A DNA stretch of 64,000 bases from Roseinatronobacter alkalisoli (GTDB taxonomy: Bacteria > Pseudomonadota > Alphaproteobacteria > Rhodobacterales > Rhodobacteraceae). Made by a program: the position numbers and the translations under genes. This document shows, piece after piece, positions 1 to 64,000 of the stretch. The DNA is taken from assembly GCF_028745735.1 (NCBI RefSeq), contig NZ_JAQZSM010000007.1, positions 62,001 through 126,000 on the forward strand, given 5' to 3'. The notes below the pieces were generated by a model. That model had not been told where the DNA came from, ran no database searches, and worked only from the letters and a program-made list of their open reading frames with translations. The stretch's first letter is position 1. The number at the start of each line of letters is the position of its first letter.

Positions 1-541
1 GATGATCTATCAGATGGCGGATACGGCGCTGAACCCGAAACTGCCGCTACGGGAACTGATCGGCCGTCCGGCGCAGATGTATCTGGGGCTGAAGGGGCGC
101 GCGCTGGACGCGCGCGTGCGCGATCTGCTGGCACTGATCGAACTGGAACCGGATCAATATATCGACCGCCTGCCATCTGAATTGTCGGGGGGCCAGAAAC
201 AGCGTATCGGCATCGCGCGTGCGCTGGCCGCAGAACCGCGCCTGATCATCTGCGATGAAGTGACAAGCGCGCTTGACCAGATCGTGCAGGAAGGCATTCT
301 GAAACTGCTGGACCGGCTGCAACGTGAATTCGGGCTGGCCTATATGTTCATCACGCATGATCTGTCGACAGTGCGTGCCATTGCCGATGATGTGGTGGTG
401 ATGCAACTTGGCCGCGTGGTCGAACAAGGCCCGAAACCAGAGATGTTCACCCCCCCGCATGCGCCCTATACCGATCTGTTGCTGTCATCGGTTCCCGAAA
501 TGGACCCCGACTGGCTGACCCGCCTGCTGGCGGCGCGGTAG
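1..541 (+). CDS. Peptide-type ABC transporter ATP-binding protein, 3' part
   Basis: C-terminal part of an ATPase that would power uptake of peptides or similar solutes. The gene enters from outside the window, so the Walker A region is not seen. Visible are the ABC signature LSGGQKQR, Walker B with catalytic Glu in LIICDEVTSALD, the switch His in FITHDL, and a C-terminal PHAPYTDLLLSSVP segment typical of the oligopeptide/dipeptide (Opp/Dpp) subfamily. It stops at TAG 539-541, just before a repeat copy. Permease and binding-protein partners would lie to the left. The substrate cannot be read from this fragment. Confidence 0.9.
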   Translation, partial: MIYQMADTALNPKLPLRELIGRPAQMYLGLKGRALDARVRDLLALIELEPDQYIDRLPSELSGGQKQRIGIARALAAEPRLIICDEVTSALDQIVQEGILKLLDRLQREFGLAYMFITHDLSTVRAIADDVVVMQLGRVVEQGPKPEMFTPPHAPYTDLLLSSVPEMDPDWLTRLLAAR

Positions 542-563
542 GCCGGGGGCAGCGGTCAGGATT

Positions 564-785
564 CCCAAAGGCGCGGAGCAAAGGCCGCAGGGCTTGAAGG
601 GACCGTCGCGCCAGTGGCGCGGCGAAAGCCCGGAAAACGCGCCACCGGCGGGCCGTCCCGCGGCCCGCCGGTGGCGCTGATGACACGCCAAGCCAATGAT
701 GCAGGAATTATGCCGCCTGCATAAAGTGAACTTATCCCACGTCGGACCGGCAGACCCCGGCCCGACCTGTGTCGCGGGCTTTGTG
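564..785 (+). repeat. Dispersed hairpin repeat, copy 1 (long form)
   Basis: Member of the dispersed intergenic family. It has the end block CCCAAAGGCGCGGAGC, the optional 45-bp module with a GCGCC-AGT-GGCGC hairpin (607-621), then the best stem of the family: a perfect 17-bp pair 639-655/661-677 around loop TCCCG. The core GCCTGCATAAAGTGAACTT and the block GGACCGGCAGACCCCGGCC follow, and it ends GCGGGCTTTGTG. It lies between convergent genes. Confidence 0.9.
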
Positions 786-815
786 TGTCGTCGCCCCACC
801 GGATGCCACGACAGC

Positions 816-2261
816 CTATTGCGCTGCGTTGTCCCAGCCGGAAACGGATTTCACTTCCAGAAAGTCCTCGATGCCCCAGATGCCGCCTTCGCGCCCGTTG
901 CCCGAATGTTTCATCCCGCCGAAGGGCGCGCCTGCGCCGCGTGACTTGCCGTTCATCTCAACCATGCCCGCGCGCAATTGCCGCGCCAGCCGGTTGCGGC
1001 GCGCGCCGTCACTGCTCTGGACATAATTGGTCAGGCCATAAACCGTATCATTGGCGATGCGCAGCGCGTCGGCTTCTGAATCGAACGGAATGATCGACAG
1101 GACCGGCCCGAAAATTTCCTCTCGGGCGATGGTCATGTCATTGCTGACATCGGCAAACACGGTCGGGCGCACGAAATAGCCGCGATTCATGCCCTCTGGC
1201 CGTCCCAGCCCGCCCGCGACCAGCCGCGCGCCTTCGGATATGCCCTTGGCGATCAGGTCCTGAATCTTGTTGAACTGCGCTTCGCTGACCACCGGGCCGA
1301 TGTGGCGGCCCTGCGCGCTGGCGGGGCCGACAGGGGTGGCCATGGCCACCTCGCGCGCCGTGTCCACAGCGCGGTCATAGGCGCTGCGTTCCACCAGCAT
1401 ACGGGTGGGGGCGTTGCAGGACTGGCCTGAATTGTTGAAGCAATGCTGCACGCCGCGCTTCACTGCCGCGTCATCGGCATCCGCGAAAATCAGGTTTGCG
1501 CCCTTGCCACCCAGTTCCAGATGCACCCGTTTCAGCGTGTCGGCGGCATTCTTGGAAATCGCAATGCCCGCGCGGGTGGACCCGGTGAAGCTGACCATAT
1601 CGACATCCCGGTGGGTGGAAAGCTGCGTGCCCACACCCGCGCCATCGCCGTTGACCATATTGTAAACCCCCGGCGGGGTTCCGGCCTCGTGCAGGATTTC
1701 CGACCAGATAATTGATGACAGCGGCGCAATTTCAGACGGTTTCAGCACCATGGTGCAGCCCGCCAGCAGGGCCGGGATCACCTTCAGGGTGACCTGATTC
1801 ATCGGCCAGTTCCAGGGCGTGATCAGCGCGCAGACGCCGACAGCTTCGCGGATGATGCGGTCATCGGGGGCATGCTCGCCAAGCGGTTCGATAAAACGGA
1901 TATGGTCAAACGCTGTGATGAAATTGCCGATATGGCTGGCCCCCGCGCCGACCTGCGAATTGCGCGCCATATCGATGGGCGCGCCCATTTCAAGGCTGAT
2001 CGCCTGTGCCATGTCATCGGCGCGGCGGGCATAGACATCGCTGATACGCTTGACCAGTTCCAGCCGGTCGGCGGGGGCGGTATGCATCCAGCCGGGCAGG
2101 GCGGCCTGCGCGGCAGCCACAGCGGCATCAGTATCGGCCTGCCCGCCAAGGGAAATCACCGCGCAGGACTCCTCGGTCGAGGGGTCAATGACCGCCAGAT
2201 CACGCCCGTCCTGCGGCGCGACCCATTCCCCGTTGATATAGAATTTGCGTTTGTCCAGCAT
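816..2261 (-). CDS. Aldehyde dehydrogenase family protein
   Basis: NAD(P)-dependent oxidation of an aldehyde to an acid in the cytoplasm. The protein is about 481 residues, a full ALDH length. It has TPWNWP near 150, the KPSE motif near 175, SFTGST near 225, the general base Glu in LELGGKG near 249 and the catalytic Cys in NNSGQSCNAPTR near 282. I chose ATG 2261 because a GGGAGG ribosome site sits just upstream; a GTG one codon earlier is also possible. It stands alone and converges on the ABC gene across repeat copy 1. The substrate is unknown; family resemblance is to broad-range aldehyde dehydrogenases. Confidence 0.93.
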   Translation of the reverse strand: MLDKRKFYINGEWVAPQDGRDLAVIDPSTEESCAVISLGGQADTDAAVAAAQAALPGWMHTAPADRLELVKRISDVYARRADDMAQAISLEMGAPIDMARNSQVGAGASHIGNFITAFDHIRFIEPLGEHAPDDRIIREAVGVCALITPWNWPMNQVTLKVIPALLAGCTMVLKPSEIAPLSSIIWSEILHEAGTPPGVYNMVNGDGAGVGTQLSTHRDVDMVSFTGSTRAGIAISKNAADTLKRVHLELGGKGANLIFADADDAAVKRGVQHCFNNSGQSCNAPTRMLVERSAYDRAVDTAREVAMATPVGPASAQGRHIGPVVSEAQFNKIQDLIAKGISEGARLVAGGLGRPEGMNRGYFVRPTVFADVSNDMTIAREEIFGPVLSIIPFDSEADALRIANDTVYGLTNYVQSSDGARRNRLARQLRAGMVEMNGKSRGAGAPFGGMKHSGNGREGGIWGIEDFLEVKSVSGWDNAAQ

Positions 2262-2331
2262 CACACCCTCCCGCGTTGCACATGTTCACTATCTTGCATC
2301 CGGGGGGCGGGGTTTCAAGGGACAGCGCGCA

Positions 2332-3036
2332 TCAGCGCAGCGAGATCACCTTGCGGTCAATCGCCAGCATATAGCCTTGCCGCGCGATATTGCGCACCAG
2401 AACTTCGCTGATCAGCTGGTTGCCCAGCGTGTCGCGCAGCCGCTTGATGCGGGTGGCGCCCGCCGCTTCGTCGCAATCGGTGATGTCGCGGCCGGAAATC
2501 ACGGATTCGATGGCGGCGCCGGTCAGCACTTCATCATCAATGCAGGCTTCGGCCAGCACGGCCAGCGTTTCAACGGCAGCGGGCGTCAGGCGGAATTCCA
2601 TGTCATTCAGCGCGACCGTATTGGTGGCGCGGTCGATCACCAGTTGCGACACCTGCAACCCCTGTTTTTCGACCTGCACCATGCGCCGGTTCAGCGTGAT
2701 CAGCACAACAATCACCACGAAGGACGTGATCAGAAGCCCGGTGGCAAACACCAGCAACACGAAAATCACCACCCGGTAGGAGATCAGCGTTTCGGAAAAT
2801 GCCGTGCCCGACTGCGCCAGAATTTCCAGCAGCTTCAGTTCCGCCTGGCTGGTCAGATCGGCGTTTTCAACGAACACACGTTCCACGCGCGCATTGAAGG
2901 CCCCGGCATCGGGCAGGTGCAGAAACAATGCCACCGCGGCCAGTGCCAGCACGCCCACAATCGCGACAATGCCCCAGACAACCGCGCGGTTGCCCATGCG
3001 CGCCAGATCACTGGCGGAGATGGATGGCCCCTGCAT
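2332..3036 (-). CDS. Membrane-anchored winged-helix transcription regulator
   Basis: Protein of 234 residues with two hydrophobic helices (about residues 17-40 and 95-120) that bracket a short, probably periplasmic loop. A C-terminal cytoplasmic domain of about 95 residues looks like an OmpR/ToxR-type winged helix (VIDRATNTVALNDMEFRLTP opening, IKRLRDTLG recognition-like helix, YMLAI closing strand). ToxR has the DNA-binding domain first and the membrane helix after; here the order is reversed. The start at 3036 is set by an AGGAG site; a longer reading would overlap the next gene almost completely. It overlaps the small secreted-protein gene upstream by 29 bases, so the two are probably cotranscribed. 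Targets unknown. Confidence 0.75.
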   Translation of the reverse strand: MQGPSISASDLARMGNRAVVWGIVAIVGVLALAAVALFLHLPDAGAFNARVERVFVENADLTSQAELKLLEILAQSGTAFSETLISYRVVIFVLLVFATGLLITSFVVIVVLITLNRRMVQVEKQGLQVSQLVIDRATNTVALNDMEFRLTPAAVETLAVLAEACIDDEVLTGAAIESVISGRDITDCDEAAGATRIKRLRDTLGNQLISEVLVRNIARQGYMLAIDRKVISLR

Positions 3037-3298
3037 TGACGCTCCTGCGTTGGAATTCGGCTTCCCCAAAGATGGATTCAATTTGTAGAAGGGTCCAGCC
3101 GCTTCGTGAAATGACAGGTTCGGCATAATTGCGTGCGGCCTGCGGTGATGTGCAGGCCGCCTGCGGCAATTCAATGATGCCATATTGCAGGCGCAACGGG
3201 TTGTCCTGCTTGGCCTTGTAATCCGCGTAACACTGGGCCGAGGCTTGTCCCGCAAGCGCCAGAACCAGAAAAGCAGCGGTCAGGAATGTGGTTTTCAT
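3008..3298 (-). CDS. Small secreted protein of unknown function
   Basis: A 96-residue protein with a clear Sec signal peptide: MKTT, a hydrophobic stretch, then AGQASAQ as a probable cleavage site near residue 21. The mature part carries two Cys, which could form a disulfide in the periplasm. No family recognised. Its 3' end overlaps the start of the membrane-anchored regulator, suggesting translational coupling and a possible sensor or accessory role, which is only inference. The ribosome site before the start is weak. Confidence 0.7.
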   Translation of the reverse strand: MKTTFLTAAFLVLALAGQASAQCYADYKAKQDNPLRLQYGIIELPQAACTSPQAARNYAEPVISRSGWTLLQIESIFGEAEFQRRSVNAGAIHLRQ

Positions 3299-3447
3299 GC
3301 CGGAACCATCGCACCAGTGATCGCGTTATTCAATATCAGCCACCCTGTGGGGAGGATGTTATCGGATAACATGCGGGCGTTATTGCGTGACGGGACCGGG
3401 CAGGCGCAGGGTCATGCCATGGCCCGTTTACGAAAGGAACCCGAGGC

Positions 3448-4140
3448 ATGAGTAATTTATTCAGCAACCTGAGAACACGGACGACCGGTGCCCTGATGGC
3501 AGCAGGTGTCGCCATGGGCGCAATGACATTGCCCGCAACACCCGCGCAGGCCAATGACGATGCGCTGGTGAAATTCCTGTTGGGGGCCGCTGCAGTCGCG
3601 ATTGTCGTGCATGCCGCGCGGTCTGATGGCGGCAGCAGCAATCGCGGCGGCAACCGGGGCCGCCCCCCACAGAACAGCCGCGAACTGCCCGCCCATTGCC
3701 AGGAAACATGGTCGGTGCGTAACCGCAACATCGCGCTTTACAACGCGCAATGCCTGAATGATGCAGGGTTGCGGCACCTGCCGCGCCATTGTCTGGAAAA
3801 CTCGCGCACCAATCGCGGACATCGCAGCGTTTATCGCGCGGCCTGTCTGCATGATGCGGGCTACTACCCTGAACGCGCCGGGCGTCCGGGCCGTGACCAC
3901 CCGCGCCCGGTTCCGCCGCGCGGTGGTGGTGGTGGCTGGCAGGACGGCATGCTTCTGCCGCAGCAATGTCTGATATCCTATCGCTATGGTGGGCAAACAC
4001 TGGCAGGCTATCGCGCGTCTTGTCTGGAACAACACCGTGTTCGTGACCTGCCACGCACCTGTCAGGTGCGCAGCACCACCGGCACGATCTATTCCGCGCA
4101 ATGCCTGACGGAACGCGGATATCGCACCCGCAACCGTTGA
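3448..4140 (+). CDS. Exported Cys-rich repeat protein of unknown function
   Basis: A 230-residue protein with an N-terminal signal (residues about 12-36, ending PATPAQA), a second hydrophobic stretch near 42-55 and Gly/Arg/Pro-rich linkers. The mature part holds four copies of a motif of about 27 residues: LPxxC, 10-12 residues with a Tyr, then AxCLxxxGxR or a close variant. The Cys come in regular pairs, so each unit probably holds one disulfide in the periplasm. Function unknown; the arrangement suggests a structural or binding role. A GAAAGGA ribosome site precedes the ATG. It is followed by rnhB after 40 bases. Confidence 0.72.
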
Positions 4141-4180
4141 TGGTTGCACTGGTCCGGGTGGTTGGGGCAATACATGCCCC

Positions 4181-4804
4181 ATGACCCCGGCAGCAGAACC
4201 CGATTATGAACATGAGCGCCTTGCAGCAATGCAAGGCGCGCGCCGCGTTGTCGGCGTGGATGAAGTGGGGCGCGGGCCGCTTTGCGGGCCGGTCACGGCG
4301 GCTGCGGTCTGGCTGGACCCTGCCGCGCTGCCTGCGGGGCTGGCGGATTCCAAACGTCTGAGCGCGCAGGCACGCGAGCGCGTGTTTGCCGCCATCATGG
4401 CCAGCGCCGATGTGGGCATCGGCCATGCCACCCCCGCCGAGATTGACGCAATCAACATCCTGCAGGCGACCTATCTGGCGATGCAGCGCGCCATTGCCGC
4501 GCTGCGCGTGCCGCCTGACCATCTGCTGATCGACGGCAACCGCCTGCCGCCCGCGCTGCAATGTCCCGCGCAGGCTGTGGTCAAGGGGGACGGACGGGTT
4601 CTGTCCATCGCGGCGGCGTCCATTATCGCCAAGGTCACGCGCGACGCGATCATGGCGGAACTGGCCCTTCGCTACCCCGGTTATGGTTGGGAGGTGAACG
4701 CAGGTTATCCGACAAAGCGTCACAAAAATGCCATAGCAGATTTGGGTATCACCCCAGAGCATAGACGTTCATTCGCCCCCATACGCAAAATCTTGTGTCC
4801 ATAG
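4181..4804 (+). CDS. rnhB: Ribonuclease HII
   Basis: Cleaves the RNA strand of RNA-DNA hybrids and single ribonucleotides in DNA, in the cytoplasm. At 207 residues it is a normal RNase HII. The active-site residues are visible: Asp27 and Glu28 in DEVGRGP, Asp118 in LIDGN, and the later carboxylate in KVTRDAIM. The family motif [17 protein letters not shown] is intact. It lies just before ccrM, the same rnhB-ccrM order as in other alphaproteobacteria, but a regulatory gap of 115 bases with GANTC sites separates them. Confidence 0.95.
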
Positions 4805-4833
4805 GTGACGTGAACAAAGTTTTTCAACCAACT

Positions 4834-4871
4834 GATTCAAAAAGAAATTGACGGCGAATCACCTTTGACTC
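4834..4871 (+). promoter_or_regulatory. Cluster of three GANTC sites before ccrM
   Basis: GATTC (4834-4838), GAATC (4856-4860) and GACTC (4867-4871) lie within 38 bases, 49-82 bases before the ccrM start. GANTC is the target of CcrM itself. In Caulobacter, methylation of such sites in its own promoter limits ccrM transcription to hemimethylated DNA after replication, so the same feedback is a fair inference here. I did not find a convincing CtrA site. Confidence 0.6.
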
Positions 4872-4907
4872 ATCTTAGGCCCATAACAAGCGCACCAAGC
4901 GCAATAA

Positions 4908-6023
<1,116 letters not shown>

Positions 6024-6079
6024 TCCCGCAGTATTACAGTTACCGCCGGTGTCCCAGTTCCCGCCGGGACACCCACTGA

Positions 6080-6105
6080 CCCCGCCTGCTTGGCGGGGTT
6101 TTTTT
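6080..6105 (+). terminator. Rho-independent terminator after ccrM
   Basis: Stem CCCCGCC (6080-6086), loop TGCTT, stem GGCGGGG (6092-6098), followed by seven T. It lies 57 bases after the ccrM stop and fits classical termination of ccrM. Confidence 0.9.
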
Positions 6106-6153
6106 GTGCCGCAGCGGTCGCAGGATTCTGATAGCGGGGGTGGCACTGGCACC

Positions 6154-6187
6154 AAGCCCGCGCCAGCCTGCGGCCTTTGTTCCGCGC
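6154..6187 (-). repeat. Mini-copy of the dispersed repeat (ends only)
   Basis: 34 bases that join the two ends of the family: AAGCCCGCGCCAG, found at one end of full copies, runs directly into CCTGCGGCCTTTGTTCCGCGC, found at the other. The entire interior of about 140 bases is missing. It has the reverse orientation and lies in the 302-base gap between ccrM and the next gene; apart from the terminator nothing else is seen there. Confidence 0.55.
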
Positions 6188-6325
6188 AAATATCCGGTCA
6201 GCCGGGGCTCTCCCTTTCCCGCAAACCACATGCGAACACTGCACCAACACGGAACCCCCGGCCCGCAGGGCAGGGGGTGACATGATAAACCTGCGGCGCC
6301 AGCCGCACTATCAGATCACGCCGCG

Positions 6326-6661
6326 TCAGCCCGCCAACTGGTCCCAGCAGTCCAGCGCCTTGCCCGCATACATCACAGCCGGGCCGCCGCCCATCTGGAT
6401 GCACATGCCAAGCACATCTGCCAGTTCTTCGCGGCTGGCGCCCGCCTTCATCAGCGCCTCGACATGAAAGGCGATGCACGGCTCGCAGCGCACGGCGACC
6501 GCAATGCCCAATGCCACGAATTCCTTTTCCTTGGCCCCCAGCACGCCGCTTGTCTTGGCCGCCATCGACAATGCGCCAAACCCTTTCATCGTGTCGGGAA
6601 TGGCTTTGGCCAGAGTGCGGGACTTGTCGCGGGTTTCAGCGATGAAGGCGGGGTAATCCAT
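6326..6661 (-). CDS. Carboxymuconolactone decarboxylase / AhpD-like protein
   Basis: A 111-residue protein of the AhpD-like fold. The redox motif is present as CEPC followed by IAFHVEAL, the arrangement (CxxC with His three residues on) seen in alkylhydroperoxidase AhpD-type members rather than in the true decarboxylase. A thiol-based peroxide or disulfide role in the cytoplasm is likely. The start at 6661 has a GAGGTC ribosome site; an ATG four codons earlier is in the same frame. It lies behind chrR on the same strand, so it could be read through from the stress regulon, but a gap of 91 bases intervenes. Confidence 0.85.
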   Translation of the reverse strand: MDYPAFIAETRDKSRTLAKAIPDTMKGFGALSMAAKTSGVLGAKEKEFVALGIAVAVRCEPCIAFHVEALMKAGASREELADVLGMCIQMGGGPAVMYAGKALDCWDQLAG

Positions 6662-6752
6662 GTCAGACCTCATATATCATGTTGTGCATATGATGTGCCT
6701 GACGCGCGCCGCCCTTGCGTTGATGCAGATCAAGCCGCGCGCAGGGGCCAGG

Positions 6753-7400
6753 TCATATTCTGAAAAACGGCTGCACCAGACGCGGCAGCAATGCGCGGAA
6801 TCTCAGCGGCGCATCCGTGGCCGCCAGACAGATGCAATCCATCCCGGCTTCGGCAATGGGTGTGTGTTCCAACGCCTCATCCGCGATTTCAATGTCACCG
6901 CGCGCGAAACGGTCGGTTTCATCGACAAACGCGCCTTGCAGCACCAGCGTCAGTTCCAGCCCCCGATGCCCGTGATCGGGCACGGCGGTTCCGGCGGGAA
7001 TATACAGCAGCCTTGCGCTGGCATTGCGCGAGGTGGGCAGAATGGCCTGCCGCACGCCGCCGCCGATACTGCGCCAGCGCACCGCATCCAGCCCCCCGCC
7101 GACATAGTTGCGCAACGGGCCGGGCAGAACGCTGTCGCGCGCAGGCAGGGGCGTAGCGGGGGATGGCTCGGCCCTTGATTTGATCTTCGCCATGGTCAGG
7201 GACAACGCATCAGATGACATGGCAACCGGGGCCACCCGCTGGTCCAGAACCGCCCCGCCCACACTGTCGAACGCGGCCAGACGGGCGCGGCATTCGTCGC
7301 AGATCGAAATATGTGTAGCGACAACAAGGCTGAATGCCTCTGGCAGGGTGCCTGCCGCATAGGCCATCAGTAACTTGTCGCTCAGGTGGTGTCTTATCAT
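6753..7400 (-). CDS. chrR: Anti-sigma factor ChrR (zinc, cupin)
   Basis: Holds sigma-E inactive until singlet oxygen or a related stress arrives. The 215-residue protein shows the two-domain design of ChrR: an N-terminal zinc-binding anti-sigma domain with HISICDEC (His near 30, Cys near 34 and 37; HxxxCxxC) and a C-terminal cupin with HGHRGLELTLVLQG supplying metal-binding His and Glu. It follows rpoE by two bases on the same strand, as in Rhodobacter sphaeroides, so the two are coexpressed and autoregulated. Confidence 0.93.
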   Translation of the reverse strand: MIRHHLSDKLLMAYAAGTLPEAFSLVVATHISICDECRARLAAFDSVGGAVLDQRVAPVAMSSDALSLTMAKIKSRAEPSPATPLPARDSVLPGPLRNYVGGGLDAVRWRSIGGGVRQAILPTSRNASARLLYIPAGTAVPDHGHRGLELTLVLQGAFVDETDRFARGDIEIADEALEHTPIAEAGMDCICLAATDAPLRFRALLPRLVQPFFRI

Positions 7401-7402
7401 CG

Positions 7403-7990
7403 TTATGTCGTCTCTTTTTGTTCGGTCATGGAATGGCGCAGCCGTTCCAGTGCCAGTCTTATCCGCGATTTTATCGTGCCAAGCGGTAGCCCGGTTTCAT
7501 CTGCGATTTCATTATGTGTCAGATCCCCGAAGTAAGCGCTTTCGATCATCTTGCGTTGCTTTTCGGGCAGGGCATTCAGGGCCTGCGCCAGTTTTTCGGT
7601 GTCCTGTTGCAGCGCCAGCGCGTCGAACTGGTCGGTTTCGCTGTCCGGGCCCCATGGCAGGTCTTCGGGTTCGGGCCTGCGGTCACGGCGCAGCATGTCA
7701 ATGCGCCGGTTGCGCGCGATGGTGAAAATCCATGTTGCGGCACTGGCGCGGGCAGGGTCGAATTGTGCGGCCTTGTGCCAGACAGTTGCCATGACATCCT
7801 GCGCGCATTCTTCTGCTGTGGTCGGGTCCGCGCCCGATTTCATCAAGAACGCCTTCACCCGTGGCGCGAAATGTTCAAACAGCATTGTGAAGGCCTGCGC
7901 GTCCTGCGCGCGTGCCACACGGGTCACCAATTCGGCCCAAAGGGTTTTATCGCTTTTGTCCAACCTTGCCTGTCCCGCCGTCCTGCCCAT
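7403..7990 (-). CDS. rpoE: RNA polymerase sigma factor RpoE (ECF, ChrR-controlled)
   Basis: ECF sigma factor for the singlet-oxygen response. Region 2 is visible as FAPRVKAFLMKSG to RASAATWIFTIARNRRIDMLRR, and region 4 as LPEKQRKMIESAYFGDLTHNEIA with helix-turn-helix LPLGTIKSRIRLALERLR. I chose ATG 7990 (195 residues) because the sigma-E-like promoter predicts transcription from about 8069, which would fall on or after the earlier ATG at 8071; the R. sphaeroides protein also begins near this point. A longer 222-residue form from 8071 cannot be ruled out. It forms an operon with chrR. Confidence 0.92.
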   Translation of the reverse strand: MGRTAGQARLDKSDKTLWAELVTRVARAQDAQAFTMLFEHFAPRVKAFLMKSGADPTTAEECAQDVMATVWHKAAQFDPARASAATWIFTIARNRRIDMLRRDRRPEPEDLPWGPDSETDQFDALALQQDTEKLAQALNALPEKQRKMIESAYFGDLTHNEIADETGLPLGTIKSRIRLALERLRHSMTEQKETT

Positions 7991-8075
7991 GGCCCGGCCA
8001 TCTGCGCCCACAGAAACTGCGGCGTGCCCGGGCTGTCTTGTGGTTGCATCGTCACAGATCTGATCAAACATGCAA

Positions 8076-8105
8076 GTCTTACGTCCACAAGGGGCAGTTG
8101 GATCA
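8076..8105 (-). promoter_or_regulatory. Sigma-E-like promoter for rpoE-chrR
   Basis: Read on the minus strand: TGATCC (8105-8100), an 18-base spacer, then TAAGAC (8081-8076). This matches the RpoE promoter pattern known from Rhodobacter (TGATCC, 18 bases, TAAGA-like) and implies autoactivation of rpoE. The predicted start of transcription is about 8069. Confidence 0.75.
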
Positions 8106-8141
8106 GAATGTCCGCCCGCGCGCGGAAGATGTTTTTTGCAG

Positions 8142-8171
8142 TGATCTGCATGCAGGGGGCGGACGTATAAG
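8142..8171 (+). promoter_or_regulatory. Sigma-E-like promoter for the FAD/DUF1365 operon
   Basis: TGATCT (8142-8147), an 18-base spacer, TATAAG (8166-8171), 32 bases before the start of the FAD-oxidoreductase gene. It diverges from the rpoE promoter 37 bases away and would place the five-gene operon directly under RpoE. Confidence 0.7.
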
Positions 8172-8203
8172 GTCACAACGACAAAAAACCGGAGCTTCCC
8201 CGC

Positions 8204-9502
8204 ATGCCCTTCGAGATGCCAGAAAACCCCGCCCGCCGCATTGCTGTTATCGGCGGGGGAATATCGGGGCTTGCCGCGGCGTTTCTGCTGGCGCAGCACC
8301 ATCGCATAACCTTGTTTGAATCGGAGTCGCGCCTTGGCGGGCATGCGCGCACCGTGCTGGCGGGCAGGCATGGCGACACGCCGGTTGATACCGGGTTTAT
8401 TGTGTTCAATTACAGCAATTACCCCAACCTGACCGCGATGTTCGCGCGGCTGGATGTGCCCGTCGCGCCATCGAATATGAGTTTTGGCGCGTCCTTTGAT
8501 GCAGGGCGGTTTGAATACAGCCTGTCGGGTATTGACGAAATATTTGCCACACGCCGCAATCTGGCCGATCCGCGTTACTGGCGGATGATGCGGGACATCG
8601 TGCATTTCAACAAGCACGGTCTGGCCATGGCGCAGGCAGATGCGACCCTTACCACAGGCGGGTTGCTGGCGCGGCTGGGCACGGGGGACTGGTTCCGCGA
8701 CCGGTATCTGCTGCCCTTTTCGGGGGCAATCTGGTCCACGCCCACGCGCCGGATTCTGGATTTTCCCGCACAAGCGCTGATGGGGTTTTTCCGCAATCAT
8801 GCGCTGCTGGGATATGAGGGGCAGCACCAGTGGTATACGGTTCGCGGTGGATCAGTGGAATATGTGCGCAGGCTAAGCGCGCATCTGGAACATGTAGGCG
8901 TGCGGTTGCGGACGGGAACGCCGGTGCAATCGGTGACGCGCGGGCCGCTGGGGGTGCAGGTCAAGGCATATGGCATGCAACCGGAGGAATTTGACGAAAT
9001 CATCTTTGCCACCCATTCCGATGTCACCCTGCGCCTGTTGGCGGACGCTGCACCGCGCGAAACCGCGGCCCTTGGCGCTGTGCGCTATCAGCGCAATGAC
9101 GCCATTCTGCATTGCGACCCGGCCGTCATGCCGCGCAGGCGCAAATGCTGGTCAAGCTGGGTCTATACCGAACGCGGCCCGGCGGACAGGGAACGCATAT
9201 CGTTAAGCTACTGGATGAATTCGTTGCAACCCATCGCGCAGGATGATCCGATGTTCGTGACCCTGAACGCCAATCTTCCGCTGCGCGAGGAGTGCATTTA
9301 TGACAGCTACAGCTTTGACCATCCGGTCTATGACGCGGGCGCGCTGCGGGCGCAGGCCGATATCCGGGCCTTCAACGGGACCAACCGCACATGGTTTTGC
9401 GGGGCATGGATGCGCAATGGCTTTCACGAAGACGGATTTGCCAGCGCCGTGGATGTTGCGCAGGCCATGACCAGCCCCGCCCGGCAGGTGGTCGCCGCAT
9501 GA
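8204..9502 (+). CDS. FAD-dependent amine-oxidase-like oxidoreductase
   Basis: A 432-residue flavoprotein with an N-terminal FAD-binding Rossmann motif (IAVIGGGISGLAAAFLL, residues 13-29) and the downstream LFESESRLGGHA typical of the amine oxidase/desaturase group. First gene of a five-gene operon in which every junction overlaps by four bases (ATGA). The set and order match the RpoE-controlled operon RSP_1091 to RSP_1087 of R. sphaeroides, which has been tied to methyl-branched and furan fatty acid formation on membrane phospholipids. I infer a lipid desaturase or oxygenase role; which Ufa protein it equals I cannot say. A GGAG ribosome site sets the start. Confidence 0.88.
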   Translation: MPFEMPENPARRIAVIGGGISGLAAAFLLAQHHRITLFESESRLGGHARTVLAGRHGDTPVDTGFIVFNYSNYPNLTAMFARLDVPVAPSNMSFGASFDAGRFEYSLSGIDEIFATRRNLADPRYWRMMRDIVHFNKHGLAMAQADATLTTGGLLARLGTGDWFRDRYLLPFSGAIWSTPTRRILDFPAQALMGFFRNHALLGYEGQHQWYTVRGGSVEYVRRLSAHLEHVGVRLRTGTPVQSVTRGPLGVQVKAYGMQPEEFDEIIFATHSDVTLRLLADAAPRETAALGAVRYQRNDAILHCDPAVMPRRRKCWSSWVYTERGPADRERISLSYWMNSLQPIAQDDPMFVTLNANLPLREECIYDSYSFDHPVYDAGALRAQADIRAFNGTNRTWFCGAWMRNGFHEDGFASAVDVAQAMTSPARQVVAA

Positions 9503-10272
9503 ACGGGATAGACCATATCGCAGGGCGCACCTTTCACGGGCGGCGCGGGCCGGTGGGCAACCGGTTCAGCTATGGTGTGGATTATGTGCTGTTTGACGCC
9601 GAAAAACCGCTGCGCCTGCCGCGCCTGATGGTGCGCAACCGTGCGGGGTTGGTGTCACTGCGCGACCGCGACCATGGCGGCATACCGGGGCAGGGTACGG
9701 GTGCTGCATGGGTGCGCCAGGTTCTGGACGCACAGGGGCTGGCGGGTGCCACGGATGGCGCGGTGTTGTTGCTGACGCAGCCGCGCATTCTGGGGCATCT
9801 GTTCAACCCGGTCAGTTTCTGGCTGTGCCATGACAGCGCAGGCGGCCTTCGCGCCGTGATTGCAGAGGTCAGCAATACCTATGGCGACCGCCATTCCTAT
9901 CTATGCGTGAAACCTGACCAGTCGGTGATCACGGCGCAAGATGACTTGCGTGCGCAGAAAGTGTTTCATGTCTCGCCGTTTCAGCCGGTGGCGGGGCGTT
10001 ATGCGTTCCGGTTCGACATCACGCCGGAAAAGGTCAGTATCCGCATTGCCTATAGCCAGACTGACGAAGCGCCCGGTGCGGGGCTTGTGGCCACACTGGC
10101 AGGCCCGCGCGCGGGCCTGACCAACCGCCGCTTGCTGGGCGCAATGCTGCGCCGTCCCTTCGGGTCGCGCCGGGTGCTGGCGCTGATCCATTGGCAGGCG
10201 CTGAAATTATGGTGGCGCGGTGCGCCGTTCCGCCCCCGCCCCGAACCGCCCGCGCAGGAGGTCAGCCAATGA
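9499..10272 (+). CDS. DUF1365 family protein
   Basis: A 257-residue protein of the DUF1365 family, usually found next to the FAD oxidoreductase in stress-lipid clusters. Typical family segments are visible: NRFSYGVDYVLFD near 22, ILGHLFNPVSFWLCHD near 100, AEVSNTYGDRHSYL near 122 and KVFHVSPFQPVAGRYAFRF near 155. No catalytic residues are established in the family, but its steady partnership suggests a role in modifying acyl chains. ATGA overlap with the genes on both sides implies coupled translation. Confidence 0.9.
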   Translation: MNGIDHIAGRTFHGRRGPVGNRFSYGVDYVLFDAEKPLRLPRLMVRNRAGLVSLRDRDHGGIPGQGTGAAWVRQVLDAQGLAGATDGAVLLLTQPRILGHLFNPVSFWLCHDSAGGLRAVIAEVSNTYGDRHSYLCVKPDQSVITAQDDLRAQKVFHVSPFQPVAGRYAFRFDITPEKVSIRIAYSQTDEAPGAGLVATLAGPRAGLTNRRLLGAMLRRPFGSRRVLALIHWQALKLWWRGAPFRPRPEPPAQEVSQ

Positions 10273-11528
10273 GTGCGATCGCGCGCGACGGGGCCCCCGC
10301 GCTGTGGGGCTATGGGCTGTTTGGCGGGTTGCTGGCCATGGCGGGCCTGCCGATCTATATTCACGCGCCCAAATTCTATGTCGATGAATATACCGTGTCG
10401 CTGGCGGCGCTGGGAACTGTGCTGTTCGTGCTGCGCGGCCTTGATTTCGTGCAGGATCCTGCTTTGGGCTGGCTGGCCGCAAGGCTGCGCAGGACACGCG
10501 CGCAGGCGGTGGCCATTGCGGGCATGCTGATGGTGCTGGCCATGCTGGCCCTGTTTGCCATTCCGCCGGCATTTGCGCCGATTTTGTGGTTTGCGCTGTC
10601 GCTGACAGTGTTGTTTTCGGCCTATTCCTTTCTGACGATCTGCTTTTACGCCACTGGCACGGCGCGCGGCGCGGAACTGGGGGCAGGGGGGCATGTGCGC
10701 CTTGCGGGATGGCGCGAAACCGGCGCGCTTCTGGGCGTGTGCGTGGCGGCGGCGGCCCCGGTCACGCTGGCCGGGGTGCTGGCGCAGCCCTTCGCGGGGT
10801 TTGCGCTGGGGTTCGTGGGGGTGGCCGCCTTGGCGCTATGGGTCATGCGCGCGGAATGGACCAGATACGCCGCCCCCGTTGCGGATGCCGCCACCCCGCG
10901 CCTGCGCGACATTGTGGCCGATGCCACGGCACGGCGGTTGTTGCTGATCGCGCTGGTCAATGCGCTGCCTGTGGCCATCACATCCACCTTGTTTCTGTTT
11001 TACGCGGAAACTGTGTTGCAGGCGGCGGGCTGGGAAGGGCCACTTCTGATTTTGCTGTTCCTGTCTGCGGCGGCTACGGCCCCGCTCTGGGCGCGGCTGG
11101 CGCAGCAGTTTGGCGCAAGGCGCGTGCTGATGGCGGGTATGGGCCTTGCGGCCTGCAGTTTTGTGTTCGTGCTGATGCTTGGCCCCGGCGACATTGCGCT
11201 GTTTGCGCTGATCTGCGTGGTTTCCGGCGCGGGTATCGGGGCGGACCTGACGCTGCTGCCCGCGCTTTTTGCCCGCCGCATGGCCGAATTGTCGCCGGAG
11301 GCGGCGCAGGGTTTCGGCCTGTGGGCCTTTGTCACCAAGGCGACACTGGCCCTTGCGGCGCTGATTGTTTTCCCGGCGCTGGATTTGGCAGGCTTCAGCG
11401 CGGGCGGCGCGAATCCCGACAGTGCGATCCTCGCGCTTATGCTGCTCTATGCCGCGCTGCCATCGGTGTTGAAACTTCTGGCGCTGGTGCTTCTGGCGCG
11501 CACCCCCCTGACGGAGAACCGCGCATGA
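10269..11528 (+). CDS. MFS transporter of the lipid-stress operon
   Basis: A 419-residue membrane protein with about 12 hydrophobic helices. The conserved loop after helix 2 is seen as RGLDFVQDPALGWLAARLRR, which fits the sugar/cation-symporter-like (GPH, MFS_2) group. It is the third gene of the RpoE-linked operon, equivalent by position to the transporter in the R. sphaeroides cluster. Substrate unknown; a lipid or lipid precursor is conceivable given its partners. It starts and stops with four-base overlaps. Confidence 0.87.
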   Translation: MSAIARDGAPALWGYGLFGGLLAMAGLPIYIHAPKFYVDEYTVSLAALGTVLFVLRGLDFVQDPALGWLAARLRRTRAQAVAIAGMLMVLAMLALFAIPPAFAPILWFALSLTVLFSAYSFLTICFYATGTARGAELGAGGHVRLAGWRETGALLGVCVAAAAPVTLAGVLAQPFAGFALGFVGVAALALWVMRAEWTRYAAPVADAATPRLRDIVADATARRLLLIALVNALPVAITSTLFLFYAETVLQAAGWEGPLLILLFLSAAATAPLWARLAQQFGARRVLMAGMGLAACSFVFVLMLGPGDIALFALICVVSGAGIGADLTLLPALFARRMAELSPEAAQGFGLWAFVTKATLALAALIVFPALDLAGFSAGGANPDSAILALMLLYAALPSVLKLLALVLLARTPLTENRA

Positions 11529-12085
11529 CCACCTTGTTAAGCATCCTGACAGGCATGGCCGTGATGCTGGTGCTGATGGCGGTTGCCCGGCATATGCGCG
11601 GGTTTCGGGCGCAGAAACCGTCGGATTATGCCGCACTGGAACCGCGCATCGATATCCGCCGTCACCTGTCCGGGCCGATCCGCTGCGAAGGTGTCATTTA
11701 CGGCCCGATGGGGCGGGTGACGTCGCGGTTTACCGCCGATATGCATGGGCGCTGGGACGGAAACAGGGGCATTCTGTCTGAACATTTCATCTATGACAGC
11801 GGCACAAGGCAGGACCGTGAATGGCACCTGACGCTTGGCAATGACGGTGCCATCCGGGCGGACGCCGATGATCTGGCGGGAACCGGCCACGGGCAGCAGG
11901 CTGGCGCGGCGGTTTGTCTGAACTACACCCTGCGCCTGCCTGAAACTGCGGGCGGGTATGTGCTGCAGGTCACGGACTGGATGTATCTGATTGATGAGAC
12001 AACCATCATCAACCGCAGCCAGTTCCGCAAATTTGGCATCAAGGTGGCCGAACTGGTCGCCACAATGCGCAGGATTGACGCATGA
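11525..12085 (+). CDS. DUF3833 family protein
   Basis: A 186-residue protein with one N-terminal membrane or signal helix (residues 3-21), then a beta-rich domain typical of DUF3833: GPMGRVTSRFTADMHGRWDG and LNYTLRLPE, ending VTDWMYLIDETTIINRSQFRKFG. Family members are predicted membrane-attached or periplasmic and found in clusters for unusual fatty acids. Fourth gene of the operon with ATGA overlaps on both sides. Exact role not known. Confidence 0.85.
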   Translation: MTTLLSILTGMAVMLVLMAVARHMRGFRAQKPSDYAALEPRIDIRRHLSGPIRCEGVIYGPMGRVTSRFTADMHGRWDGNRGILSEHFIYDSGTRQDREWHLTLGNDGAIRADADDLAGTGHGQQAGAAVCLNYTLRLPETAGGYVLQVTDWMYLIDETTIINRSQFRKFGIKVAELVATMRRIDA

Positions 12086-12852
12086 GCAGGCAGCTTGCAG
12101 GCAAGACCTATTGGCTGGTCGGCGCGTCCGAAGGGCTGGGGCGCGCGCTGGCGGTGCAAATGTCGAAGGCGGGCTGCGCGCTGATACTGTCTGCGCGCGA
12201 TATGGGCAAACTGCAACGGCTTGCCGCCGAATTGCCCAGCCCCGCGCAGGTGGTCGCCTGTGATGTGGCGGACCGTGCATCAGTCATGGCGGCGGCGCGT
12301 GCGGCCTGGCCCATGGATGGGGTGGTGTGGCTTGCGGGGGTCTACTGGCCCTTTGCGGCGCAGAAATGGGACGCGGAGAAGGCCGAAGCGATGTTTGACA
12401 TAAACCTGTCAGGTGCTGCGCGCGTGCTGGGGCAGGTGGTGCCGCAGATGGTGGCTCGCGGGCAGGGCCATATCGTGATTACCGGGTCGCTGTCGGGGTA
12501 TCGCGGGTTGCCCGGCGCCATCGGCTACAGTTCCAGCAAGGCCGGGCTGATGCATCTGGCGGAATCGCTCTATGCCGATCTGCGCGGGACCGGTGTGGAT
12601 GTGCAGCTTGCCAACCCCGGTTTCATCCGCACGCGGCTGACCGACAGGAATGATTTCAGAATGCCCTTTCTGATGGAACCGGAACAGGCGGCAGCGGAAA
12701 TCATGGCGCTGATGCGCGGGCACAGGTTCCAGCGCGCCTTTCCGCGCCTGTTTTCGTTGCTGTTCCGGGGCGCGAATTTCCTGCCGGACTGGGCCTATTA
12801 CCGGCTGTTCGCGCGCAAACCCGGCAACCACCGCCCCGCAGTCAGCCGATGA
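12082..12852 (+). CDS. Short-chain dehydrogenase, last gene of the lipid-stress operon
   Basis: A 256-residue classical SDR. The nucleotide-binding motif is GASEGLG (near 15-21), an acidic residue after strand 3 (CDVADR) fits cofactor binding, and the active site shows Ser in GSLSG (near 139) and YSSSK (near 152-156). Probably a cytoplasmic NAD(P)H-dependent reductase acting on a lipid-derived ketone or aldehyde; this is inferred only from its place in the operon. The island boundary follows 75 bases downstream. Confidence 0.88.
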   Translation: MSRQLAGKTYWLVGASEGLGRALAVQMSKAGCALILSARDMGKLQRLAAELPSPAQVVACDVADRASVMAAARAAWPMDGVVWLAGVYWPFAAQKWDAEKAEAMFDINLSGAARVLGQVVPQMVARGQGHIVITGSLSGYRGLPGAIGYSSSKAGLMHLAESLYADLRGTGVDVQLANPGFIRTRLTDRNDFRMPFLMEPEQAAAEIMALMRGHRFQRAFPRLFSLLFRGANFLPDWAYYRLFARKPGNHRPAVSR

Positions 12853-12926
12853 CCGCGCGCGTCAGCGCATGTCGCAGAAAAGCGGTTCCCACCTTGTTTC
12901 ACAACCTCCCTGTGGAAGGAAAAGCC

Positions 12927-12972
12927 GGAGGCGCGTACCGGAATCGAACCGGTGTACACGGATTTGCAATCC
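12927..12972 (-). pseudogene. Displaced 3' half of tRNA-Cys (left island boundary)
   Basis: Read on the minus strand this runs from the anticodon loop (GATTGCAAATC) through a complete T arm (ACCGG-TTCGATT-CCGGT) to acceptor strand ACGCGCC, discriminator T and CCG instead of CCA. No 5' half exists to its right. It shares a 20-base exact match (12953-12972) with the intact tRNA-Cys at 25889-25962. This is the expected scar of an element that inserted in the anticodon arm and replaced the 3' half of the tRNA. Confidence 0.8.
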
Positions 12973-13056
12973 TGATTAATCCCTTTGAAAACAACATGCA
13001 TTGTGCAAAATTCAGGCGGAGACGATGGGAATCAAATTGGCCCATTGCAAGCATTC

Positions 13057-13773
13057 TCAGATAACGTCCATCAAAGTGCCCAGCGGTGTGTCCGGGGGCA
13101 TCCAGCCCTTCTCCGCTTCCAGCTGTCCCGCTGCGCGCAGTCTGGCATGGGGAAAACCGGGGCGCTTGTCGAACCGGAATTCGCGGATCGCCCGTCGCAG
13201 AGCTTCCCCCTTCCAGACCGACCGAAATATGGCAAGGGGCGCTTGTCCATCCTCGTCCAGCGGAACCATATTATAGCGCATGAAGATATCGCGGTCCCAG
13301 TCGGACAGTTTGTCCGGGCTTTCCAGTTCATCAATACGGCGATTGAAGTTATCGCGATCCCATATCTGCAAGAAAAATTCGGCAAACTCATTGAACTGTG
13401 CCTGTTCTTCAAGGCTCTGACCCACATCCGGCCAGCCATCCCGGCCGCGGGAATACTTCAACAGGATCGACGCCCATTTCATGTTCGGATTGGCCGGATG
13501 GTAAGAGGTATAGGCATTATGCGTCCATTGCAGGACATGCATTGCGATTTCGGCCGGCAGTGATCTGGGCGCAACGGCCTGAAGCGCGTCCTAGCACCGA
13601 TCTTGCCAGCGTGAATACCCTGACTCAATAACTGTTTCCTTGAAGGTTTTGTTGATCATCTCAACCTCATCATCATGGCGGGCCAAGCCAATTCGGAGGT
13701 AGAGCGGTCGCGCAATATCCAGCGACGCAGGAGTAACTGTTTCACCCGGTCGGTTATGTTCTTCGTAGATCAT
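13057..13773 (-). pseudogene. Protein of unknown function behind PAAR, interrupted by a TAG
   Basis: One reading frame of 238 codons from ATG 13773 (CAGGAG ribosome site six bases before) to the stop at 13057, broken by a single in-frame TAG at 13591-13593 after residue 60. Both halves look like one acidic soluble protein: DIARPLYLRIGLARHDDEVE before the stop; RDGWPDVGQSLEEQAQFNEF and DRDIFMRYNMVPLDEDGQAP after it. An internal ATG could restart the longer half at 13542. It follows the PAAR gene closely, so it may be an effector or its immunity protein. No family recognised. Confidence 0.6.
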
Positions 13774-13874
13774 ACTGCGCTCCTGTATTCATGGTGTCAC
13801 GGCATTGCCCGGTATTGTCCACCATAGGGGCGGAACCAAGGACAGGATCATGCGCATACCGCGATAGGGCTTTG

Positions 13875-14177
13875 TTACAACAAAGCCCCCTCATCTGCGA
13901 ACACATCGCCCGATGCTGCGTCCATCGCCCCGCCGCAATCGACGGAATCACCAAGCCGCGCGACGGGGCGGCCATTGACGAACACGCTGCCTGATCCGCC
14001 GGATACGCTGCGTGGATGTGGTGGGCACTTGCTGCACCCATGCGGCGCTACCGCATCGCCCTGCCGTAATGCGGGGATGCCGTTCAAATTGACATCGGGG
14101 CTGCCGGTGATCGCAGGCGATGGCGGAAAGCAACCATGTCCGGACGCGATGTCACCTGTTCGGGAAATACCGGGCAT
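13875..14177 (-). CDS. PAAR-domain protein (type VI spike tip)
   Basis: A 100-residue, full-length PAAR protein. It opens PGISRTGD, continues with PDVNLNGIPALRQGD and SVFVNGRPVARLGDSVDCGG, the repeated Gly-rich hairpins that fold into the sharp cone capping the VgrG spike. His and Cys residues that bind the metal at the tip are present. An AGAGG ribosome site precedes it. As a stand-alone PAAR it would recruit effectors encoded nearby. A 9-bp stem (13867-13875/13880-13888) straddles its stop codon. Confidence 0.88.
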   Translation of the reverse strand: MPGISRTGDIASGHGCFPPSPAITGSPDVNLNGIPALRQGDAVAPHGCSKCPPHPRSVSGGSGSVFVNGRPVARLGDSVDCGGAMDAASGDVFADEGALL

Positions 14178-14303
14178 TCAGGACCTCTCTGCAAAAGTTA
14201 TGCGGCTGTGTTGATACCGATGCAAGCCGGTCCGCGCTCCGTTTTCGATCATAACACAATCAATTTTGGGTGCCAATTGACACGCGCTTGGGATTAGCAG
14301 TTT

Positions 14304-15182
14304 TCACGGCATCGAACTGGCCCGCCGACCCGGAGCAAAAATTGGGGTGTTGTCACCCAGATATCGTCGCCCCCAACCACCACGCGCATCACGTTTGGAC
14401 GTATGCATCAGGTTCCAATCAGCGCGGTTATTCGGTGAAATACCGGTTTCCTGCAGTACGTCTATTGGACCACCCGTCACTTCGGCATAGTCGATCGAGA
14501 CAAACGGGCTCAGTGCCGATACCAGCTTGTCGTCGTCACATTCAATCTCGCCAATACCAACCGCCATCGCGATCCGACGGTTTCCACGCAATTGCGCCAA
14601 CGCCGATCCGACACGCCGATGCGTTGCCAGCATAAGTGGCTGCTCCGCACTTTCGATAATGAATGCCTCTGCATTGGGAAAACCGTCGCCCGTCATGCGC
14701 AGCGCAAATGACATTTTCCTATCGTCCCTATCGTCCCTATCGTCCCTATCGATCGTCAGATGTAGTGAACAAATGACATCGAGATCGGGAACGGAGCTTT
14801 CATACACCAGTTCGCGGGCAGTTTCCGAATTTCCCATCGGCATGGCAAAATTCTGGCCGCGGTAGCTGAGAAGAAGCTGAGCGGACTGGTCGCCATCTTC
14901 CAGGTAAGGATCTACTTGGCCTGAGAGGTTCGCGGTTGGTTGGGTTCCCTCTTGGCTGTAGTCCTGATGAAAGAGCCCAAAAAGCCAACTACTTTCGTCA
15001 GAATCAACGGTTTCGAGAAAAACACCAGAGTTTATCAAATCAATCCGGACAATGGCGTAAATCCGTGAAGTTACACTTAACGAGTAACTGAACCCGCGGT
15101 CATCGCCGCTGTAACCCAGCCCTGATGCGCCAAAATTGGCCCGCGGATGAAAGGAACGCACACAGAATCGCAGGAAACTCAC
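14304..15182 (-). CDS. Candidate type VI effector or associated protein, unknown family
   Basis: A 292-residue protein without signal or membrane helices, starting with GTG inside a GTGA overlap with the gene before it. Visible features are a Gly/Ser/Asp opening (GASGLGYSGDDRGFSYS), an Asp/Arg repeat (DRDDRDDRDDR near residue 145) made by a 9-base tandem repeat, and a conserved-looking C-terminal ARGGWGRRYLGDN. Past its TGA the same frame stays open for another 41 codons (to 14181), including CVMIENGARTG, which recurs at 17.2 kb. The gene may therefore have been shortened by a stop. Immediately upstream of PAAR, so an effector role is plausible but unproven. Confidence 0.55.
   Translation of the reverse strand: MSFLRFCVRSFHPRANFGASGLGYSGDDRGFSYSLSVTSRIYAIVRIDLINSGVFLETVDSDESSWLFGLFHQDYSQEGTQPTANLSGQVDPYLEDGDQSAQLLLSYRGQNFAMPMGNSETARELVYESSVPDLDVICSLHLTIDRDDRDDRDDRKMSFALRMTGDGFPNAEAFIIESAEQPLMLATHRRVGSALAQLRGNRRIAMAVGIGEIECDDDKLVSALSPFVSIDYAEVTGGPIDVLQETGISPNNRADWNLMHTSKRDARGGWGRRYLGDNTPIFAPGRRASSMP
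14719..14754. repeat. 9-base tandem repeat inside a coding region
   Basis: About four units of CCTATCGTC in direct succession. On the coding (minus) strand each unit encodes Asp-Asp-Arg or its permutation, giving the Asp/Arg tract of the candidate effector. A 9-base unit keeps the frame, so unit number can vary without breaking the gene. Confidence 0.75.
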
Positions 15183-15790
15183 GGCTCAATCCTGTCAAAT
15201 GTTGCGTCGCAAACCTGCACTGCCGCAAACTCTTCGCAGGGGTAGCGTTCGGTCAGAAAGCCCATGTTCGTCGTCACACGCGCCTCCCGGCTTTGTCCCA
15301 TGGTCCAGCCTCCGACATCAAAATGATGGGTAAAGATGGTGTCATAAGGTTCGACTTCCCCCGTCACAGGATGAATACCATTGCCAGACCCGACACCAAT
15401 ACGACCCGTCTGTATTCTCGACCAGTCAATTGCCGGGTCACGTGTCCGGAACCGGTAAGTGTACGGGACCCCCTCAGGAAAGTAGAATGTCACGATGGAC
15501 CTTTGCGCAAACACATCGGCCCCGAGTATGATCTGATCCGCATCGCTGGCAACAACCAGGTCATTGGCCGGGTTTGGTAAATCGTTCGGCACAACGAACT
15601 CATCCGGTGGAACGGCTGTGGGTAAAACCATGATAACCCCACCATCTGTCGCGATCGTTCCGCCAAGATAGATTGTCAGGTCAATTCTCATGCCGCTTTC
15701 TCCTTGTAACAAGCGCGGTGCGGCCCACGCTCCCAGAACGAGTGTCGTGATCAAGAAAGCGAATATAAGGACCGCGTTTTTCCGTATCAT
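15179..15790 (-). CDS. Putative membrane-anchored immunity or accessory protein
   Basis: A 203-residue protein with one N-terminal hydrophobic helix (residues 6-24, IRKNAVLIFAFLITTLVLG) and a beta-rich periplasmic domain with two late Cys (YPCEEF, QVCDATF). Single-helix periplasmic proteins beside type VI cargo are often immunity proteins against periplasm-acting toxins; here this is inference. TAATG overlap with the gene before it and GTGA overlap with the gene after it imply tight coupling with the candidate effector. Family not recognised. Confidence 0.6.
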   Translation of the reverse strand: MIRKNAVLIFAFLITTLVLGAWAAPRLLQGESGMRIDLTIYLGGTIATDGGVIMVLPTAVPPDEFVVPNDLPNPANDLVVASDADQIILGADVFAQRSIVTFYFPEGVPYTYRFRTRDPAIDWSRIQTGRIGVGSGNGIHPVTGEVEPYDTIFTHHFDVGGWTMGQSREARVTTNMGFLTERYPCEEFAAVQVCDATFDRIEP

Positions 15791-16200
15791 TAGTTCAAGT
15801 CAATCCGAGGCGATTTCATATTAATCCTTTCCGACTGGCCGATGGAGAGTGAGTGTCCGTTCAGTGTAATCGTCCCATCTGGTTTCATGATCAACACAGC
15901 GCGCCCGCCGTCGAGGACTTGCGCAAGGGTTGCGCCCTTGCACCAAGACTGCGCAACAGCGCCGTAAGTCGTCTGGCCCGCAGCCGTGCAAAAACGTATC
16001 CAGTGCTCTGCCTCAACCGTTTCAAAACCCTTCAATAGCGTGACGATTTCCTGTGCGAATCGGTCCCTTTCTCTTGACACGCGTGGTTCGCTCAAAAGCT
16101 GTATTTCCAGGCGAGCATTAAGATGAAGCGATACCCACACATATGGCAGTGTCATGCCGTTGTTAAGGCAGACAGCACCTTGTTCGTATTGCTCAGTCAT
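15790..16200 (-). CDS. Small protein with a VgrG-like C-terminal tail
   Basis: A 136-residue soluble protein. The first 85 residues (WVSLHLNARLEIQLLSEPRV, then WIRFCTAAG) resemble nothing I recognise. The last 25 (GTITLNGHSLSIGQSERINM, then KSPRIDLN) copy the way the VgrG of this island ends (EIKMSASKINLN), that is, the DUF2345-like beta-helix terminus. It may be an adaptor that docks on the spike or a scrap of a second vgrG fused to another gene. It overlaps the membrane-protein gene before it by eight bases and the gene after it by TAATG. Confidence 0.6.
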   Translation of the reverse strand: MTEQYEQGAVCLNNGMTLPYVWVSLHLNARLEIQLLSEPRVSRERDRFAQEIVTLLKGFETVEAEHWIRFCTAAGQTTYGAVAQSWCKGATLAQVLDGGRAVLIMKPDGTITLNGHSLSIGQSERINMKSPRIDLN

Positions 16201-16696
16201 CCTTGCCTCGCAGCTTTCGCGAACTGAAGGGGCTGAAACGCCACCAGAGCCAAAAAATTAACCCGCTCGACGAAACAAATAAAAGAAAATAGCCAAAAAC
16301 GAATAGGTTGCCTCGGTGCCACGGTATGGGCCCAATTAACAGAAGTAGGAAAAAAACTGAAAAAATGCATGAATATAACAACATAAGTATTATAGCGAAA
16401 AACCTCTTTGACTTATTTGAAAAACTCAACCTTTCGTCATGCTCAATCTTGTTTTCTCCCAGCATTCGTAAACTGAACGGGCTGAACCGCCACCAAATCC
16501 AATAAATAGCACCGCTACTTGTGAAAAATAATAAAAAAGTCCCAAAGATCATCACGTCAGAGCTATCAGCCATTGGAAGTGTTTTTTCAAGCAAAGAAGA
16601 AAACCACCCACCCAGCGCTAGCGTAACCATAGCTGAGCCATAGCAACTCAGTATGATCGCAATTCCATCTGTAATATGGAAAAGCGTTCTTTTCAT
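16193..16696 (-). CDS. Four-helix membrane protein with internal duplication
   Basis: A 167-residue integral membrane protein with four hydrophobic helices. It is built of two halves: FGTFLLFFTSSGAIYWIWWR plus FSPFSLRML in the first, and FGYFLLFVSSSGLIFWLWWR plus FSPFSSRKL in the second. The AT-rich coding sequence stands out from the flanking chromosome. Membrane proteins of this size next to candidate toxins are often immunity proteins against pore-forming effectors; that is inference here. It sits four bases after the interrupted toxin-like gene, which supports a pair. Confidence 0.65.
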   Translation of the reverse strand: MKRTLFHITDGIAIILSCYGSAMVTLALGGWFSSLLEKTLPMADSSDVMIFGTFLLFFTSSGAIYWIWWRFSPFSLRMLGENKIEHDERLSFSNKSKRFFAIILMLLYSCIFSVFFLLLLIGPIPWHRGNLFVFGYFLLFVSSSGLIFWLWWRFSPFSSRKLRGKDD

Positions 16697-16699
16697 GAA

Positions 16700-17429
16700 T
16701 CACCTCCTAAGCCAGTTTGTTTCGTCGCTGATCACATCCAGCGCATTGGTTTCATAGCCCACCGGAATATTTCCCATTACACCGTGTGGACGGGATGAAG
16801 AAACCGGTCCAACAGGTACAACGAATGCACGCTGTTCATTCGTGTTCATATATTCGGAAGGATTGCGGATGCAACGCAGTACGCCACGCAAAACGTCAAG
16901 CAGAAATTCCTCTCGTTCGTCGGAAATATCATAGTTATCACCACTAATATCTAGCCGAGCAACTTCGTGAGCGACAGTTTACGCCAGTTGGGGGTCGCTG
17001 TAACCCAGTCCGGCTGCCACCACGACCTCAGCAAAGCTTGTTGCACCATTGTCGATTGCCCGAATTACTGCGCCAGTCGTTGCGAGTATAAAATTCACGC
17101 TAGCTAGCGATAACCCACCTACAGGCCCCAAAAGCACGCTGGTTCCCTTAGCAACGCCGAACTGCGTCGCAGTCCGCGCCCCGTTTGCGATCATAACACA
17201 AGTTGTCAGGGGGATGTTCTGACATCTCGGAGGGCCCTTGTTTTGTGGGCTCACAGCATACCCAGCTAGACATGTGTGAAAAGGCGTGTTCTGTGCCATT
17301 GATTGCCGGGCCGAGATTGCGCGGACGGGAGCGATATCCCAAAAAGAATGCATGGTTGACCATGCCATCAACAGTGTTGTTTCAGTCCGACAATGCTCGG
17401 TCTTCCATGTATCAACAAAGTATACTTTC
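16700..17429 (-). pseudogene. Interrupted toxin-like gene with in-frame TAA
   Basis: One frame reads from about 17429 to the stop at 16700 but is broken by TAA at 16979-16981. Upstream of it: NTPFHTCLAGYAVSPQNKGP, then NIPLTTCVMIANGARTAT, a Gly/Ala-rich hydrophobic stretch, and VVVAAGLGYSDPQLA. Downstream: TVAHEVARLDISGDNYDISD and a 64-residue tail ending DETNWLRR. The segment CVMIANGART recurs near 14.24 kb. No good start codon is seen, so it may be the 3' part of a larger effector. The adjacent four-helix membrane gene could be its immunity gene. Function unknown. Confidence 0.45.
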
Positions 17430-18266
17430 TTATTGATATTGCTGCAGGACTGAGGCTGGATCGAAAAGATCTGCCGACAAATCGGATGCGCAACCAAACG
17501 GAGGCAACTCCTGAATAGCGGGATGTGCTCCATGGATCTGACGATAAGGCTGGTCATATGCCGGGAACGAGTCCTGTCGAATGCACTCTCCAATCTCAGA
17601 AATATCATCATCATAAAGTGTCCTGCGCGATAACTCAGTATAGAGATTGAAACATGATTCAATAGACCACCATCCGACCAAACCACCAATTGATGCTGAA
17701 ACTAACCCTCCTCCAGAATTTGCGATATGCTGAGGGCCAAATATAAAAGGACCGCCCAACCCTCGTGTTGCTTCAATGTAATAGAGGGAATCAGATGCTA
17801 TTACTTCCACTTCGGCACCAGAGACCGCACCAGTTTGGCCTGCAAGATCATTAAAAGAAAATGGTTCTGCGGCAATCATCCGCTGTGGAATAGCCTCTTG
17901 CATTTTCGCGTAGAGTGCCATTCCGCTGCCATATCCGGCCTGAATACGCTGTAAATCAAAGTGCCCATCAACGCCTCTCAGTGTTTCGCTGCCTTCCCAT
18001 GTATGTTCAATGCGTCGCGCATGCGAGGGCTTCAACCGGCCAAGGAGCCTGCCGACAGGAAAACCAACCGAGGGGCTGCAACCGCTCAATGAAACGATCC
18101 CAATACTAAGTGAGTCGAAACCTAAGAAGATAAAGCTATGGTATCCGCAACCAAGTGAAAAGTTCCCCTCATAAGAGATTGTCCATCTTCGACTCTTCGC
18201 ATTTGGCCCAGCAAGCCATCTATCGCGAGACGTCCAATCTTGACCAAAAGGAAAACTCATCGCCAT
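17430..18266 (-). CDS. Candidate type VI effector with SFPFG N-terminal module
   Basis: A 278-residue protein. I chose ATG 18266, four bases after the preceding stop, because AAGGAA sits before it and because the duplicated gene at 18967 starts at the same point (MSNTFPFG against MAMSFPFG). The first 55 residues form a module shared with that duplicate: SLxCGYHSFIFLGxDSLxIGI. The rest contains VSGAEVEVIASDSLYYIEAT and GGPFIFGPQHIANSGGGL, of no known family. The order immunity-like gene then effector, repeated twice, supports a toxin/immunity arrangement. Confidence 0.55.
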   Translation of the reverse strand: MAMSFPFGQDWTSRDRWLAGPNAKSRRWTISYEGNFSLGCGYHSFIFLGFDSLSIGIVSLSGCSPSVGFPVGRLLGRLKPSHARRIEHTWEGSETLRGVDGHFDLQRIQAGYGSGMALYAKMQEAIPQRMIAAEPFSFNDLAGQTGAVSGAEVEVIASDSLYYIEATRGLGGPFIFGPQHIANSGGGLVSASIGGLVGWWSIESCFNLYTELSRRTLYDDDISEIGECIRQDSFPAYDQPYRQIHGAHPAIQELPPFGCASDLSADLFDPASVLQQYQ

Positions 18267-18268
18267 TT

Positions 18269-18727
18269 TCAGTTCCTTGGATACGCAAGGCAGAACGCCT
18301 CGTTTTTGAATACCAGAGCGATTGTGGTGCAACCCGAATGACCATCCTTCAGGCACGTCATATCAGGCTCATTGGCTTCATGGCTGGTGCAGAGTTCATC
18401 ATCGCAGGGAACAGGAAAAAGTTCACCGGTTTCTATATCTACTGCCACCAGGTACGTTGTATCCTGTGTCAATGTGAGCGCGGCAAACGCTTGTCGAAAC
18501 CGCTCGTAAGCGCCCGGTCCGAAATCAAGAGATGTACCACCGAACCGAATTGGGGCGGCGTCTGCGCTGATATCGACATACTCTGCCCATCTCTGTGGTG
18601 AGCAATCTCCTAATCTATCTGATGTCTGCGCTGTCGCATCGTCAATTCTTGGTGCAGCATAAAAATAAGTGACTGCCAACGCAAATATAACCGCCATGGA
18701 AATCGAAAGCGTTGCTCTTTTTTTCAT
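18269..18727 (-). CDS. Putative periplasmic immunity protein (paralogue 2)
   Basis: A 152-residue protein with an N-terminal signal or anchor helix (residues 6-25) and five or six Cys in the exported part. It resembles the protein encoded at 18964-19458: a segment FxALxLxxxxTxxVAVxIxTG near the middle and a closing VxFxxxxxCLxxP. Each of the two paralogues lies just before a copy of the SFPFG gene, which is the main reason to think of immunity. GAGGATC serves as ribosome site. Confidence 0.58.
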   Translation of the reverse strand: MKKRATLSISMAVIFALAVTYFYAAPRIDDATAQTSDRLGDCSPQRWAEYVDISADAAPIRFGGTSLDFGPGAYERFRQAFAALTLTQDTTYLVAVDIETGELFPVPCDDELCTSHEANEPDMTCLKDGHSGCTTIALVFKNEAFCLAYPRN

Positions 18728-18737
18728 TCTCTGATCC

Positions 18738-18785
18738 TCAATTCAAGTCTATCCGCTTAGCACTCATAGCGATGGAATTTCCGCC
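18738..18785 (-). pseudogene. Remnant of a VgrG-like C-terminal tail
   Basis: In a frame different from the 67-codon gene that overlaps it, the sequence reads FAGGNSIAMSAKRIDLN and then stops at 18738-18740. This matches the end of the island's VgrG (EGGKEIKMSASKINLN) and of the 136-residue protein (KSPRIDLN). It looks like the scar of a lost vgrG or spike-linked gene. Confidence 0.5.
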
Positions 18786-18967
18786 AGCAAATTCGCAATG
18801 CCAATTGTCAAACTATCCAGCCCAAGGAAAATAAAGCTATGATACCCACATATGAGTGAAAGCCCGCCATCATAATAGACGCGCCAATTGAGAGACTTGG
18901 CATTCATATGACCCAACCAAGATTCAGCTTGATTAAGATCATTGCCGAATGGAAATGTATTGCTCAT
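18764..18967 (-). CDS. Truncated duplicate of the SFPFG effector N-terminus
   Basis: A 67-residue reading frame starting with ATGA overlap behind the gene before it. Its first 55 residues parallel the start of the 278-residue candidate effector (FPFG, then GYHSFIFLG, then DSLTIGI), after which it runs out (LLAEIPSL). The rest of the effector is absent and a VgrG-like tail follows out of frame. It may be a non-functional leftover of cassette exchange, or a small protein still made as a decoy; the first is more likely. Confidence 0.5.
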   Translation of the reverse strand: MSNTFPFGNDLNQAESWLGHMNAKSLNWRVYYDGGLSLICGYHSFIFLGLDSLTIGIANLLAEIPSL

Positions 18968-19458
18968 TGTTCCCCCTGAAACGGTGCGATCAGGCAGTAA
19001 TCTTGCTCACGAAAGCGCACTGCTAAATCTATACAGTGCTGTCCCAAATCCACGCCGAGCGTCGATTCGCCACATTCGGACCATGCGCGGGCCCACTCGC
19101 CCCCAGTGCATCGTTCTTCTTCGCAAGTGTAGGTATAGGTGTTACCGGTCGGGATATGCGCGGCAACATGGATTGTTTCCGGCCCTTCAAGTTCGAGCGC
19201 GTCAAATGCGGCCAAAAGACGGTCAACATCCTCTGCGCTTTCCAGGGTTGACATCCCTATATTGGCTCCGATGAGGGGTGTAAGGCGAAAATACTCCATA
19301 TGTGCTTGCTCTGAGCACACCAGCCGACCCGAAGGCGATATCACCTCGCCGCGCTGAGCGCTCTGTTGTATTCGATACCTAGCAAACTCCCCTAGGGCTA
19401 CTGCTAAGGCAACCAATCCAAGCACCAAGAATAAAGCGATTTTTACAACTCTAGCCAT
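18964..19458 (-). CDS. Putative periplasmic immunity protein (paralogue 1)
   Basis: A 164-residue protein with one N-terminal hydrophobic helix (residues 4-24, KIALFLVLGLVALAVALG) and an exported acidic domain with six Cys (SEQAHMEYF, TCEEERCTGG, QDYCLIAPF). It is paralogous to the 152-residue protein downstream. It starts eleven bases after the vgrG C-terminal gene, with GAGGGAA as ribosome site (ATG 19458; a GTG one codon earlier is possible), and overlaps the truncated effector duplicate by four bases. Confidence 0.58.
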   Translation of the reverse strand: MARVVKIALFLVLGLVALAVALGEFARYRIQQSAQRGEVISPSGRLVCSEQAHMEYFRLTPLIGANIGMSTLESAEDVDRLLAAFDALELEGPETIHVAAHIPTGNTYTYTCEEERCTGGEWARAWSECGESTLGVDLGQHCIDLAVRFREQDYCLIAPFQGEQ

Positions 19459-19468
19459 CACCGTTCCC

Positions 19469-20596
19469 TCAATTCAGATTAATCTTTGAAGCCGACATCT
19501 TGATTTCCTTGCCGCCCTCGACCTCGACACCGTTTTCAAAATCGAGGTAGAGCGTGTCCCCTTTGAGCCTGATGAAACCATCCGCTGTCATTCTCAACTC
19601 AGCTTTCCCGACCCGGACTTCAATCTCATTCCCGCTGGTGACAGTAACCGTGTCCCCCGCATCGATGGACATTTGCGACCCGGAAACAAGTTGGATAGAG
19701 TTGCCAGCCTGTTCAACCAAAGTGCTGCCAACCTGCACGGATTTGCTTACGCCGATGATCTGCGATTTCACACCTGGCGTTGTTTCTGAAATCGCGGCAT
19801 CTGCGAAGAGAGAGAATGTTCCCGACCCGGTATCCCGCAGACCGGGAACCGGAAGTGTTGCTGCGATCTTTCCAATTCCTTGCGACAGGGTTCGGCTCAA
19901 CGAGTTAAGAACCCGGCCTTTGCCACTCTTGCCGACATGCAGCATGATACTGCCATGCACGGCCTCACTATGATTCCCGTCGACTTCGATGACTTTGTGG
20001 TTGCCAACCGATTGCACCCAGTTTTTATCGATGCGCTCCGTATGATTGTTGCGGACTTTCTCATTCCTGTCCTTCTGCGCATGCAGGAACACTTCTTCGC
20101 GCCCCTTCTCATCCTCAAACCGCAGCTCGTTGAAGCCCGTGCCCTGATGGGTGTCCGTCTTGAAGGTGCTGCGCGTCTTATGCTCCGGCAATTCATACGG
20201 CACCTTGTTGCGCCCGTTATAGACGCATCCCGTCACCAGTGGCTGGTCGGGGTCACCGTCGAGGAACTCCACCACCACCTCCATGCCCACGCGCGGGATC
20301 ACCATGCCGCCCCAGCCATTACCCGCCCAGGATTGCGATACACGGCAGCGCATCGAATTAGCCTTGTTGAGGTCCCAGTGGAAGCGCACCAGAATGCGGC
20401 CGTATTCGTCGCAGTCGATCTCTTCGCCTTCAGCGCCCACCACCATCGCCGTTTGCGGGCCGCGCACATCGGCGAGGGGGGGCTTGCGTTCGGGCATCCT
20501 TTGCATGCGCATAATCCTCTCGTCAGTTTCCGCGATAGTCCGATGCAACGCTTGATTGGCCTGTTGTTGCGCCACTCTGTCGGAAGGATCGGCCAT
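19469..20596 (-). CDS. VgrG C-terminal part (OB fold and beta-helix spike)
   Basis: The spike shaft half of a type VI VgrG, 375 residues from ATG 20596. It starts with the gp5-like OB segment (TAMVVGAEGEEIDCDEYGR, then ILVRFHWD), continues with the core QSWAGNGWGGMVIPRVGMEV and GDPDQPLVTGCVYN, then the repeat-rich beta-helix to SASKINLN. The frame is open for 32 more codons upstream (to a TGA near 20690) without a good start, and the gp27-like half is encoded separately. So this is either a fragment of a broken vgrG or a separately made half. Confidence 0.8.
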   Translation of the reverse strand: MADPSDRVAQQQANQALHRTIAETDERIMRMQRMPERKPPLADVRGPQTAMVVGAEGEEIDCDEYGRILVRFHWDLNKANSMRCRVSQSWAGNGWGGMVIPRVGMEVVVEFLDGDPDQPLVTGCVYNGRNKVPYELPEHKTRSTFKTDTHQGTGFNELRFEDEKGREEVFLHAQKDRNEKVRNNHTERIDKNWVQSVGNHKVIEVDGNHSEAVHGSIMLHVGKSGKGRVLNSLSRTLSQGIGKIAATLPVPGLRDTGSGTFSLFADAAISETTPGVKSQIIGVSKSVQVGSTLVEQAGNSIQLVSGSQMSIDAGDTVTVTSGNEIEVRVGKAELRMTADGFIRLKGDTLYLDFENGVEVEGGKEIKMSASKINLN

Positions 20597-20689
20597 CGCG
20601 GCTTGCGGGGGATCAGGACCATTCCGTTGGTTGATGATCTTAACCCTCTGGGCGCTCCTGGAAACAGGTGACGCGTATCGAGCGCAAGA

Positions 20690-20869
20690 TCACCGCTCGT
20701 CCATACTCCGCAGCAGGAAGAACCCGACGATCATCATCACCACGCCCACCAGCGCGCCGATCCAGATGCCGGACACAAGCCCGCCCAGCAGCATCATGAA
20801 GCCGAGGACTGTTATGATCTGCCCGCTCAAATCCATCAGTGAGCGCAGGATGAACATGATGAACCTCAT
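20690..20869 (-). CDS. Small two-helix membrane protein between the vgrG halves
   Basis: A 59-residue frame whose ATG (20869-20867) overlaps the stop of the VgrG N-terminal frame (TGATG). Start MRFIMFILRSLMDLSG, hydrophobic stretch about residues 18-53 with Gly breaks (GFMMLLGGLVSGIWIGALVG, then VVMMIVGFFLL), end RSMDER. Two helices and a charged tail look like a real membrane protein rather than chance. Role unknown; an immunity function or a transmembrane adaptor is possible. Confidence 0.5.
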   Translation of the reverse strand: MRFIMFILRSLMDLSGQIITVLGFMMLLGGLVSGIWIGALVGVVMMIVGFFLLRSMDER

Positions 20870-21462
20870 CAGCGCCGCCCGATACTGTCATGCACATCCA
20901 CGCAATCCGTCAGCACCATGCTATGCGCGCCAGCCTCGTGCCGGAAATAATAGGATATTCCGTGCCGTTCCATCAGCCGCGTGGCAAACTCCATGTCGCT
21001 TTCGCGGAACTGGACCGTGTATTCCAGCTCCGGATACTCGGCAGAGGTGGCCACCACCAGCGCGCCCGCATCACCATAGGCCGAGAGCAGCTCCGTGAGG
21101 ATCTCGATCACGCTCAGGTTGTGGAAAATCCGCTGGTTGCGCCGCAGGCTGGCCAGCTTGAACCAGGGCTGCAGCCGCAACCGGTAGCGATGCCCGTTCT
21201 CGCCCGCGCCCATCCAGCGGGCTTCCGTCACGATACCGTCGAAATGACGCTCAACCTGGCGGTCATGCAGGGTGACAGTGGCATGGGTGCCGATCAGCGC
21301 GTCGAAATCGATGTCATCATTGGCGGCCAGACACTCGACCTGCCAGTCGAACAGATCATTCAACCGCTCGACACCCTCAAAGCGCATCAGCGCCAGCACA
21401 TCCGGACCAAGAGAGGTCGTTAACTGACCCATACGAAAGACTTGAGAAAACGCTTTATTCAT
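20869..21462 (-). CDS. VgrG N-terminal part (gp27-like), truncated
   Basis: The first 197 residues of a VgrG-type spike protein: LALMRFEGVERLNDLFDWQV, GTHATVTLHDRQVERHFDGI, then HNLSVIEILTELLSAYGD, FRESDMEFATRLMERHGISY and FRHEAGAHSMVLTD. These are in the order found in the gp27-like domain. About 180 residues that should follow before the OB fold are missing, and the frame ends in a short foreign tail (CVDVHDSIGRR). ATG 21462 chosen; a TTG precedes it. The 536 bases upstream hold no clear gene and probably its promoter. Confidence 0.75.
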   Translation of the reverse strand: MNKAFSQVFRMGQLTTSLGPDVLALMRFEGVERLNDLFDWQVECLAANDDIDFDALIGTHATVTLHDRQVERHFDGIVTEARWMGAGENGHRYRLRLQPWFKLASLRRNQRIFHNLSVIEILTELLSAYGDAGALVVATSAEYPELEYTVQFRESDMEFATRLMERHGISYYFRHEAGAHSMVLTDCVDVHDSIGRR

Positions 21463-21998
21463 CAAATACGCCCGATACTAAACCTTAAGGCGAATTTAAT
21501 TGACCCGGCACAGTCTGCAAGCAGAAATGCGCCGACGGCTCAGACACCGTGCGCAATTTAGCACCAAAGAACACCACACTGCTTCGGGCACACCGCGCGG
21601 ATGATCACAAACGCGCACTACCCTCGGTCGAAGCAAATAGAGGGACTGGCAGCTTTTACTATTTTCTGCGGACGCGATGCCGCAGCTCTGTCAGGCGGCG
21701 CTCCGCCCTCCACGCCAATGATGCCGCACGGGTAAAGGATTTCTGCGTACATGCCCGGAACGGTAGGTGGAAGCGCCGCAACGCAGCCGCCCGCCCCATC
21801 ATTGGCGCAAGCAACCAGCAACGGAACGAGAGGGCGCTTCTGCCAGGCGGCGCCTGGAGAGAAATAGACTTGACCAGTCGCCGAAATCAGACAACTTAAC
21901 GCCAGCCGATAGGCCACTTCGGAAATGACGGCATTGTTTTACGACAGCGATTCAATCATGGGTCGCTGGGGCAGGATTTTCCTTGAAAGGAAAATTGC
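21463..21998. other. Long gap upstream of vgrG; no confident gene
   Basis: 536 bases between divergent genes. A 99-codon minus-strand frame (21618-21917) is open but shows no recognisable family, signal or ribosome site, so I do not call it. Promoters for vgrG (leftward) and for the small exported protein (rightward) should lie here; I cannot point to them with confidence. Confidence 0.4.
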
Positions 21999-22319
21999 AT
22001 GAAGAATTACCTTACACCGCTCGGCGCAGCTTTCGTGGTTTGCCTGGCCTTCCCGGCTGCCGGAGGCTCCTTCGAGATGGTCAACCAGACCGGCTACACG
22101 ATCACCGGTGTCCATGCGGGTCCGTCGAACGAAAGCTCATGGGGGCCAAACGTACTGCAAGGCCGCATCACCGACGGAAACACTGTGGTTATCACGCTGG
22201 ACAGTGCCGGATATGGTTGCAGCTGGGATCTGAAATACGTCTTCTCAGATGGCGACGAATACGAGGAATACGAAGTCAATATCTGCGCGATCGACGGGCA
22301 GCAATACGTCATTCAGTAG
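21999..22319 (+). CDS. Small exported protein of unknown function
   Basis: A 106-residue protein with a signal peptide (residues 1-23, cleavage near PAAGG-SF). The mature part (FEMVNQTGYTITGVHAGPSN, WGPNVLQGRI, CSWDLKYVFSDG) belongs to a widespread small beta-rich family of exported proteins without an established function; two Cys near the end could pair. An AAAGGAAA ribosome site stands nine bases before the ATG. It is the only rightward gene in the left two thirds of the island and may have its own promoter. Confidence 0.78.
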   Translation: MKNYLTPLGAAFVVCLAFPAAGGSFEMVNQTGYTITGVHAGPSNESSWGPNVLQGRITDGNTVVITLDSAGYGCSWDLKYVFSDGDEYEEYEVNICAIDGQQYVIQ

Positions 22320-22562
22320 CGCTCTGCTTGCTTCGATATCGGCGGGCGGGTCATTCGCCTGCCGGTGTGCTACGCTCTGGATACGCGCGCATAACGACAG
22401 CTATGCGGGACGGTGCGGACGGTCGCTGTGCTGTCGAGCGGCGTCGTCTTCGCCCTAACAAGCTCACTTGAAAAATCAGATAATCTGCCAATCATCTCCA
22501 GCCTTTCGGCTTTCCGATATGCTGGACGACAGCGTTACAAAGACATGAAAGATGGCCGCCTG

Positions 22563-23825
22563 TCAGCCTGAAGGAAGGTTAACGCCAGCTTCGGCGTAAA
22601 CTTTCTGGGCAAACTCGAATGCCAGTTCATTTGGAGCCAGAGATGAATCTATCTCCCGTCGTATCTCTATGACCTTCTCCGATATTTCGTGATTACGAGG
22701 GTGGAATCTTTCTCCAGACTTTACTGCTACGCCAGAAAGATCTGCGGCTGTTAAGCGTATCTCGGCAGAACCAACGATTAATTCGCTACAAAGGTTGATT
22801 GCATTTTCGATAGCGTCAGGAATATACCTCATAAGACGGTGGTCATTGGTAAACCATCGCGCGTTGTCCGGACCGTTATCTGTCACCTGAAATATTATTC
22901 CCCTCGCGAACATCCAGATTTCGCGGTTCTTGAGTATTTGGGTGCCGGATAAAATACTAGTTGTACCTTCATATTTGCAATATGTAAGCGCACCCCACTC
23001 GTTTACTGAACTAGAATAGCTATCTTCATACAACAATGGTGGGCAGTTTTTTACCATATTGCGACACTGCAATTGGGTAAGTTTGTCTTGAGCATGTGCG
23101 GGTATGACACGTATGGAAACAAGGCGACTCGACTCGCAAAACATCGGTTCATCTTGCTGATATATTTTTGCTATGGGTGCATTCTGCGGCCAAAATGCTG
23201 TTTCGACGAAACTACTAGATGTTGGCTCGTGTTTGTTCAGTTCAATTACTGGTGCAGAGCTTAAATTTTGCAAATACTCCGCCAATATTGCTTTCAGTTT
23301 TCTAGACAGGTTCTTCCTCTCTGTTTCGATCTGCACTTTCGTTGCGTCTGGTGATAGGCAGTATGCCACCGGATGACGTCTGTCCCTCAGATCGAACGGG
23401 AGCTTGTCAAAGTCGCCATAATGCGTATTCATGACTTTTAGTAAGGGTTCGTGACCTCTCTTACCCAAAGCATAGCCAAGTTCGATTGCCACATTACTAT
23501 TGATGTGTCGCTTTTCTTCTCGCCCACACGCTATTAATGACACGTCTAGAACAACCACATCGGCGGCGGCAATCTTTTTAAGGATCGTTTCCGCGATAGA
23601 TGGCGAGCCGAGGATTCCTTGAGTATCTTGATCCAAGGTGATCTGGCTTTCCGCGCGAGCAGCCTCGGAGATGCCTATGTCGGCGCTGATTTCGTTGATC
23701 GCAGCAACCAAAGCGTCGTGTATAAAATTCTTGTTGATCTTTCGGTCAACATCGGTTTGCCAAGAATAGAAAACCTGCAAGAGCAGTCCTCGCATCGAAT
23801 GTAATTCTACAGCACAGTAGCGCAT
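22563..23825 (-). CDS. TIR-like nucleotide-binding domain protein, defence type
   Basis: A 420-residue protein whose first 190 residues match the TIR-like family often found in phage-defence loci: LLLQVFYSWQTDVDRKINKN at the start, QGILGSPSIAETILKKIAAA, DVVVLDVSLI, NSNVAIELGYALGKRG, and KLPFDLRDRRHPVAYC. The remaining 230 residues form an unrecognised domain. By family analogy it may bind or consume NAD or nucleotides on infection, acting in the cytoplasm. Start uncertain: 23825, or the ATG at 23795 closer to the conserved strand; neither has a good ribosome site. AT-rich codon use differs from the chromosome. Confidence 0.65.
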   Translation of the reverse strand: MRYCAVELHSMRGLLLQVFYSWQTDVDRKINKNFIHDALVAAINEISADIGISEAARAESQITLDQDTQGILGSPSIAETILKKIAAADVVVLDVSLIACGREEKRHINSNVAIELGYALGKRGHEPLLKVMNTHYGDFDKLPFDLRDRRHPVAYCLSPDATKVQIETERKNLSRKLKAILAEYLQNLSSAPVIELNKHEPTSSSFVETAFWPQNAPIAKIYQQDEPMFCESSRLVSIRVIPAHAQDKLTQLQCRNMVKNCPPLLYEDSYSSSVNEWGALTYCKYEGTTSILSGTQILKNREIWMFARGIIFQVTDNGPDNARWFTNDHRLMRYIPDAIENAINLCSELIVGSAEIRLTAADLSGVAVKSGERFHPRNHEISEKVIEIRREIDSSLAPNELAFEFAQKVYAEAGVNLPSG

Positions 23826-24267
23826 GTCGACGTATCTGCGCTAGCCCGAAAGCGGTTCCAATATGCCGGATATTAGTTGCGTCACGAAGGGCCGCTTTTG
23901 GGAAGCATGATCTGAATTAATACAGCGCACATAGGGTGAATCGCGGGCACAGGAAGAACACTGCCCGTCGTCCGCAAAGGACTCCAAGCGACGCGAACTT
24001 GGGCAAAAGCCATGTGTTTCTTCCTCGGGCGGAAGCGACCTTATCAGTCCCAGCGGTTGCTGTCGTTTGGGCAGGCAGAAAGGCGGGACGCAGCAGACGG
24101 CGAGGCTGCCTCGGGATTGATGGCCGTAGAGCACAGATTTTGCATCGCAATGGTGTTGGAGGGCGAACAGTCGCGTTCGGCGAGAGGAACGCGTCACGCG
24201 CTGAAACTGCAACAGGATGTGAAATCTCGGTTCGCGGACTTCCGTGCAAGTGGCCGCTGACTGACGA
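23826..24267. other. Gap without a confident gene between TIR-like gene and soxR
   Basis: 442 bases. Frames on both strands are open in parts (for example 24012-24260 plus and 23841-24278 minus), but their Arg/Ser/His-rich translations look like shadows and no ribosome site or family is evident. It may be the remains of an older gene. Confidence 0.4.
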
Positions 24268-24711
24268 TCAAGGTGCATCGCCCATCAGATACCGTGGACC
24301 GCTCCCATTTCGGGCAGCGCTGTCCTTAGGGTTGTACAATGCGCAGCGGTCAAGCGACAGACATCCGCAGCCGATACAGCCGTCAAGCGTATCGGAAAGC
24401 TTCTGTAGCGCCGCGATCCGTGTTGCAATCTCAGCGCGAAAGCCGGTGGCGATCTGTTCCCAATCTTGCCGGTCTGGGGCACGGTCGGCGGGAAGAGCCG
24501 TCAGATGCCGCGCGATTTCGGCCAAGGGGAAGCCCAATTGCTGTGCGATCATGGCAAAGGAAAGTCGCCTGAGGTCGGATTTGCCGTAGCGGCGGTGCCC
24601 GCCCTGATTGCGCAGCGGCTGCACGATGCCATGGGTCTCGTAAAACCGGATGGCCGAAACAGCGAGGCCGGACCGCTCGGCAAGCTCACCAATAGCAATG
24701 CCTTGACGCAT
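24268..24711 (-). CDS. soxR: Redox-sensing activator SoxR
   Basis: A MerR-family regulator that senses redox-cycling compounds through a [2Fe-2S] cluster. The 147-residue protein has an N-terminal helix-turn-helix (IGELAERSGLAVSAIRFYE), the wing HRRYGKSDLRRL, a dimer helix, and the cluster motif CIGCGCLSLDRCALYNPKD with all four Cys. It diverges from a VOC-family gene, and the spacer holds a near-ideal SoxR box, so that gene is its probable target. Confidence 0.95.
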   Translation of the reverse strand: MRQGIAIGELAERSGLAVSAIRFYETHGIVQPLRNQGGHRRYGKSDLRRLSFAMIAQQLGFPLAEIARHLTALPADRAPDRQDWEQIATGFRAEIATRIAALQKLSDTLDGCIGCGCLSLDRCALYNPKDSAARNGSGPRYLMGDAP

Positions 24712-24724
24712 GCAAATCTCTCCT

Positions 24725-24754
24725 TGACCTAAAGTTAACTTTAGAAATTACACA
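24725..24754 (+). promoter_or_regulatory. SoxR box and promoter of the VOC gene
   Basis: Palindrome CTAAAGTTAACTTTAG (24729-24744) lies between TTGACC (-35, 24725-24730) and TACACA (possible -10, 24749-24754). The core AAAGTTAACTTT is close to the SoxR consensus CCTCAAGTTAACTTGAGG, and an operator inside a long spacer is the MerR-family arrangement. Confidence 0.8.
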
Positions 24755-24816
24755 GGAGATTATCGAAGGCAAGCCCGGCCGGAATGTCCAAGGCCGGGAA
24801 CAGGTGGGAGGTTAAA

Positions 24817-25194
24817 ATGGCGCGTTTGGAACATGTGAACATCACGGTGGCGGACCCGGATGCAACGGCGGCGGTGCTATGTGAATTGTTTGACTGGAAA
24901 GTGCGTTGGTCCGGTCCGGGTATGACAACAGGCCGAACTGTCCATGTGGGCGACGAGACCTCTTACCTGGCTCTATTCAGCTACGGGAACCCGGATGAAC
25001 TGCGTCAGGATAGCTACCGGACACGCGGCGCTCTGAATCACATAGCGGTCGTTGTCGATGATCTTGACGCGACCGAAGCTCGGGTTAAGGCGGCCGGGTT
25101 TCGGCCCGGAGAAGTCCATGACTACGAGCCGGGACGCCGGTTTTACTTTGTCGAAGCAAATGGCATCGAGATCGAAGTGGTGGATTATTCATAG
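24817..25194 (+). CDS. VOC (glyoxalase/bleomycin resistance) family protein
   Basis: A 125-residue single-chain VOC protein with paired beta-alpha-beta units: ARLEHVNITVADPDATA at the start and ALNHIAVVVDDLDATEARVK in the second half, ending RRFYFVEANGIEIEVVDYS. His in EHVNI, Glu near the end and the second-half His are candidates for metal binding. ATG 24817 has a GGGAGG site. Likely induced by SoxR, so it may detoxify or bind a redox-active compound; the substrate is not known. Confidence 0.85.
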   Translation: MARLEHVNITVADPDATAAVLCELFDWKVRWSGPGMTTGRTVHVGDETSYLALFSYGNPDELRQDSYRTRGALNHIAVVVDDLDATEARVKAAGFRPGEVHDYEPGRRFYFVEANGIEIEVVDYS

Positions 25195-25333
25195 AACCTG
25201 CAATGGTCAAACTGAATAAGCGCACCAAAGACTAGTGGCACCAACGGTTCCGCACGGAAACAGCGGCGACGAATTTCTTCGCAGAGTGCGCACATCCAGC
25301 GCCCTTCTGGCATGGCGGAGAAGCAACAACCGC

Positions 25334-25573
25334 TCAGGGCTCTTCGCGTTGACGCTCAACCGGAGCATTTGCGGCAGCAATGCGGGAGGGAGCTGCCGTT
25401 CCTGTCTGTGGTCGAGTGAATGCATCCTGCGGGCGCTCCATGAGGATAAGCCGCAGTCCCACCGCAAATAGTGAGCAGCCAGAGATACGTTCCAACCAGC
25501 CATGCAACCGTCTGGATTGACGAAGGCGTTGGCTGATGGAACCGGTGAACGCGGCGATCCAACGTTCATGCAT
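25334..25573 (-). pseudogene. Remnant of a LysE/RhtB-family exporter
   Basis: About 45 residues (FTGSISQRLRQSRRLHGWLE, then RISGCSLFAVGLRLIL) correspond to the last loop and last membrane helix of LysE/RhtB amino-acid exporters. The preceding five helices are absent; the opposite-strand SRAP fragment starts at its cut edge. Beyond the helix the frame continues with non-family sequence. A decayed gene fragment near the island boundary. Confidence 0.5.
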
Positions 25574-25901
25574 GTGTGGCCGCTACATCGACGCCAGTCT
25601 GCGCGGGACTGAATCCGAGCTGAGTGAAATCAAGATCAATCCGTTTCCAAGGCGCTACAACATCAAGCCGACCCAGGAGGTTTACGTTCTCCGGGATGGT
25701 GCATTCCCATGCGCGCGCCGGGGTCTGATCCCGAGCTGGACAAAGAAAGGTACGCTGAAGGACTGGCGCGTGACAACACCCAAGGCAAGCCCGCCAGAAA
25801 GCGCGCGCGAGGGAAACGCAGGGCAGGCGGGACAGAACGTGACCGAGCATGAATGTGCAAACCAGAACCGGCAAATTCTGCTAAGTTCTGGAGGCGAGTA
25901 G
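25572..25901 (+). pseudogene. Truncated SRAP (YedK/HMCES-type) gene at the island edge
   Basis: Starts MCGRYIDASLRG with the catalytic Cys2, then NIKPTQEVYVLRDG and RRGLIPSWTKKG, the first 60-65 residues of a SOS-response-associated peptidase (a protein that crosslinks to abasic sites in single-stranded DNA). The rest of the usual 200 or more residues, including the conserved His and Glu, is missing. The frame wanders on through non-family sequence and stops inside the tRNA-Cys gene (25899-25901), so the element boundary has cut it. Confidence 0.6.
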
Positions 25902-25962
25902 GAGAATCGAACTCCTGTACACGGATTTGCAATCCGCTGCGTAACCACTCCGCCAACTCGCC
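25889..25962 (-). tRNA. tRNA-Cys (GCA)
   Basis: Complete cloverleaf on the minus strand: acceptor GGCGAGT/ACTCGCC, anticodon stem GCGGA/TCCGT with loop TTGCAAA (anticodon GCA), T arm AGGAG-TTCGATT-CTCCT, discriminator T as expected for tRNA-Cys, and an encoded CCA. Its anticodon arm is the attachment site of the 12.9-kb island. The position-5 pair is A:T here, while the displaced 3' half at 12.93 kb would need C at position 5. Confidence 0.95.
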
Positions 25963-26011
25963 TCTGGCCGTAGCGGATACGCAGTCTGGCCCCCCGCGTC
26001 AAGGCCGTTTC

Positions 26012-26395
26012 TTAGTCGCGGATCATCACCATCGGGCCGATATTGCGCCCTGCCAGAATATGCATATGCAGATGCGGCACTTCCTGCACGCCATCATTGC
26101 CGGTGTTGGAAATCAGCCGGTAGCCATTGCCATCCGCGCCAGGGGTGACGCCAAGTTTCGCGCAGACCTGACCGATTGCGCGGGTGAAATCCACGATTTC
26201 GGCCTCTGATGCGGCAGTTGCGAAATGATCATGGCAGACATATGGCCCCTTGGGGATGACCAGCACATGATGCGGTGCCTTGGGGGCAATATCGGTGAAG
26301 GCCAGCGAATGCTCGGTTTCCAGCACCTTGTTGCAGGGAATTTCGCCACGCAGGATTTTGGCAAAGATGTTCTGATCGTCATAGATATAGGGCAT
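26012..26395 (-). CDS. HIT family nucleotide-binding protein
   Basis: A 127-residue histidine-triad protein, a cytoplasmic nucleotide hydrolase or transferase of the HINT branch. The sequence opens YDDQNIFAKILRGEIPCNKV and ends with the active-site triad HLHMHILAGRNIGPM. ATG 26395 preceded by AGAGGAT is preferred over a longer frame to 26497, which lacks family similarity. It lies directly beside the tRNA-Cys, with the sulfotransferase-like gene diverging to the right. Confidence 0.92.
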   Translation of the reverse strand: MPYIYDDQNIFAKILRGEIPCNKVLETEHSLAFTDIAPKAPHHVLVIPKGPYVCHDHFATAASEAEIVDFTRAIGQVCAKLGVTPGADGNGYRLISNTGNDGVQEVPHLHMHILAGRNIGPMVMIRD

Positions 26396-26481
26396 CGCAT
26401 CCTCTTGCAATGAATGGGTCTGGCGCGCAAGGTAAGCCAGATCGGGGTGGAAGGGCACCCCTGAAAACAGGCAGGCGGCAG

Positions 26482-27321
26482 ATGATGGAACATGCAAGCG
26501 GGATGGACCTTGCCCCAGCGCAATATGAGGGGTGCTGGCTGGCCTGCGGGGGGCGTCTGGTCTACCGTGAAGTCCCGAAAGCGGCCTGTTCGAGCCTGGC
26601 GCAACTGCTCTATCATGCCGATCATGGCAGGTTTTCCGGGGGCGATATTCATGATGCCGTGCAGGGTGTTGTCAAATGGCCCTTCGCGCCGGATCTGATG
26701 GGGCCTGCGCTTGCGGGGCAGGCCTTTGTGTTTTCGGCGCTGCGCAACCCTTTCGCGCGTATTCTGTCCACGTTTCATGAGAAGATCTGCATGCTGCAAC
26801 GCGATGGCAAACCCTATCGCGGGACCTTGCGCCAGGTGCTGTGGGAACGCTATGGCGCTGATCTGCGCGAGGGGGCGGACCCTGTGCCGGCATTCCGGCG
26901 TTTTTTGCTGTTTGTGCGCGATGCGCATGTGTTCCGGCAGCGATTCTGGTTTGACCGGCACTGGACGCCGCAGGCGCAACATTTGCGGTCGGTCACGTTG
27001 AATGGTGTGGCCTTCAGCCATCTGTTCCGGATTGAGGACTGGGACAGCGGGATTGTGCCGGTGCTGGCGCAGATCCCGCAGGGGCGGCGGCCGGACAGGA
27101 TACCGCGATTCAACAGCAGCCCGGCATCTGCGGTGCCGGTATCCGCATATTTCGATGATCTGAGCCTGCATCTGATGCAGGAGCTGTATCGCTGGGATTT
27201 CGAACTGTTCGGCTATGACCGGCATGACCCGGATGCCCGGCCCTCTGGCATGCCGGATCTTGCGGCAATCAACCAGCGGCTGAGCGATCCGCATGCGCCG
27301 CATTGGGCGGGGTTGAGCTGA
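26482..27321 (+). CDS. Sulfotransferase family 2 domain protein
   Basis: A roughly 279-residue enzyme likely to move sulfate from PAPS to a sugar or other acceptor. The 5'-phosphosulfate loop appears as YREVPKAACSSLAQLL (residues about 30-45), and the 3'-phosphate binding motif as VFSALRNPFARILSTFHEK (about 85). A mid-protein HLRSVTLNGVAFSHLFRIED matches the carbohydrate sulfotransferase group. The start is uncertain (26482 chosen, 26410 also open). A G/C homopolymer block begins 16 bases after the stop. Confidence 0.8.
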   Translation: MMEHASGMDLAPAQYEGCWLACGGRLVYREVPKAACSSLAQLLYHADHGRFSGGDIHDAVQGVVKWPFAPDLMGPALAGQAFVFSALRNPFARILSTFHEKICMLQRDGKPYRGTLRQVLWERYGADLREGADPVPAFRRFLLFVRDAHVFRQRFWFDRHWTPQAQHLRSVTLNGVAFSHLFRIEDWDSGIVPVLAQIPQGRRPDRIPRFNSSPASAVPVSAYFDDLSLHLMQELYRWDFELFGYDRHDPDARPSGMPDLAAINQRLSDPHAPHWAGLS

Positions 27322-27337
27322 ATTCGCGCGACGCATC

Positions 27338-27465
<128 letters not shown>

Positions 27466-27641
27466 CCTGCCCCACGGGAGCACCCGCGCGCACCTGTCGG
27501 CGCGGCGGGTGTTTGCCCGCGCACAGGCCCGTGCGCGGGCATTGCGCATTCCGCGGCGTGGTTTTGCTGCGCGCCATCGATAGCTGTTGCAACATGACGC
27601 CCTTTGCGCGACACTCCTGACATGATCCACAGGAGGTTGCC

Positions 27642-27971
27642 ATGCTTGCCATCAGCCCGCGCAAGGTCGTTCACATCATCTATCTGGCCCGCGAAGGGAT
27701 AGCTGGCGCGGCAGAGGTGCATGCCTTCATTGATGGGCTGAATGAAGATGAGCAGGCCAGCCTGACAGCGGTTGCATGGGTCGGACGGGGGGCGTTTGAA
27801 CCCGAAGATTACGACGAAGCCGTGGCGACGGCGATGACCGAAGCCACAACCCCCACGGCGGATTACCTGATGGGAATGCCGCATCTGCCGGAACATCTGG
27901 AAAACGGGCTGGAGGAACTTGGCATCGATGTGACGGGCGAGGAAGAGGATTTCCTGAAACAGGGGTCGTGA
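27642..27971 (+). CDS. DUF3775 family protein
   Basis: A 109-residue acidic protein common in alphaproteobacteria, of unknown function. It starts LAISPRKVVHIIYLARE, with the conserved ALTAVAWVGRGAFEPEDYDE region (here SLTAVAWVGRG) and TADYLMGMPHLPEHLENGLE, the usual DUF3775 landmarks. ACAGGAGG is an ideal ribosome site. It converges on the holin gene with 13 bases between stops. The short size and charge suggest a soluble cytoplasmic protein. Confidence 0.88.
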   Translation: MLAISPRKVVHIIYLAREGIAGAAEVHAFIDGLNEDEQASLTAVAWVGRGAFEPEDYDEAVATAMTEATTPTADYLMGMPHLPEHLENGLEELGIDVTGEEEDFLKQGS

Positions 27972-27984
27972 CGGGCGCTGACAT

Positions 27985-28503
27985 TCAGGCGTTGCCCTTT
28001 TTCCATTCCGCCAAGGCGGGGTTGGCCGCGCTGTCATGATGTTGCGGTGTGGCATCGGCTGACTGGCGCGATATGGCCATGGGGGCAGGGGCTGCCGGTC
28101 TGGTGCAACGCAGATGATGCGCTTCGCGTGCGCCGAAATAGAAGGCCACAACCGCACCCAGCAGCCACCATAACGGTTCGGGTACTGCCGATAATGCCAG
28201 CATGCGCAGGGCAAACCCGTCCGGGTCGGCCATGGCATAGACAAACAGCGCCAATGTGCCAAGCGCCAGCAGCGGGCGGGGCAGGCGGTTCAGCCCGTTG
28301 ACCGCCGAATCGAACCAGCCGCCGCGCCCGAACTGGAATTCCGCTGTGTGGCTGGCATGGGCTGCCTTATAGGCATCATGGCCCAGTTCCATGGCGCGGG
28401 TCGCATTGGGGCGGAAGACTTCGGCGACAGAGGTGACAGTTTGCCCTAATGCGCGGGCTTCGCGTGCGCCGCCAAACAGCAGGCCGAACAGGGAACGGAT
28501 CAT
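27985..28503 (-). CDS. 3TM holin, gene-transfer-agent type
   Basis: A 172-residue protein starting IRSLFGLLFGGAREARALGQ with VAEVFRPNATRAMELGHDAY, then NRLPRPLLALGTLALFVYAM and EPLWWLLGAVVAFYFGAREA as its main membrane segments. This matches the holin that works with the endolysin for release of gene transfer agent particles in Rhodobacter capsulatus (the rcc00555/rcc00556 pair). It would form holes in the inner membrane. The C-terminal 40 residues are low-complexity. The endolysin gene is upstream, separated by repeat copy 2. Confidence 0.8.
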   Translation of the reverse strand: MIRSLFGLLFGGAREARALGQTVTSVAEVFRPNATRAMELGHDAYKAAHASHTAEFQFGRGGWFDSAVNGLNRLPRPLLALGTLALFVYAMADPDGFALRMLALSAVPEPLWWLLGAVVAFYFGAREAHHLRCTRPAAPAPMAISRQSADATPQHHDSAANPALAEWKKGNA

Positions 28504-28570
28504 CGGATTTATCCTTTTGAGAGTCGGAGGTCGGGGGGCAGTCTGGTCTGAGGGGGGTGGTGGGGCAGGT

Positions 28571-28748
28571 GCAAAGCCCGCGCCACCGGTGGGCCGGGGT
28601 CTGCCGGTCCCACGATATAGAAGTTCACTTTATGCAGGCGGCACAATCCTGAGTTCAAAGTCTTGGCATAACGCCAGCGAAACCGGCAGGCCGCGGGACG
28701 GCCCACCGGTGGCGCGGCGGGCTGCGCCCTTTGTTCCGCGCCTTTGGG
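28571..28748 (-). repeat. Dispersed hairpin repeat, copy 2 (short form)
   Basis: Minus-oriented copy lacking the 45-bp module. Arms are of the C:G type: CCACCGGTGG/CTGCCGGT around the TCCCG loop, and ACCGGCAG with CCACCGGTGG at the end block, so all four arms agree. The core is GCCTGCATAAAGTGAACTT. It sits between endolysin and holin genes that are otherwise expected to form one operon. Confidence 0.9.
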
Positions 28749-28761
28749 ATTCCCCACACCG

Positions 28762-29361
28762 TCATCCCCAACCCCGCACCCGTTCACGATGCTGTGCATC
28801 CGACAGGTGAAAGCGGGCGCTGATGAATTCCTCGGCGCGGGTGATCCAGCCGCCCTTGCCGCCATCGCGCCTGCGCGCGAATTTGCGGCTGGCGGGGCGC
28901 TGGTCGGCAAGGCGGTAATAATAATCGCGCCGCGCAATGCCATATGCGTCGACCAGATGCGACGGCGCCATGTCATAGCCGCGATGCGCCGCTGCGATGG
29001 TTTGCGGGCCGATCACGCCATCTGCGGCCAGATCCAGCCCCATATCGGCCAGCAAGCGCTGCAATATGCGCACAGCATTCGCGCCCGCATTGACATACAT
29101 GTCAAACACAGTGGGCCATAGCGGTTCGGGCAGGTCCGCAATGCGCGGACGGGTGAAATAATGTTCCACATAGATTGCGATCGCCTGTTCGCGGGTCAGG
29201 GCGCGCACATCCTCCACCCCCACGCGGGCACCGGGGCGCAGGCGGCGCAGCGTGTGGATGGTGACACCGAAATTCGTGGCCCCGCCGGGATCATCTGGGT
29301 CATTGACGAAGCCGCCTTCGCGGGCGACGATTTCCGCAGCAAGCTGGGGGATGGTTTTCAT
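28762..29361 (-). CDS. Endolysin (glycoside hydrolase 108), gene-transfer-agent type
   Basis: A 199-residue murein hydrolase. The catalytic region is EGGFVNDPDDPGGATNFGVT (first Glu near 16, the family catalytic Glu), followed by AIAIYVEHYFTRPRI and a C-terminal peptidoglycan-binding helical part (GVIGPQTIAAA). ATG 29361 with AGGTG is preferred over 29394. With the downstream holin it forms a lysis pair like that used for gene transfer agent release in R. capsulatus; no other phage gene is in the window, which supports this reading over a prophage. Confidence 0.85.
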   Translation of the reverse strand: MKTIPQLAAEIVAREGGFVNDPDDPGGATNFGVTIHTLRRLRPGARVGVEDVRALTREQAIAIYVEHYFTRPRIADLPEPLWPTVFDMYVNAGANAVRILQRLLADMGLDLAADGVIGPQTIAAAHRGYDMAPSHLVDAYGIARRDYYYRLADQRPASRKFARRRDGGKGGWITRAEEFISARFHLSDAQHRERVRGWG

Positions 29362-29526
29362 GGGGCACCTGTTGCAAATCCGTGGGATGTGCAAATCTGC
29401 CAGTAGCAGGCAAATATCATCCTAGCAGGGCGTGCGTTGCGTAGCGTCGCGAATGCCCCTTTGCCCCTTTTCCCGCCGCCTGCTTTGGGCTATCTGGCCA
29501 GATACCGAAGTGAAGGATAGCCCGCC

Positions 29527-30648
29527 ATGACCTATGAAACCCCCGGCGAGGTCGAGCAGAACTGGCGCGATGCCATCTCGACCACCGAAGAGATCATCGA
29601 CGAGGCCCGCAAGGGCCGCATGTTCATCCTTGTGGACCACGAGGACCGCGAGAATGAAGGGGATCTGGTGATCCCCGCGCAGATGGCCACGCCAGAGGTG
29701 ATCAATTTCATGGCGACCCATGGCAAGGGGCTGATCTGCCTGACGCTGCCCGGCGAACGCATTGACCAACTGGGCCTGCCGCTGATGGCGTCCAGCAATT
29801 CATCGCGGCATGAAACCGCCTTTACTGTGTCCATTGAAGCGCGCGAAGGTGTGTCCACCGGGATTTCCGCCTATGACCGCGCGCGCACTGTGGCTGTGGC
29901 GATTGATCCCGCCAAAGGGGCCGCTGATATTGCCACCCCCGGCCATGTGTTTCCGCTGCGCGCCCGCGATGGCGGTGTGCTGGTGCGCGCAGGCCATACT
30001 GAAGCCGCTATTGATATTTCGCGCCTTGCCGGGCTGAACCCGTCCGGCGTGATCTGCGAGGTGATGAAGGAAGACGGCGATATGGCCCGCCTGCCGGACC
30101 TTGTGGCTTTCGCGCAGAAACACGGGCTGAAAATCGGCACGATTTCGGACCTGATTGCCTATCGCCGCCGCAATGACAACCTTGTGCGGGTGATGGAAGA
30201 AAGCACCATCACGTCCGAATTCGGGGGTGAGTGGGTCATGCGTGTCTATTCCGACACCACCCAGGGGGCCGAACATGTCGTGCTGATCAAGGGCGACATC
30301 ACCACCCCTGACCCGGTTCTGGTGCGCATGCATGCGTTTGATCCGCTGCTGGACATGGTGGGCACCGGCGGCGCGGGTCGCGCGGATGAATTTTCCGATG
30401 CCATGCGCCTGATCGGGGATGAGGGGCGTGGTGTTGTTGTGTTGCTGCGCGATACGCATATGAAAATGGCCACGGCCGATAGTTCGCCCCACACCCTGCG
30501 CCAATACGGGCTGGGCGCGCAGATCCTGTCATCTCTGGGGCTGCACGACCTGATCCTGCTGACAAATTCGGCAACGCCGCGCGTGGTGGGGCTGGATGGC
30601 TATGGCCTGTCCATTGCGGGCACCCGCAAGATTTCGAAAGGCGCCTGA
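29527..30648 (+). CDS. ribB: 3,4-dihydroxy-2-butanone-4-phosphate synthase with inactive RibA-like domain
   Basis: Riboflavin synthesis: makes the four-carbon unit from ribulose 5-phosphate. The 373-residue protein has an intact RibB half (residues 20-220) with DHEDRENEGDLVIPAQ, THGKGLICL, AFTVSIEAREGVSTGISAYD and GHVFPLRA. The second half has the RibA fold position but lacks its zinc Cys triad and catalytic residues (VRMHAFDPLLDMVGTG in place of the Cys-rich motif), so GTP cyclohydrolase II activity must come from another gene. It is the first gene of ribB-ribH-nusB-aat; no FMN riboswitch is seen upstream. Confidence 0.93.
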   Translation: MTYETPGEVEQNWRDAISTTEEIIDEARKGRMFILVDHEDRENEGDLVIPAQMATPEVINFMATHGKGLICLTLPGERIDQLGLPLMASSNSSRHETAFTVSIEAREGVSTGISAYDRARTVAVAIDPAKGAADIATPGHVFPLRARDGGVLVRAGHTEAAIDISRLAGLNPSGVICEVMKEDGDMARLPDLVAFAQKHGLKIGTISDLIAYRRRNDNLVRVMEESTITSEFGGEWVMRVYSDTTQGAEHVVLIKGDITTPDPVLVRMHAFDPLLDMVGTGGAGRADEFSDAMRLIGDEGRGVVVLLRDTHMKMATADSSPHTLRQYGLGAQILSSLGLHDLILLTNSATPRVVGLDGYGLSIAGTRKISKGA

Positions 30649-30649
30649 C

Positions 30650-31198
30650 ATGGCCGGACATGAAACCCATTACACCCTGCCGCGCCCGGAATTTGACCGC
30701 GCACCGAAACTGCTGATCGTTGTGGCCCCATACTACAAGGATATCGCCGATCAATTGCTGGCCGGCGCGCGGGCGGAGATTGAAGCCGCAGGCGGCAGTC
30801 ATGACACAATCGAAGTGCCCGGCGCGTTGGAAGTGCCGACCGCCATCGGGCAGGCGTTCCGCATGTCGAATTTCGACGGGTTCGTGGCACTGGGCTGTGT
30901 CATTCGCGGGGAAACCACGCATTATGATACGGTCTGCAATGACAGTTCCCGCGCGATTGCGCTGCTGGGGCTGCAGGGGGCCTGCGTGGGCAATGGTATT
31001 CTGACTGTGGAAAACCGTGATCAGGCCGTGGTCCGCGCTGATGCGGATGGCCAGAACAAGGGCGGCGGCGCGGCGGCGGCGGCGCTGCACCTGATCGCGC
31101 TGGCACGGCGCTGGGGGGGCGCGAAACGGTCCGTGGGGTTCCTGCCCGAACGCGCGGAATTCGACATTGCGGGCGGCAACGGAAATCCGGTGGCATGA
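30650..31198 (+). CDS. ribH: 6,7-dimethyl-8-ribityllumazine synthase
   Basis: Condenses the RibB product with the pyrimidine to give lumazine, the step before riboflavin. The 182-residue protein has the family pattern: VAPYYKDIADQLLAGA, EVPGALEVPTAIG, GCVIRGETTHYDTV with the catalytic His near 90, and GILTVENRDQAVVRA. It begins one base after the ribB stop and ends in an ATGA overlap with nusB, so the three are cotranslated. It would assemble into large shells in the cytoplasm. Confidence 0.95.
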   Translation: MAGHETHYTLPRPEFDRAPKLLIVVAPYYKDIADQLLAGARAEIEAAGGSHDTIEVPGALEVPTAIGQAFRMSNFDGFVALGCVIRGETTHYDTVCNDSSRAIALLGLQGACVGNGILTVENRDQAVVRADADGQNKGGGAAAAALHLIALARRWGGAKRSVGFLPERAEFDIAGGNGNPVA

Positions 31199-31683
31199 TC
31201 ATGACAGCGAACAAGAAATCCCCGACAGTCGAAGAAAAGCGCGCCCTGCGGGGGGCTGCGCGGTTTTACGCAGTGCAGGCCCTGTTCCAGATGGAAGCGT
31301 CTGATCGCGGCGTCGATGAAACCCTGCGCGAATTCGAGGCCCACCGCATCGGTGCTGAAACCGAAGAAGAAACCTGGGCAGAGGCTGACATCAACTTCTT
31401 CCGCCGTCTGGTGGATGCCGCAGTCGACCGTCAGGGCGCGATTGACCAGATGACCGACCGCGCGCTTGTCGCCAAATGGCCCATTGCCCGGATCGACCCC
31501 ACATTGCGCGCGCTTTTCCGTGCCGCAGGGGCCGAATTGCTGAATGCGCAGACACCTGCGCGGGTGGTCATCAGCGAATTCGTGGCGTTGGCGGGGGCGT
31601 TCTTTCCCGAAAGCCGCGAACAGAAATTCGTCAATGCCGTGCTGGACCATATGGCGCATGAGGCCCGCGCGGCGGAATTCTGA
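31195..31683 (+). CDS. nusB: Transcription antitermination factor NusB
   Basis: RNA-binding partner of NusE (S10) in rRNA antitermination. The 162-residue all-helical protein shows AARFYAVQALFQMEASD at the start and ARIDPTLRALFRAAGAELL plus ARVVISEFVALAGAF at the end, the usual NusB signature. The ribH-nusB order is widely conserved. ATG 31195 overlaps the ribH stop; an ATG two codons on is an alternative. Confidence 0.95.
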   Translation: MIMTANKKSPTVEEKRALRGAARFYAVQALFQMEASDRGVDETLREFEAHRIGAETEEETWAEADINFFRRLVDAAVDRQGAIDQMTDRALVAKWPIARIDPTLRALFRAAGAELLNAQTPARVVISEFVALAGAFFPESREQKFVNAVLDHMAHEARAAEF

Positions 31684-31690
31684 CCGTGAC

Positions 31691-32329
31691 ATGCAGCCGC
31701 GAATGACAGCGCAGCACTTGCTTCAGGCCTATCGGCAGGGTGTTTTCCCCATGGCCGAAAGCCGTGACGATGACCGGCTTTACTGGTTTGATCCCGTCCT
31801 GCGCGGGGTTCTGCCGCTGGACGGGTTTCATCTGTCGCGCTCGCTGGCGCGGCGCATCCGGACAATGCCGTTTCAGGTGACGCTTGATCATGATTTCGCC
31901 GGTGTCATGGCGGGCTGCGCGGCGCGCGACGTGACATGGATCAATTCAGAAATAATGCGCCTGTTCAATGAATTACACGCGCTTTCTCATGCGCATTCAT
32001 TGGAAATATGGGATGGGCGCGAACTGGTCGGCGGGGTGTATGGCGTGGCGATTGGTGGGGTGTTTTGCGGCGAAAGCATGTTTTCGCGCCGCAAGGATGC
32101 GTCGAAAATCGCGCTGGCCTATCTGGTCACCCATCTGCGCGCCTGCGGTTTCACGCTGTTTGATACGCAATATCTGACTGACCATCTGGCCAGTCTGGGT
32201 GGGCGCGAAATTCCGCGCGCCGCCTATCGCCGTACATTGGCAGCGGCGTTGCAAGCAGATGCCGATATCCGCCGCCTGCCACTACCGGCAGTTCACGATG
32301 TCTTGCATCTGAGAACCCATAAATCATAG
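31691..32329 (+). CDS. aat: Leucyl/phenylalanyl-tRNA-protein transferase
   Basis: Adds Leu or Phe from tRNA to proteins with N-terminal Arg or Lys, marking them for ClpS/ClpAP. The 212-residue enzyme has LLQAYRQGVFPMAE and YWFDPVLRGVLPLD at the start, WINSEIMRLFNELH, the conserved GELVGGVYGVAIGGVFCGES-like stretch (here with RELVGG), and FDTQYLTDHLASLGG. It lies seven bases after nusB and converges on the DUF2155 gene with a 37-base overlap of 3' ends. Confidence 0.95.
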   Translation: MQPRMTAQHLLQAYRQGVFPMAESRDDDRLYWFDPVLRGVLPLDGFHLSRSLARRIRTMPFQVTLDHDFAGVMAGCAARDVTWINSEIMRLFNELHALSHAHSLEIWDGRELVGGVYGVAIGGVFCGESMFSRRKDASKIALAYLVTHLRACGFTLFDTQYLTDHLASLGGREIPRAAYRRTLAAALQADADIRRLPLPAVHDVLHLRTHKS

Positions 32330-32688
32330 CGCGCATGGTCAAGTGCGTTCAGCGCCGGGCTTGATGCGATCATCCAGCCTGAAAACAACATCTGATCGGC
32401 GCGGGTGTCATGGATGTCAATCCACGCATAGGCTTCGGATGCCGGATTATCCGCTGGGTAGCGGCATTCCCTGACGCTGGCCACCAGATGCCCGATATGG
32501 GTTTCCTGCCCCTGTTGCGCGTCAAAATCTATCGTGGTGCCCGCCACACGGTCCAGCCCGCGCAGGATTGCGCCGTCTGATCGCAAAATATGATCGCTGG
32601 CACCGGGCACGGCAATGCCCTGCGCCAGTGCTGCGGGAATGGCGAGGGTCGTCGCCGCCAGAATCGTGATTGCGCGGAATATCATCAT
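32293..32688 (-). CDS. DUF2155 domain exported protein
   Basis: A 131-residue protein with a signal peptide (MMIFRAITILAATTLAIPAA, cleaved near ALAQ). The mature part has the DUF2155 pattern: LRGLDRVAGTTIDFDAQQGQ, HLVASVRECRYP, AYAWIDIHD and LFSGWMIASSPALNALDH with a final CKTS, two Cys that could pair. Position beside aat is conserved in alphaproteobacteria. Function unknown; the protein is likely periplasmic. The start at the double ATG (32688) is chosen because a longer frame has no family similarity. Confidence 0.88.
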   Translation of the reverse strand: MMIFRAITILAATTLAIPAALAQGIAVPGASDHILRSDGAILRGLDRVAGTTIDFDAQQGQETHIGHLVASVRECRYPADNPASEAYAWIDIHDTRADQMLFSGWMIASSPALNALDHARYDLWVLRCKTS

Positions 32689-32856
32689 GCGCCCCGTTGG
32701 GATATGTCCTGTTGGAACTGGCTTATGCATGAAGTCCGGCGCGAAAGCCAGCGTTTCACGGTCATCTTTGCTTGATCAGTGGCGGGGGCGTTGGGGCGCG
32801 GCCGCGTCGGCAGGCGGAAATGCGGGGCTGGTCGGATATGGCCTTTTGGGTGACGC

Positions 32857-33040
32857 CCCAAGGCGCGGAACAAAGGCCGCGAGGCTGGCCCGCGCCATAG
32901 GTCTGGCCGTCCTGCGGCCTGCAGATTGCGCTGATGCCACGCAAAGCCTTTGAACTCAGGAGTATGCCGCCTGCATAAAGTGAACTTCTACAACGCCGGA
33001 CCGGCAGACCCCGGCCAGACCTGTGGCGCGGGCTTTGTGC
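32857..33040 (+). repeat. Dispersed hairpin repeat, copy 3 (short form, diverged)
   Basis: Plus-oriented copy. Ends and core (TATGCCGCCTGCATAAAGTGAACTT) are well kept, but the central stem is decayed (CCATAGGTCTGGCCG against CGGCCTGCAGATTG) and the end block reads CCAGACCTGTGGCG. It fills most of the 525-base gap between DUF2155 and NDUFA12 genes; nothing else is seen in that gap. Confidence 0.85.
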
Positions 33041-33213
33041 GTATCCCAACGCCCCGTTCAGGCCGGAACACCCCCCAAAAAAGGGCTGTTTCAACCGCAT
33101 CTGATCCGGCTGCGGATAAGCTCTGCGCTAACGTCTGGGACGGGTTCGCTGGCGCTGCGTGCGCCGCGCCATGCGCAGGCTACGTAATACCAGCGCGATG
33201 ATCCGTGCGAAAT

Positions 33214-33588
33214 TCACTCCGGCGTCCATGCCTCGTAATCAGTGCGCGCCTTTGGTTGTGCCTGCCGGATGGACCCTTTGGGGGCATAGGCCAGCGCCGT
33301 GCCGGTCAGGTTTTCCTGATGCGGCTTTTCCCAGTCCTTGCGCACAAGCGGGCGTTCATCCGGCAATTCGTCCCAGGTGTGGTGCAGCCAGCCATGCCAG
33401 TCGGGCGCAATGCGGCTGGCTTCAGATTCGCCATTATACATCACCCAGCGCTTTTTCCCGTCATGTGACCGGTAAAACACATTGCCCTGTTCATCTTCAC
33501 CGACCTTGACACCATTGCGCCAGGTGAAAAAGGCAGTGTTCAGCGTTGAATAGTTCCACCAGGTCACGAAGCGAAGCAGGAATTTCAT
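33214..33588 (-). CDS. NDUFA12-type complex I accessory subunit
   Basis: A 124-residue homologue of the mitochondrial complex I subunit NDUFA12, one of the few accessory subunits present in alphaproteobacteria. It has the family pattern: [52 protein letters not shown]-like core and [13 protein letters not shown], ending in a basic tail. It probably binds the hydrophilic arm of NADH dehydrogenase at the cytoplasmic face of the membrane. Start at 33588. Confidence 0.93.
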
Positions 33589-33764
33589 TATGCACCCATC
33601 ATCAGTTGCCGCATGGCGTTGCGCCCTTATGCACCAGCGTTGCGGGGAAATCCAGTGCCAAGCGGGGCGCGGCGGCTGCACATTCCGCCGACCTGCGGGC
33701 AAAGGATGGAAACCGCGCTGCCTGCGCCTATATCCCTGTCATAATGCCGCTACAGGAGTGCCTG

Positions 33765-34208
33765 ATGCCCCGCTATGAACGCCGCCCCGAAATCATCGAA
33801 TCCCTTACGCCCGAACAGTATCATGTGACACAGGAAAACGGCACCGAACGCCCCTGGAGCGGGGCGTATAATGACAACAAGCGCGCAGGCATTTATGTTG
33901 ATGTCGTGTCGGGAGAGCCGCTTTTTGCCTCCAGTGACAAGTTTGAATCGGGCTGTGGCTGGCCCAGCTTCACCAAGCCGCTTGTCCCCGCCCATGTGGC
34001 CGAATTGCACGATACCAGCCATGGCATGACGCGGATCGAAGTGCGCTCAACCCATGGTGACAGCCATCTTGGGCATGTGTTCCCTGACGGACCGCCAGAC
34101 CGTGGTGGTTTGCGTTATTGCATTAATTCCGCATCGCTGCGCTTCATCCCGAGAGAGGAGATGGAGGCCGAAGGTTATGGCGACTATCTGGATCAGGTGG
34201 AAGGATAG
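33765..34208 (+). CDS. msrB: Peptide-methionine (R)-S-oxide reductase
   Basis: Repairs oxidised methionine in proteins. The 147-residue enzyme contains [29 protein letters not shown] and the catalytic Cys119 in [13 protein letters not shown]. The four zinc-binding Cys found in many MsrB are absent (VVSGEPLF and THGDSHLG instead of CxxC motifs), so this is the zinc-free form. ACAGGAG precedes ATG 33765. It may serve in the oxidative stress response but no regulator site is evident. Confidence 0.94.
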
Positions 34209-34280
34209 TTCAGGGCCAGATCAGGGGGATACATCCGCATTGGCGGGTGGTTTTTGCCTGAAGGGGACGTTCGCGCTTGG

Positions 34281-34457
34281 ATCAAGCCCGCGCTATCGGT
34301 GGGCCGGGGACTGCCGATCCCACGTTCAAAGAATGCAGTTTATGCAGGCGGAATACTCCGGCATCCAAGGACTGAACTGACACTGGCGTAATCGGCAGGC
34401 CGCGGGACGGCCCGCCGATGGCGCGGCGGCCTGCGGCCTTGATTCCGCGCCTTTGGG
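34281..34457 (-). repeat. Dispersed hairpin repeat, copy 4 (short form)
   Basis: Minus-oriented copy with arms of the T:A type: ATCGGCGGGCCG/CGGCCTGCCGAT and ATCGGCAG with CCGAT at the end block, so all four arms changed together compared with copy 2. The core is altered to GCCTGCATAAACTGCATT. Flanked by GCCTGAAGGGGA on the left and TTCAGGC on the right, as an outer inverted pair. It lies between msrB and selO. Confidence 0.9.
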
Positions 34458-34586
34458 TGACTGCTTCAGGCCCAACGCGCCCACAAGCCCGGAGTTCCCC
34501 TTGATACATTCCATCCCAAAGGGGGGCTGGATCAACCCCGCCCAAGGGCTTAGGTCACATAAAGATACCCAAGAACGGATACTGCC

Positions 34587-36014
34587 ATGCCCCTGACCCT
34601 TGATCACAGCTATGCCCGCGATCTGCAGGGCCTTTATGTGCCCTGGCAGGGGCAGGACTGGCCCGACCCGCAGATTCTGCTGCGCAATGACGCGCTGGCG
34701 CGAACGCTGGGGCTGGACCCGGACACGCTGGATGCGGGCCTGCTGACCGGTCATGCCCTTCCGGGCAGCGCGCGGCCGCTGGCCATGGCCTATGCGGGCC
34801 ATCAGTTCGGCGGGTTTTCACCGCAGCTTGGCGACGGGCGCGCGATCCTGCTGGGCGAGGTGCTGGACGAAACCGGGGCGCGCTGGGATATTCACCTGAA
34901 AGGGTCAGGGCGCACGCCTTTTGCGCGTGGCGGCGACGGGCGCGCGGTGCTGGGACCAGTGCTGCGCGAATATCTGATATCGGAATCCATGGCCGCGCTG
35001 GGGGTGCCCACGACCCGGGCACTGGCCGCCTGTACCACCGGCGACCGCGTGCTGCGCCAGAACGGGCTGGAACCGGGCGCGGTGCTGGCGCGTGTCGCGG
35101 CCAGCCATTTGCGGGTCGGGACATTCCAGTTCTTTGCCGCGCGTGGGGATGCGCAGAAACTGCGCCTGCTGGCCGATTACGCCATTGCCCGCCATGACCC
35201 TGACCTGACCGACACCCCCGATTGCTATGTCCAGTTCCTGCACCGCGTTGCCGCGCGTCAGGCGCAGACTGTGGCGCAATGGATGGGGCTTGGTTTCGTG
35301 CATGGGGTAATGAACACCGACAATACCACGATTTCGGGCGAAACCATTGATTATGGCCCCTGCGCCTTCATGGACCGCTATGACCCTGCGACTGTGTTCA
35401 GTTCTATCGACCATCAGGGGCGCTATGCCTATGGCAACCAGCCCGCGATCATCTTCTGGAACCTTGCCCGTCTGGCAGAGGCGCTTTTACCGCTGATCGA
35501 CGCGGATGAGGACCGCGCCATTGCCCGTGCCACAGAGGTGATTGCGCAGGCACAGGACAGCTACCGCGCCGCATGGCTGGGTGTTTTCGCGCGCAAACTG
35601 GGGCTGGCGGCACCAGATGCGGCGCTGATTGACGGGATGCATCAGCTGTGGCTGGGGCAGGGGGTGGATTTCACCGGCTTCTTCCGCGCGCTTCCGGATG
35701 CGCTGCGCGGCGATGAGCATGCCTTGCGCGCGCTGTTTGATGATGCCGAAGGGCTTGACCCATGGCTGGCGTCTTATCGTGCGGCCGCAGATGCCGACAC
35801 ACCGGACCGTGTGGCCGCCGCCAACCCGCTTTATATTCCGCGCAACCATCTGGTGGAGGCGGCGCTGAATGCGGCCACTGACGGCGACATGGGCCCGTTC
35901 ATGGCGCTTCTGGCGCGGGTGCAGGCCCCCTTCACCCCCATTGACGGGGCAGAGGACTATGCCCACCCCGCCCCACGCGATGCCCCTGAACTGGTCACAT
36001 TTTGCGGGACATAA
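34587..36014 (+). CDS. selO: Protein adenylyltransferase SelO
   Basis: Pseudokinase-fold enzyme that transfers AMP to proteins in redox control. At 475 residues it is typical of bacterial SelO (YdiU). Landmarks: [60 protein letters not shown], then [25 protein letters not shown], with the metal-binding Asn and Asp. The C-terminus ends FCGT, keeping the redox Cys near the end. The start is 30 bases after a long gap with repeat copy 4. Confidence 0.95.
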
Positions 36015-36038
36015 GGAATTTCATCCTGCCGGAACGAT

Positions 36039-36464
36039 TCAATCCTGCGCGCGGGTCCCACCCATATCGCAGATGATCTCCCATTCCTGCGCCGTGACCG
36101 GCTGCACCGACAGGCGTGACGTTTTCACCAGCGCCATATCCTGCAGGCGGGGGTCATCCTTGACCATGGCCAGTGTGACAGGGCGCGCAAATGGTTTGAC
36201 TGCGCGCACATCCACGCATTCCCAGCGCGGGTCATCGGTGGTGCTGTCGGGATGGGCCGCGGCGATCACTTCGCAGATTCCCACCACTGCCTTGTCGGAT
36301 TGCGAATGGTAGAAAAACGCCAGGTCGCCCGGTTCCATCGCGCGCATGTTGTTGCGTGCCTGATAATTGCGCACCCCGTCCCATTCTTCGCCTTGCGCCC
36401 CCTTGGCGACCAGATCATCCCAGCCAAAGGCGTCGGGTTCGGATTTCATCAACCAGTAGCGCAT
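36039..36464 (-). CDS. EVE domain protein
   Basis: A 141-residue PUA-like EVE domain protein: RYWLMKSEPDAFGWDDLVAK, WDGVRNYQARNNMRAM, PGDLAFFYHSQSDKAVVGIC, and a final LVKTSRLSVQPVT. EVE domains bind modified bases in DNA or RNA; the physiological role of the stand-alone housekeeping form is not settled. Its ATG overlaps the stop of the YciI-like gene (TGATG), so the pair is cotranslated. It converges on selO. Confidence 0.92.
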   Translation of the reverse strand: MRYWLMKSEPDAFGWDDLVAKGAQGEEWDGVRNYQARNNMRAMEPGDLAFFYHSQSDKAVVGICEVIAAAHPDSTTDDPRWECVDVRAVKPFARPVTLAMVKDDPRLQDMALVKTSRLSVQPVTAQEWEIICDMGGTRAQD

Positions 36465-36739
36465 CAGCCGATGACCTTTTTCCATTCCTGAATGCGCACG
36501 GCCTCGAACAGGCCTGCGCCCGCATAGGGGTCTTGTGCGCCCCATGCCTTGGCCGCGGCCATGTCGGGCAGGTCCAGTACAATCAGCGATCCCGCCATTT
36601 CGCCTGCATCATCCAGCAACGGGCCTGCCATCTGCACGCAGCCGGTCTGCGCGATATAGTCCAGATGCGCCTGCCGGTTGGCCTTGCGAATGTCCAGCGC
36701 GCCGGGTTTGTCTGTGCAGACCATCATGTAAAGCGGCAT
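36464..36739 (-). CDS. YciI-like protein
   Basis: A 91-residue ferredoxin-like fold protein of the YCII family: YMMVCTDKPGALDIRKANRQ, AHLDYIAQTG with the conserved His and downstream Asp, and MAAAKAWGAQDPYAGAGLFE. Possibly an enzyme of unknown substrate; conserved His and Asp make a catalytic role plausible. The gpsA-YciI-EVE order is common in Rhodobacterales. It ends in a TGATG overlap with the EVE gene. Confidence 0.9.
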   Translation of the reverse strand: MPLYMMVCTDKPGALDIRKANRQAHLDYIAQTGCVQMAGPLLDDAGEMAGSLIVLDLPDMAAAKAWGAQDPYAGAGLFEAVRIQEWKKVIG

Positions 36740-36758
36740 GTTCTCTCTCCTCCATGGG

Positions 36759-37709
36759 TTATTCTTCGGTCAGGGGGCGGGCCAGCAGGGCATCGCGGGC
36801 CTCTGTCACGGTCAGGTAGCCTTCGATCATGGCCGCGACCATGCGGGTGATCGGCATGTCGATGCCATGTTCCTGCGCCAGACGGGCAACAGCGCGGGCG
36901 GTCGCGGCCCCTTCCACTGTGGTCGTGGTGTCGAATTCCGCCCCTGACCCAAGTGCCAGTCCATAGCGGAAATTGCGCGATTTTTCCGACCCGCAGGTCA
37001 GAATCAGATCGCCCAGTCCCGACAGCCCCGCCAAGGTATCGGCCTGCGCACCAAGCGCCAGCGCCAGCCGCTGCATTTCCGCATAGCCCCGCGCCATAAG
37101 TGCGGCGCGCGCGGATTCGCCCATGTCCGCGCCAATGACCATGCCCGCCGCAATCGCGATGACATTTTTCAGCGCGCCGCCCAGTTCCGCCCCGGTCACA
37201 TCGGTATTGCGATAAAGCCGCAGCGCATTGGTGGACAATTCCTGTTGCAAGGCCATGCCCAGTTCAGGGTCTTCGCAGGCCAGTGTCAGCGCGGTCGGCA
37301 ACCCGCGCGCAATATCATGTGCAAAACTCGGGCCGGTCAGCAGCGCTGCGCGCGCATCCGGCAGGTTCTGGCGGATGACGCCGACAGGCCCCAGCAACAC
37401 GTCCAGATCAACCCCTTTGGAGCACGCGACCAGAACGCGGTCTTGCAGGACTGTGCCATGGTCGTGCAAGAAGCCGCGCATGGCCTGCATCGGCATGGCC
37501 AGCAGCAGGGTTTGCGCGTCAATTCCGGCCAGATCATGGGTGATCTGCACCTCTCCGGGCAAGGGAATGCCGGGCAGGCGGCGGGTGTTTTCGCGCGTAT
37601 CCGCCATGTCGCGCGCATGGTCCGCATCGCGGGTCCATAGCGTGACCTGTCCCAGCGCACAGGCCAGTGCGGTGCCGAATGCGCCCGCGCCCAGGATTGC
37701 AACGCTCAT
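36759..37709 (-). CDS. gpsA: Glycerol-3-phosphate dehydrogenase [NAD(P)+]
   Basis: Makes sn-glycerol 3-phosphate for phospholipids from dihydroxyacetone phosphate. The 316-residue protein starts with the Rossmann motif [13 protein letters not shown], has [31 protein letters not shown], and the catalytic Lys in [17 protein letters not shown] near 185, then [19 protein letters not shown]. It follows tsaD with a four-base overlap on the same strand, so both are in one transcript. Confidence 0.95.
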
Positions 37710-38809
37710 GCTTTTGCCCCTTTCTTGCCGGACCCCAGCATGGGGGCGGCGCTTTGGTCCAGTGGCCAGCGCGGGCGTGCGGCCAGTGTCATGTCGTCAC
37801 GCGCGCCCATGCGCAGCCGTTCCAGCCCCGCCCATGCGATCATGGCGGCATTATCGGTGCAAAGGGCCAGCGGTGGTGCCACAAAGCGCAGGCCCATATC
37901 CCGCGCCAGCCCTTCCAGCCCGGCGCGCAGCACGGTATTGGCCGCGACCCCGCCCGCAACTGCAAAAACCGGTCTGGCGGGGCATAGTTCCATATATTGC
38001 GCCAGTGCGCGGCGGGATTTGGCCACCAGCACATCCGCCACCGCCTGCTGAAACCCCGCGCACAGGTCGGCGCGGTCGCTTGCGCGCAATCCGCCATGTT
38101 CGGCGATCAGCCCATCGCGGGTGCGCAGCACAGCGGTTTTCAGCCCCGAAAAGGACATATTGCAATCATCGCGGTCGATCAGTGGGCGGGGCAGGGCGAA
38201 GCGCGTGGCATTGCCTGTGGCGGCCTGCGCCTGCACTGACGGGCCACCCGGTTGCGGCAGCGCCAGCAGTTTCGCGGTCTTGTCAAACGCTTCGCCCGGT
38301 GCATCATCGATGGTGCCGCCAAGGCGGGTAAAGTGGTCGGGGCCATGGGCAATCAGGAACTGGCAATGCCCGCCGGAGACCAGCAGCATAAGATAGGGGA
38401 ACTCCACCCCATCGGTCAGGCGCGGGGTCAGGGCATGGCCCGCAAGGTGGTTCACGCCGATCATGGGCAGGCCGGTCGCAGCCGCCAGCCCCTTGGCCAG
38501 CATGACACCCGACAGCACACCGCCAATCAGCCCCGGCCCAGCGGTCACGGCGATGGCATCCACCATGTTCAGTGTCAGCCCGGCCTGTTCAAGGGCCGCT
38601 TCCACGGCCAGATCCAGCTTTTCGGCATGCGCGCGCGCGGCCAGTTCCGGCACCACCCCGCCAAAGGCCGCGTGCAGGTCTGTCTGGCCCAGAACCACAT
38701 TGGACAGGATTTCCGCGCGCGCGGGCGGCGCGTGGCGGATGACGGCTGCGGCGGTATCGTCGCAACTGCTTTCCAGTCCCAGAACCGTCAGGGGCGTGTC
38801 AGGGGTCAT
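37706..38809 (-). CDS. tsaD: tRNA N6-adenosine threonylcarbamoyltransferase
   Basis: Transfers threonylcarbamoyl to A37 of ANN-decoding tRNAs together with TsaB and TsaE. The 367-residue protein has [14 protein letters not shown] at the start, the metal-binding pair in [13 protein letters not shown] (His near 113 and 117), [11 protein letters not shown], and the late [17 protein letters not shown] and [16 protein letters not shown] 38809 with GGAG five bases upstream is chosen over longer frames. It diverges from hemD, with 92 bases between. Confidence 0.96.
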
Positions 38810-38901
38810 GGTTGCTCCGGTTGCCATGGGGCATGCTTTCCCGCTACCACTTGGCGCAGGCGCGCACAATCCCGCAGCCGGTTTCAAGGATATTTGGCCC
38901 G

Positions 38902-39645
38902 ATGACTGCCACGCTTTTACTCACCCGGCCTGAACAGGCGGCGCAGGATTTCGCACAACTTGTCATGGCGGCGGGCTGGCGGTGGCCCGTGGTGATCGCG
39001 CCGCTGATGCAGATCAGCCATTGCGCGCCCGACATGGACGCGCTGGCAGGGGCGGGCACGCTGGTTTTCACGTCGCGCCACGGGGTTGCGGCATGGCGGG
39101 CGGCAGGGGGCGGGTGCGAATTGCCGGTCTGGTGCGTTGGCCCGCGCACGGCGCAGGCCGCCCGTCAGGCCGGGTTTGCGCAGGTTCATCAGGCGCCGGG
39201 GGGCGATGCGGTGTCGCTGCGCGCGGCCTTGCTGGCGGCCCGCCCGGTACCGCCGGTCCTGCATCTGCGTGGGGACCATACCGCGATGGTGCTGGCGGCC
39301 GAACTGGTCAAGGCGGGCATTCCGGCGCGTGATGCGGTACTTTACCGCCAGCATGCCCGCGCGCTGTCAGATGCGGCGCGCACGCTGTTGTCGCACCCTG
39401 TGCCGGTGGTTGTGCCGCTGTTCTCGCCACGCTCAGCGCGGCTTTTTGCCGCTGAGTTGGCAAATCTGCCTGTGCCGCACAGGGCGGCGCTGCATGTGAT
39501 TGCCATATCGCAAGCCTGTGCAGGCGCGCTGGGTGCCACAAAATGCGCCGGTATTCACGTGGCTGCGCGCCCTGACGCCGATGCAATGCGCGATGCCGTG
39601 ATCACGTTGCAGGCTGAACTTGAGGAAGGGGACAAGCCGCGATAA
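38902..39645 (+). CDS. hemD: Uroporphyrinogen-III synthase
   Basis: Closes and inverts ring D of hydroxymethylbilane in heme and bacteriochlorophyll synthesis. Sequence identity in this family is low; at 247 residues the features are [15 protein letters not shown] at the start, [45 protein letters not shown], and [14 protein letters not shown]. It diverges from tsaD and is followed by the Mic60-like and hemY genes, a conserved alphaproteobacterial order. Confidence 0.93.
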
Positions 39646-39702
39646 GGTGACTGGTACAGATGCAGTTGCAGCATTGGCTGCGTAAAAGGCGGGGGTTGGA
39701 TT

Positions 39703-41079
39703 TTGGCGCGTAACACGACCAGCAAGGGAACGACACCGCGATCACGCAAGACAAAAACCGACAGCGATGACAGCGCCCCCCAAGCCACCGGAACGGCCCA
39801 GTCCCCTGAAACACAACCCAAGGCCAGCATGCCGGAGGCGGGCACGCAAGCCGCACGCACGCCTGATGATTCTGCGGATGCGTCATCAGGCGCTGACCTG
39901 CCGCAAGACACCACGGCCGATACCCCGCCAGTGACTGCAGAATCGCCATTCGCGACCGCGCAGACCGATGCGCCGGAACCTGCGGCGGCGACAGGTGAAC
40001 TGGTTGCCCCCGCGCCTGACGATACGCCACGTGATACGCGCGCGTCTGACGACACCCCCAGGTCTGATGATACACCCGCACCGGGCGACAGGCCCGCCAG
40101 CCCGCATGATACTGCCCCTGTTGAACCCGCACCCGCAGCGGTGCATGCGACACCGGCCCCCGCCGCCACAGTCAGCATTCTGCCGCTGCTTCTGGGCGGT
40201 GTTCTGGCCGGGGCAATCGGCTATGGCGCGCATTTCCTGATCGCGTCTCAGGGCAGTGGTCAGGCTGATCTGGCCGCGCTTCAGGCAGAACTTTCTGCGT
40301 TGCGGCAGGACATGCCGGATATGCCCGACCTTGCGCCGCTTCAGGCGGAACTTGCCGATCTGCGCAGCGACATGTCTGCGCTGTCCGGTCCGGGGGCCGA
40401 TGCGGATATGCTGGCCGCGCTGGAAGGGCGGATTGATGCGCTGGCGGGTGACAGCGAAACCCGCGCCACCGTTTTGCGCGATCTGCAAGACCGGATAGCG
40501 GCTGATCTGGCGCAGATGCAGGCGGAACTGGCCGATCTGCGCGATCTGGCAGAAAACCGCATGTCCACAGCGGAAGCCGCCATTGACGCCGCACTGGCGC
40601 GTTCGGGGCTGGACAGCCTGCGCGCGGCGCTGGAAACCGGCCAGCCCTTCGGCGATGCGCTTGAGCGGATTGCGCAGGGCGGTTTTGACCCCGCACCAGT
40701 GCTGCGCGACAACGCCGCAACGGGCATCCCAACGCTGGAGCAGTTGCAGGACGGCTTCCCCGATGCCGCCCGCGCCGCCATCCGCGCCAGCCTTGGCGAT
40801 GCACCCGCTGACAGCGCTGCGGAACGGGTGGTCAATTTCCTGCGTGCCCAGACCGGTGCGCGTTCCACCACCCCAAGGGATGGCGATGACCCCGATGCGG
40901 TCCTGTCGCGCGCCTCTGTCGCAGTGGAGTCTGGTGATCTGGACACGGCGCTGTCGTTGATTGCGCAATTGCCGCAAGCGGGGCGCGACGCGCTGTCGGA
41001 CTGGCAGTCCGACGCCGAAGCGCACCAGGCGGCAACTGCGGAAGTTGGTGAATTAGAACAAATGGTTACGGAAGAATAA
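39703..41079 (+). CDS. Mitofilin (Mic60)-like inner membrane protein
   Basis: A 458-residue protein: a disordered, Thr/Asp/Pro-rich cytoplasmic head (residues 1-150), one membrane helix (about 158-182, VSILPLLLGGVLAGAIGYGA), a long Ala/Leu/Asp-rich coiled coil (190-310), and a C-terminal helical domain. This plan and its place between hemD and hemY mark the alphaproteobacterial homologue of mitochondrial Mic60, which shapes membrane invaginations and would matter for intracytoplasmic membranes. The start is TTG at 39703, behind GGGGG; no ATG fits before the conserved region. Confidence 0.85.
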   Translation: MARNTTSKGTTPRSRKTKTDSDDSAPQATGTAQSPETQPKASMPEAGTQAARTPDDSADASSGADLPQDTTADTPPVTAESPFATAQTDAPEPAAATGELVAPAPDDTPRDTRASDDTPRSDDTPAPGDRPASPHDTAPVEPAPAAVHATPAPAATVSILPLLLGGVLAGAIGYGAHFLIASQGSGQADLAALQAELSALRQDMPDMPDLAPLQAELADLRSDMSALSGPGADADMLAALEGRIDALAGDSETRATVLRDLQDRIAADLAQMQAELADLRDLAENRMSTAEAAIDAALARSGLDSLRAALETGQPFGDALERIAQGGFDPAPVLRDNAATGIPTLEQLQDGFPDAARAAIRASLGDAPADSAAERVVNFLRAQTGARSTTPRDGDDPDAVLSRASVAVESGDLDTALSLIAQLPQAGRDALSDWQSDAEAHQAATAEVGELEQMVTEE

Positions 41080-41089
41080 GGACGTAAAG

Positions 41090-42571
41090 ATGTTTTGGAC
41101 GCTTGCAAAGATCCTTGTTTTCGTGGCCGTGGTCATCGGTCTTGCTTTCGGGGCGGGACAGTTGATGGACAGCGGGCAGACTGTCGGTCTGCGCATTGTC
41201 GATATGGAATTTGAACTTGGCCCGGTTCAGGCGGCTATCGCGCTGGGTCTGTTTGTTCTGGCGGTATGGCTGGGGCTGAAACTGCTGGGCCTGCTGGTAT
41301 CGGTGCTGCGGTTCATGAATGGCGATGAAACCGCCCTGCGCCGTTTCTTTGCCCATAACCGCGAAAAACGCGGGCTGGATGCACTGCTTGCGGCGTTGCT
41401 GGCGCAGGCATCCGGTGATGGCAAAACCGCCGTGGCCAAGGCCGAAAAAGCGCATGCGCTGCTGAACCGGCCCGTCATTACCAGCCTGCTGATTGCGCAA
41501 TCTGCCGAACTGAAGGGCAACCGCCCGCTGGCTGAAGAACACTACAAACGGCTGTTGGAAGACACGCGCAGCCGGTTTGTGGGGGTGCAGGGGCTGATCC
41601 GCGCCAAGCTGGAAGAAGGCGATACCGACAAGGCGCGCAAACTGGCGCAGAAGGCGCTGGACATGCAGCCCGCCCATGAAGCCACGCAAAATACGCTGCT
41701 GAAACTGCAGACTGATGCCGAAGACTGGCAGGGCGCGCGCAAAACCTTGCAGATCAAGAAATCCAGCGGCCACCTGCCGCGCGATGTTTACCGCCGCCGC
41801 GATGCCATTCTGGCCTTGCAGAATGCCGATGCGCTGGCCGCCACCGATAACATGACCCGCGCCCGCGAAGCCGCGATCGAGGCCAACCGCCTGTCGCCTG
41901 ACCTGATTCCCGCAGCTGTCGCAGCAGCCCGCGCGCTGGTGGCACAGGGCAAGGGCGGTTATGCCGCGAAAGCCATCAAGAAAGCGTGGAAAGTGCAGCC
42001 ACATCCGGAACTTGCCGCCGCTTTTGCTGCGATTGAACCGGATGAAACCCCGCTGCAACGGGTGAGCCGGTTCCGCAAATTGCTGGCGCTGCACCCGGAT
42101 CATGCCGAAACCCGCCTGCTGAAGGCCGAATTGCTGATCGGGGCAGAGGATTTTCCCGCTGCGCGGCGTGCGCTGGGGGATCTGGCGACAACTGCCCCGA
42201 CAGTGCGCGCGCTGGCCATCATGGCGGCCATTGAACGCGGTGAAGGGGCCGATGATGCCGTGGTGCGGGGCTGGCTGGCCCGTGCGCTGACAGCCAGTCG
42301 CGGGCCGCAATGGGTGTGTTCGAACTGCCAGCATGTGCATGCAGGCTGGCAGGCCATCTGCGACAATTGCGGGGCGTTCGACACGCTGGAATGGCGCGAT
42401 GCGCCCGACAGTGCGGGGCCGTCCGCCACGCAAACGGAATTGCTGCCGCTGATCGTCGGCAGCCTGCCATCGCGCCCCGCCGCGCCGGACGATGCTGATG
42501 TGGTCGCGGGCGATGTCGTCATTGACGATGCCGAAGAAGCCGGAGAAACACCCCCCCCGAAACCCGCCTGA
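41090..42571 (+). CDS. HemY-like TPR membrane protein
   Basis: A 493-residue protein with two N-terminal membrane helices (residues 5-25 and 43-65), the HemY_N region with FMNGDETALRRFFAHNREKR, then TPR-type helical repeats to about 400. A zinc-ribbon-like piece follows, WVCSNCQHVHAGWQAICDNC, with four Cys in two CxxC pairs, then an acidic Ala/Pro tail. Despite the name it is not protoporphyrinogen oxidase; the role near heme synthesis genes is undefined. It starts ten bases after the Mic60-like gene. Confidence 0.88.
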   Translation: MFWTLAKILVFVAVVIGLAFGAGQLMDSGQTVGLRIVDMEFELGPVQAAIALGLFVLAVWLGLKLLGLLVSVLRFMNGDETALRRFFAHNREKRGLDALLAALLAQASGDGKTAVAKAEKAHALLNRPVITSLLIAQSAELKGNRPLAEEHYKRLLEDTRSRFVGVQGLIRAKLEEGDTDKARKLAQKALDMQPAHEATQNTLLKLQTDAEDWQGARKTLQIKKSSGHLPRDVYRRRDAILALQNADALAATDNMTRAREAAIEANRLSPDLIPAAVAAARALVAQGKGGYAAKAIKKAWKVQPHPELAAAFAAIEPDETPLQRVSRFRKLLALHPDHAETRLLKAELLIGAEDFPAARRALGDLATTAPTVRALAIMAAIERGEGADDAVVRGWLARALTASRGPQWVCSNCQHVHAGWQAICDNCGAFDTLEWRDAPDSAGPSATQTELLPLIVGSLPSRPAAPDDADVVAGDVVIDDAEEAGETPPPKPA

Positions 42572-42718
42572 AGCCCGGGCGCGCGGTGCCATTTGTCCCC
42601 GGGACACCAGTGGAACCGCGCCCTTGCCAGACTGGTTTTCGGCCGCCATTTTTTGCCGAAAATGCATGAATTGGGGCTGGCCTGCATCGTGAACCGGTGC
42701 TAAAGACTGCGCCACGGT

Positions 42719-42794
42719 GCCGCTGTAGCTCAGCTGGTAGAGCACGTCATTCGTAATGATGGGGTCGGGGGTTCGAGTCCCTTCAGCGGCACCA
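42719..42794 (+). tRNA. tRNA-Thr (CGU)
   Basis: Full cloverleaf: acceptor GCCGCTG paired with CAGCGGC, D arm GCTC/GAGC, anticodon stem CGTCA/TGATG with loop TTCGTAA (anticodon CGT, reads ACG), T arm GGGGG-TTCGAGT-CCCTT, encoded CCA. Single tRNA, 147 bases after hemY, no sign of an inserted element. Confidence 0.96.
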
Positions 42795-43028
42795 GTTTTT
42801 CCGGCAAGATTCGGGAAAGAACAGGAAAAACTGACAAGCAATTTCCCCTTTCGCGCCTTATCACCGACCTTTTGGTGCTTGCCTGACATGAATCTGATCG
42901 TGCGCAACGGACATGCCCCGGACGGGCGGGGCCGAGGTTTTGCGGGAGCAGCCGCGAATGCGCCGGATCTGATGGAAGACTTGCGCGCCTGGCATCCTGC
43001 GCAGGCAGACATGACTGCGAGATCCATA

Positions 43029-43061
43029 TTTAGAATTATTCCAGACTTTGACCTGCATCAA
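43029..43061 (+). promoter_or_regulatory. FnrL-type box and possible Irr box before the peroxidase gene
   Basis: TTGAC-CTGC-ATCAA (43048-43061) fits the FNR/FnrL site TTGAY-N4-RTCAA, 85 bases before the ATG of the cytochrome c peroxidase gene. Directly upstream TTTAGAA-TTA-TTCCAGA (43029-43045) resembles the iron-control (Irr, ICE) box TTTAGAA-N3-TTCTAAA with two mismatches. Together they suggest oxygen and iron/heme control. The rest of the 351-base gap after tRNA-Thr shows nothing else. Confidence 0.6.
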
Positions 43062-43145
43062 TGCTGCGCGCGGCTGATGTCGCTACTGTAATGCTGACAC
43101 GCGCGACGACAGCAGGCGGGCAGACGCCCGCATATGGAGGATCAG

Positions 43146-44132
43146 ATGACCCCTGGAATTTTGCTGCGCACGGGCGCTACGGCACTGGTTCTGGCGGTGG
43201 GTGCAACCGCGCTGCACGCCGGTGATATTGCCGAATACATGGATTTCTTCGAACCGCTTCCGGCGCTGCCACCGATCCCGGCCGGCAATTCGCTGACTGC
43301 CGAGAAGATCGAACTGGGCAAGATGCTGTTCTTTGAACCACGGATTTCCGGATCCGGCGTGATCAGCTGCGCGACCTGCCACAACCCCGCACTGGGCTGG
43401 TCGGACCGCATTCCCACCGCTGTGGGTCATGACGGGCAGGTGGGCAACCGCAACACGCCCACTGTGCTGAATTCCGGCTTTCTGGAGTCGCAGTTCTGGG
43501 ACGGGCGCGAACCTGATCTGGAAGGGCAGGCGCTTGGCCCGATTCAGGCTGAGATCGAGATGAACATGGAACTGGGTGCCGCCATCCGGCGCCTAAAGGA
43601 ATTCGACATCTATCATGAGCATTTCGCGGTGGCCTTCCCCGGGGAGGATGACCCGATCCGCGCTGAAAACATCGCCTTCGCGATTGCCAGTTTTGAACGG
43701 ACGCTGAACACCCCCAATTCGCCCTTTGACCGCTTTCTGCGCGGGGATGAGGGGGCGATGACCAGCCAGCAGGTCGATGGGATGAAACTGTTTGTCGATG
43801 CGGGCTGTGTGGCCTGCCACAATGGCCCCGCCCTGACGGACAGCAATTTCCACCGTTTCCAATTGCCGGGGTCAACCGATGAGGGGCGCTTTGTCGTGAC
43901 CGGGGATGACGCTGATATGTTCGCCTTCCGCACGCCGACATTGCGCAATGTGGCTGTGACCTATCCGTATTTCAACAACGGGTCAGTGGACAGGTTGCAG
44001 GATGCGGTGCAGCTTATGGGCCAGCAGATGCTGGGACAGGATTTCAGCGATGATGAACTGGACAGCCTTGTGGCCTTCATGCATGCGCTGACCGGCGAAA
44101 TGCCCGCTGTGACTATACCCGCGCTGCCATAG
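43146..44132 (+). CDS. Di-heme cytochrome c peroxidase
   Basis: Periplasmic enzyme that reduces hydrogen peroxide with electrons from cytochrome c. The 328-residue protein has a signal peptide (ending ATALHA-GD) and two heme-binding CxxCH motifs: CATCH near 78 and CVACH near 220. Between them lie SDRIPTAVGHDGQVGNRNTP and LNSGFLESQFWDGRE, typical of the CcpA/MauG family. GGAGG before ATG 43146 fixes the start. The upstream FNR-type site fits microaerobic expression known for such enzymes. Confidence 0.94.
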   Translation: MTPGILLRTGATALVLAVGATALHAGDIAEYMDFFEPLPALPPIPAGNSLTAEKIELGKMLFFEPRISGSGVISCATCHNPALGWSDRIPTAVGHDGQVGNRNTPTVLNSGFLESQFWDGREPDLEGQALGPIQAEIEMNMELGAAIRRLKEFDIYHEHFAVAFPGEDDPIRAENIAFAIASFERTLNTPNSPFDRFLRGDEGAMTSQQVDGMKLFVDAGCVACHNGPALTDSNFHRFQLPGSTDEGRFVVTGDDADMFAFRTPTLRNVAVTYPYFNNGSVDRLQDAVQLMGQQMLGQDFSDDELDSLVAFMHALTGEMPAVTIPALP

Positions 44133-44156
44133 GTATTTGCGCCGGAAAATGCAGAA

Positions 44157-44186
44157 CGCCCGCCGGGTTGTCGGCGGGCGTTTATT
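44157..44186. terminator. Bidirectional terminator between the peroxidase gene and leuB
   Basis: Perfect 9-bp stem CGCCCGCCG (44157-44165) and CGGCGGGCG (44172-44180) around GGTTGT, followed by TTTATT. It lies between convergent genes, 25 bases after one stop and 21 before the other; the T side serves the peroxidase gene. Confidence 0.8.
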
Positions 44187-44200
44187 GCGCTTTGGGGGCG

Positions 44201-45304
44201 TTACAGGCTTGCGTCCAGTGCCTTGACGATGGCGTCACCCATGCCCGACGTGGTGACCGGCACCCCGCCTTCCGGCCCCATCAGGTCGGCGGTGCGCACA
44301 CCATCGGCCAGCACCTGCTGGATTGCCGCTTCCAGACGCGCGGCTTCTGCGCCCTGATCGAAGCTGTAGCGCAGCGCCATGGCAAAACTCAGGATACAGG
44401 CAATGGGGTTGGCCTTGGCCTGACCTGCAATATCGGGGGCCGAACCATGCACCGGTTCATAGAGCGCTTTCGGGCGGCCATTGGCCATCGGCGCACCAAG
44501 GCTGGCGGATGGCAGCATACCAAGGCTGCCGGTCAGCATGGCCGCGCAATCCGACAGCAGGTCACCGAACAGGTTGTCGGTCACGATGACATCGAATTGT
44601 TTGGGCCAGCGCACAAGCTGCATTGCGCCGTTATCGGCATACATATGCGACAGTTCGACTTCGGGGTAATCCTTGCCCACCTCGATCACCACTTCGCGCC
44701 ACAGAATGCCTGATTCCATGACATTGGCCTTTTCCATGGAACACAGCTTTTTGCCCCGGCGCATGGCCAGTTCAAAGGCTGATTTCGCGACGCGCGCAAT
44801 CTCGGATTCAGTGTAGCGCTGGGTATTGACGCCGACACGTTCATTGCCTTCCTCGAATATCCCGCGTGGTTCACCGAAATAGACGCCCGATGTCAGTTCA
44901 CGCACGATCATGATATCCAGACCGGCAACGACATCTTTTTTCAGCGACGAAAAATCTGCCAGCGCGTCGAAGCATTGCGCCGGGCGCAGGTTCGAAAACA
45001 AATCCATTTCCTTGCGCAGCCGCAACAACCCGCGTTCGGGTTTCACGCTGAAATCAAGGTTGTCATATTTAGGCCCGCCGACCGCGCCCAGAAGCACTGC
45101 ATCCACGGCCAGCGCGCGCGCCATCGTGTCATCATGCAAGGGCGTGCCATGCGCGTCATAGGCGGCACCGCCGACCAGATCCTCGGAGACATCAAAGGCC
45201 AGTCCGCGTTTTGCACCGAACCAGTCGATGATCTTGCGCACTTCGGCCATGACTTCGGGACCGATCCCGTCGCCGGGCAGGATAAGCAGGGAAGGGTTGG
45301 ACAT
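44201..45304 (-). CDS. leuB: 3-isopropylmalate dehydrogenase
   Basis: Leucine synthesis: oxidative decarboxylation of 3-isopropylmalate with NAD. The 367-residue protein has [17 protein letters not shown] at the start, the substrate loop [35 protein letters not shown], and the signature [20 protein letters not shown] with metal-binding Asp, then [24 protein letters not shown] precedes ATG 45304. It is a monocistronic gene here; leuC and leuD are not in the window. Confidence 0.96.
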
Positions 45305-45434
45305 GTCAGCTCCTCTAGCAGGTTTGGCTTTCGCTACCGTCAAGCATGGGTCAGGTCAAGGTGACGCGGGCTTTACTTTGGCCGGACGGGCGGATGTGCT
45401 ATGATGCCAGATCACGCAGCATAGGGAGGGAAGC

Positions 45435-45620
45435 ATGACACGACATCTGATCGATACCCCGCGCCAAGGTGCCGACACATCGCGTCTGGCGCGCTTCATC
45501 CGCATTGCCCGGATGCGGGGCCTGCATCAGGCCAAAGACGCCCTGTCGCGCCGGGCACCATTGCGCAGCATGACACGGCTGACTGTCTATAGCCGGATTG
45601 CGCGGGGCAAGGTGGTCTGA
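45435..45620 (+). CDS. Small basic protein of unknown function
   Basis: A 61-codon frame with a strong ribosome site (GGGAGGGAAGC before ATG). The protein is rich in Arg (about 12 of 61) and includes RLARFIRIARMRGLHQAKDA. It would be a soluble, possibly nucleic-acid-binding peptide. No family recognised. The good start signal and position in an otherwise empty region support it, but its short length keeps it uncertain. Confidence 0.5.
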   Translation: MTRHLIDTPRQGADTSRLARFIRIARMRGLHQAKDALSRRAPLRSMTRLTVYSRIARGKVV

Positions 45621-45691
45621 TCGCGGTCGCGTATCGGAGGGGGGGGCATGTCCGGGTGGTTCCGGTTTGAAATGAACATTGAGGGCACGCC

Positions 45692-45909
45692 CGAAGCCCG
45701 CGCCAGCGGTGGGCCGGGGACTGCCGGTCCGGCATTGGCGGGATTCACTTTATGCTGGCTCCATATTCCGGCTTTCAAGGTGTGAGTCAGCACCAGCAAA
45801 ACCGGCAGGCCGCGGGACGGCCCACCGGTGGCGCGTTTTCCGGGCTTTCGCCGCGCCACTGGCGCGACGGTCCCTTCAAACCCTGCGGCCTTGATTCCGC
45901 GCTTTTGGG
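45692..45909 (-). repeat. Dispersed hairpin repeat, copy 5 (long form)
   Basis: Minus-oriented copy with the 45-bp module (stem GCGCC-ACT-GGCGC). Main stem ACCGGTGGGCCG/CGGCCTGCCGGT (C:G type). The core is changed to GCCAGCATAAAGTGAATCC. An outer inverted pair GGTTTGAAA (45664-45672) and TTTCAAACC (45925-45933) flanks it. It fills most of the 441-base gap before the glycosyltransferase gene. Confidence 0.9.
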
Positions 45910-46061
45910 ATGTGCCAGGCAGTGTTTCAAACCAGAAACCGCCCCCAAACGCGCTGTTTCCGCCTGATCTGCATCCCCAAAACGCCGGATACCCCAAAGC
46001 GGCCTTCATTCCCCGCCGGATTATGCTAAACCCGCAACCATAAGGTGATGCGGGGCAGGTG

Positions 46062-47033
46062 ATGGGTGCAGTTCAGTTTGATGCCATTGTGATTGGCCGC
46101 AATGAAGGGGACCGGCTGGTCCGTGCGCTGGCGCAGGTCACCCCCGAAGCCCGCCGCGTGGTCTATGTTGACAGCGGATCAACGGATGACAGCGTGGCAC
46201 ATGCCCGCGCCGCAGGGGCGCAGGTGGTGGACCTTGACCCCGCGCGCCCTTTCACGGCGGCGCGTGCGCGTAACGAAGGGTTTGCTGCATTGGGGGATGA
46301 CCCCGCGGAATTTGTGCATTTCATCGATGGCGACTGCATTCTTGCCCCTGATTGGCCCGCTACGGCACTGGCGTTTCTGCAGGACCACCCGAAAGCGGCA
46401 CTGGTGCATGGCTATCATATTGAGGATGCGCCTGATGCATCGGTCTATAACTGGCTGACGGATCAGGAATGGAAAATGGCCACTGGTCCGGACGCGCGCG
46501 GGCTTGGCACGTTCATGGGGCGCAGCGCGGCCTTTGCTGCAGTGGGTGGGTTCCGCGATGACATGATCGCGGCGGAAGATGATGAATTGTTCTTCCGCCT
46601 GCGCAAATCCGGCTGGCAGACATGGTGCGTCCCCGACCAGATGTCAGGCCATGATGTGCGGCTTCTGAAATTTGCGGGCTGGTTCCGGCGCATGATCCGC
46701 GCAGGGCACAGTTTTTCCGAACTGGGCGTGTTGCATTCCGGTGCGGCGCGCGCACCACGGCTGCGCGCGGTGTTCTGGGCGGGCGTGTTGCCGGTGCTGG
46801 CACTGCTGGGTCTGTGGCTGTGGCCACCGCTGAGCGCGCTGGTGCTTGCGCTTTATGCGCTGTCGCTGGCGCGGTTGTGGCGGCGCAGCATGGCGCAGGG
46901 ACTTGCCCCTGACCGCGCCGTCAAGGCCGCAGCGCTGCTCGTCATTTGCAAATTTGCCAATCTTTACGGCATGGCAACCTATTGGATCCGCCGGTTTCGC
47001 CGCAGTGACGCCAAAATCATTGAATACAAGTAA
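46062..47033 (+). CDS. Family 2 glycosyltransferase, membrane-associated
   Basis: A 323-residue GT-A enzyme. The donor-binding start FDAIVIGRNEGDRLVRAL and VVYVDSGSTDDSV, the metal motif HFIDGDCILAPDW (DxD-like), an AEDDELFFRLRKSGWQTW catalytic region, and two to three C-terminal hydrophobic helices (about 225-275). It likely extends an exported polysaccharide or lipid-linked sugar at the inner face of the membrane. GGCAGG precedes ATG 46062. The oxidoreductase/epimerase fusion follows 38 bases later and may supply its sugar nucleotide. Confidence 0.88.
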   Translation: MGAVQFDAIVIGRNEGDRLVRALAQVTPEARRVVYVDSGSTDDSVAHARAAGAQVVDLDPARPFTAARARNEGFAALGDDPAEFVHFIDGDCILAPDWPATALAFLQDHPKAALVHGYHIEDAPDASVYNWLTDQEWKMATGPDARGLGTFMGRSAAFAAVGGFRDDMIAAEDDELFFRLRKSGWQTWCVPDQMSGHDVRLLKFAGWFRRMIRAGHSFSELGVLHSGAARAPRLRAVFWAGVLPVLALLGLWLWPPLSALVLALYALSLARLWRRSMAQGLAPDRAVKAAALLVICKFANLYGMATYWIRRFRRSDAKIIEYK

Positions 47034-47071
47034 ACCGCTGGCGCAGAATCAGCGGATGTGAAGGGGGCAGA

Positions 47072-49171
47072 ATGCCACAGCGGGAATTGACGGTCGGTCT
47101 GGTGGGTGCAGGCTATATTGCGCAATGGCATGCCAATGTGCTGGCGCAGATACCCGGTGTGCGGCTGGTGGGGGTGTGTGACCCTGCTGTCACCGCCGCG
47201 CAGGGGCTGGCGCAGGCGCATGGCGCACAGGCGTTTGACAGCCTTGATGCCATGATGGCCACCTGCGGCTGTGATGCCGTGCATATTCTGACACCGCCGC
47301 ATCTGCATGAACCGCTGGCGCTGCAGGCGCTGGGGCATGGCGCACATGTGCTGGTTGAAAAACCCTTTGCCCTGTCGGTCAGTTCCGCGCGGGCGATGGT
47401 GGACGCGGCGCGCGGCGCAGACCGCCGGATTGCGGTCAATCACAATTTTCTGGGTCTGCCCGCCTACAGGCGTTTGCGCGCTGCCATGGATCAGGGGGTA
47501 GTCGGGCGTGTGGATCAGGCGCGCATTCACTGGCATTTCCCGCTGCAACCGCTGCGCACCGGGCCGTTCGGGTTGTGGATGCTGCAAAGCCCGGAAAACC
47601 TGATGCTGGAACTCGGCCCGCATCTGCATGCCTTCGCGTATGATCTGTTTGGCCCGTTGCAGGACATGTCCTTGCGGCTGTCGCGGCCCGTGACGCTGCC
47701 GACAGGGGTGGAACTGCCGCAGGGCTGGTGCGTGCAGGGCCGTGCGGGGGGCACCGAAATCACCCTGTCGGCGTCGCTGGTCGAAGGGGCGGATGACCGC
47801 TCGCTTTCCTTGCGCGGTGCGGCAGGGGCGGCGCGGTTGGATTTTGCCAGTGACACGCTGATTATTGACCGTGCAAACACATCCGATATTGTGCTGAACC
47901 CGCTGCGCGCGGAAGTCGCACGCGCGGGCGCGCATCTGCGCGAAGGGCTGCGCAATGCCGCCGTGCAGGCGCGGTCACTGAACCGTCGCCAACCCTATGC
48001 GCTGGGGTTTGAGGGGGTGTTCGCGGCATTCTACAGTGCCATTTCGCGCGACGAGCCTGTGCCTGCGGCGTTTTGCGGGGAAAGTGCCGTGGCGGTCATG
48101 CAGGATCTGGAACATGTCACAGCGCAATTGCCCGCCAGACCGGCTGCGCGCCCTGCACCCGCCGCTGATCCATCCCGGCCAGAGGTTCTGGTCATCGGTG
48201 GCACGGGGTTTCTGGGCCGCGAACTGGTGGCGCAGCTTGCGGCCGCAGGTAAGCGCGTGGGGGTGTTAAGCCGCGCGCGCGCCAACCCCTTTGCCGGGCT
48301 GGACGGGCAGGTGCAGATGGTGGCCGCATCCGTTCACGACAGGGACGCGCTGCAACAGGCCATGGCGGGGGTGGAGTGCGTCTATCACCTTGCCCGCGCG
48401 GAAGAAGCCACATGGGATGGTTACCTGAAAAACGATGTCGGCGTGACCGAAAACCTGGCCCGTGCGGCGCTTGGCGCGGGGGTGAAGCGCTTTGTCTATA
48501 CTGGCACAATCGCCTCCTATGATGCCTCGCGCCCTGAGCGCACCATTACTGAAGACACCGATTTCGGCGATATGTCGCGCCGAAATCTTTATGCGCGGTC
48601 CAAGGCGCTGTGCGAAGCGCGGCTTCTGGCACTGCACCGCAGCGACGGGCTGCCGTTGGTGATCGCGCGCCCCGGCATTGTGGTGGGGCCGGGCGGGCCG
48701 TTGCAGCATTGGGGGATTGGTCGCTGGCATGGGGCAGGGGCCGTGCGCATCTGGGGCAACGGGCGCAACACGCTGCCATTCGTGCTGAACGAAGATGTGG
48801 CGCGCGCACTGGTTCTGATGGCACAGAAGGACGGGATCGACGGGCAGTCCTTCAACCTTGTCGGGCCGCCCTTGCTGTCGGCGCAGGACTGGTTTGACGC
48901 GATTGCCGCCCATACCGGCACAAGGATTGCCGTCTCAAAGGGTAATCTGGTGCTGTTCTGGGGCATGGATTGGGTGAAATATACGCTGAAACGCTATGCG
49001 CTGGGGCGGGGCGGGCTGGAACAGCCGCTGCTGGCCGACTGGCGGTCGCGCGCGCATCTGTCGCCCTTCGCCAATAGCCGCGCCTGTCAGGTGCTGGGCT
49101 GGGCGCCGGAAGCAGACCGTGCGGCATTCATCCGCAAGGCGCTGGACCCACAGGCGCTGTTCGGGTTCTGA
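47072..49171 (+). CDS. Gfo/Idh/MocA oxidoreductase fused to an NAD-dependent epimerase
   Basis: A 699-residue fusion. Residues 1-350: Gfo/Idh/MocA dehydrogenase with VGLVGAGYIAQWHANVLAQI, HILTPPHLHEPLALQA and the catalytic-type HVLVEKPFALS. Residues 370-699: extended SDR/epimerase with VLVIGGTGFLGRELVAQL, TGTIASYDASRPER, the YARSK active site (Tyr and Lys) and VIARPGIVVGPGGPL. Both halves bind NAD(P) and modify sugars, so the fusion may do two steps in making a polysaccharide sugar. It follows the glycosyltransferase gene on the same strand. Confidence 0.88.
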   Translation: MPQRELTVGLVGAGYIAQWHANVLAQIPGVRLVGVCDPAVTAAQGLAQAHGAQAFDSLDAMMATCGCDAVHILTPPHLHEPLALQALGHGAHVLVEKPFALSVSSARAMVDAARGADRRIAVNHNFLGLPAYRRLRAAMDQGVVGRVDQARIHWHFPLQPLRTGPFGLWMLQSPENLMLELGPHLHAFAYDLFGPLQDMSLRLSRPVTLPTGVELPQGWCVQGRAGGTEITLSASLVEGADDRSLSLRGAAGAARLDFASDTLIIDRANTSDIVLNPLRAEVARAGAHLREGLRNAAVQARSLNRRQPYALGFEGVFAAFYSAISRDEPVPAAFCGESAVAVMQDLEHVTAQLPARPAARPAPAADPSRPEVLVIGGTGFLGRELVAQLAAAGKRVGVLSRARANPFAGLDGQVQMVAASVHDRDALQQAMAGVECVYHLARAEEATWDGYLKNDVGVTENLARAALGAGVKRFVYTGTIASYDASRPERTITEDTDFGDMSRRNLYARSKALCEARLLALHRSDGLPLVIARPGIVVGPGGPLQHWGIGRWHGAGAVRIWGNGRNTLPFVLNEDVARALVLMAQKDGIDGQSFNLVGPPLLSAQDWFDAIAAHTGTRIAVSKGNLVLFWGMDWVKYTLKRYALGRGGLEQPLLADWRSRAHLSPFANSRACQVLGWAPEADRAAFIRKALDPQALFGF

Positions 49172-49260
49172 TGCGCAGATTCTGCGTTGCGCAGGATGGC
49201 GTGCGTCGAAATGGATCTGCAAGGGTGTTGAAGCTAGCCTGAAGGGGACATTGGAGAGCG

Positions 49261-49479
49261 CTAAAAGCGCGGAGCAAAGGCCGATAGGGTTTGAAGGGAC
49301 CGTCGCGCCAGTGGCGCGGCGAAAGCCCGGAAAACGCGCCATCGGCGGGCCGTCCCGCGGCCTGCCGATTACGCAGATGTCACGCCAAGCCTTGAAAGCC
49401 GGAGTATGGAGCCTGCATAAAGTGAACTTCTCCCACGCCGGACCGGCAGACCCCGGCCCACCGATAGCGCGGGCTTGAT
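49261..49479 (+). repeat. Dispersed hairpin repeat, copy 6 (long form)
   Basis: Plus-oriented copy with the 45-bp module. Main stem ATCGGCGGGCCG/CGGCCTGCCGAT (T:A type); the end block also has CCGAT. The core is GAGCCTGCATAAAGTGAACTT. An outer inverted pair GCCTGAAGGGGA (about 49238) and TCCCCTTCAGGC (about 49492) is exact over 12 bases. It lies between convergent genes. Confidence 0.92.
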
Positions 49480-49548
49480 CCGGGCACGAATATCCCCTTC
49501 AGGCCAGCAACCGCCCGCGAAGGGGCCGTGCATCAACCCGCGCACACG

Positions 49549-49974
49549 CTAATCGCGCACCACATAAACGGATTGCTTTGCATGGCGCACCACCCGCGCG
49601 GCATTCGGCCCCAGCAGGTAATCCTTCGCTTCGGGGCGGTGGGCGGCCATGACAATCACATCCACATCCAGCTTGTCGGCTGCACGCAGGATTTCGTCAT
49701 AGATATTGCCGTGCAACACATGCGGATGGACATCCACTGATCCGGGCACATTGTCGCGCACCCATTTGCGCATGGCTTCGGTGAATTGCATCAGTGCGGC
49801 CTGTTCAAACCCTTTCTGAAAGAACGCGCCGACCATCGACAGGCCGAAATCCGGCAAGACGCTGACGACATGCAATTCGCCCCCGTCGCGCAGCATCTTC
49901 TGCGCCTCGCCCATGGGTTTGACCCATGATGCGGGATGCGACATGTCAATGGGCAACAGGATTTTCATGGCCAT
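49549..49974 (-). CDS. Universal stress protein (TRAP-associated)
   Basis: A 141-residue UspA-fold protein: MKILLPIDMSHPASWVKPMG at the start, GELHVVSVLPDFG, a middle VDVHPHVLHGNIYDEILRAA, and the nucleotide-binding end DVDVIVMAAHRPEAKDYLLG plus NAARVVRHAKQSVYVV. It is encoded 24 bases after a TRAP permease gene, as with TeaD in other TRAP operons, where a Usp protein modulates the transporter; that role is an inference here. Confidence 0.92.
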   Translation of the reverse strand: MAMKILLPIDMSHPASWVKPMGEAQKMLRDGGELHVVSVLPDFGLSMVGAFFQKGFEQAALMQFTEAMRKWVRDNVPGSVDVHPHVLHGNIYDEILRAADKLDVDVIVMAAHRPEAKDYLLGPNAARVVRHAKQSVYVVRD

Positions 49975-49998
49975 CAGTCTTCCCCCGGGTGTTGCGGC

Positions 49999-52680
49999 CT
50001 AGAAGGCCGGTTGCGTCTGCCTGCGCCGTTGCAACAGGATCACCCCCAGAAGCAGCAGCAACGCAGGAATGAAGAACACATGTGCGGGCATCCGGTCTGC
50101 AGGGCGCAACACGGCGACCAGTTCAACCGGATCAGCGGCATAGAAATCGAAATCCTGCAAGGCCGTCTGATAGGGCGTGCCGAACATGGGTTCATCCAGC
50201 GCAACCCCGTCATCACCGGGCATCAGCAAAAACCCGGTGGCATTCAAGCGTTGCTCAGGCGGCGTGTCATCCACAGGCAGCGACAATGTCAGGCTGCGCA
50301 TCTGCCCGGTGGCGAAATCCGGTCCTTCGATTTCAACGCGCAGGTTGCTGCCTGCGGGCAGATCACGCAAGACCTGTTCGAATTCGGCCCCGGCCACGCG
50401 GTCGAATTCCGGCTGCACGCGGTCCAGCCAGAAATTCGGCACAAACAGCGTGAAGGCCACCAGCAGCAGCGCCGCTGATTCATGCCATCTGGACCGCGCA
50501 AGGAAATAACCCTGCGTGGCGGCAGCAAACAGCAACATCGCAATCGTGGCCACCACGAAGATGAAGGCCGCGTGTAATATGCCCGCCGTTGTCCCAAGAT
50601 CCACGCCATAAAGGATCAGCGTCGGGTTATAGATGAACAGGAACGGCAGGGCGAGGGTGCGCAGGCTGTAGAAAAACGCCTGAAAACCGGTCTGGATCGG
50701 ATCGCCCCCCGACACTGCCGAGGCCGCGAAACTCGCCAGACCCACGGGCGGTGTCACATCGGCCATCAGCCCGAAATAGAAGACGAACAGATGCGCCGCG
50801 ATCAGCGGAATAAGCAGCCCTTCCTGTGCGCCAAGGCTGACCACAACCGACGCCATCAGCGACGACACAACGATGTAATTCGCCGTGGTCGGCAGGCCCA
50901 GCCCCAGGATCAGTGAAAACACACCCACCAGCAGCAGCATCAGGAACAGATTGCCAAGCGCCAGGAATTCGACCAGCCCGGCCAGTTCAGTGCCGATGGG
51001 GGTGCGGGTGACAGTGCCCACGATGATACCTGCCGCCGCTGTGGCCACGCCGATACCGATCATATTGCGCGCGCCCGCAATCAACCCTTCGATCAGGTCA
51101 TTGAAGCCCGCGCGCGCCTGTTCCATCATATCGCCTGAACGGCGGAGCAAGGCTTTCAGCGGGCGCTGCGTGATGATGATGAACAGCATCATGGCCACTG
51201 CGAAAAAGGCCGATTTGGCGGGCGATTGCCGTTCAATCATCAGATACCAGATCAGCACAAGGATCGGCAGCAGGAAATGCAGCCCTGTCGGCACGACCTC
51301 TTTCATGACGGGCATTCTGATTTCTTCGGCGTGGGGATCGTCCATTTCCAGATCCGCGCGCTGCGCGGCAACATAGATCGCGCCCAGATACACCGCCAGA
51401 ACCGCGGCCAGCGTGACCGCATCGGAAATGCCCGGTGCGACAGTGCGCAATCCGTTGACACCTGCGACCACCGCATAGAAGGCCAGACCCGCAATCACGA
51501 AGCCGACAAAGACTTTCAGGAACATCTGCGTCAGGCTGCGCGATGGCCCCAGCGCCTTCATGCCGGATTTCAGCGCTTCCAGATGCACGATATAGACCAG
51601 CGCGATATAGGAAATCACTGCCGGAATGAAGGCATGCTTGATGACTTCCAGATAGGAAATGCCGACGAATTCCACCATCAGAAACGCCGCAGCGCCCATG
51701 ACCGGCGGCATGATCTGGCCGTTGACGGAACTGGACACTTCGACCGCGCCCGCCTTCTCGGATGAAAAGCCCACACGCTTCATCAGCGGAATGGTGAATG
51801 TGCCGGTGGTCACCACATTGGCGATGGATGACCCCGAAATCAGCCCGGTGGCAGCTGACCCGACAACGGCAGCTTTCGCAGGGCCGCCCCGCAGATGCCC
51901 AAGCCCCGCAAAGGCCATCTTGATGAAATAATTGCCCGCGCCCGCCTTGTCCAGCAGCGAGCCGAACAGCACGAACAGGAACACAAACGCCGTGGATACC
52001 CCCAGCGGAATGCCGAACACGCCGACATTGGTGTCATACCATTGGGTATTGATGATTCCGTTGAAGGACCGGCCCGAATGTTCAATCAGTTCCGGAATCA
52101 GCCAGCCGGTGCCGAAATAGGAATAGGCCAGAAACAGTGACCCCACGATCGTCAGCGCCGGGCCAAGCGCGCGGCGCGACGCTTCCAGCAGCAACACAAG
52201 GCCGACAGACCCGATGATCACCTGCGGATAGATCACATCAATCTGCCAGCCAAGGATGTTCCAGTCGGCCTGCCACTGGATCAGCCTGCCCTGACGGGCG
52301 GTATTGGAAATTTCGCGCGAGAACCAGAAAACGTAAAACGCCGATCCCGCCGCCACGAAGGCCAGAACCCAGTCCAGCAGCGGCACGCGGTCGCGCGGCG
52401 AGGATTTGAACGCCGGATAGGCCAGAAAGGCCAGAAACAGCGCGAATGTCAGGTGCAGCGGGCGCGTCTGATCGGACCCGATGATGCTTAGCCCCGGTAT
52501 TTTCGGGGCAAGGGCGAATTGCGGGTCTGCAATCCATAACTGAAACAGCGACCAGACCAGCGCAACAGCGGAAATCAGCAGCGCAACGGCACGGTTTTTC
52601 GGATTGCGTGCGCCCGAATCCGTGCTGGCAACCAGATCCTGAAGCTCGGAATCACTGAAACTGCGTCCCTGTTCCGCCAT
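49999..52680 (-). CDS. TRAP transporter fused permease (4TM/12TM, DUF3394)
   Basis: An 893-residue inner membrane protein joining the small (DctQ-like) and large (DctM-like) TRAP subunits. About 16 helices; DctM-type motifs GSATGLISGSSIANVVTTGT and GLGLPTTANYIVVSSLMA; and a C-terminal periplasmic DUF3394-type region (about 760-860) before a last helix. It uses an ion gradient to take up a carboxylate or other anion delivered by the TAXI protein encoded upstream. ATG 52680 is chosen (GGGGG upstream). Confidence 0.93.
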   Translation of the reverse strand: MAEQGRSFSDSELQDLVASTDSGARNPKNRAVALLISAVALVWSLFQLWIADPQFALAPKIPGLSIIGSDQTRPLHLTFALFLAFLAYPAFKSSPRDRVPLLDWVLAFVAAGSAFYVFWFSREISNTARQGRLIQWQADWNILGWQIDVIYPQVIIGSVGLVLLLEASRRALGPALTIVGSLFLAYSYFGTGWLIPELIEHSGRSFNGIINTQWYDTNVGVFGIPLGVSTAFVFLFVLFGSLLDKAGAGNYFIKMAFAGLGHLRGGPAKAAVVGSAATGLISGSSIANVVTTGTFTIPLMKRVGFSSEKAGAVEVSSSVNGQIMPPVMGAAAFLMVEFVGISYLEVIKHAFIPAVISYIALVYIVHLEALKSGMKALGPSRSLTQMFLKVFVGFVIAGLAFYAVVAGVNGLRTVAPGISDAVTLAAVLAVYLGAIYVAAQRADLEMDDPHAEEIRMPVMKEVVPTGLHFLLPILVLIWYLMIERQSPAKSAFFAVAMMLFIIITQRPLKALLRRSGDMMEQARAGFNDLIEGLIAGARNMIGIGVATAAAGIIVGTVTRTPIGTELAGLVEFLALGNLFLMLLLVGVFSLILGLGLPTTANYIVVSSLMASVVVSLGAQEGLLIPLIAAHLFVFYFGLMADVTPPVGLASFAASAVSGGDPIQTGFQAFFYSLRTLALPFLFIYNPTLILYGVDLGTTAGILHAAFIFVVATIAMLLFAAATQGYFLARSRWHESAALLLVAFTLFVPNFWLDRVQPEFDRVAGAEFEQVLRDLPAGSNLRVEIEGPDFATGQMRSLTLSLPVDDTPPEQRLNATGFLLMPGDDGVALDEPMFGTPYQTALQDFDFYAADPVELVAVLRPADRMPAHVFFIPALLLLLGVILLQRRRQTQPAF

Positions 52681-52764
52681 GACCAAACCCCCTGTCATAT
52701 GTTACTTATGTTTGGAAATGCCCGCACTCTTTTTGGTCCGGGTGGCCCTGACGGGCATGGAAAT

Positions 52765-52790
52765 GGTGCGGGCCGTATCTGGCCCGCACC
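52765..52790 (-). promoter_or_regulatory. Intercistronic hairpin in the TRAP operon
   Basis: Perfect 10-bp stem GGTGCGGGCC (52765-52774)/GGCCCGCACC (52781-52790) in the 120-base space between the binding-protein and permease genes. No T run follows, so it is more likely a 3' end protector or partial terminator that keeps the binding protein more abundant than the permease. Confidence 0.55.
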
Positions 52791-52800
52791 GGTATTAACT

Positions 52801-53766
52801 TCAGTCGATCAGGCCCGCTTCGCGGAAATAGCGTGCCGCGCCATCATGCAAGGGTGCAGACAGACCATCGCTGACCATTTCTTCGGGGACCAGATTCTCG
52901 AATGCCGGGTGCAGACCACGGAAAGTGTCCATCCCTTCGAAAATGGCCTTGGTCACTTCATAGACCACCTCTTCGGGCACATTGGCAGAGGTCACGAAGG
53001 TTGCGCCGACACCAAAGGTGGTCACATCCTCATCAGAGCCGCGATACATGCCGCCCGGAATGGTCGCCATGCGGTAATAGTCGCGGTCATCGACAAGGGC
53101 GCGGATGGTGTCGTTGTCAGCGTTGACCAGAACCGTGTCACAGGCGGTCGTGGCTTCCTGAATGGCGCCGGACGGGTGGCCGACAGTATAGACGATGGCA
53201 TCAATATTGTTGTCGCACATCGCCTGTGCCTGCTCGCCCGCTTGCAATTCAGACACGACAGCGAATGTGCTCATGTCCCAGCCCATGGCTTCCATCACCA
53301 CTTCCATGGTGCCGCGCTGGCCGGAACCGGGGTTGCCGATATTGACGCGCTTGCCTGCCAGATCATCGAAGCTGGTGATGCCGGAATCGCTGCGTGCGAC
53401 AACAGTGAAGGGTTCAGGATGCAGCGAGAAGACCGCGCGCAGGTCTTCATGCGGGCCATCTTCTTCGAAGCTGGAGCTGCCGTTATAGGCATGGAACTGC
53501 CAGTCCGACTGCGCCACACCGAATTCCAGCTCGCCCGAACGCAGCGCGTTGATGTTGAAAATCGACCCGCCGGTCGATTCCACACCGCAGCGGATGCCAT
53601 GTTCAGCGCGGCCTGCATTTACCAGTCGGCAGATCGACCCGCCCGCCGGATAGTACACGCCCGTGACACCGCCGGTGCCGATGGAAACGAAGGTCTGTTG
53701 TGCCAATGCGGTGCTGCCCATCAGTGCGCCGACGGTCAGCACCCCTGCTGTGAAAATCTTGTTCAT
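52801..53766 (-). CDS. TAXI family TRAP transporter solute-binding protein
   Basis: Periplasmic binding protein of 321 residues that hands its ligand to the fused TRAP permease. It has a signal peptide (KIFTAGVLTVGALMGSTALA, cleaved near AQQ), the TAXI signature SIGTGGVTGVYYPAGGSICR near 30-50, GVESTGGSIFNINALRSGEL, LAGKRVNIGNPGSGQRGT and the late DGAARYFREAGLI. First gene of the operon TAXI-permease-usp; ATG 53766 with GGAGG. The ligand cannot be told from sequence (glutamate and related acids occur in the family). The 248 bases upstream should hold the promoter; nothing distinct is seen. Confidence 0.94.
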   Translation of the reverse strand: MNKIFTAGVLTVGALMGSTALAQQTFVSIGTGGVTGVYYPAGGSICRLVNAGRAEHGIRCGVESTGGSIFNINALRSGELEFGVAQSDWQFHAYNGSSSFEEDGPHEDLRAVFSLHPEPFTVVARSDSGITSFDDLAGKRVNIGNPGSGQRGTMEVVMEAMGWDMSTFAVVSELQAGEQAQAMCDNNIDAIVYTVGHPSGAIQEATTACDTVLVNADNDTIRALVDDRDYYRMATIPGGMYRGSDEDVTTFGVGATFVTSANVPEEVVYEVTKAIFEGMDTFRGLHPAFENLVPEEMVSDGLSAPLHDGAARYFREAGLID

Positions 53767-54014
53767 GTATACCTCCAAGGATTTGCGATCTCTTGTCGCG
53801 TGTCGTTGGGACGATGCGCTGGTATCCGCGTGGAACCGCGCGGCCCAATGCCTTCAATGGACACCAGCCCTGATAAGGAGTCAACCCGCAGCGTAGGGGT
53901 ATGAGCCGCCCCACAACTTGAAATCGCACGGAAAACTTTTGTGCAGGGCGGGGATGCGCATAGCCTTTGGCCGGGCATGCTGTCATCCGCAGCAGTCATG
54001 ACAGCATGCGGCGT

Positions 54015-54428
54015 TCAGGTGGCAAAAATCCCTGATGTACCGGCAAAGCCCTTCACCTCGATCGGGTTGCCGGACGGGTCGCGGAAAAACATGGTCCATT
54101 GCTCGCCGGGTTGCCCCTCAAAGCGCAGGCTGGGCGGGATGATGAATTCCACACCCGCCGCTGTCAGGCGGTCAGCCAGCGTGCGGAAGCGTGCCACATC
54201 CAGCACCAGCCCGAAATGCGGCATTGGCACCATATGGTCCCCCACGCGGCCTGTGGGTGCATTGGCGAAGGGTTCGCCCTGATGCAGGCTGATCTGATGG
54301 CCGAAGAAATCGAAATCAACCCATGTGTCGGTGCTGCGCCCTTCGGTGCAGCCCAATATGCCGCCGTAAAAAGCGCGCGCGTCATCCAGATCGCGCACAT
54401 GATAGGCAAAATGAAAGGGCATCAGCAT
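54015..54428 (-). CDS. VOC family (glyoxalase-like) protein
   Basis: A 137-residue protein with the two-unit VOC fold: MPFHFAYHVRDLDDARAFYG, WVDFDFFGHQISLHQGEP, then HFGLVLDVARFRTLADRLTA and WTMFFRDPSGNPIEVKGFAG at the end. His in FAYHV and QISLH and Glu in IEVKG are candidate metal ligands, as in dioxygenase-like members. AAGGAT precedes the ATG. Substrate unknown. It diverges from ileS, with repeat copy 7 between. Confidence 0.9.
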   Translation of the reverse strand: MLMPFHFAYHVRDLDDARAFYGGILGCTEGRSTDTWVDFDFFGHQISLHQGEPFANAPTGRVGDHMVPMPHFGLVLDVARFRTLADRLTAAGVEFIIPPSLRFEGQPGEQWTMFFRDPSGNPIEVKGFAGTSGIFAT

Positions 54429-54557
54429 TGGGGGTATCCTTATGTTGCGGGGTGAATGTTACAGACTGCGCGCAAAGCCGCGCCAGCGGTGGGGGATGGA
54501 GCAGCCTGAAACCATCCATTCGCGGGTGGTGCCGGTCTGAAACGGGTGGTGGCGAAT

Positions 54558-54733
54558 CCCAAAGCGCGGAACAAGGGCGAAGCCCGCCGCGCCACCGGTG
54601 GGCCGTCCCGCGGCCTGCCGGTTTTGCTGAGGTCATGCCAGGCATTGAAGGTCGGAGTATGGAGCCTGCATAAATTGAACTCCTATAGCGTGGGACCGGC
54701 AGACCCCGGCCCACCGCTGGCGCGGGCTTTGTG
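54558..54733 (+). repeat. Dispersed hairpin repeat, copy 7 (short form)
   Basis: Plus-oriented copy. Main stem ACCGGTGGGCCG/CGGCCTGCCGGT; the core is GAGCCTGCATAAATTGAACTC; end block CCACCGCTGGCGCGGGC. A partial outer inverted pair GGTCTGA (about 54533) and TCAGACC (about 54757) flanks it. It is the only copy between divergently transcribed genes (VOC and ileS), in a 565-base gap. Confidence 0.88.
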
Positions 54734-54914
54734 CATGACACCCACCATTCGCGTCAGACCCATAATTCAACCCGCTTCGGGATTTCACCAATCATCCCCG
54801 CACACTAATGCGACCATACCGCCGCATCAAGCATTTCGCCCTCTGGACGCTGCGCGCCATGCCACCTATAAGGCGGCCCATGTTCGGACCATGGATCATT
54901 CAGCGAATTAGCGT

Positions 54915-54945
54915 CCCGGCACTCTGACGCGCCCGGAGTGCCGGG
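54915..54945 (+). promoter_or_regulatory. Hairpin in the ileS leader
   Basis: Perfect 10-bp stem CCCGGCACTC (54915-54924)/GAGTGCCGGG (54936-54945) followed by TTCCCTTT, 49 bases before the ileS ATG. The pyrimidine-rich tail is terminator-like though weak, so attenuation of ileS is possible; it could also end transcription entering from the left. Confidence 0.5.
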
Positions 54946-54993
54946 TTCCCTTTGGCGTCTGCATGTTTTCCCCAATTCGCAAGGTATCCGAAA

Positions 54994-57900
54994 ATGACCG
55001 ACACTCCTGATTATAAAGACACGCTGTTCCTGCCGCAGACCGAATTCCCCATGCGCGCAGGGCTGCCCCAACGCGAACCCGACTGGCTGGCGCGCTGGGA
55101 ACGGCTTGGCATTTATGACCGGCTGCGCGCAGGGGCGCAGGGGCGCAAGCCCTTCATCCTGCATGACGGCCCCCCCTATGCCAATGGCCACCTGCATATC
55201 GGCCACGCGCTGAACAAGGTGCTGAAGGATTTTATCACCCGCTCCCAGCAGATGATGGGGCGGGATGCGCGTTATGTGCCGGGCTGGGATTGCCACGGCC
55301 TGCCGATTGAATGGAAGATCGAGGAACAATACCGCGCCAAGGGGCTGGACAAGGATGCGGTGGATATTGTCGATTTCCGTCAGGAATGCCGCCGCTTCGC
55401 CGAAGGCTGGGTCGATATCCAGCGCGAGGAATTCAAGCGCCTTGGCGTCACCGGCAAATGGGACAAGCCCTATCTGACGATGGATTACCACGCTGAAGCG
55501 GTGATCGCCGATGAGTTCATGAAACTGCTGATGAACGGCACGCTGTATCAGGGGTCCAAGCCCGTGATGTGGTCACCCGTTGAGAAAACCGCGCTGGCAG
55601 AGGCGGAGGTGGAGTATCACGACAAGGAAAGCTTTACCGTTTGGGTGAAGTTTCCGGTGGTTTCCGCGACAAACACGCCGTTTTTTACGCCATCTGGTGC
55701 TGGTGGCGAATTAACAGAGGAAGACAAAGCCGCTGCACTGGCAAAACAAAAGGAGCCTGAGGGCGCTTCAGTGGTCATCTGGACCACCACCCCCTGGACC
55801 ATCCCGTCGAACAAGGGTGTCGTCTATGGCGCGGATATTTCCTATGGTCTTTATGAAGTGATTGACACGCCCGAGCAATGCTGGGCCGAGGTGGGCGAAC
55901 GCTTCATCCTTGCCGACAAGCTGGCCGATGCAACTTTCGCCCGCGCCCGCCTGACCGAAGGCCAGTGGCGGCGCGTCGCCGATGTGACACAGGCGCAGCT
56001 TCAGGGCATCACGCTTGCCCACCCGTTGGCCGGGGCCGAAGGCGGAAAGGAAGAATGGGACGACCCCCGCGATTTCCGCGCTGCTGCTTTCGTGACCGAT
56101 GAGGAAGGCACGGGTTTTGTCCATTGCGCACCATCGCACGGGATGGAGGAATATGAGCTTTACCGCGATCTGGGGATGCTGCCGCAGGTCATCACCTATA
56201 ACGTCAACGATGACGGGCGCTTCCGCGATGGTCTGTCGTTCTTTGCCGGCAAAGCGATCCTGCGTGATACGCCCAACAAGAAGAATAAGGACAACCCTTG
56301 GGAAGGGGATGCCAATGCAGCGGTGATCGACAAACTGGTGGAAGTGGGCGGCCTGCTGGCGCGCGGCAAGATCAGACATTCCTACCCGCATTCGTGGCGC
56401 TCCAAAGCACCGGTAATCTATCGCAACACGCCGCAATGGTTCGCGGCCATCGACAAACCGCTGGATGATGGCATGGGCACGCATGGCGACACCATTCGCG
56501 CGCGCGCGCTGGAGTCCATCGACAGGCTGGTGAAATGGACGCCGCAGACCGGGCGCAACCGGCTTTATTCCATGATCGAAGCGCGGCCAGACTGGGTGTT
56601 GTCGCGCCAGCGCGCATGGGGTGTGCCGCTGACCTGTTTTGTCAAAACCGGCGCGAAACCCACCGACCCGGATTTCCTGCTGCAAGATGCGGCGGTGAAT
56701 GCCCGGATCAAGGCCGCGTTTGAAGACCATGGCGCGGATGTCTGGTATACGGACGGGTTCAAGGAACGGATGCTGGACGGGCTGCATGACCCCGACGCCT
56801 ATACCCAGGTGTTCGATGTACTGGACGTGTGGTTCGATTCAGGATCCACCCATGCGTTTGTGCTGCGTGACCGCGAAGATGGTGCGCCGGACGGGATTGC
56901 GGACCTCTATCTGGAAGGGACCGACCAGCACCGGGGCTGGTTCCATTCATCGATGCTGCAAGCCTGCGCGACCAAGGGCCGCGCACCGTACCGCGCTGTC
57001 GTGACCCACGCCTTCACGCTGGATGAGAAGGGCATGAAAATGTCCAAATCCCTTGGCAATACCATCGTCCCGGAGGAGGTGGTCAAGCAATACGGTGCCG
57101 ACATCCTGCGGCTGTGGGTGGCGCAGACCGATTATGTGCATGACCACCGGATCGGTCCGGAAATCCTGAAAGGGGTGGCCGACAGCTACCGCCGCTTGCG
57201 CAACACCATGCGCTTCATGCTGGGCAATCTGGACGGGTTCACTGACGCCGAGCGCGTGGCCCCCGCTGACATGCCGGAGCTGGAACAATGGGTTCTGCAC
57301 CGGCTGGCGGAACTGGATACGCAGGTGCGCAAGGGCTATGCCGCCTATGATTTTCAGGGTGTGTTCCAGAAGCTGTTCACCTTCGCGACCACGGATCTGT
57401 CGGCCTTCTATTTCGACATCCGCAAGGACACGCTCTATTGCGATGGCCCCAACAGCCCCCGCCGCCGTGCCGCGCGCACGGTGTTGGACCTGCTGTTCCA
57501 CCGCCTGACAACATGGCTGGCCCCTGTACTGGTTTTCACCATGGAAGATGTGTGGTTATCGCGCTTCCCCGGTGACGATGCATCCGTGCATCTGCAGGAT
57601 TTCCCCGACACGCCGGCAGACTGGCTGAATGAACCGCTGGTGCAGAAATGGGCGGGCATCCGCGCTGCGCGCCGCGCGGTCACGGCCGCACTGGAAATCC
57701 AGCGCCGCGACAAGGTGATCGGCGCATCGCTGGAAGCGGCACCTGTGGTGCATGTGCGCGATGCGGGCGTGATGGCGGCGCTGAAATCAGTGGATTTTGC
57801 CGATATCTGCATCACATCTGACCTGATCCTGACGCCGGACCCCATCCCGTCAGAGGCCTTCCGCATGCCCGAAGTTGAAGGGGTCGGTGTGGTGTTTGAA

Positions 57901-58005
57901 CGCGCAGACGGGCAGAAATGCCAGCGCTGCTGGAAGATCAGCCCGGATGTGGGCAATCACAAACACCCCGGCACCTGCGCGCGGTGTAACACTGCACTGG
58001 GCTGA
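54994..58005 (+). CDS. ileS: Isoleucine-tRNA ligase
   Basis: Charges tRNA-Ile; 1003 residues, a class I synthetase. HIGH motif as HLHIGHALNK near 62, the WDCHGLPIEWKIE region near 100, the CP1 editing domain with TTPWTIPSNKGV near 270, KMSKS as GMKMSKSLGNTI near 680, and a C-terminal zinc site with CQRCWK and CARCNTALG. ATG 54994 begins MTDTPDYKDTLFLPQTEFPM, the usual start; a longer frame has no similarity. A Ser/Ala/Lys-rich insert near 225-260 (PSGAGGELTEEDKAAALAKQ) varies among relatives. Confidence 0.97.
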   Translation: MTDTPDYKDTLFLPQTEFPMRAGLPQREPDWLARWERLGIYDRLRAGAQGRKPFILHDGPPYANGHLHIGHALNKVLKDFITRSQQMMGRDARYVPGWDCHGLPIEWKIEEQYRAKGLDKDAVDIVDFRQECRRFAEGWVDIQREEFKRLGVTGKWDKPYLTMDYHAEAVIADEFMKLLMNGTLYQGSKPVMWSPVEKTALAEAEVEYHDKESFTVWVKFPVVSATNTPFFTPSGAGGELTEEDKAAALAKQKEPEGASVVIWTTTPWTIPSNKGVVYGADISYGLYEVIDTPEQCWAEVGERFILADKLADATFARARLTEGQWRRVADVTQAQLQGITLAHPLAGAEGGKEEWDDPRDFRAAAFVTDEEGTGFVHCAPSHGMEEYELYRDLGMLPQVITYNVNDDGRFRDGLSFFAGKAILRDTPNKKNKDNPWEGDANAAVIDKLVEVGGLLARGKIRHSYPHSWRSKAPVIYRNTPQWFAAIDKPLDDGMGTHGDTIRARALESIDRLVKWTPQTGRNRLYSMIEARPDWVLSRQRAWGVPLTCFVKTGAKPTDPDFLLQDAAVNARIKAAFEDHGADVWYTDGFKERMLDGLHDPDAYTQVFDVLDVWFDSGSTHAFVLRDREDGAPDGIADLYLEGTDQHRGWFHSSMLQACATKGRAPYRAVVTHAFTLDEKGMKMSKSLGNTIVPEEVVKQYGADILRLWVAQTDYVHDHRIGPEILKGVADSYRRLRNTMRFMLGNLDGFTDAERVAPADMPELEQWVLHRLAELDTQVRKGYAAYDFQGVFQKLFTFATTDLSAFYFDIRKDTLYCDGPNSPRRRAARTVLDLLFHRLTTWLAPVLVFTMEDVWLSRFPGDDASVHLQDFPDTPADWLNEPLVQKWAGIRAARRAVTAALEIQRRDKVIGASLEAAPVVHVRDAGVMAALKSVDFADICITSDLILTPDPIPSEAFRMPEVEGVGVVFERADGQKCQRCWKISPDVGNHKHPGTCARCNTALG

Positions 58006-58079
58006 AACGCGGGCGCGGGCGTGACTTGCCGCCCCCGCGCCCTATCTGCGCGCCCCATGGCAACAGGGGGGCGCAGGCC

Positions 58080-58745
58080 ATGAAACGGGCGTTGGTAATT
58101 GGTGCGTCTGGCGGAATAGGCAGCGCGCTGGCCGCCGCCTTGCAGGGGCAGGGCTGGCAGGTGACGGGCCTGTCACGCAGCAAGGACGGGCTGGACATTA
58201 CGCGCGAGCCGTCGGTTGCCGAACACATAGGCGCGCTGACCGGCGTGTTTCAGCGCATTGTCATTGCCACCGGCGCGCTGGAAATTGACGGCCACCGCCC
58301 TGAAAAGGCACTCAAACAGATCGACCCGGCGGCGATGGCTGCGCAATTTGCGCTTAACGCCATCGGGCCGGCGCTGGTGCTGAAACACGCGGCCCGGTTG
58401 CTGGCACGCGATGAACCGGCGGTTCTGGCGGCATTGTCGGCGCGGGTGGGGTCCATCGGCGACAATCGCGCGGGCGGCTGGCACAGCTACCGTGCCGCCA
58501 AAGCCGCGTTGAACCAGATCATCCGCTGTGCGGCAATTGAACTGGCCCGCACGCATGGGCAGGCCGCTTGCGTGGCGCTGCATCCGGGCACCGTGGCCAC
58601 GCCATTTACAGCGAAATACCTTGACCGTCATCCCACCGTTGCGCCCGATATGGCCGCGCAACGCTTGCTGGCGGTCATGGACGGCCTGACCCCTGCTGAC
58701 ACGGGCCAGTTTTTCGATTACGCGCGAAAGCCGGTGCCATGGTGA
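58080..58745 (+). CDS. Short-chain dehydrogenase (C-factor-like)
   Basis: A 221-residue SDR with nucleotide-binding GASGGIG (near 8-14), RIVIATGALEIDGHRPEKAL as strand 4, active-site Ser in ALSARVGSIGDN and Tyr/Lys in SYRAAKAALNQ, followed by LHPGTVATPFTAKYL. The whole resembles the CsgA/C-factor-type group of short SDRs of uncertain substrate. It begins 74 bases after ileS and may be cotranscribed. Confidence 0.9.
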   Translation: MKRALVIGASGGIGSALAAALQGQGWQVTGLSRSKDGLDITREPSVAEHIGALTGVFQRIVIATGALEIDGHRPEKALKQIDPAAMAAQFALNAIGPALVLKHAARLLARDEPAVLAALSARVGSIGDNRAGGWHSYRAAKAALNQIIRCAAIELARTHGQAACVALHPGTVATPFTAKYLDRHPTVAPDMAAQRLLAVMDGLTPADTGQFFDYARKPVPW

Positions 58746-58825
58746 AACCGGGGCCGGCGGCCTGCCATGCGCGCCGCGTGATCAAGGCACTTGCCGCTGG
58801 GCTGCGGCTCGCCTATCCCTAGGGC

Positions 58826-59929
58826 ATGAACACACCGCGCTATACCGAATTGCTGCAATCACTGCCCGCCACTGTGCCCTTTGTCGGGCCGGAGGCCCAT
58901 ATGCGTGCCGCCGGTCGCCCGTTTGCGGCGCGGCTGGGGGCCAATGAAAGCGGCTTTGGCCCGTCGCCGCGCGCTGTGGCCGCAATGCAGGCCGCGGCAT
59001 CCGATGTCTGGATGTATGGCGACAGCGAATGCCATGATCTGCGCCACGCACTTGCCGCGTATCATGGGGTGGGGGCGGAAAATATCATCATCGGCGAAGG
59101 GATCGACGGGTTGCTGGGCCTGGTGGTGCGCATGCTGGTGGACAAGGGCGATCCGGTCGTCACATCGGACGGGGCCTATCCGACCTTCAATTACCATGTG
59201 GCGGGGTTTGGCGGTGTGCTGCACAAGGTGCCTTACCGCGATGATCATCAGGACCCTGCAGCCCTGCTGACCCGCGCGGAAGAAACCGGCGCGAAACTGC
59301 TGTATTTCTGCAACCCCGACAACCCGATGGGAAGCTGGCATTCCGCGCGCATTGTCCAGCGCATGATTGATGCGGTGCCCGACGGCACGCTTCTGGTGCT
59401 GGACGAAGCCTATGTCGATGCTGCCCCGGATGGGACAGCGCCCGCGCTGAACCCGGATGATGCGCGTGTTATCCGCATGCGCACATTTTCCAAACTATAC
59501 GGCATGGCCGGGCTGCGGGTGGGCTATGCCATTGGCGCGGCCCCGCTGATTGCCATGTTCGACCGCATCCGCAACCATTTCGGCATGGGGCGCATTGCGC
59601 AGGCGGGCGCGCTGGCAGCCCTGCAGGACCAGGCGTGGCTGGCCCATGTGCAGGCACAGCTTGACCGCGCACGCGCGCATCTGGCGCAGATTGCTGCTGA
59701 TAACGGCTTGCACGCGCTGCCATCGGCCACGAATTTCGTGACCATGGATTGCGGGCGCGACGGGGATTTCGCGCGCGCGCTGCTGCGCGAATTGATGGCG
59801 CGCGATGTGTTCGTGCGCATGCCATTTGTCGCGCCCATGGACCGCTGCATCCGTGTCAGCGCAGGCCCGGAGGCGGATTTGCAGGTTTTCGCGCGCGTTC
59901 TGCCGGAGGCATTGCGCGCCTGCGCCTGA
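58826..59929 (+). CDS. HisC-like pyridoxal phosphate aminotransferase
   Basis: A 367-residue fold-type I aminotransferase of the histidinol-phosphate branch. Cofactor residues: NESGFGPSPRAVAAMQ near 40, CNPDNPMGSWH with the PLP-binding Asn near 170, LDEAYVD with Asp near 192, and the Schiff-base Lys in RTFSKLYGMAGLRVGYAIG near 215. A distinct biosynthetic hisC usually sits with his or tyr genes; here it stands alone, so the substrate (histidinol phosphate or an aromatic acid) is open. Confidence 0.9.
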   Translation: MNTPRYTELLQSLPATVPFVGPEAHMRAAGRPFAARLGANESGFGPSPRAVAAMQAAASDVWMYGDSECHDLRHALAAYHGVGAENIIIGEGIDGLLGLVVRMLVDKGDPVVTSDGAYPTFNYHVAGFGGVLHKVPYRDDHQDPAALLTRAEETGAKLLYFCNPDNPMGSWHSARIVQRMIDAVPDGTLLVLDEAYVDAAPDGTAPALNPDDARVIRMRTFSKLYGMAGLRVGYAIGAAPLIAMFDRIRNHFGMGRIAQAGALAALQDQAWLAHVQAQLDRARAHLAQIAADNGLHALPSATNFVTMDCGRDGDFARALLRELMARDVFVRMPFVAPMDRCIRVSAGPEADLQVFARVLPEALRACA

Positions 59930-60007
59930 TCCGTCACGCAGACGTGTCTTTCCTTCCGGTTGATGGAAGGTGCTATTGCAGCTTCCCATATAAAACCGGA
60001 GGATGAC

Positions 60008-60436
60008 ATGGCTTTGAAAACATCAGTTCTGACAGGGATAGCAACCTTTGTCGCAGGCGGGGTGCTGGTTGCGGGGATCGGCTTCGCGTCCAGTCATATG
60101 TCGCATGGCGATCATGCGGCCGGGCATGCGGGCGATGATGCGCATGCTGGTCATCAGATGGCCCCTGCGCCCGAAGGGGCCAGTGACGCAACGCTGGCCT
60201 ATATCGCGGCCAATGCCGCCATGCATGAGGCGATGGATATCGACTTCACCGGCGATGCGGATGCGGATTTCATTCTTGGCATGATCCCGCATCATGAAGG
60301 CGCGGTGGCCATGGCTGAAATCGTGCTGGAATACGGGCAGGACCCGGAAGTTGCTGAACTGGCACGCGAAGTGATTGCAGCCCAGCAACAGGAAATCACC
60401 TGGATGCGCGACTGGCTGGCGCGGCGCGGGTATTGA
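60008..60436 (+). CDS. DUF305 exported protein
   Basis: A 142-residue protein with a signal or anchor helix (residues 8-25), a His/Asp/Gly-rich linker ([20 protein letters not shown]) and a DUF305 helical domain with [20 protein letters not shown], then [19 protein letters not shown] and a closing [13 protein letters not shown]. The many His and Met suggest copper or other metal binding in the periplasm, as proposed for the family. GGAGG before ATG 60008. Confidence 0.9.
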
Positions 60437-60520
60437 TGTGCCGCCGGTCCTTGTGGTGCCATCATATCGGGTGGCACGGCAAGGCTGGTTGAACCTGGTG
60501 TAAAGCGGATGTTGGCGCCC

Positions 60521-60700
60521 CCCAAAGCGCGGAGCAAAGGCCGCAAGGCCGCCGCGTAATCGGCGGGCCGTCCCGCGGCCTGTAGATTACGCTGGCGTTA
60601 ATGCCAGCCTTGGATGTCGGAGCATGCCGCCTGCATAAAGTGAACTTCTCCGACGTGGGACCGGTAGTCCCCGGCCCGCCGATGGCGCGGGCTTTGTGCG
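60521..60700 (+). repeat. Dispersed hairpin repeat, copy 8 (short form)
   Basis: Plus-oriented copy. The main stem TAATCGGCGGGCCG/CGGCCTGTAGATTA extends the T:A type by further pairs (TAATC/GATTA); the end block has CCGATGG. The core is GCCGCCTGCATAAAGTGAACTT. It lies in the 486-base gap between the DUF305 and MFS genes; the remaining part of the gap shows nothing certain. Confidence 0.9.
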
Positions 60701-60922
60701 CAACGCAGGGTTCACATCGCGCCGCGCAAACTCTCGGCCTGATCTGATCAAGGCCCCGGCGTTCGGCAAGGGGGGGCATCTGCGCGGCGTTTGCTGACAT
60801 AATATTGCCCCTGCGCATATCGCCCGCGCCCAAATTACCCGATCCGTGGTCGCGCATGGATTGCAAATGTTTCACAGGTTCACTACGCATGTTCAGGTTT
60901 GCACAGGAATCGGGCATTTCGC

Positions 60923-62101
60923 ATGAAAACCGGCCTTTTCTTTCTGGTCATCGGCTATCTGCTCAGCCAGTTCTACCGCTCGTTTCTGGCGGTTCTGGCG
61001 GGTATGCTGCAAAGTGATATCGGCGTCAGCGCTGATGATCTGGCGCTGTCATCGGGGGTGTGGTTTCTGGCCTTCGCGCTGATGCAACTGCCCGTGGGTT
61101 GGGCGCTGGACCGTTTTGGCCCGCGCCGCAGCACTGCGCTGATTCTGGGGATCGGCGGAACCGCCGGTGCGCTGCTTATGGGACTGGCGCAGACTGCGGT
61201 GCATGTGCATCTGGCAATGGTGCTGCTGGGGGTGGGGTGTGCGCCGGTGCTGATGGCGGCCTATTACATTTTCGCGCGCAGCTATCCGCCCGCGATCTTT
61301 GCCACGCTGGCAGGCGCGGTGATCGGGTTCGGCAGCCTTGGCAATATTCTGGGCGCATGGCCGCTGGCCTGGGCAGCAGAGATGTTCGGCTGGCGTGAAA
61401 CCCTGCTGGCGCTGGCCGCACTCACTGCGCTGATATCCGCGCTGCTGTGGCGGATGATCGAAGACCCGCCGGTTCTGGCCACGCCTGAAGGGCAAAAAGG
61501 CAGCCTGCTGGATTTGCTGAAAATTCCCGCACTCTGGCTTATTCTGCCCTTGCTGGCAGTGAATTACGCGCCCGCAGCCGGATTGCGCGGGTTATGGGCG
61601 GGGCCGTATTTCACTGATGTCTATGGGGCGGGGGCAAGCCAGGTGGGGCAGATCACGCTGGTAATGGCTTGCGCGATGATTCTGGGCAATTTTGCCTATG
61701 GGCCGCTGGACCGGCTGCTGGGGACACGCAAATGGGTCATTCTGGCAGGGAACGGGCTGGGCGGGCTGTGCCTGATGGCGTTGTGGCTGGTGCCGGTGCC
61801 GGGGTTCTGGACCAGCGCGCTGATGCTGGCGGCCATCGGTCTGTTCGGGGCCTCATTTCCGATGATGATGGCGCATGGCCGCAGCTTCTTTCCTGCCCAT
61901 ATGATGGGGCGGGGGGTGACGCTGCTGAACCTGTTTTCGATTGGCGGGGTGGGGGTGTTGCAGATGATCAGCGGGCGGGTGCATTCGGCCACCCCCCCAG
62001 CGCCGCCAGAGGCCCCCTATCAGGCAGTATTCCTGTTTTTCGGGCTGTTCCTGCTGGCGGGCTGTGTGATCTATGCCTTTGCCAGGGACCGTGTGGATTG
62101 A
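60923..62101 (+). CDS. MFS transporter
   Basis: A 392-residue protein with 12 predicted helices. The first loop reads SQFYRSFLAVLAGMLQSDIG, and the MFS signature after helix 2 is LPVGWALDRFGPRRSTALIL (GxxxDRxGxR form). SDIG...LSSGVWFLAFALMQ resembles prokaryotic permeases of unassigned substrate. The start at 60923 lacks a strong ribosome site; an upstream in-frame ATG at 60899 is possible. Its 3' end faces the aldehyde dehydrogenase gene. Confidence 0.87.
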   Translation: MKTGLFFLVIGYLLSQFYRSFLAVLAGMLQSDIGVSADDLALSSGVWFLAFALMQLPVGWALDRFGPRRSTALILGIGGTAGALLMGLAQTAVHVHLAMVLLGVGCAPVLMAAYYIFARSYPPAIFATLAGAVIGFGSLGNILGAWPLAWAAEMFGWRETLLALAALTALISALLWRMIEDPPVLATPEGQKGSLLDLLKIPALWLILPLLAVNYAPAAGLRGLWAGPYFTDVYGAGASQVGQITLVMACAMILGNFAYGPLDRLLGTRKWVILAGNGLGGLCLMALWLVPVPGFWTSALMLAAIGLFGASFPMMMAHGRSFFPAHMMGRGVTLLNLFSIGGVGVLQMISGRVHSATPPAPPEAPYQAVFLFFGLFLLAGCVIYAFARDRVD

Positions 62102-62166
62102 TGGACCCGGCGGCGGTTTTTCCTGAGGGGGGCCTTGGGTGGCTGCCGCCCCCCAAACCCCCTGCC

Positions 62167-62190
62167 GCAAGGGGGGCACGCCCCCCTTGC
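62167..62190. terminator. Strong hairpin between convergent genes
   Basis: Perfect 10-bp stem GCAAGGGGGG (62167-62176)/CCCCCCTTGC (62181-62190) around CACG. No T run, so its ability to terminate is uncertain, but its place between two 3' ends fits a two-way terminator or mRNA end. Confidence 0.5.
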
Positions 62191-62240
62191 GAAACCCCGG
62201 TGGATATTTGGACCAGACTGAAAGCAGCAAGGGCTGGGGT

Positions 62241-63728
62241 TCAGCCCCAGTCGCGGCAGACATATTTGATTTCGGTAAATGCCTCCATGCCCCAGCGCGC
62301 GCCTTCGCGCCCGAGCCCTGATTGTTTCATGCCGCCAAAGGGGATGGGTGCGCCGGTGACCTTGGTGCGGTTGACAGCAACCATGCCGAATTGCAGTGCC
62401 CGCGTCATGCGGTAGATGCGGCGCGGGTCCAGTGTGTGGACATAGGCCACAAGCCCGAATTCGGTCGCATTGGCGCGGGTGATGGCGCAGGATTCGGTGT
62501 CAAAGGGTGCAACGGCGGCAACGGGGCCGAAGGTTTCTTCATGCATGATGCTGGCATCGGTGGGGACATCGACCAGCAGGGTGGGTTTGTAATAAAGCGG
62601 CCCTTGCGCATCGCGCGCCCCGCCCACAAGGCAGCGTGCGCCGCGCGCCATGGCATCGGCCACATGGGTTTCCTGTTTGGCCACGGCGCGTTCATGCATC
62701 AACGGGCCGAGGTCGCAATCTTCCATGCCCGGACCAAGGGTCAGTTTGCGGATGGCGGCGGCGAAGCGGGTGCAGAATTCGTCATAGACGGGGCGTTGCA
62801 CCAGAAAGCGGTTCGCGCCCAGGCAATCCTGTCCGGTGGTGGCGAATTTCGCTTTCACCGCTTCTGTGACGGCGCGGTCCAGATCGGCATCGGCAAAGAC
62901 GATGAAGGGCGCATGTCCGCCCAGTTCCAGTACCAGCCGTTTGATGGTATCGGCCGATTGACGGTAGAGCAGGCGCCCGACTTCGGTGGAACCGGTGAAG
63001 GACAGCGCGCGCACGCGGGTATCCTGCGTCCATGTGCCGACGATTTCGGGCGCGTCCCCCGGCACGACATTCAGCACGCCCGCAGGGATGCCCGCGCGTT
63101 CGGCCAGCACGGCAAGCGCCAGCGCTGAAAGCGGCGTTTCCGCAGAGGGGTGCAGCACGCAGGTACAGCCCGCAGCCAGAGCGGCCGCGGCCTTGCGGGT
63201 GACCATGGCGCAGGGGAAATTCCATGGTGTGACAAGGGCCGCAACGCCCACCGGTTCGCGCCAGAGTTCCACTTCGGCATCGGGCAGATGCGATGTGACG
63301 CCGCGGATATCGGGGCGCTTGGCTTCTTCGGCGTAGAATTCCACGAACCCTGCGCCATAGTCGATTTCGCCGCGCGCCTCCGACAGGGGTTTGCCCTGTT
63401 CGGCCACCATGATCAGGGCCAGATCTTCGCGGTTGGCATTGATCAGGTCGAACCAACGGCGCAGGGCGGTGCTGCGGGTCTGGGGCAGGGCGGTGGACCA
63501 GTCTGCGAAGGCGGCCTGCGCGGCATCCACGGCGGCGCTTGCATCGGGGGCGCGCATGCGGGCCACGCGCGCGCAGACCGTGCCGGTGGCGGGGTCTGTG
63601 ACAGCGAAATCCGACGCAGCACCACGCCACCCGGCGATATAGGCCTCCGTGCGCAGCAGAGATGGATCTGCCAGCAGGGAAGGCAGGTCGGGGGATTGTG
63701 TCGCGGTGGAGCGGGGGCTGCGCGTCAT
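62241..63728 (-). CDS. Aldehyde dehydrogenase, succinate-semialdehyde type
   Basis: A 495-residue ALDH closest in pattern to succinate-semialdehyde/glutarate-semialdehyde dehydrogenases: AEQGKPLSEARGEIDYGAGF near 110-130, TPWNFPCAMVTRKAAAALAA, SFTGSTEVGRLLYRQ, general base Glu268 in LELGGH and catalytic Cys302 in TTGQDCLGANR. Odd: the highly conserved KP(S/A)E motif reads LHPSAETPLSA, so the cofactor-contacting Lys is His193. ATG 63728 with GAAGGA is used; a longer frame to 63890 has no similarity. Substrate and cofactor are not certain. Confidence 0.9.
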   Translation of the reverse strand: MTRSPRSTATQSPDLPSLLADPSLLRTEAYIAGWRGAASDFAVTDPATGTVCARVARMRAPDASAAVDAAQAAFADWSTALPQTRSTALRRWFDLINANREDLALIMVAEQGKPLSEARGEIDYGAGFVEFYAEEAKRPDIRGVTSHLPDAEVELWREPVGVAALVTPWNFPCAMVTRKAAAALAAGCTCVLHPSAETPLSALALAVLAERAGIPAGVLNVVPGDAPEIVGTWTQDTRVRALSFTGSTEVGRLLYRQSADTIKRLVLELGGHAPFIVFADADLDRAVTEAVKAKFATTGQDCLGANRFLVQRPVYDEFCTRFAAAIRKLTLGPGMEDCDLGPLMHERAVAKQETHVADAMARGARCLVGGARDAQGPLYYKPTLLVDVPTDASIMHEETFGPVAAVAPFDTESCAITRANATEFGLVAYVHTLDPRRIYRMTRALQFGMVAVNRTKVTGAPIPFGGMKQSGLGREGARWGMEAFTEIKYVCRDWG

Positions 63729-63885
63729 GGCTGGTCCTTCGGTCAGGTGAGTTGCTGGCCCAGCATAGCGCCGCTGGGCCAGAGGATTCGTTGCTGTGAC
63801 CGGGCCGACCGCAGGGGAATGTTCCGAATTGCCCCTGAATATCCGATGATCCGTCCAGAAGGGGGGAAACGTGAACAATGCGTTG

Positions 63886-64000
63886 CGCATAAAGTCCGCG
63901 CTATCGGCGGGCCGGGGTCTGCCGGTCCCACGATATAGAAGTTAACTTTATGCAGGCGGCATACTTCGACATCAAAGGCTTGGCGTGTCGCTGGCGCTAT
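63886..64000 (-). repeat. Dispersed hairpin repeat, copy 9 (cut by window end)
   Basis: The 3' half of a minus-oriented copy: end block GCGGACTTTATGCGC side, CCGAT arm, ACCGGCAG arm, and core GCCGCCTGCATAAAGTTAACTT; the main stem lies beyond the window. It lies upstream of the aldehyde dehydrogenase gene; the 157 bases between show no clear promoter. Confidence 0.85.

Follow-up and report, generated by a model that had tools for sequence, protein, structure and literature searches.

Small palindromic repeats are common in bacteria, and how they persist is poorly known. YPAL elements insert just downstream of stop codons. In the available text of PMC2229807, YPAL (RU-2, Yersinia) is described as an intergenic element of ~168 bp with internal, non-terminal inverted repeats, which is not A+T-rich, lacks terminal TA, is targeted at or near dyad symmetry, produces target duplications of 3–26 bp and holds a contiguous reading frame. 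The same text describes ERIC (IRU) as a conserved intergenic palindromic repeat of the 127-bp length class with terminal TA and target duplications, and the CIR repeats of Caulobacter and Brucella as ~110 bp, with two inverted-repeat arms, a linker and conserved GANTC. REPIN/BIME elements take up two alternative folds, a long hairpin or a clover, according to a supplementary legend of PMC3116915, and some REPs carry GTGG in place of GTAG in the accessible parts of PMC3116915 and PMC2817692.

The repeats analyzed here lie in a 64,000-nt stretch of the Roseinatronobacter alkalisoli genome (the window) and form an unnamed, Rhodobacterales-wide family that is intergenic, palindromic, non-coding and non-autonomous. 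It keeps a near-constant core, is present in at least 64 genera and includes close genomes in which single sites can be traced, making the family a testable case for in-place rewriting, in either orientation, beyond insertion and loss.

Copies, spread and architecture of the family

Model R1 was built on 22 copies, some of them from the window, so its scores on window copies are high by construction. It recovered eight full copies in the window and a ninth truncated at the window end. Its coordinates, along with counts of the core GCATAAAGTGAACTT, bore out the nine copies and the mini-copy near 6154 listed in the earlier note:

571..779, plus strand: core copy with 45-nt module (R1 135.3 bits)
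6130..6187, minus strand: mini-copy, most of the core absent (R1 26.6 bits, weak, E 0.003; sequence read)
28576..28741, minus strand: core copy (R1 187.7 bits)
32863..33033, plus strand: core copy with an ATAGGTC/GACCTGT stem variant (R1 171.5 bits; alignment)
34286..34450, minus strand: core copy (R1 176 bits)
45696..45902, minus strand: core copy with 45-nt module (R1 154.9 bits)
49267..49474, plus strand: core copy with 45-nt module (R1 168.1 bits)
54470..54493, minus strand: probable 3'-end remnant of an older, oppositely oriented copy (by-eye comparison with genome G028)
54564..54727, plus strand: core copy (R1 175.2 bits)
60527..60692, plus strand: core copy (R1 175.3 bits)
63894..64000, minus strand: core copy truncated at the window end (R1 92.3 bits, cut; full genome-wide R1 match C98:125894-126059)

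The search of the genome and its relatives by model that the note had proposed returned 140 R1 matches in the own genome, of which 127 remained after removal of 8 strand echoes and 5 weak matches. Over 4.84 Mb this amounts to one copy per 38 kb; the density of one per 7 kb given earlier applies locally, in the window. Independently of the model, the genome holds 62 occurrences of GCATAAAGTGAACTT when at most one mismatch is allowed, and none of the same sequence read backwards. R1 was positive in 36 genomes, and model R2 detected the family in at least 131 of 244 order-level genomes and at least 64 of 100 genera of the Rhodobacterales. When 84,980 species genomes were scanned by pattern, the exact core of the own clade turned up in a single MAG; given the wider spread revealed by R2, this pattern is too narrow for the family. 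Phage records yielded no match to the family at E 1e-5, and we found no paper naming it in the open-licence PMC literature. Rfam reported only two tRNAs in the window at gathering score, leaving the repeats unmatched (tested also to E 5), and two matches, both far under gathering scores, on 19 copy-bearing loci. This outcome speaks against a known Rfam family as the identity of the repeats and agrees with the earlier statement that they fit no named family.

The core is ~165 nt long, with little variation. It is made up of a small hairpin on the 5' side and, around a linker with a nearly invariant ATAAA, two inverted-repeat units. This layout permits two mutually exclusive folds, a set of local hairpins or a single long hairpin, and each is backed by compensatory changes. 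For a further local hairpin at the 3' end, pairing of only 76.5% gave no support. Wobble pairs lend no support to an RNA of the printed strand, as 15 G-T versus 30 A-C cells were counted by hand in the extended fold. Compared with the conserved ends reported earlier, conservation runs ~45 nt further out on each side of the core, G-rich 5' and C-rich 3', and this outer zone includes the additional inverted arms of this clade, which are of the GGCCTGAAGGGGACGTT type. Within a copy, the arms show better pairing than arms taken from different copies at only one of seven offsets for the own genome (p 0.006) and at no offset for G033, suggesting that arm complementarity is mostly family consensus and leaving copy-specific pairing mostly unsupported.

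Gene context

The copies occupy gene 3' ends, chiefly where genes converge. With 126 of the 127 own copies placed at an examined locus, 82 lie in convergent, 40 in tandem and 4 in divergent contexts; the 54 copies of G033 comprise 37 convergent, 16 tandem and 1 overlapping, compared with 22 convergent cases among 126 unselected gaps. Tandem gaps of the own genome hold 20 copies in the same and 20 in the opposite orientation. The claim that copies never lie inside a gene is nearly correct: judged against the ORFs of a crude gene caller, 7 of 126 overlap one by more than 20 nt, with a maximum of 87 nt. Along the G033 chromosome, orientation runs are random (z 0.53) and copy positions show no significant departure from uniformity (KS p 0.19), although the copies are unevenly spaced and leave a single gap of 378 kb.

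The strong convergent bias and the scarcity of divergent sites in both genomes are what would be expected of an element retained because the neighbouring genes profit from it, perhaps through attenuation in both directions or protection of mRNA 3' ends. This reading, which we consider rather unlikely, also draws on the conserved folds, the sites shared between genomes and the even split of orientations in tandem gaps, and under it exchange between copies would be tolerated because function would be orientation-independent. Promoter avoidance alone could yield the convergent bias, however, and 113 of the 244 genomes have no R2 match among the matches listed. Moreover, of 188 incoming transcripts 66 meet a terminator-like signal ahead of the repeat or within it, and of 196 control 3' ends 51 have one; the small difference gives little support to a role as intrinsic terminator. 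Examination of terminator-like signals, gene context and orientation revealed no host function; any such function would need to be largely independent of orientation.

Shared sites with differing occupants and mosaic patches

Both flanks could be mapped in G033 for 24 own copies, of which 13 face a copy in the same orientation, 10 a copy in the opposite orientation and 1 an empty site, these orthology rows including two cases of a single G033 copy as the counterpart of two own copies; conversely, three G033 copies have an empty counterpart in the own genome. Site partners are no more similar than random pairs: their identity is 0.832 for 12 same-orientation pairs (one short copy being omitted from the ranking) and 0.843 for the 10 opposite ones, versus 0.829 for random pairs. 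The possibility raised earlier that copies are ancestral, alignable intergenic sequence thus holds for the sites, which are often common to species, but not for their occupants, which at ~85% flank identity are mostly not alignable as orthologues. Occupancy in this comparison, and in that of G033 with a MAG, is biased upward because sites were chosen for bearing repeats; in blocks picked without regard to repeats, three of four sites were occupied, as were three of four between the window and G028. At the site of 45696..45902, the G033 and G028 copies both face the opposite way; G028 has a copy in the same orientation at 49267..49474 and a minus copy at 54564..54727, and no copy was found in its counterpart of 60527..60692.

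At closer range, 14 sites were compared between G033 and the MAG, with flank identity of 93–99% at most of them. Seven pairs share orientation with core identity of 0.92–0.98, one shares orientation with a replaced loop (0.903), five are opposite with identity of 0.86–0.90 and one is unclear. Copies are mosaic in patches: in the same-orientation pair L180:8050 and L036, the outer parts are common and the loop differs. Overall, the orientation of occupants at shared sites looks random. The many opposite pairs, and locus L189:15880, where homology stops within the arms on both sides, recall a phase-switch-like recombinase flipping the copy between its inverted arms. Such in-place inversion is very improbable and is largely refuted by the lower identity of flipped than of unflipped copies and by a site on two plasmids of Pseudosulfitobacter pseudonitzschiae, where flanks are 96.7% identical and the two occupants, opposite in orientation, belong to different subfamilies.

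This plasmid pair is so distant that homologous gene conversion would be hard, and deletion followed by a new insertion fits it better. A general form of that explanation, insertion turnover, is possible although we doubt it: active transposition into 3'-end hairpins, older copies included, would alternate with decay or deletion and refilling by unrelated copies in either orientation. It would account for the RepB site, where a mini-copy with another left flank adjoins the apparent end of an older copy, for the remnant adjoining 54564..54727, which lies where G028 has a full minus copy, and for the empty sites in both directions. The empty-site comparison suggested earlier did find sites empty in one genome, but no target duplication was clear in any of four filled/empty pairs read by eye. 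No transposase with matching ends was found for the tested arm motif, the own genome lacks a Y1 transposase, and turnover alone leaves unexplained a module common to otherwise unlike copies.

That 45-nt module, present in 14 of 119 full own-genome copies, three of them in the window, is a feature of the longer copies. Its identity across the 14 carriers averages 98.1%, and it is letter-identical in 11 copies among the matches listed, whereas the last 115 nt are 77.9% alike among carriers and 76.7% between carriers and non-carriers. All 14 module matches in the examined own-genome loci lie within a copy, and a search of 1.08 Mb from two related genomes found no others. Such agreement in the module (98%) beside 3' bodies of just 78% identity points to patchwise exchange, although site-specific insertion could also explain so small a module. 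We give about an even chance to the explanation that the family is rewritten in place by exchange between copies of the same genome, after an original spread by transposition. A site, once filled, would tend to remain filled, and its occupant would be rewritten, in either orientation because the repeat is nearly palindromic, as other copies in that genome recombine with it or convert it. The main route is inferred to be gene conversion, and the original means of spread to be transposition of a folded single strand by a putative enzyme. It is unlikely, by comparison, that convergent gaps serve across much of the Rhodobacterales as fixed docking places whose hairpins a dedicated putative recombinase swaps in either orientation; such an enzyme would recognize the single strand in its folded form, ATAAA linker included, by analogy with integron attC.

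Comparison with known repeat systems

The evidence does not establish the family as a classical MITE, one of the identities proposed earlier: no sharp ends and no clear target duplication were found, and the arm sequence was not seen bounding a longer element. A genome search restricted to the GGCCTGAAGGGGACGTT-type arm motif gave 52 arm-like sites, 43 beside listed copies, 2 (one solo hairpin) and 7 single (control 5), and no parent transposon with the same arms was seen among them.

ERIC, as outlined in the available text of PMC2229807, resembles the family as a conserved palindromic intergenic repeat of fixed length class in a bacterial order, without its own transposase; its terminal TA and target duplications were not seen in the Rhodobacterales repeats. 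With YPAL and CIR the family was compared by their published descriptions. CIR (Caulobacter CcrM-associated intergenic repeats) are, by the accessible description in PMC2229807, likewise alphaproteobacterial and intergenic, with two inverted-repeat arms, a linker and GANTC, a motif found at alignment columns 6–10 in 30 of 51 copies here. That our repeats are a branch of CIR is nonetheless very unlikely: CIR are ~110 bp with conserved GANTC as against ~165 nt, GANTC occurs anywhere in only 48 of 119 own-genome copies, and R1 has no match in ~57 same-class genomes outside the taxonomic family.

Of the proposed REP-like nature, the architecture stands and membership of the REP/RAYT system does not. 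As with REPIN/BIME in the available parts of PMC3116915 and PMC2817692, the repeats are extragenic and of high copy number, consist of two inverted palindromic units and a spacer, and share the two alternative folds of the PMC3116915 legend; unlike in REPIN/BIME, their linker core is conserved and the length of the core nearly constant. RAYT (Y1) transposases number 0 in the own genome, with a match above cut-off in only 1 of 36 R1-positive genomes, and of 51 aligned cores just one has GTAG no more than 14 nt from an end. The mobilizing enzyme, if any, is thus not a RAYT in the own genome, and its discovery would provide a new partner for hairpin repeats. YPAL, to judge from the available description, matches the family in its ~168-bp class, internal inverted repeats, intergenic position, base composition that is not A+T-rich, lack of terminal TA and targeting at or near dyad symmetry, and differs in its contiguous reading frame and in target duplications, of which none were seen in the Rhodobacterales repeats. 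The family is best read as REPIN/YPAL-like non-autonomous repeats without RAYT, whose copies exchange sequence.

The repeat family in the window and the genome

The dispersed family of non-coding intergenic hairpin repeats proposed in the earlier note was borne out by direct repeats and by the printed sequences. Using R1, a covariance model trained on 22 copies (17 without and 5 with an extra 45-nt module), we recovered eight of the nine copies reported for the window in full, with the ninth cut by the window end and the additional mini-copy scoring weakly. The 4.84-Mb genome yielded at least 140 R1 matches (150 of 4814 candidates scored); after removal of 13 (8 opposite-strand echoes and 5 weak), 127 were kept, of which 126 were placed in loci, 119 of these measuring at least 150 nt. 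Repeat density in the window is ~5 times the genome average. A genome search allowing at most one mismatch found 62 occurrences of the core word (28 forward, 34 reverse) and 0 of the same word read backwards.

The core (~165 nt) comprises two inverted-repeat units around a linker, and conserved sequence reaches ~45 nt past it on either side; in the own clade, this outer part often carries the inverted arms GGCCTGAAGGGGACGTT / AACGTCCCCTTCAGGCC. Across an alignment of 51 cores from the own clade and relatives (A3), the linker word ATAAA (columns 120–124) is nearly invariant, and GANTC occupies columns 6–10 in 30 cores. The module is present in 14 copies, where it follows the first 20–23 nt. Six matches, each ~70 nt, lack the middle, and in two places the entire core is apparently absent and the arms meet at a single GCGCGG, as expected if the core were lost between its GCGCGG ends.

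Two mutually exclusive folds occupy the same columns of A3, whose cores were picked with R1, a model that contains the long hairpin and lacks the local 5′ one. The long-range structure showed 93.5% of cells paired, versus 87.2% in shuffled and 26–47% in slid controls, and 13 pairs changed on both sides versus 7.2 in shuffles. The local 5′ hairpin reached 95.7% paired (control, 87.3%), with 5 doubly changed pairs versus 2.9 (a count of at least 5 arose in 17 of 500 shuffles); its covariation score was 0.231 versus 0.086 (reached by 0 of 500). Since pairing and compensatory changes are found in both, both folds of the core are maintained; related rows may beat shuffles even without structure, whereas slid controls do not. 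For one window copy with arms, the minimum-energy and centroid folds were the two alternatives (z −3.9).

The window also contains the following features, of which the two tRNA-Cys sequences, 13 kb apart and in the same direction, may mark the boundaries of an integrated island:
12927–12973, fragment similar to a portion of the tRNA-Cys gene
19469–20596, between them, gene with phage/type VI spike domains
25889–25962, tRNA-Cys gene

Distribution and gene context

R1 matched 36 of the 147 relatives searched (23 of the same genus, 13 of the same family) and gave no match in genomes of the same class from other families. R2, a wider model built from A3, matched 131 of 244 order-level genomes and 64 of 100 genera, counts that are lower bounds with at most 11 candidates scored per genome; all positives belong to the same family. 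The R2 matches listed are 161–169 nt long, but R2 was fitted end to end, so this constancy is partly imposed by the model. Named carriers include plasmids of Roseinatronobacter sp. S2, Pseudosulfitobacter pseudonitzschiae and Salipiger abyssi. In the related genome G033, where mean spacing is 33 kb, a 378-kb stretch (C1:877799–1255964) lacks any full-length copy and contains one ~70-nt match. A different palindromic repeat, of the TGCTCAAAACTGGGAACCGGTTTTGAGC type, lies in two intergenic places on contig C47 (L170) of another relative, G028 (~19200–19350 and ~6300–6450).

A crude gene caller assigned 82 of the 126 own copies to gaps between convergent genes, 40 to tandem gaps (20 per orientation) and 4 to divergent ones. 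Among 54 G033 copies examined, 37 were convergent, 16 tandem and 1 overlapped a gene, compared with 22 convergent, 66 tandem and 38 divergent among 126 unselected G033 gaps of at least 100 nt (Fisher p = 3e-11). All five annotated plasmid copies inspected lie between convergent genes. The picture was less clear in more distant relatives (n = 30: 13 convergent, 11 tandem, 5 divergent, 1 overlapping), to which we applied the caller as trained on the own genome; some of the matches there were weak.

Shared sites with different occupants

Both flanks of 24 own copies were mapped to G033, in stretches mostly chosen for containing copies: the G033 copy agreed in orientation at 13 sites and was reversed at 10, and 1 site was an empty gap. 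Viewed in reverse, 24 G033 copies gave 10 same, 9 opposite, 2 facing two own copies and 3 empty. Blocks chosen regardless of copies provided four mappable sites (three occupied, one empty) and six further own copies with a match on a single side. Copies facing each other at a site resemble one another no more than cross-genome pairs do generally: in 22 comparisons, identity was 0.832 (same orientation) and 0.843 (opposite) versus 0.829 for all cross-genome pairs, and similarity ranks span 3 to 50 of 52.

At the shorter distance between G033 and the closely related MAG JAFIEO01, 7 of 14 sites retain the same copy (identity 0.92–0.98), 1 retains it with the loop replaced, 5 hold an opposite-orientation copy (0.86–0.90) and 1 is ambiguous. 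At one of these five, a DDE transposase gene (L041:5725-7197; Pfam DUF772, DDE_Tnp_1_6) adjoins the repeat, G033 having the repeat only.

Two P. pseudonitzschiae plasmids, 96.7% identical in their matching parts (88% of the query covered), likewise differ in their occupants. In the gap flanked by a GntR and a RelE-type gene, one carries a plus copy (143 bits) and the other a minus copy (73 bits). The latter aligns with a score of 101 to the subfamily of another relative, G036 (shuffle maximum 30), versus 45 to its site partner; the partners thus come from unlike subfamilies, which excludes in-place inversion for this pair, and homologous gene conversion is a strained explanation for it. The RepB site pairs a full copy with a mini copy whose left flank is different.

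Proposed exchange between copies and relation to known repeats

Among its 14 carriers, the module averages 98.1% identity; over the last 115 nt, carriers are 77.9% alike, versus 76.7% for carriers against non-carriers. The simplest reading of these sequences is that short tracts pass from one existing copy to another. If the nearly palindromic repeat guided ectopic recombination, either orientation would be permitted, which would account for shared sites with exchanged occupants, the original spread of the family presumably having occurred by transposition. Our enzyme search, directed at the Y1 class, found no Y1 transposase in the own genome and, among the 36 R1-positive genomes, one over the cut-off in G080 only. 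Gene conversion in REP evolution is an old idea (cf. Higgins 1988).

An Rfam match, named in the earlier note as a possible refutation, was not found, and the open-licence PMC literature yielded no paper naming such a repeat family. Unlike the REPIN/RAYT system, the family fails both the RAYT test and the GTAG test. Compared by description with known repeats, among which the CIR repeats are possible relatives, its architecture and placement come nearest to those of YPAL and REPINs.
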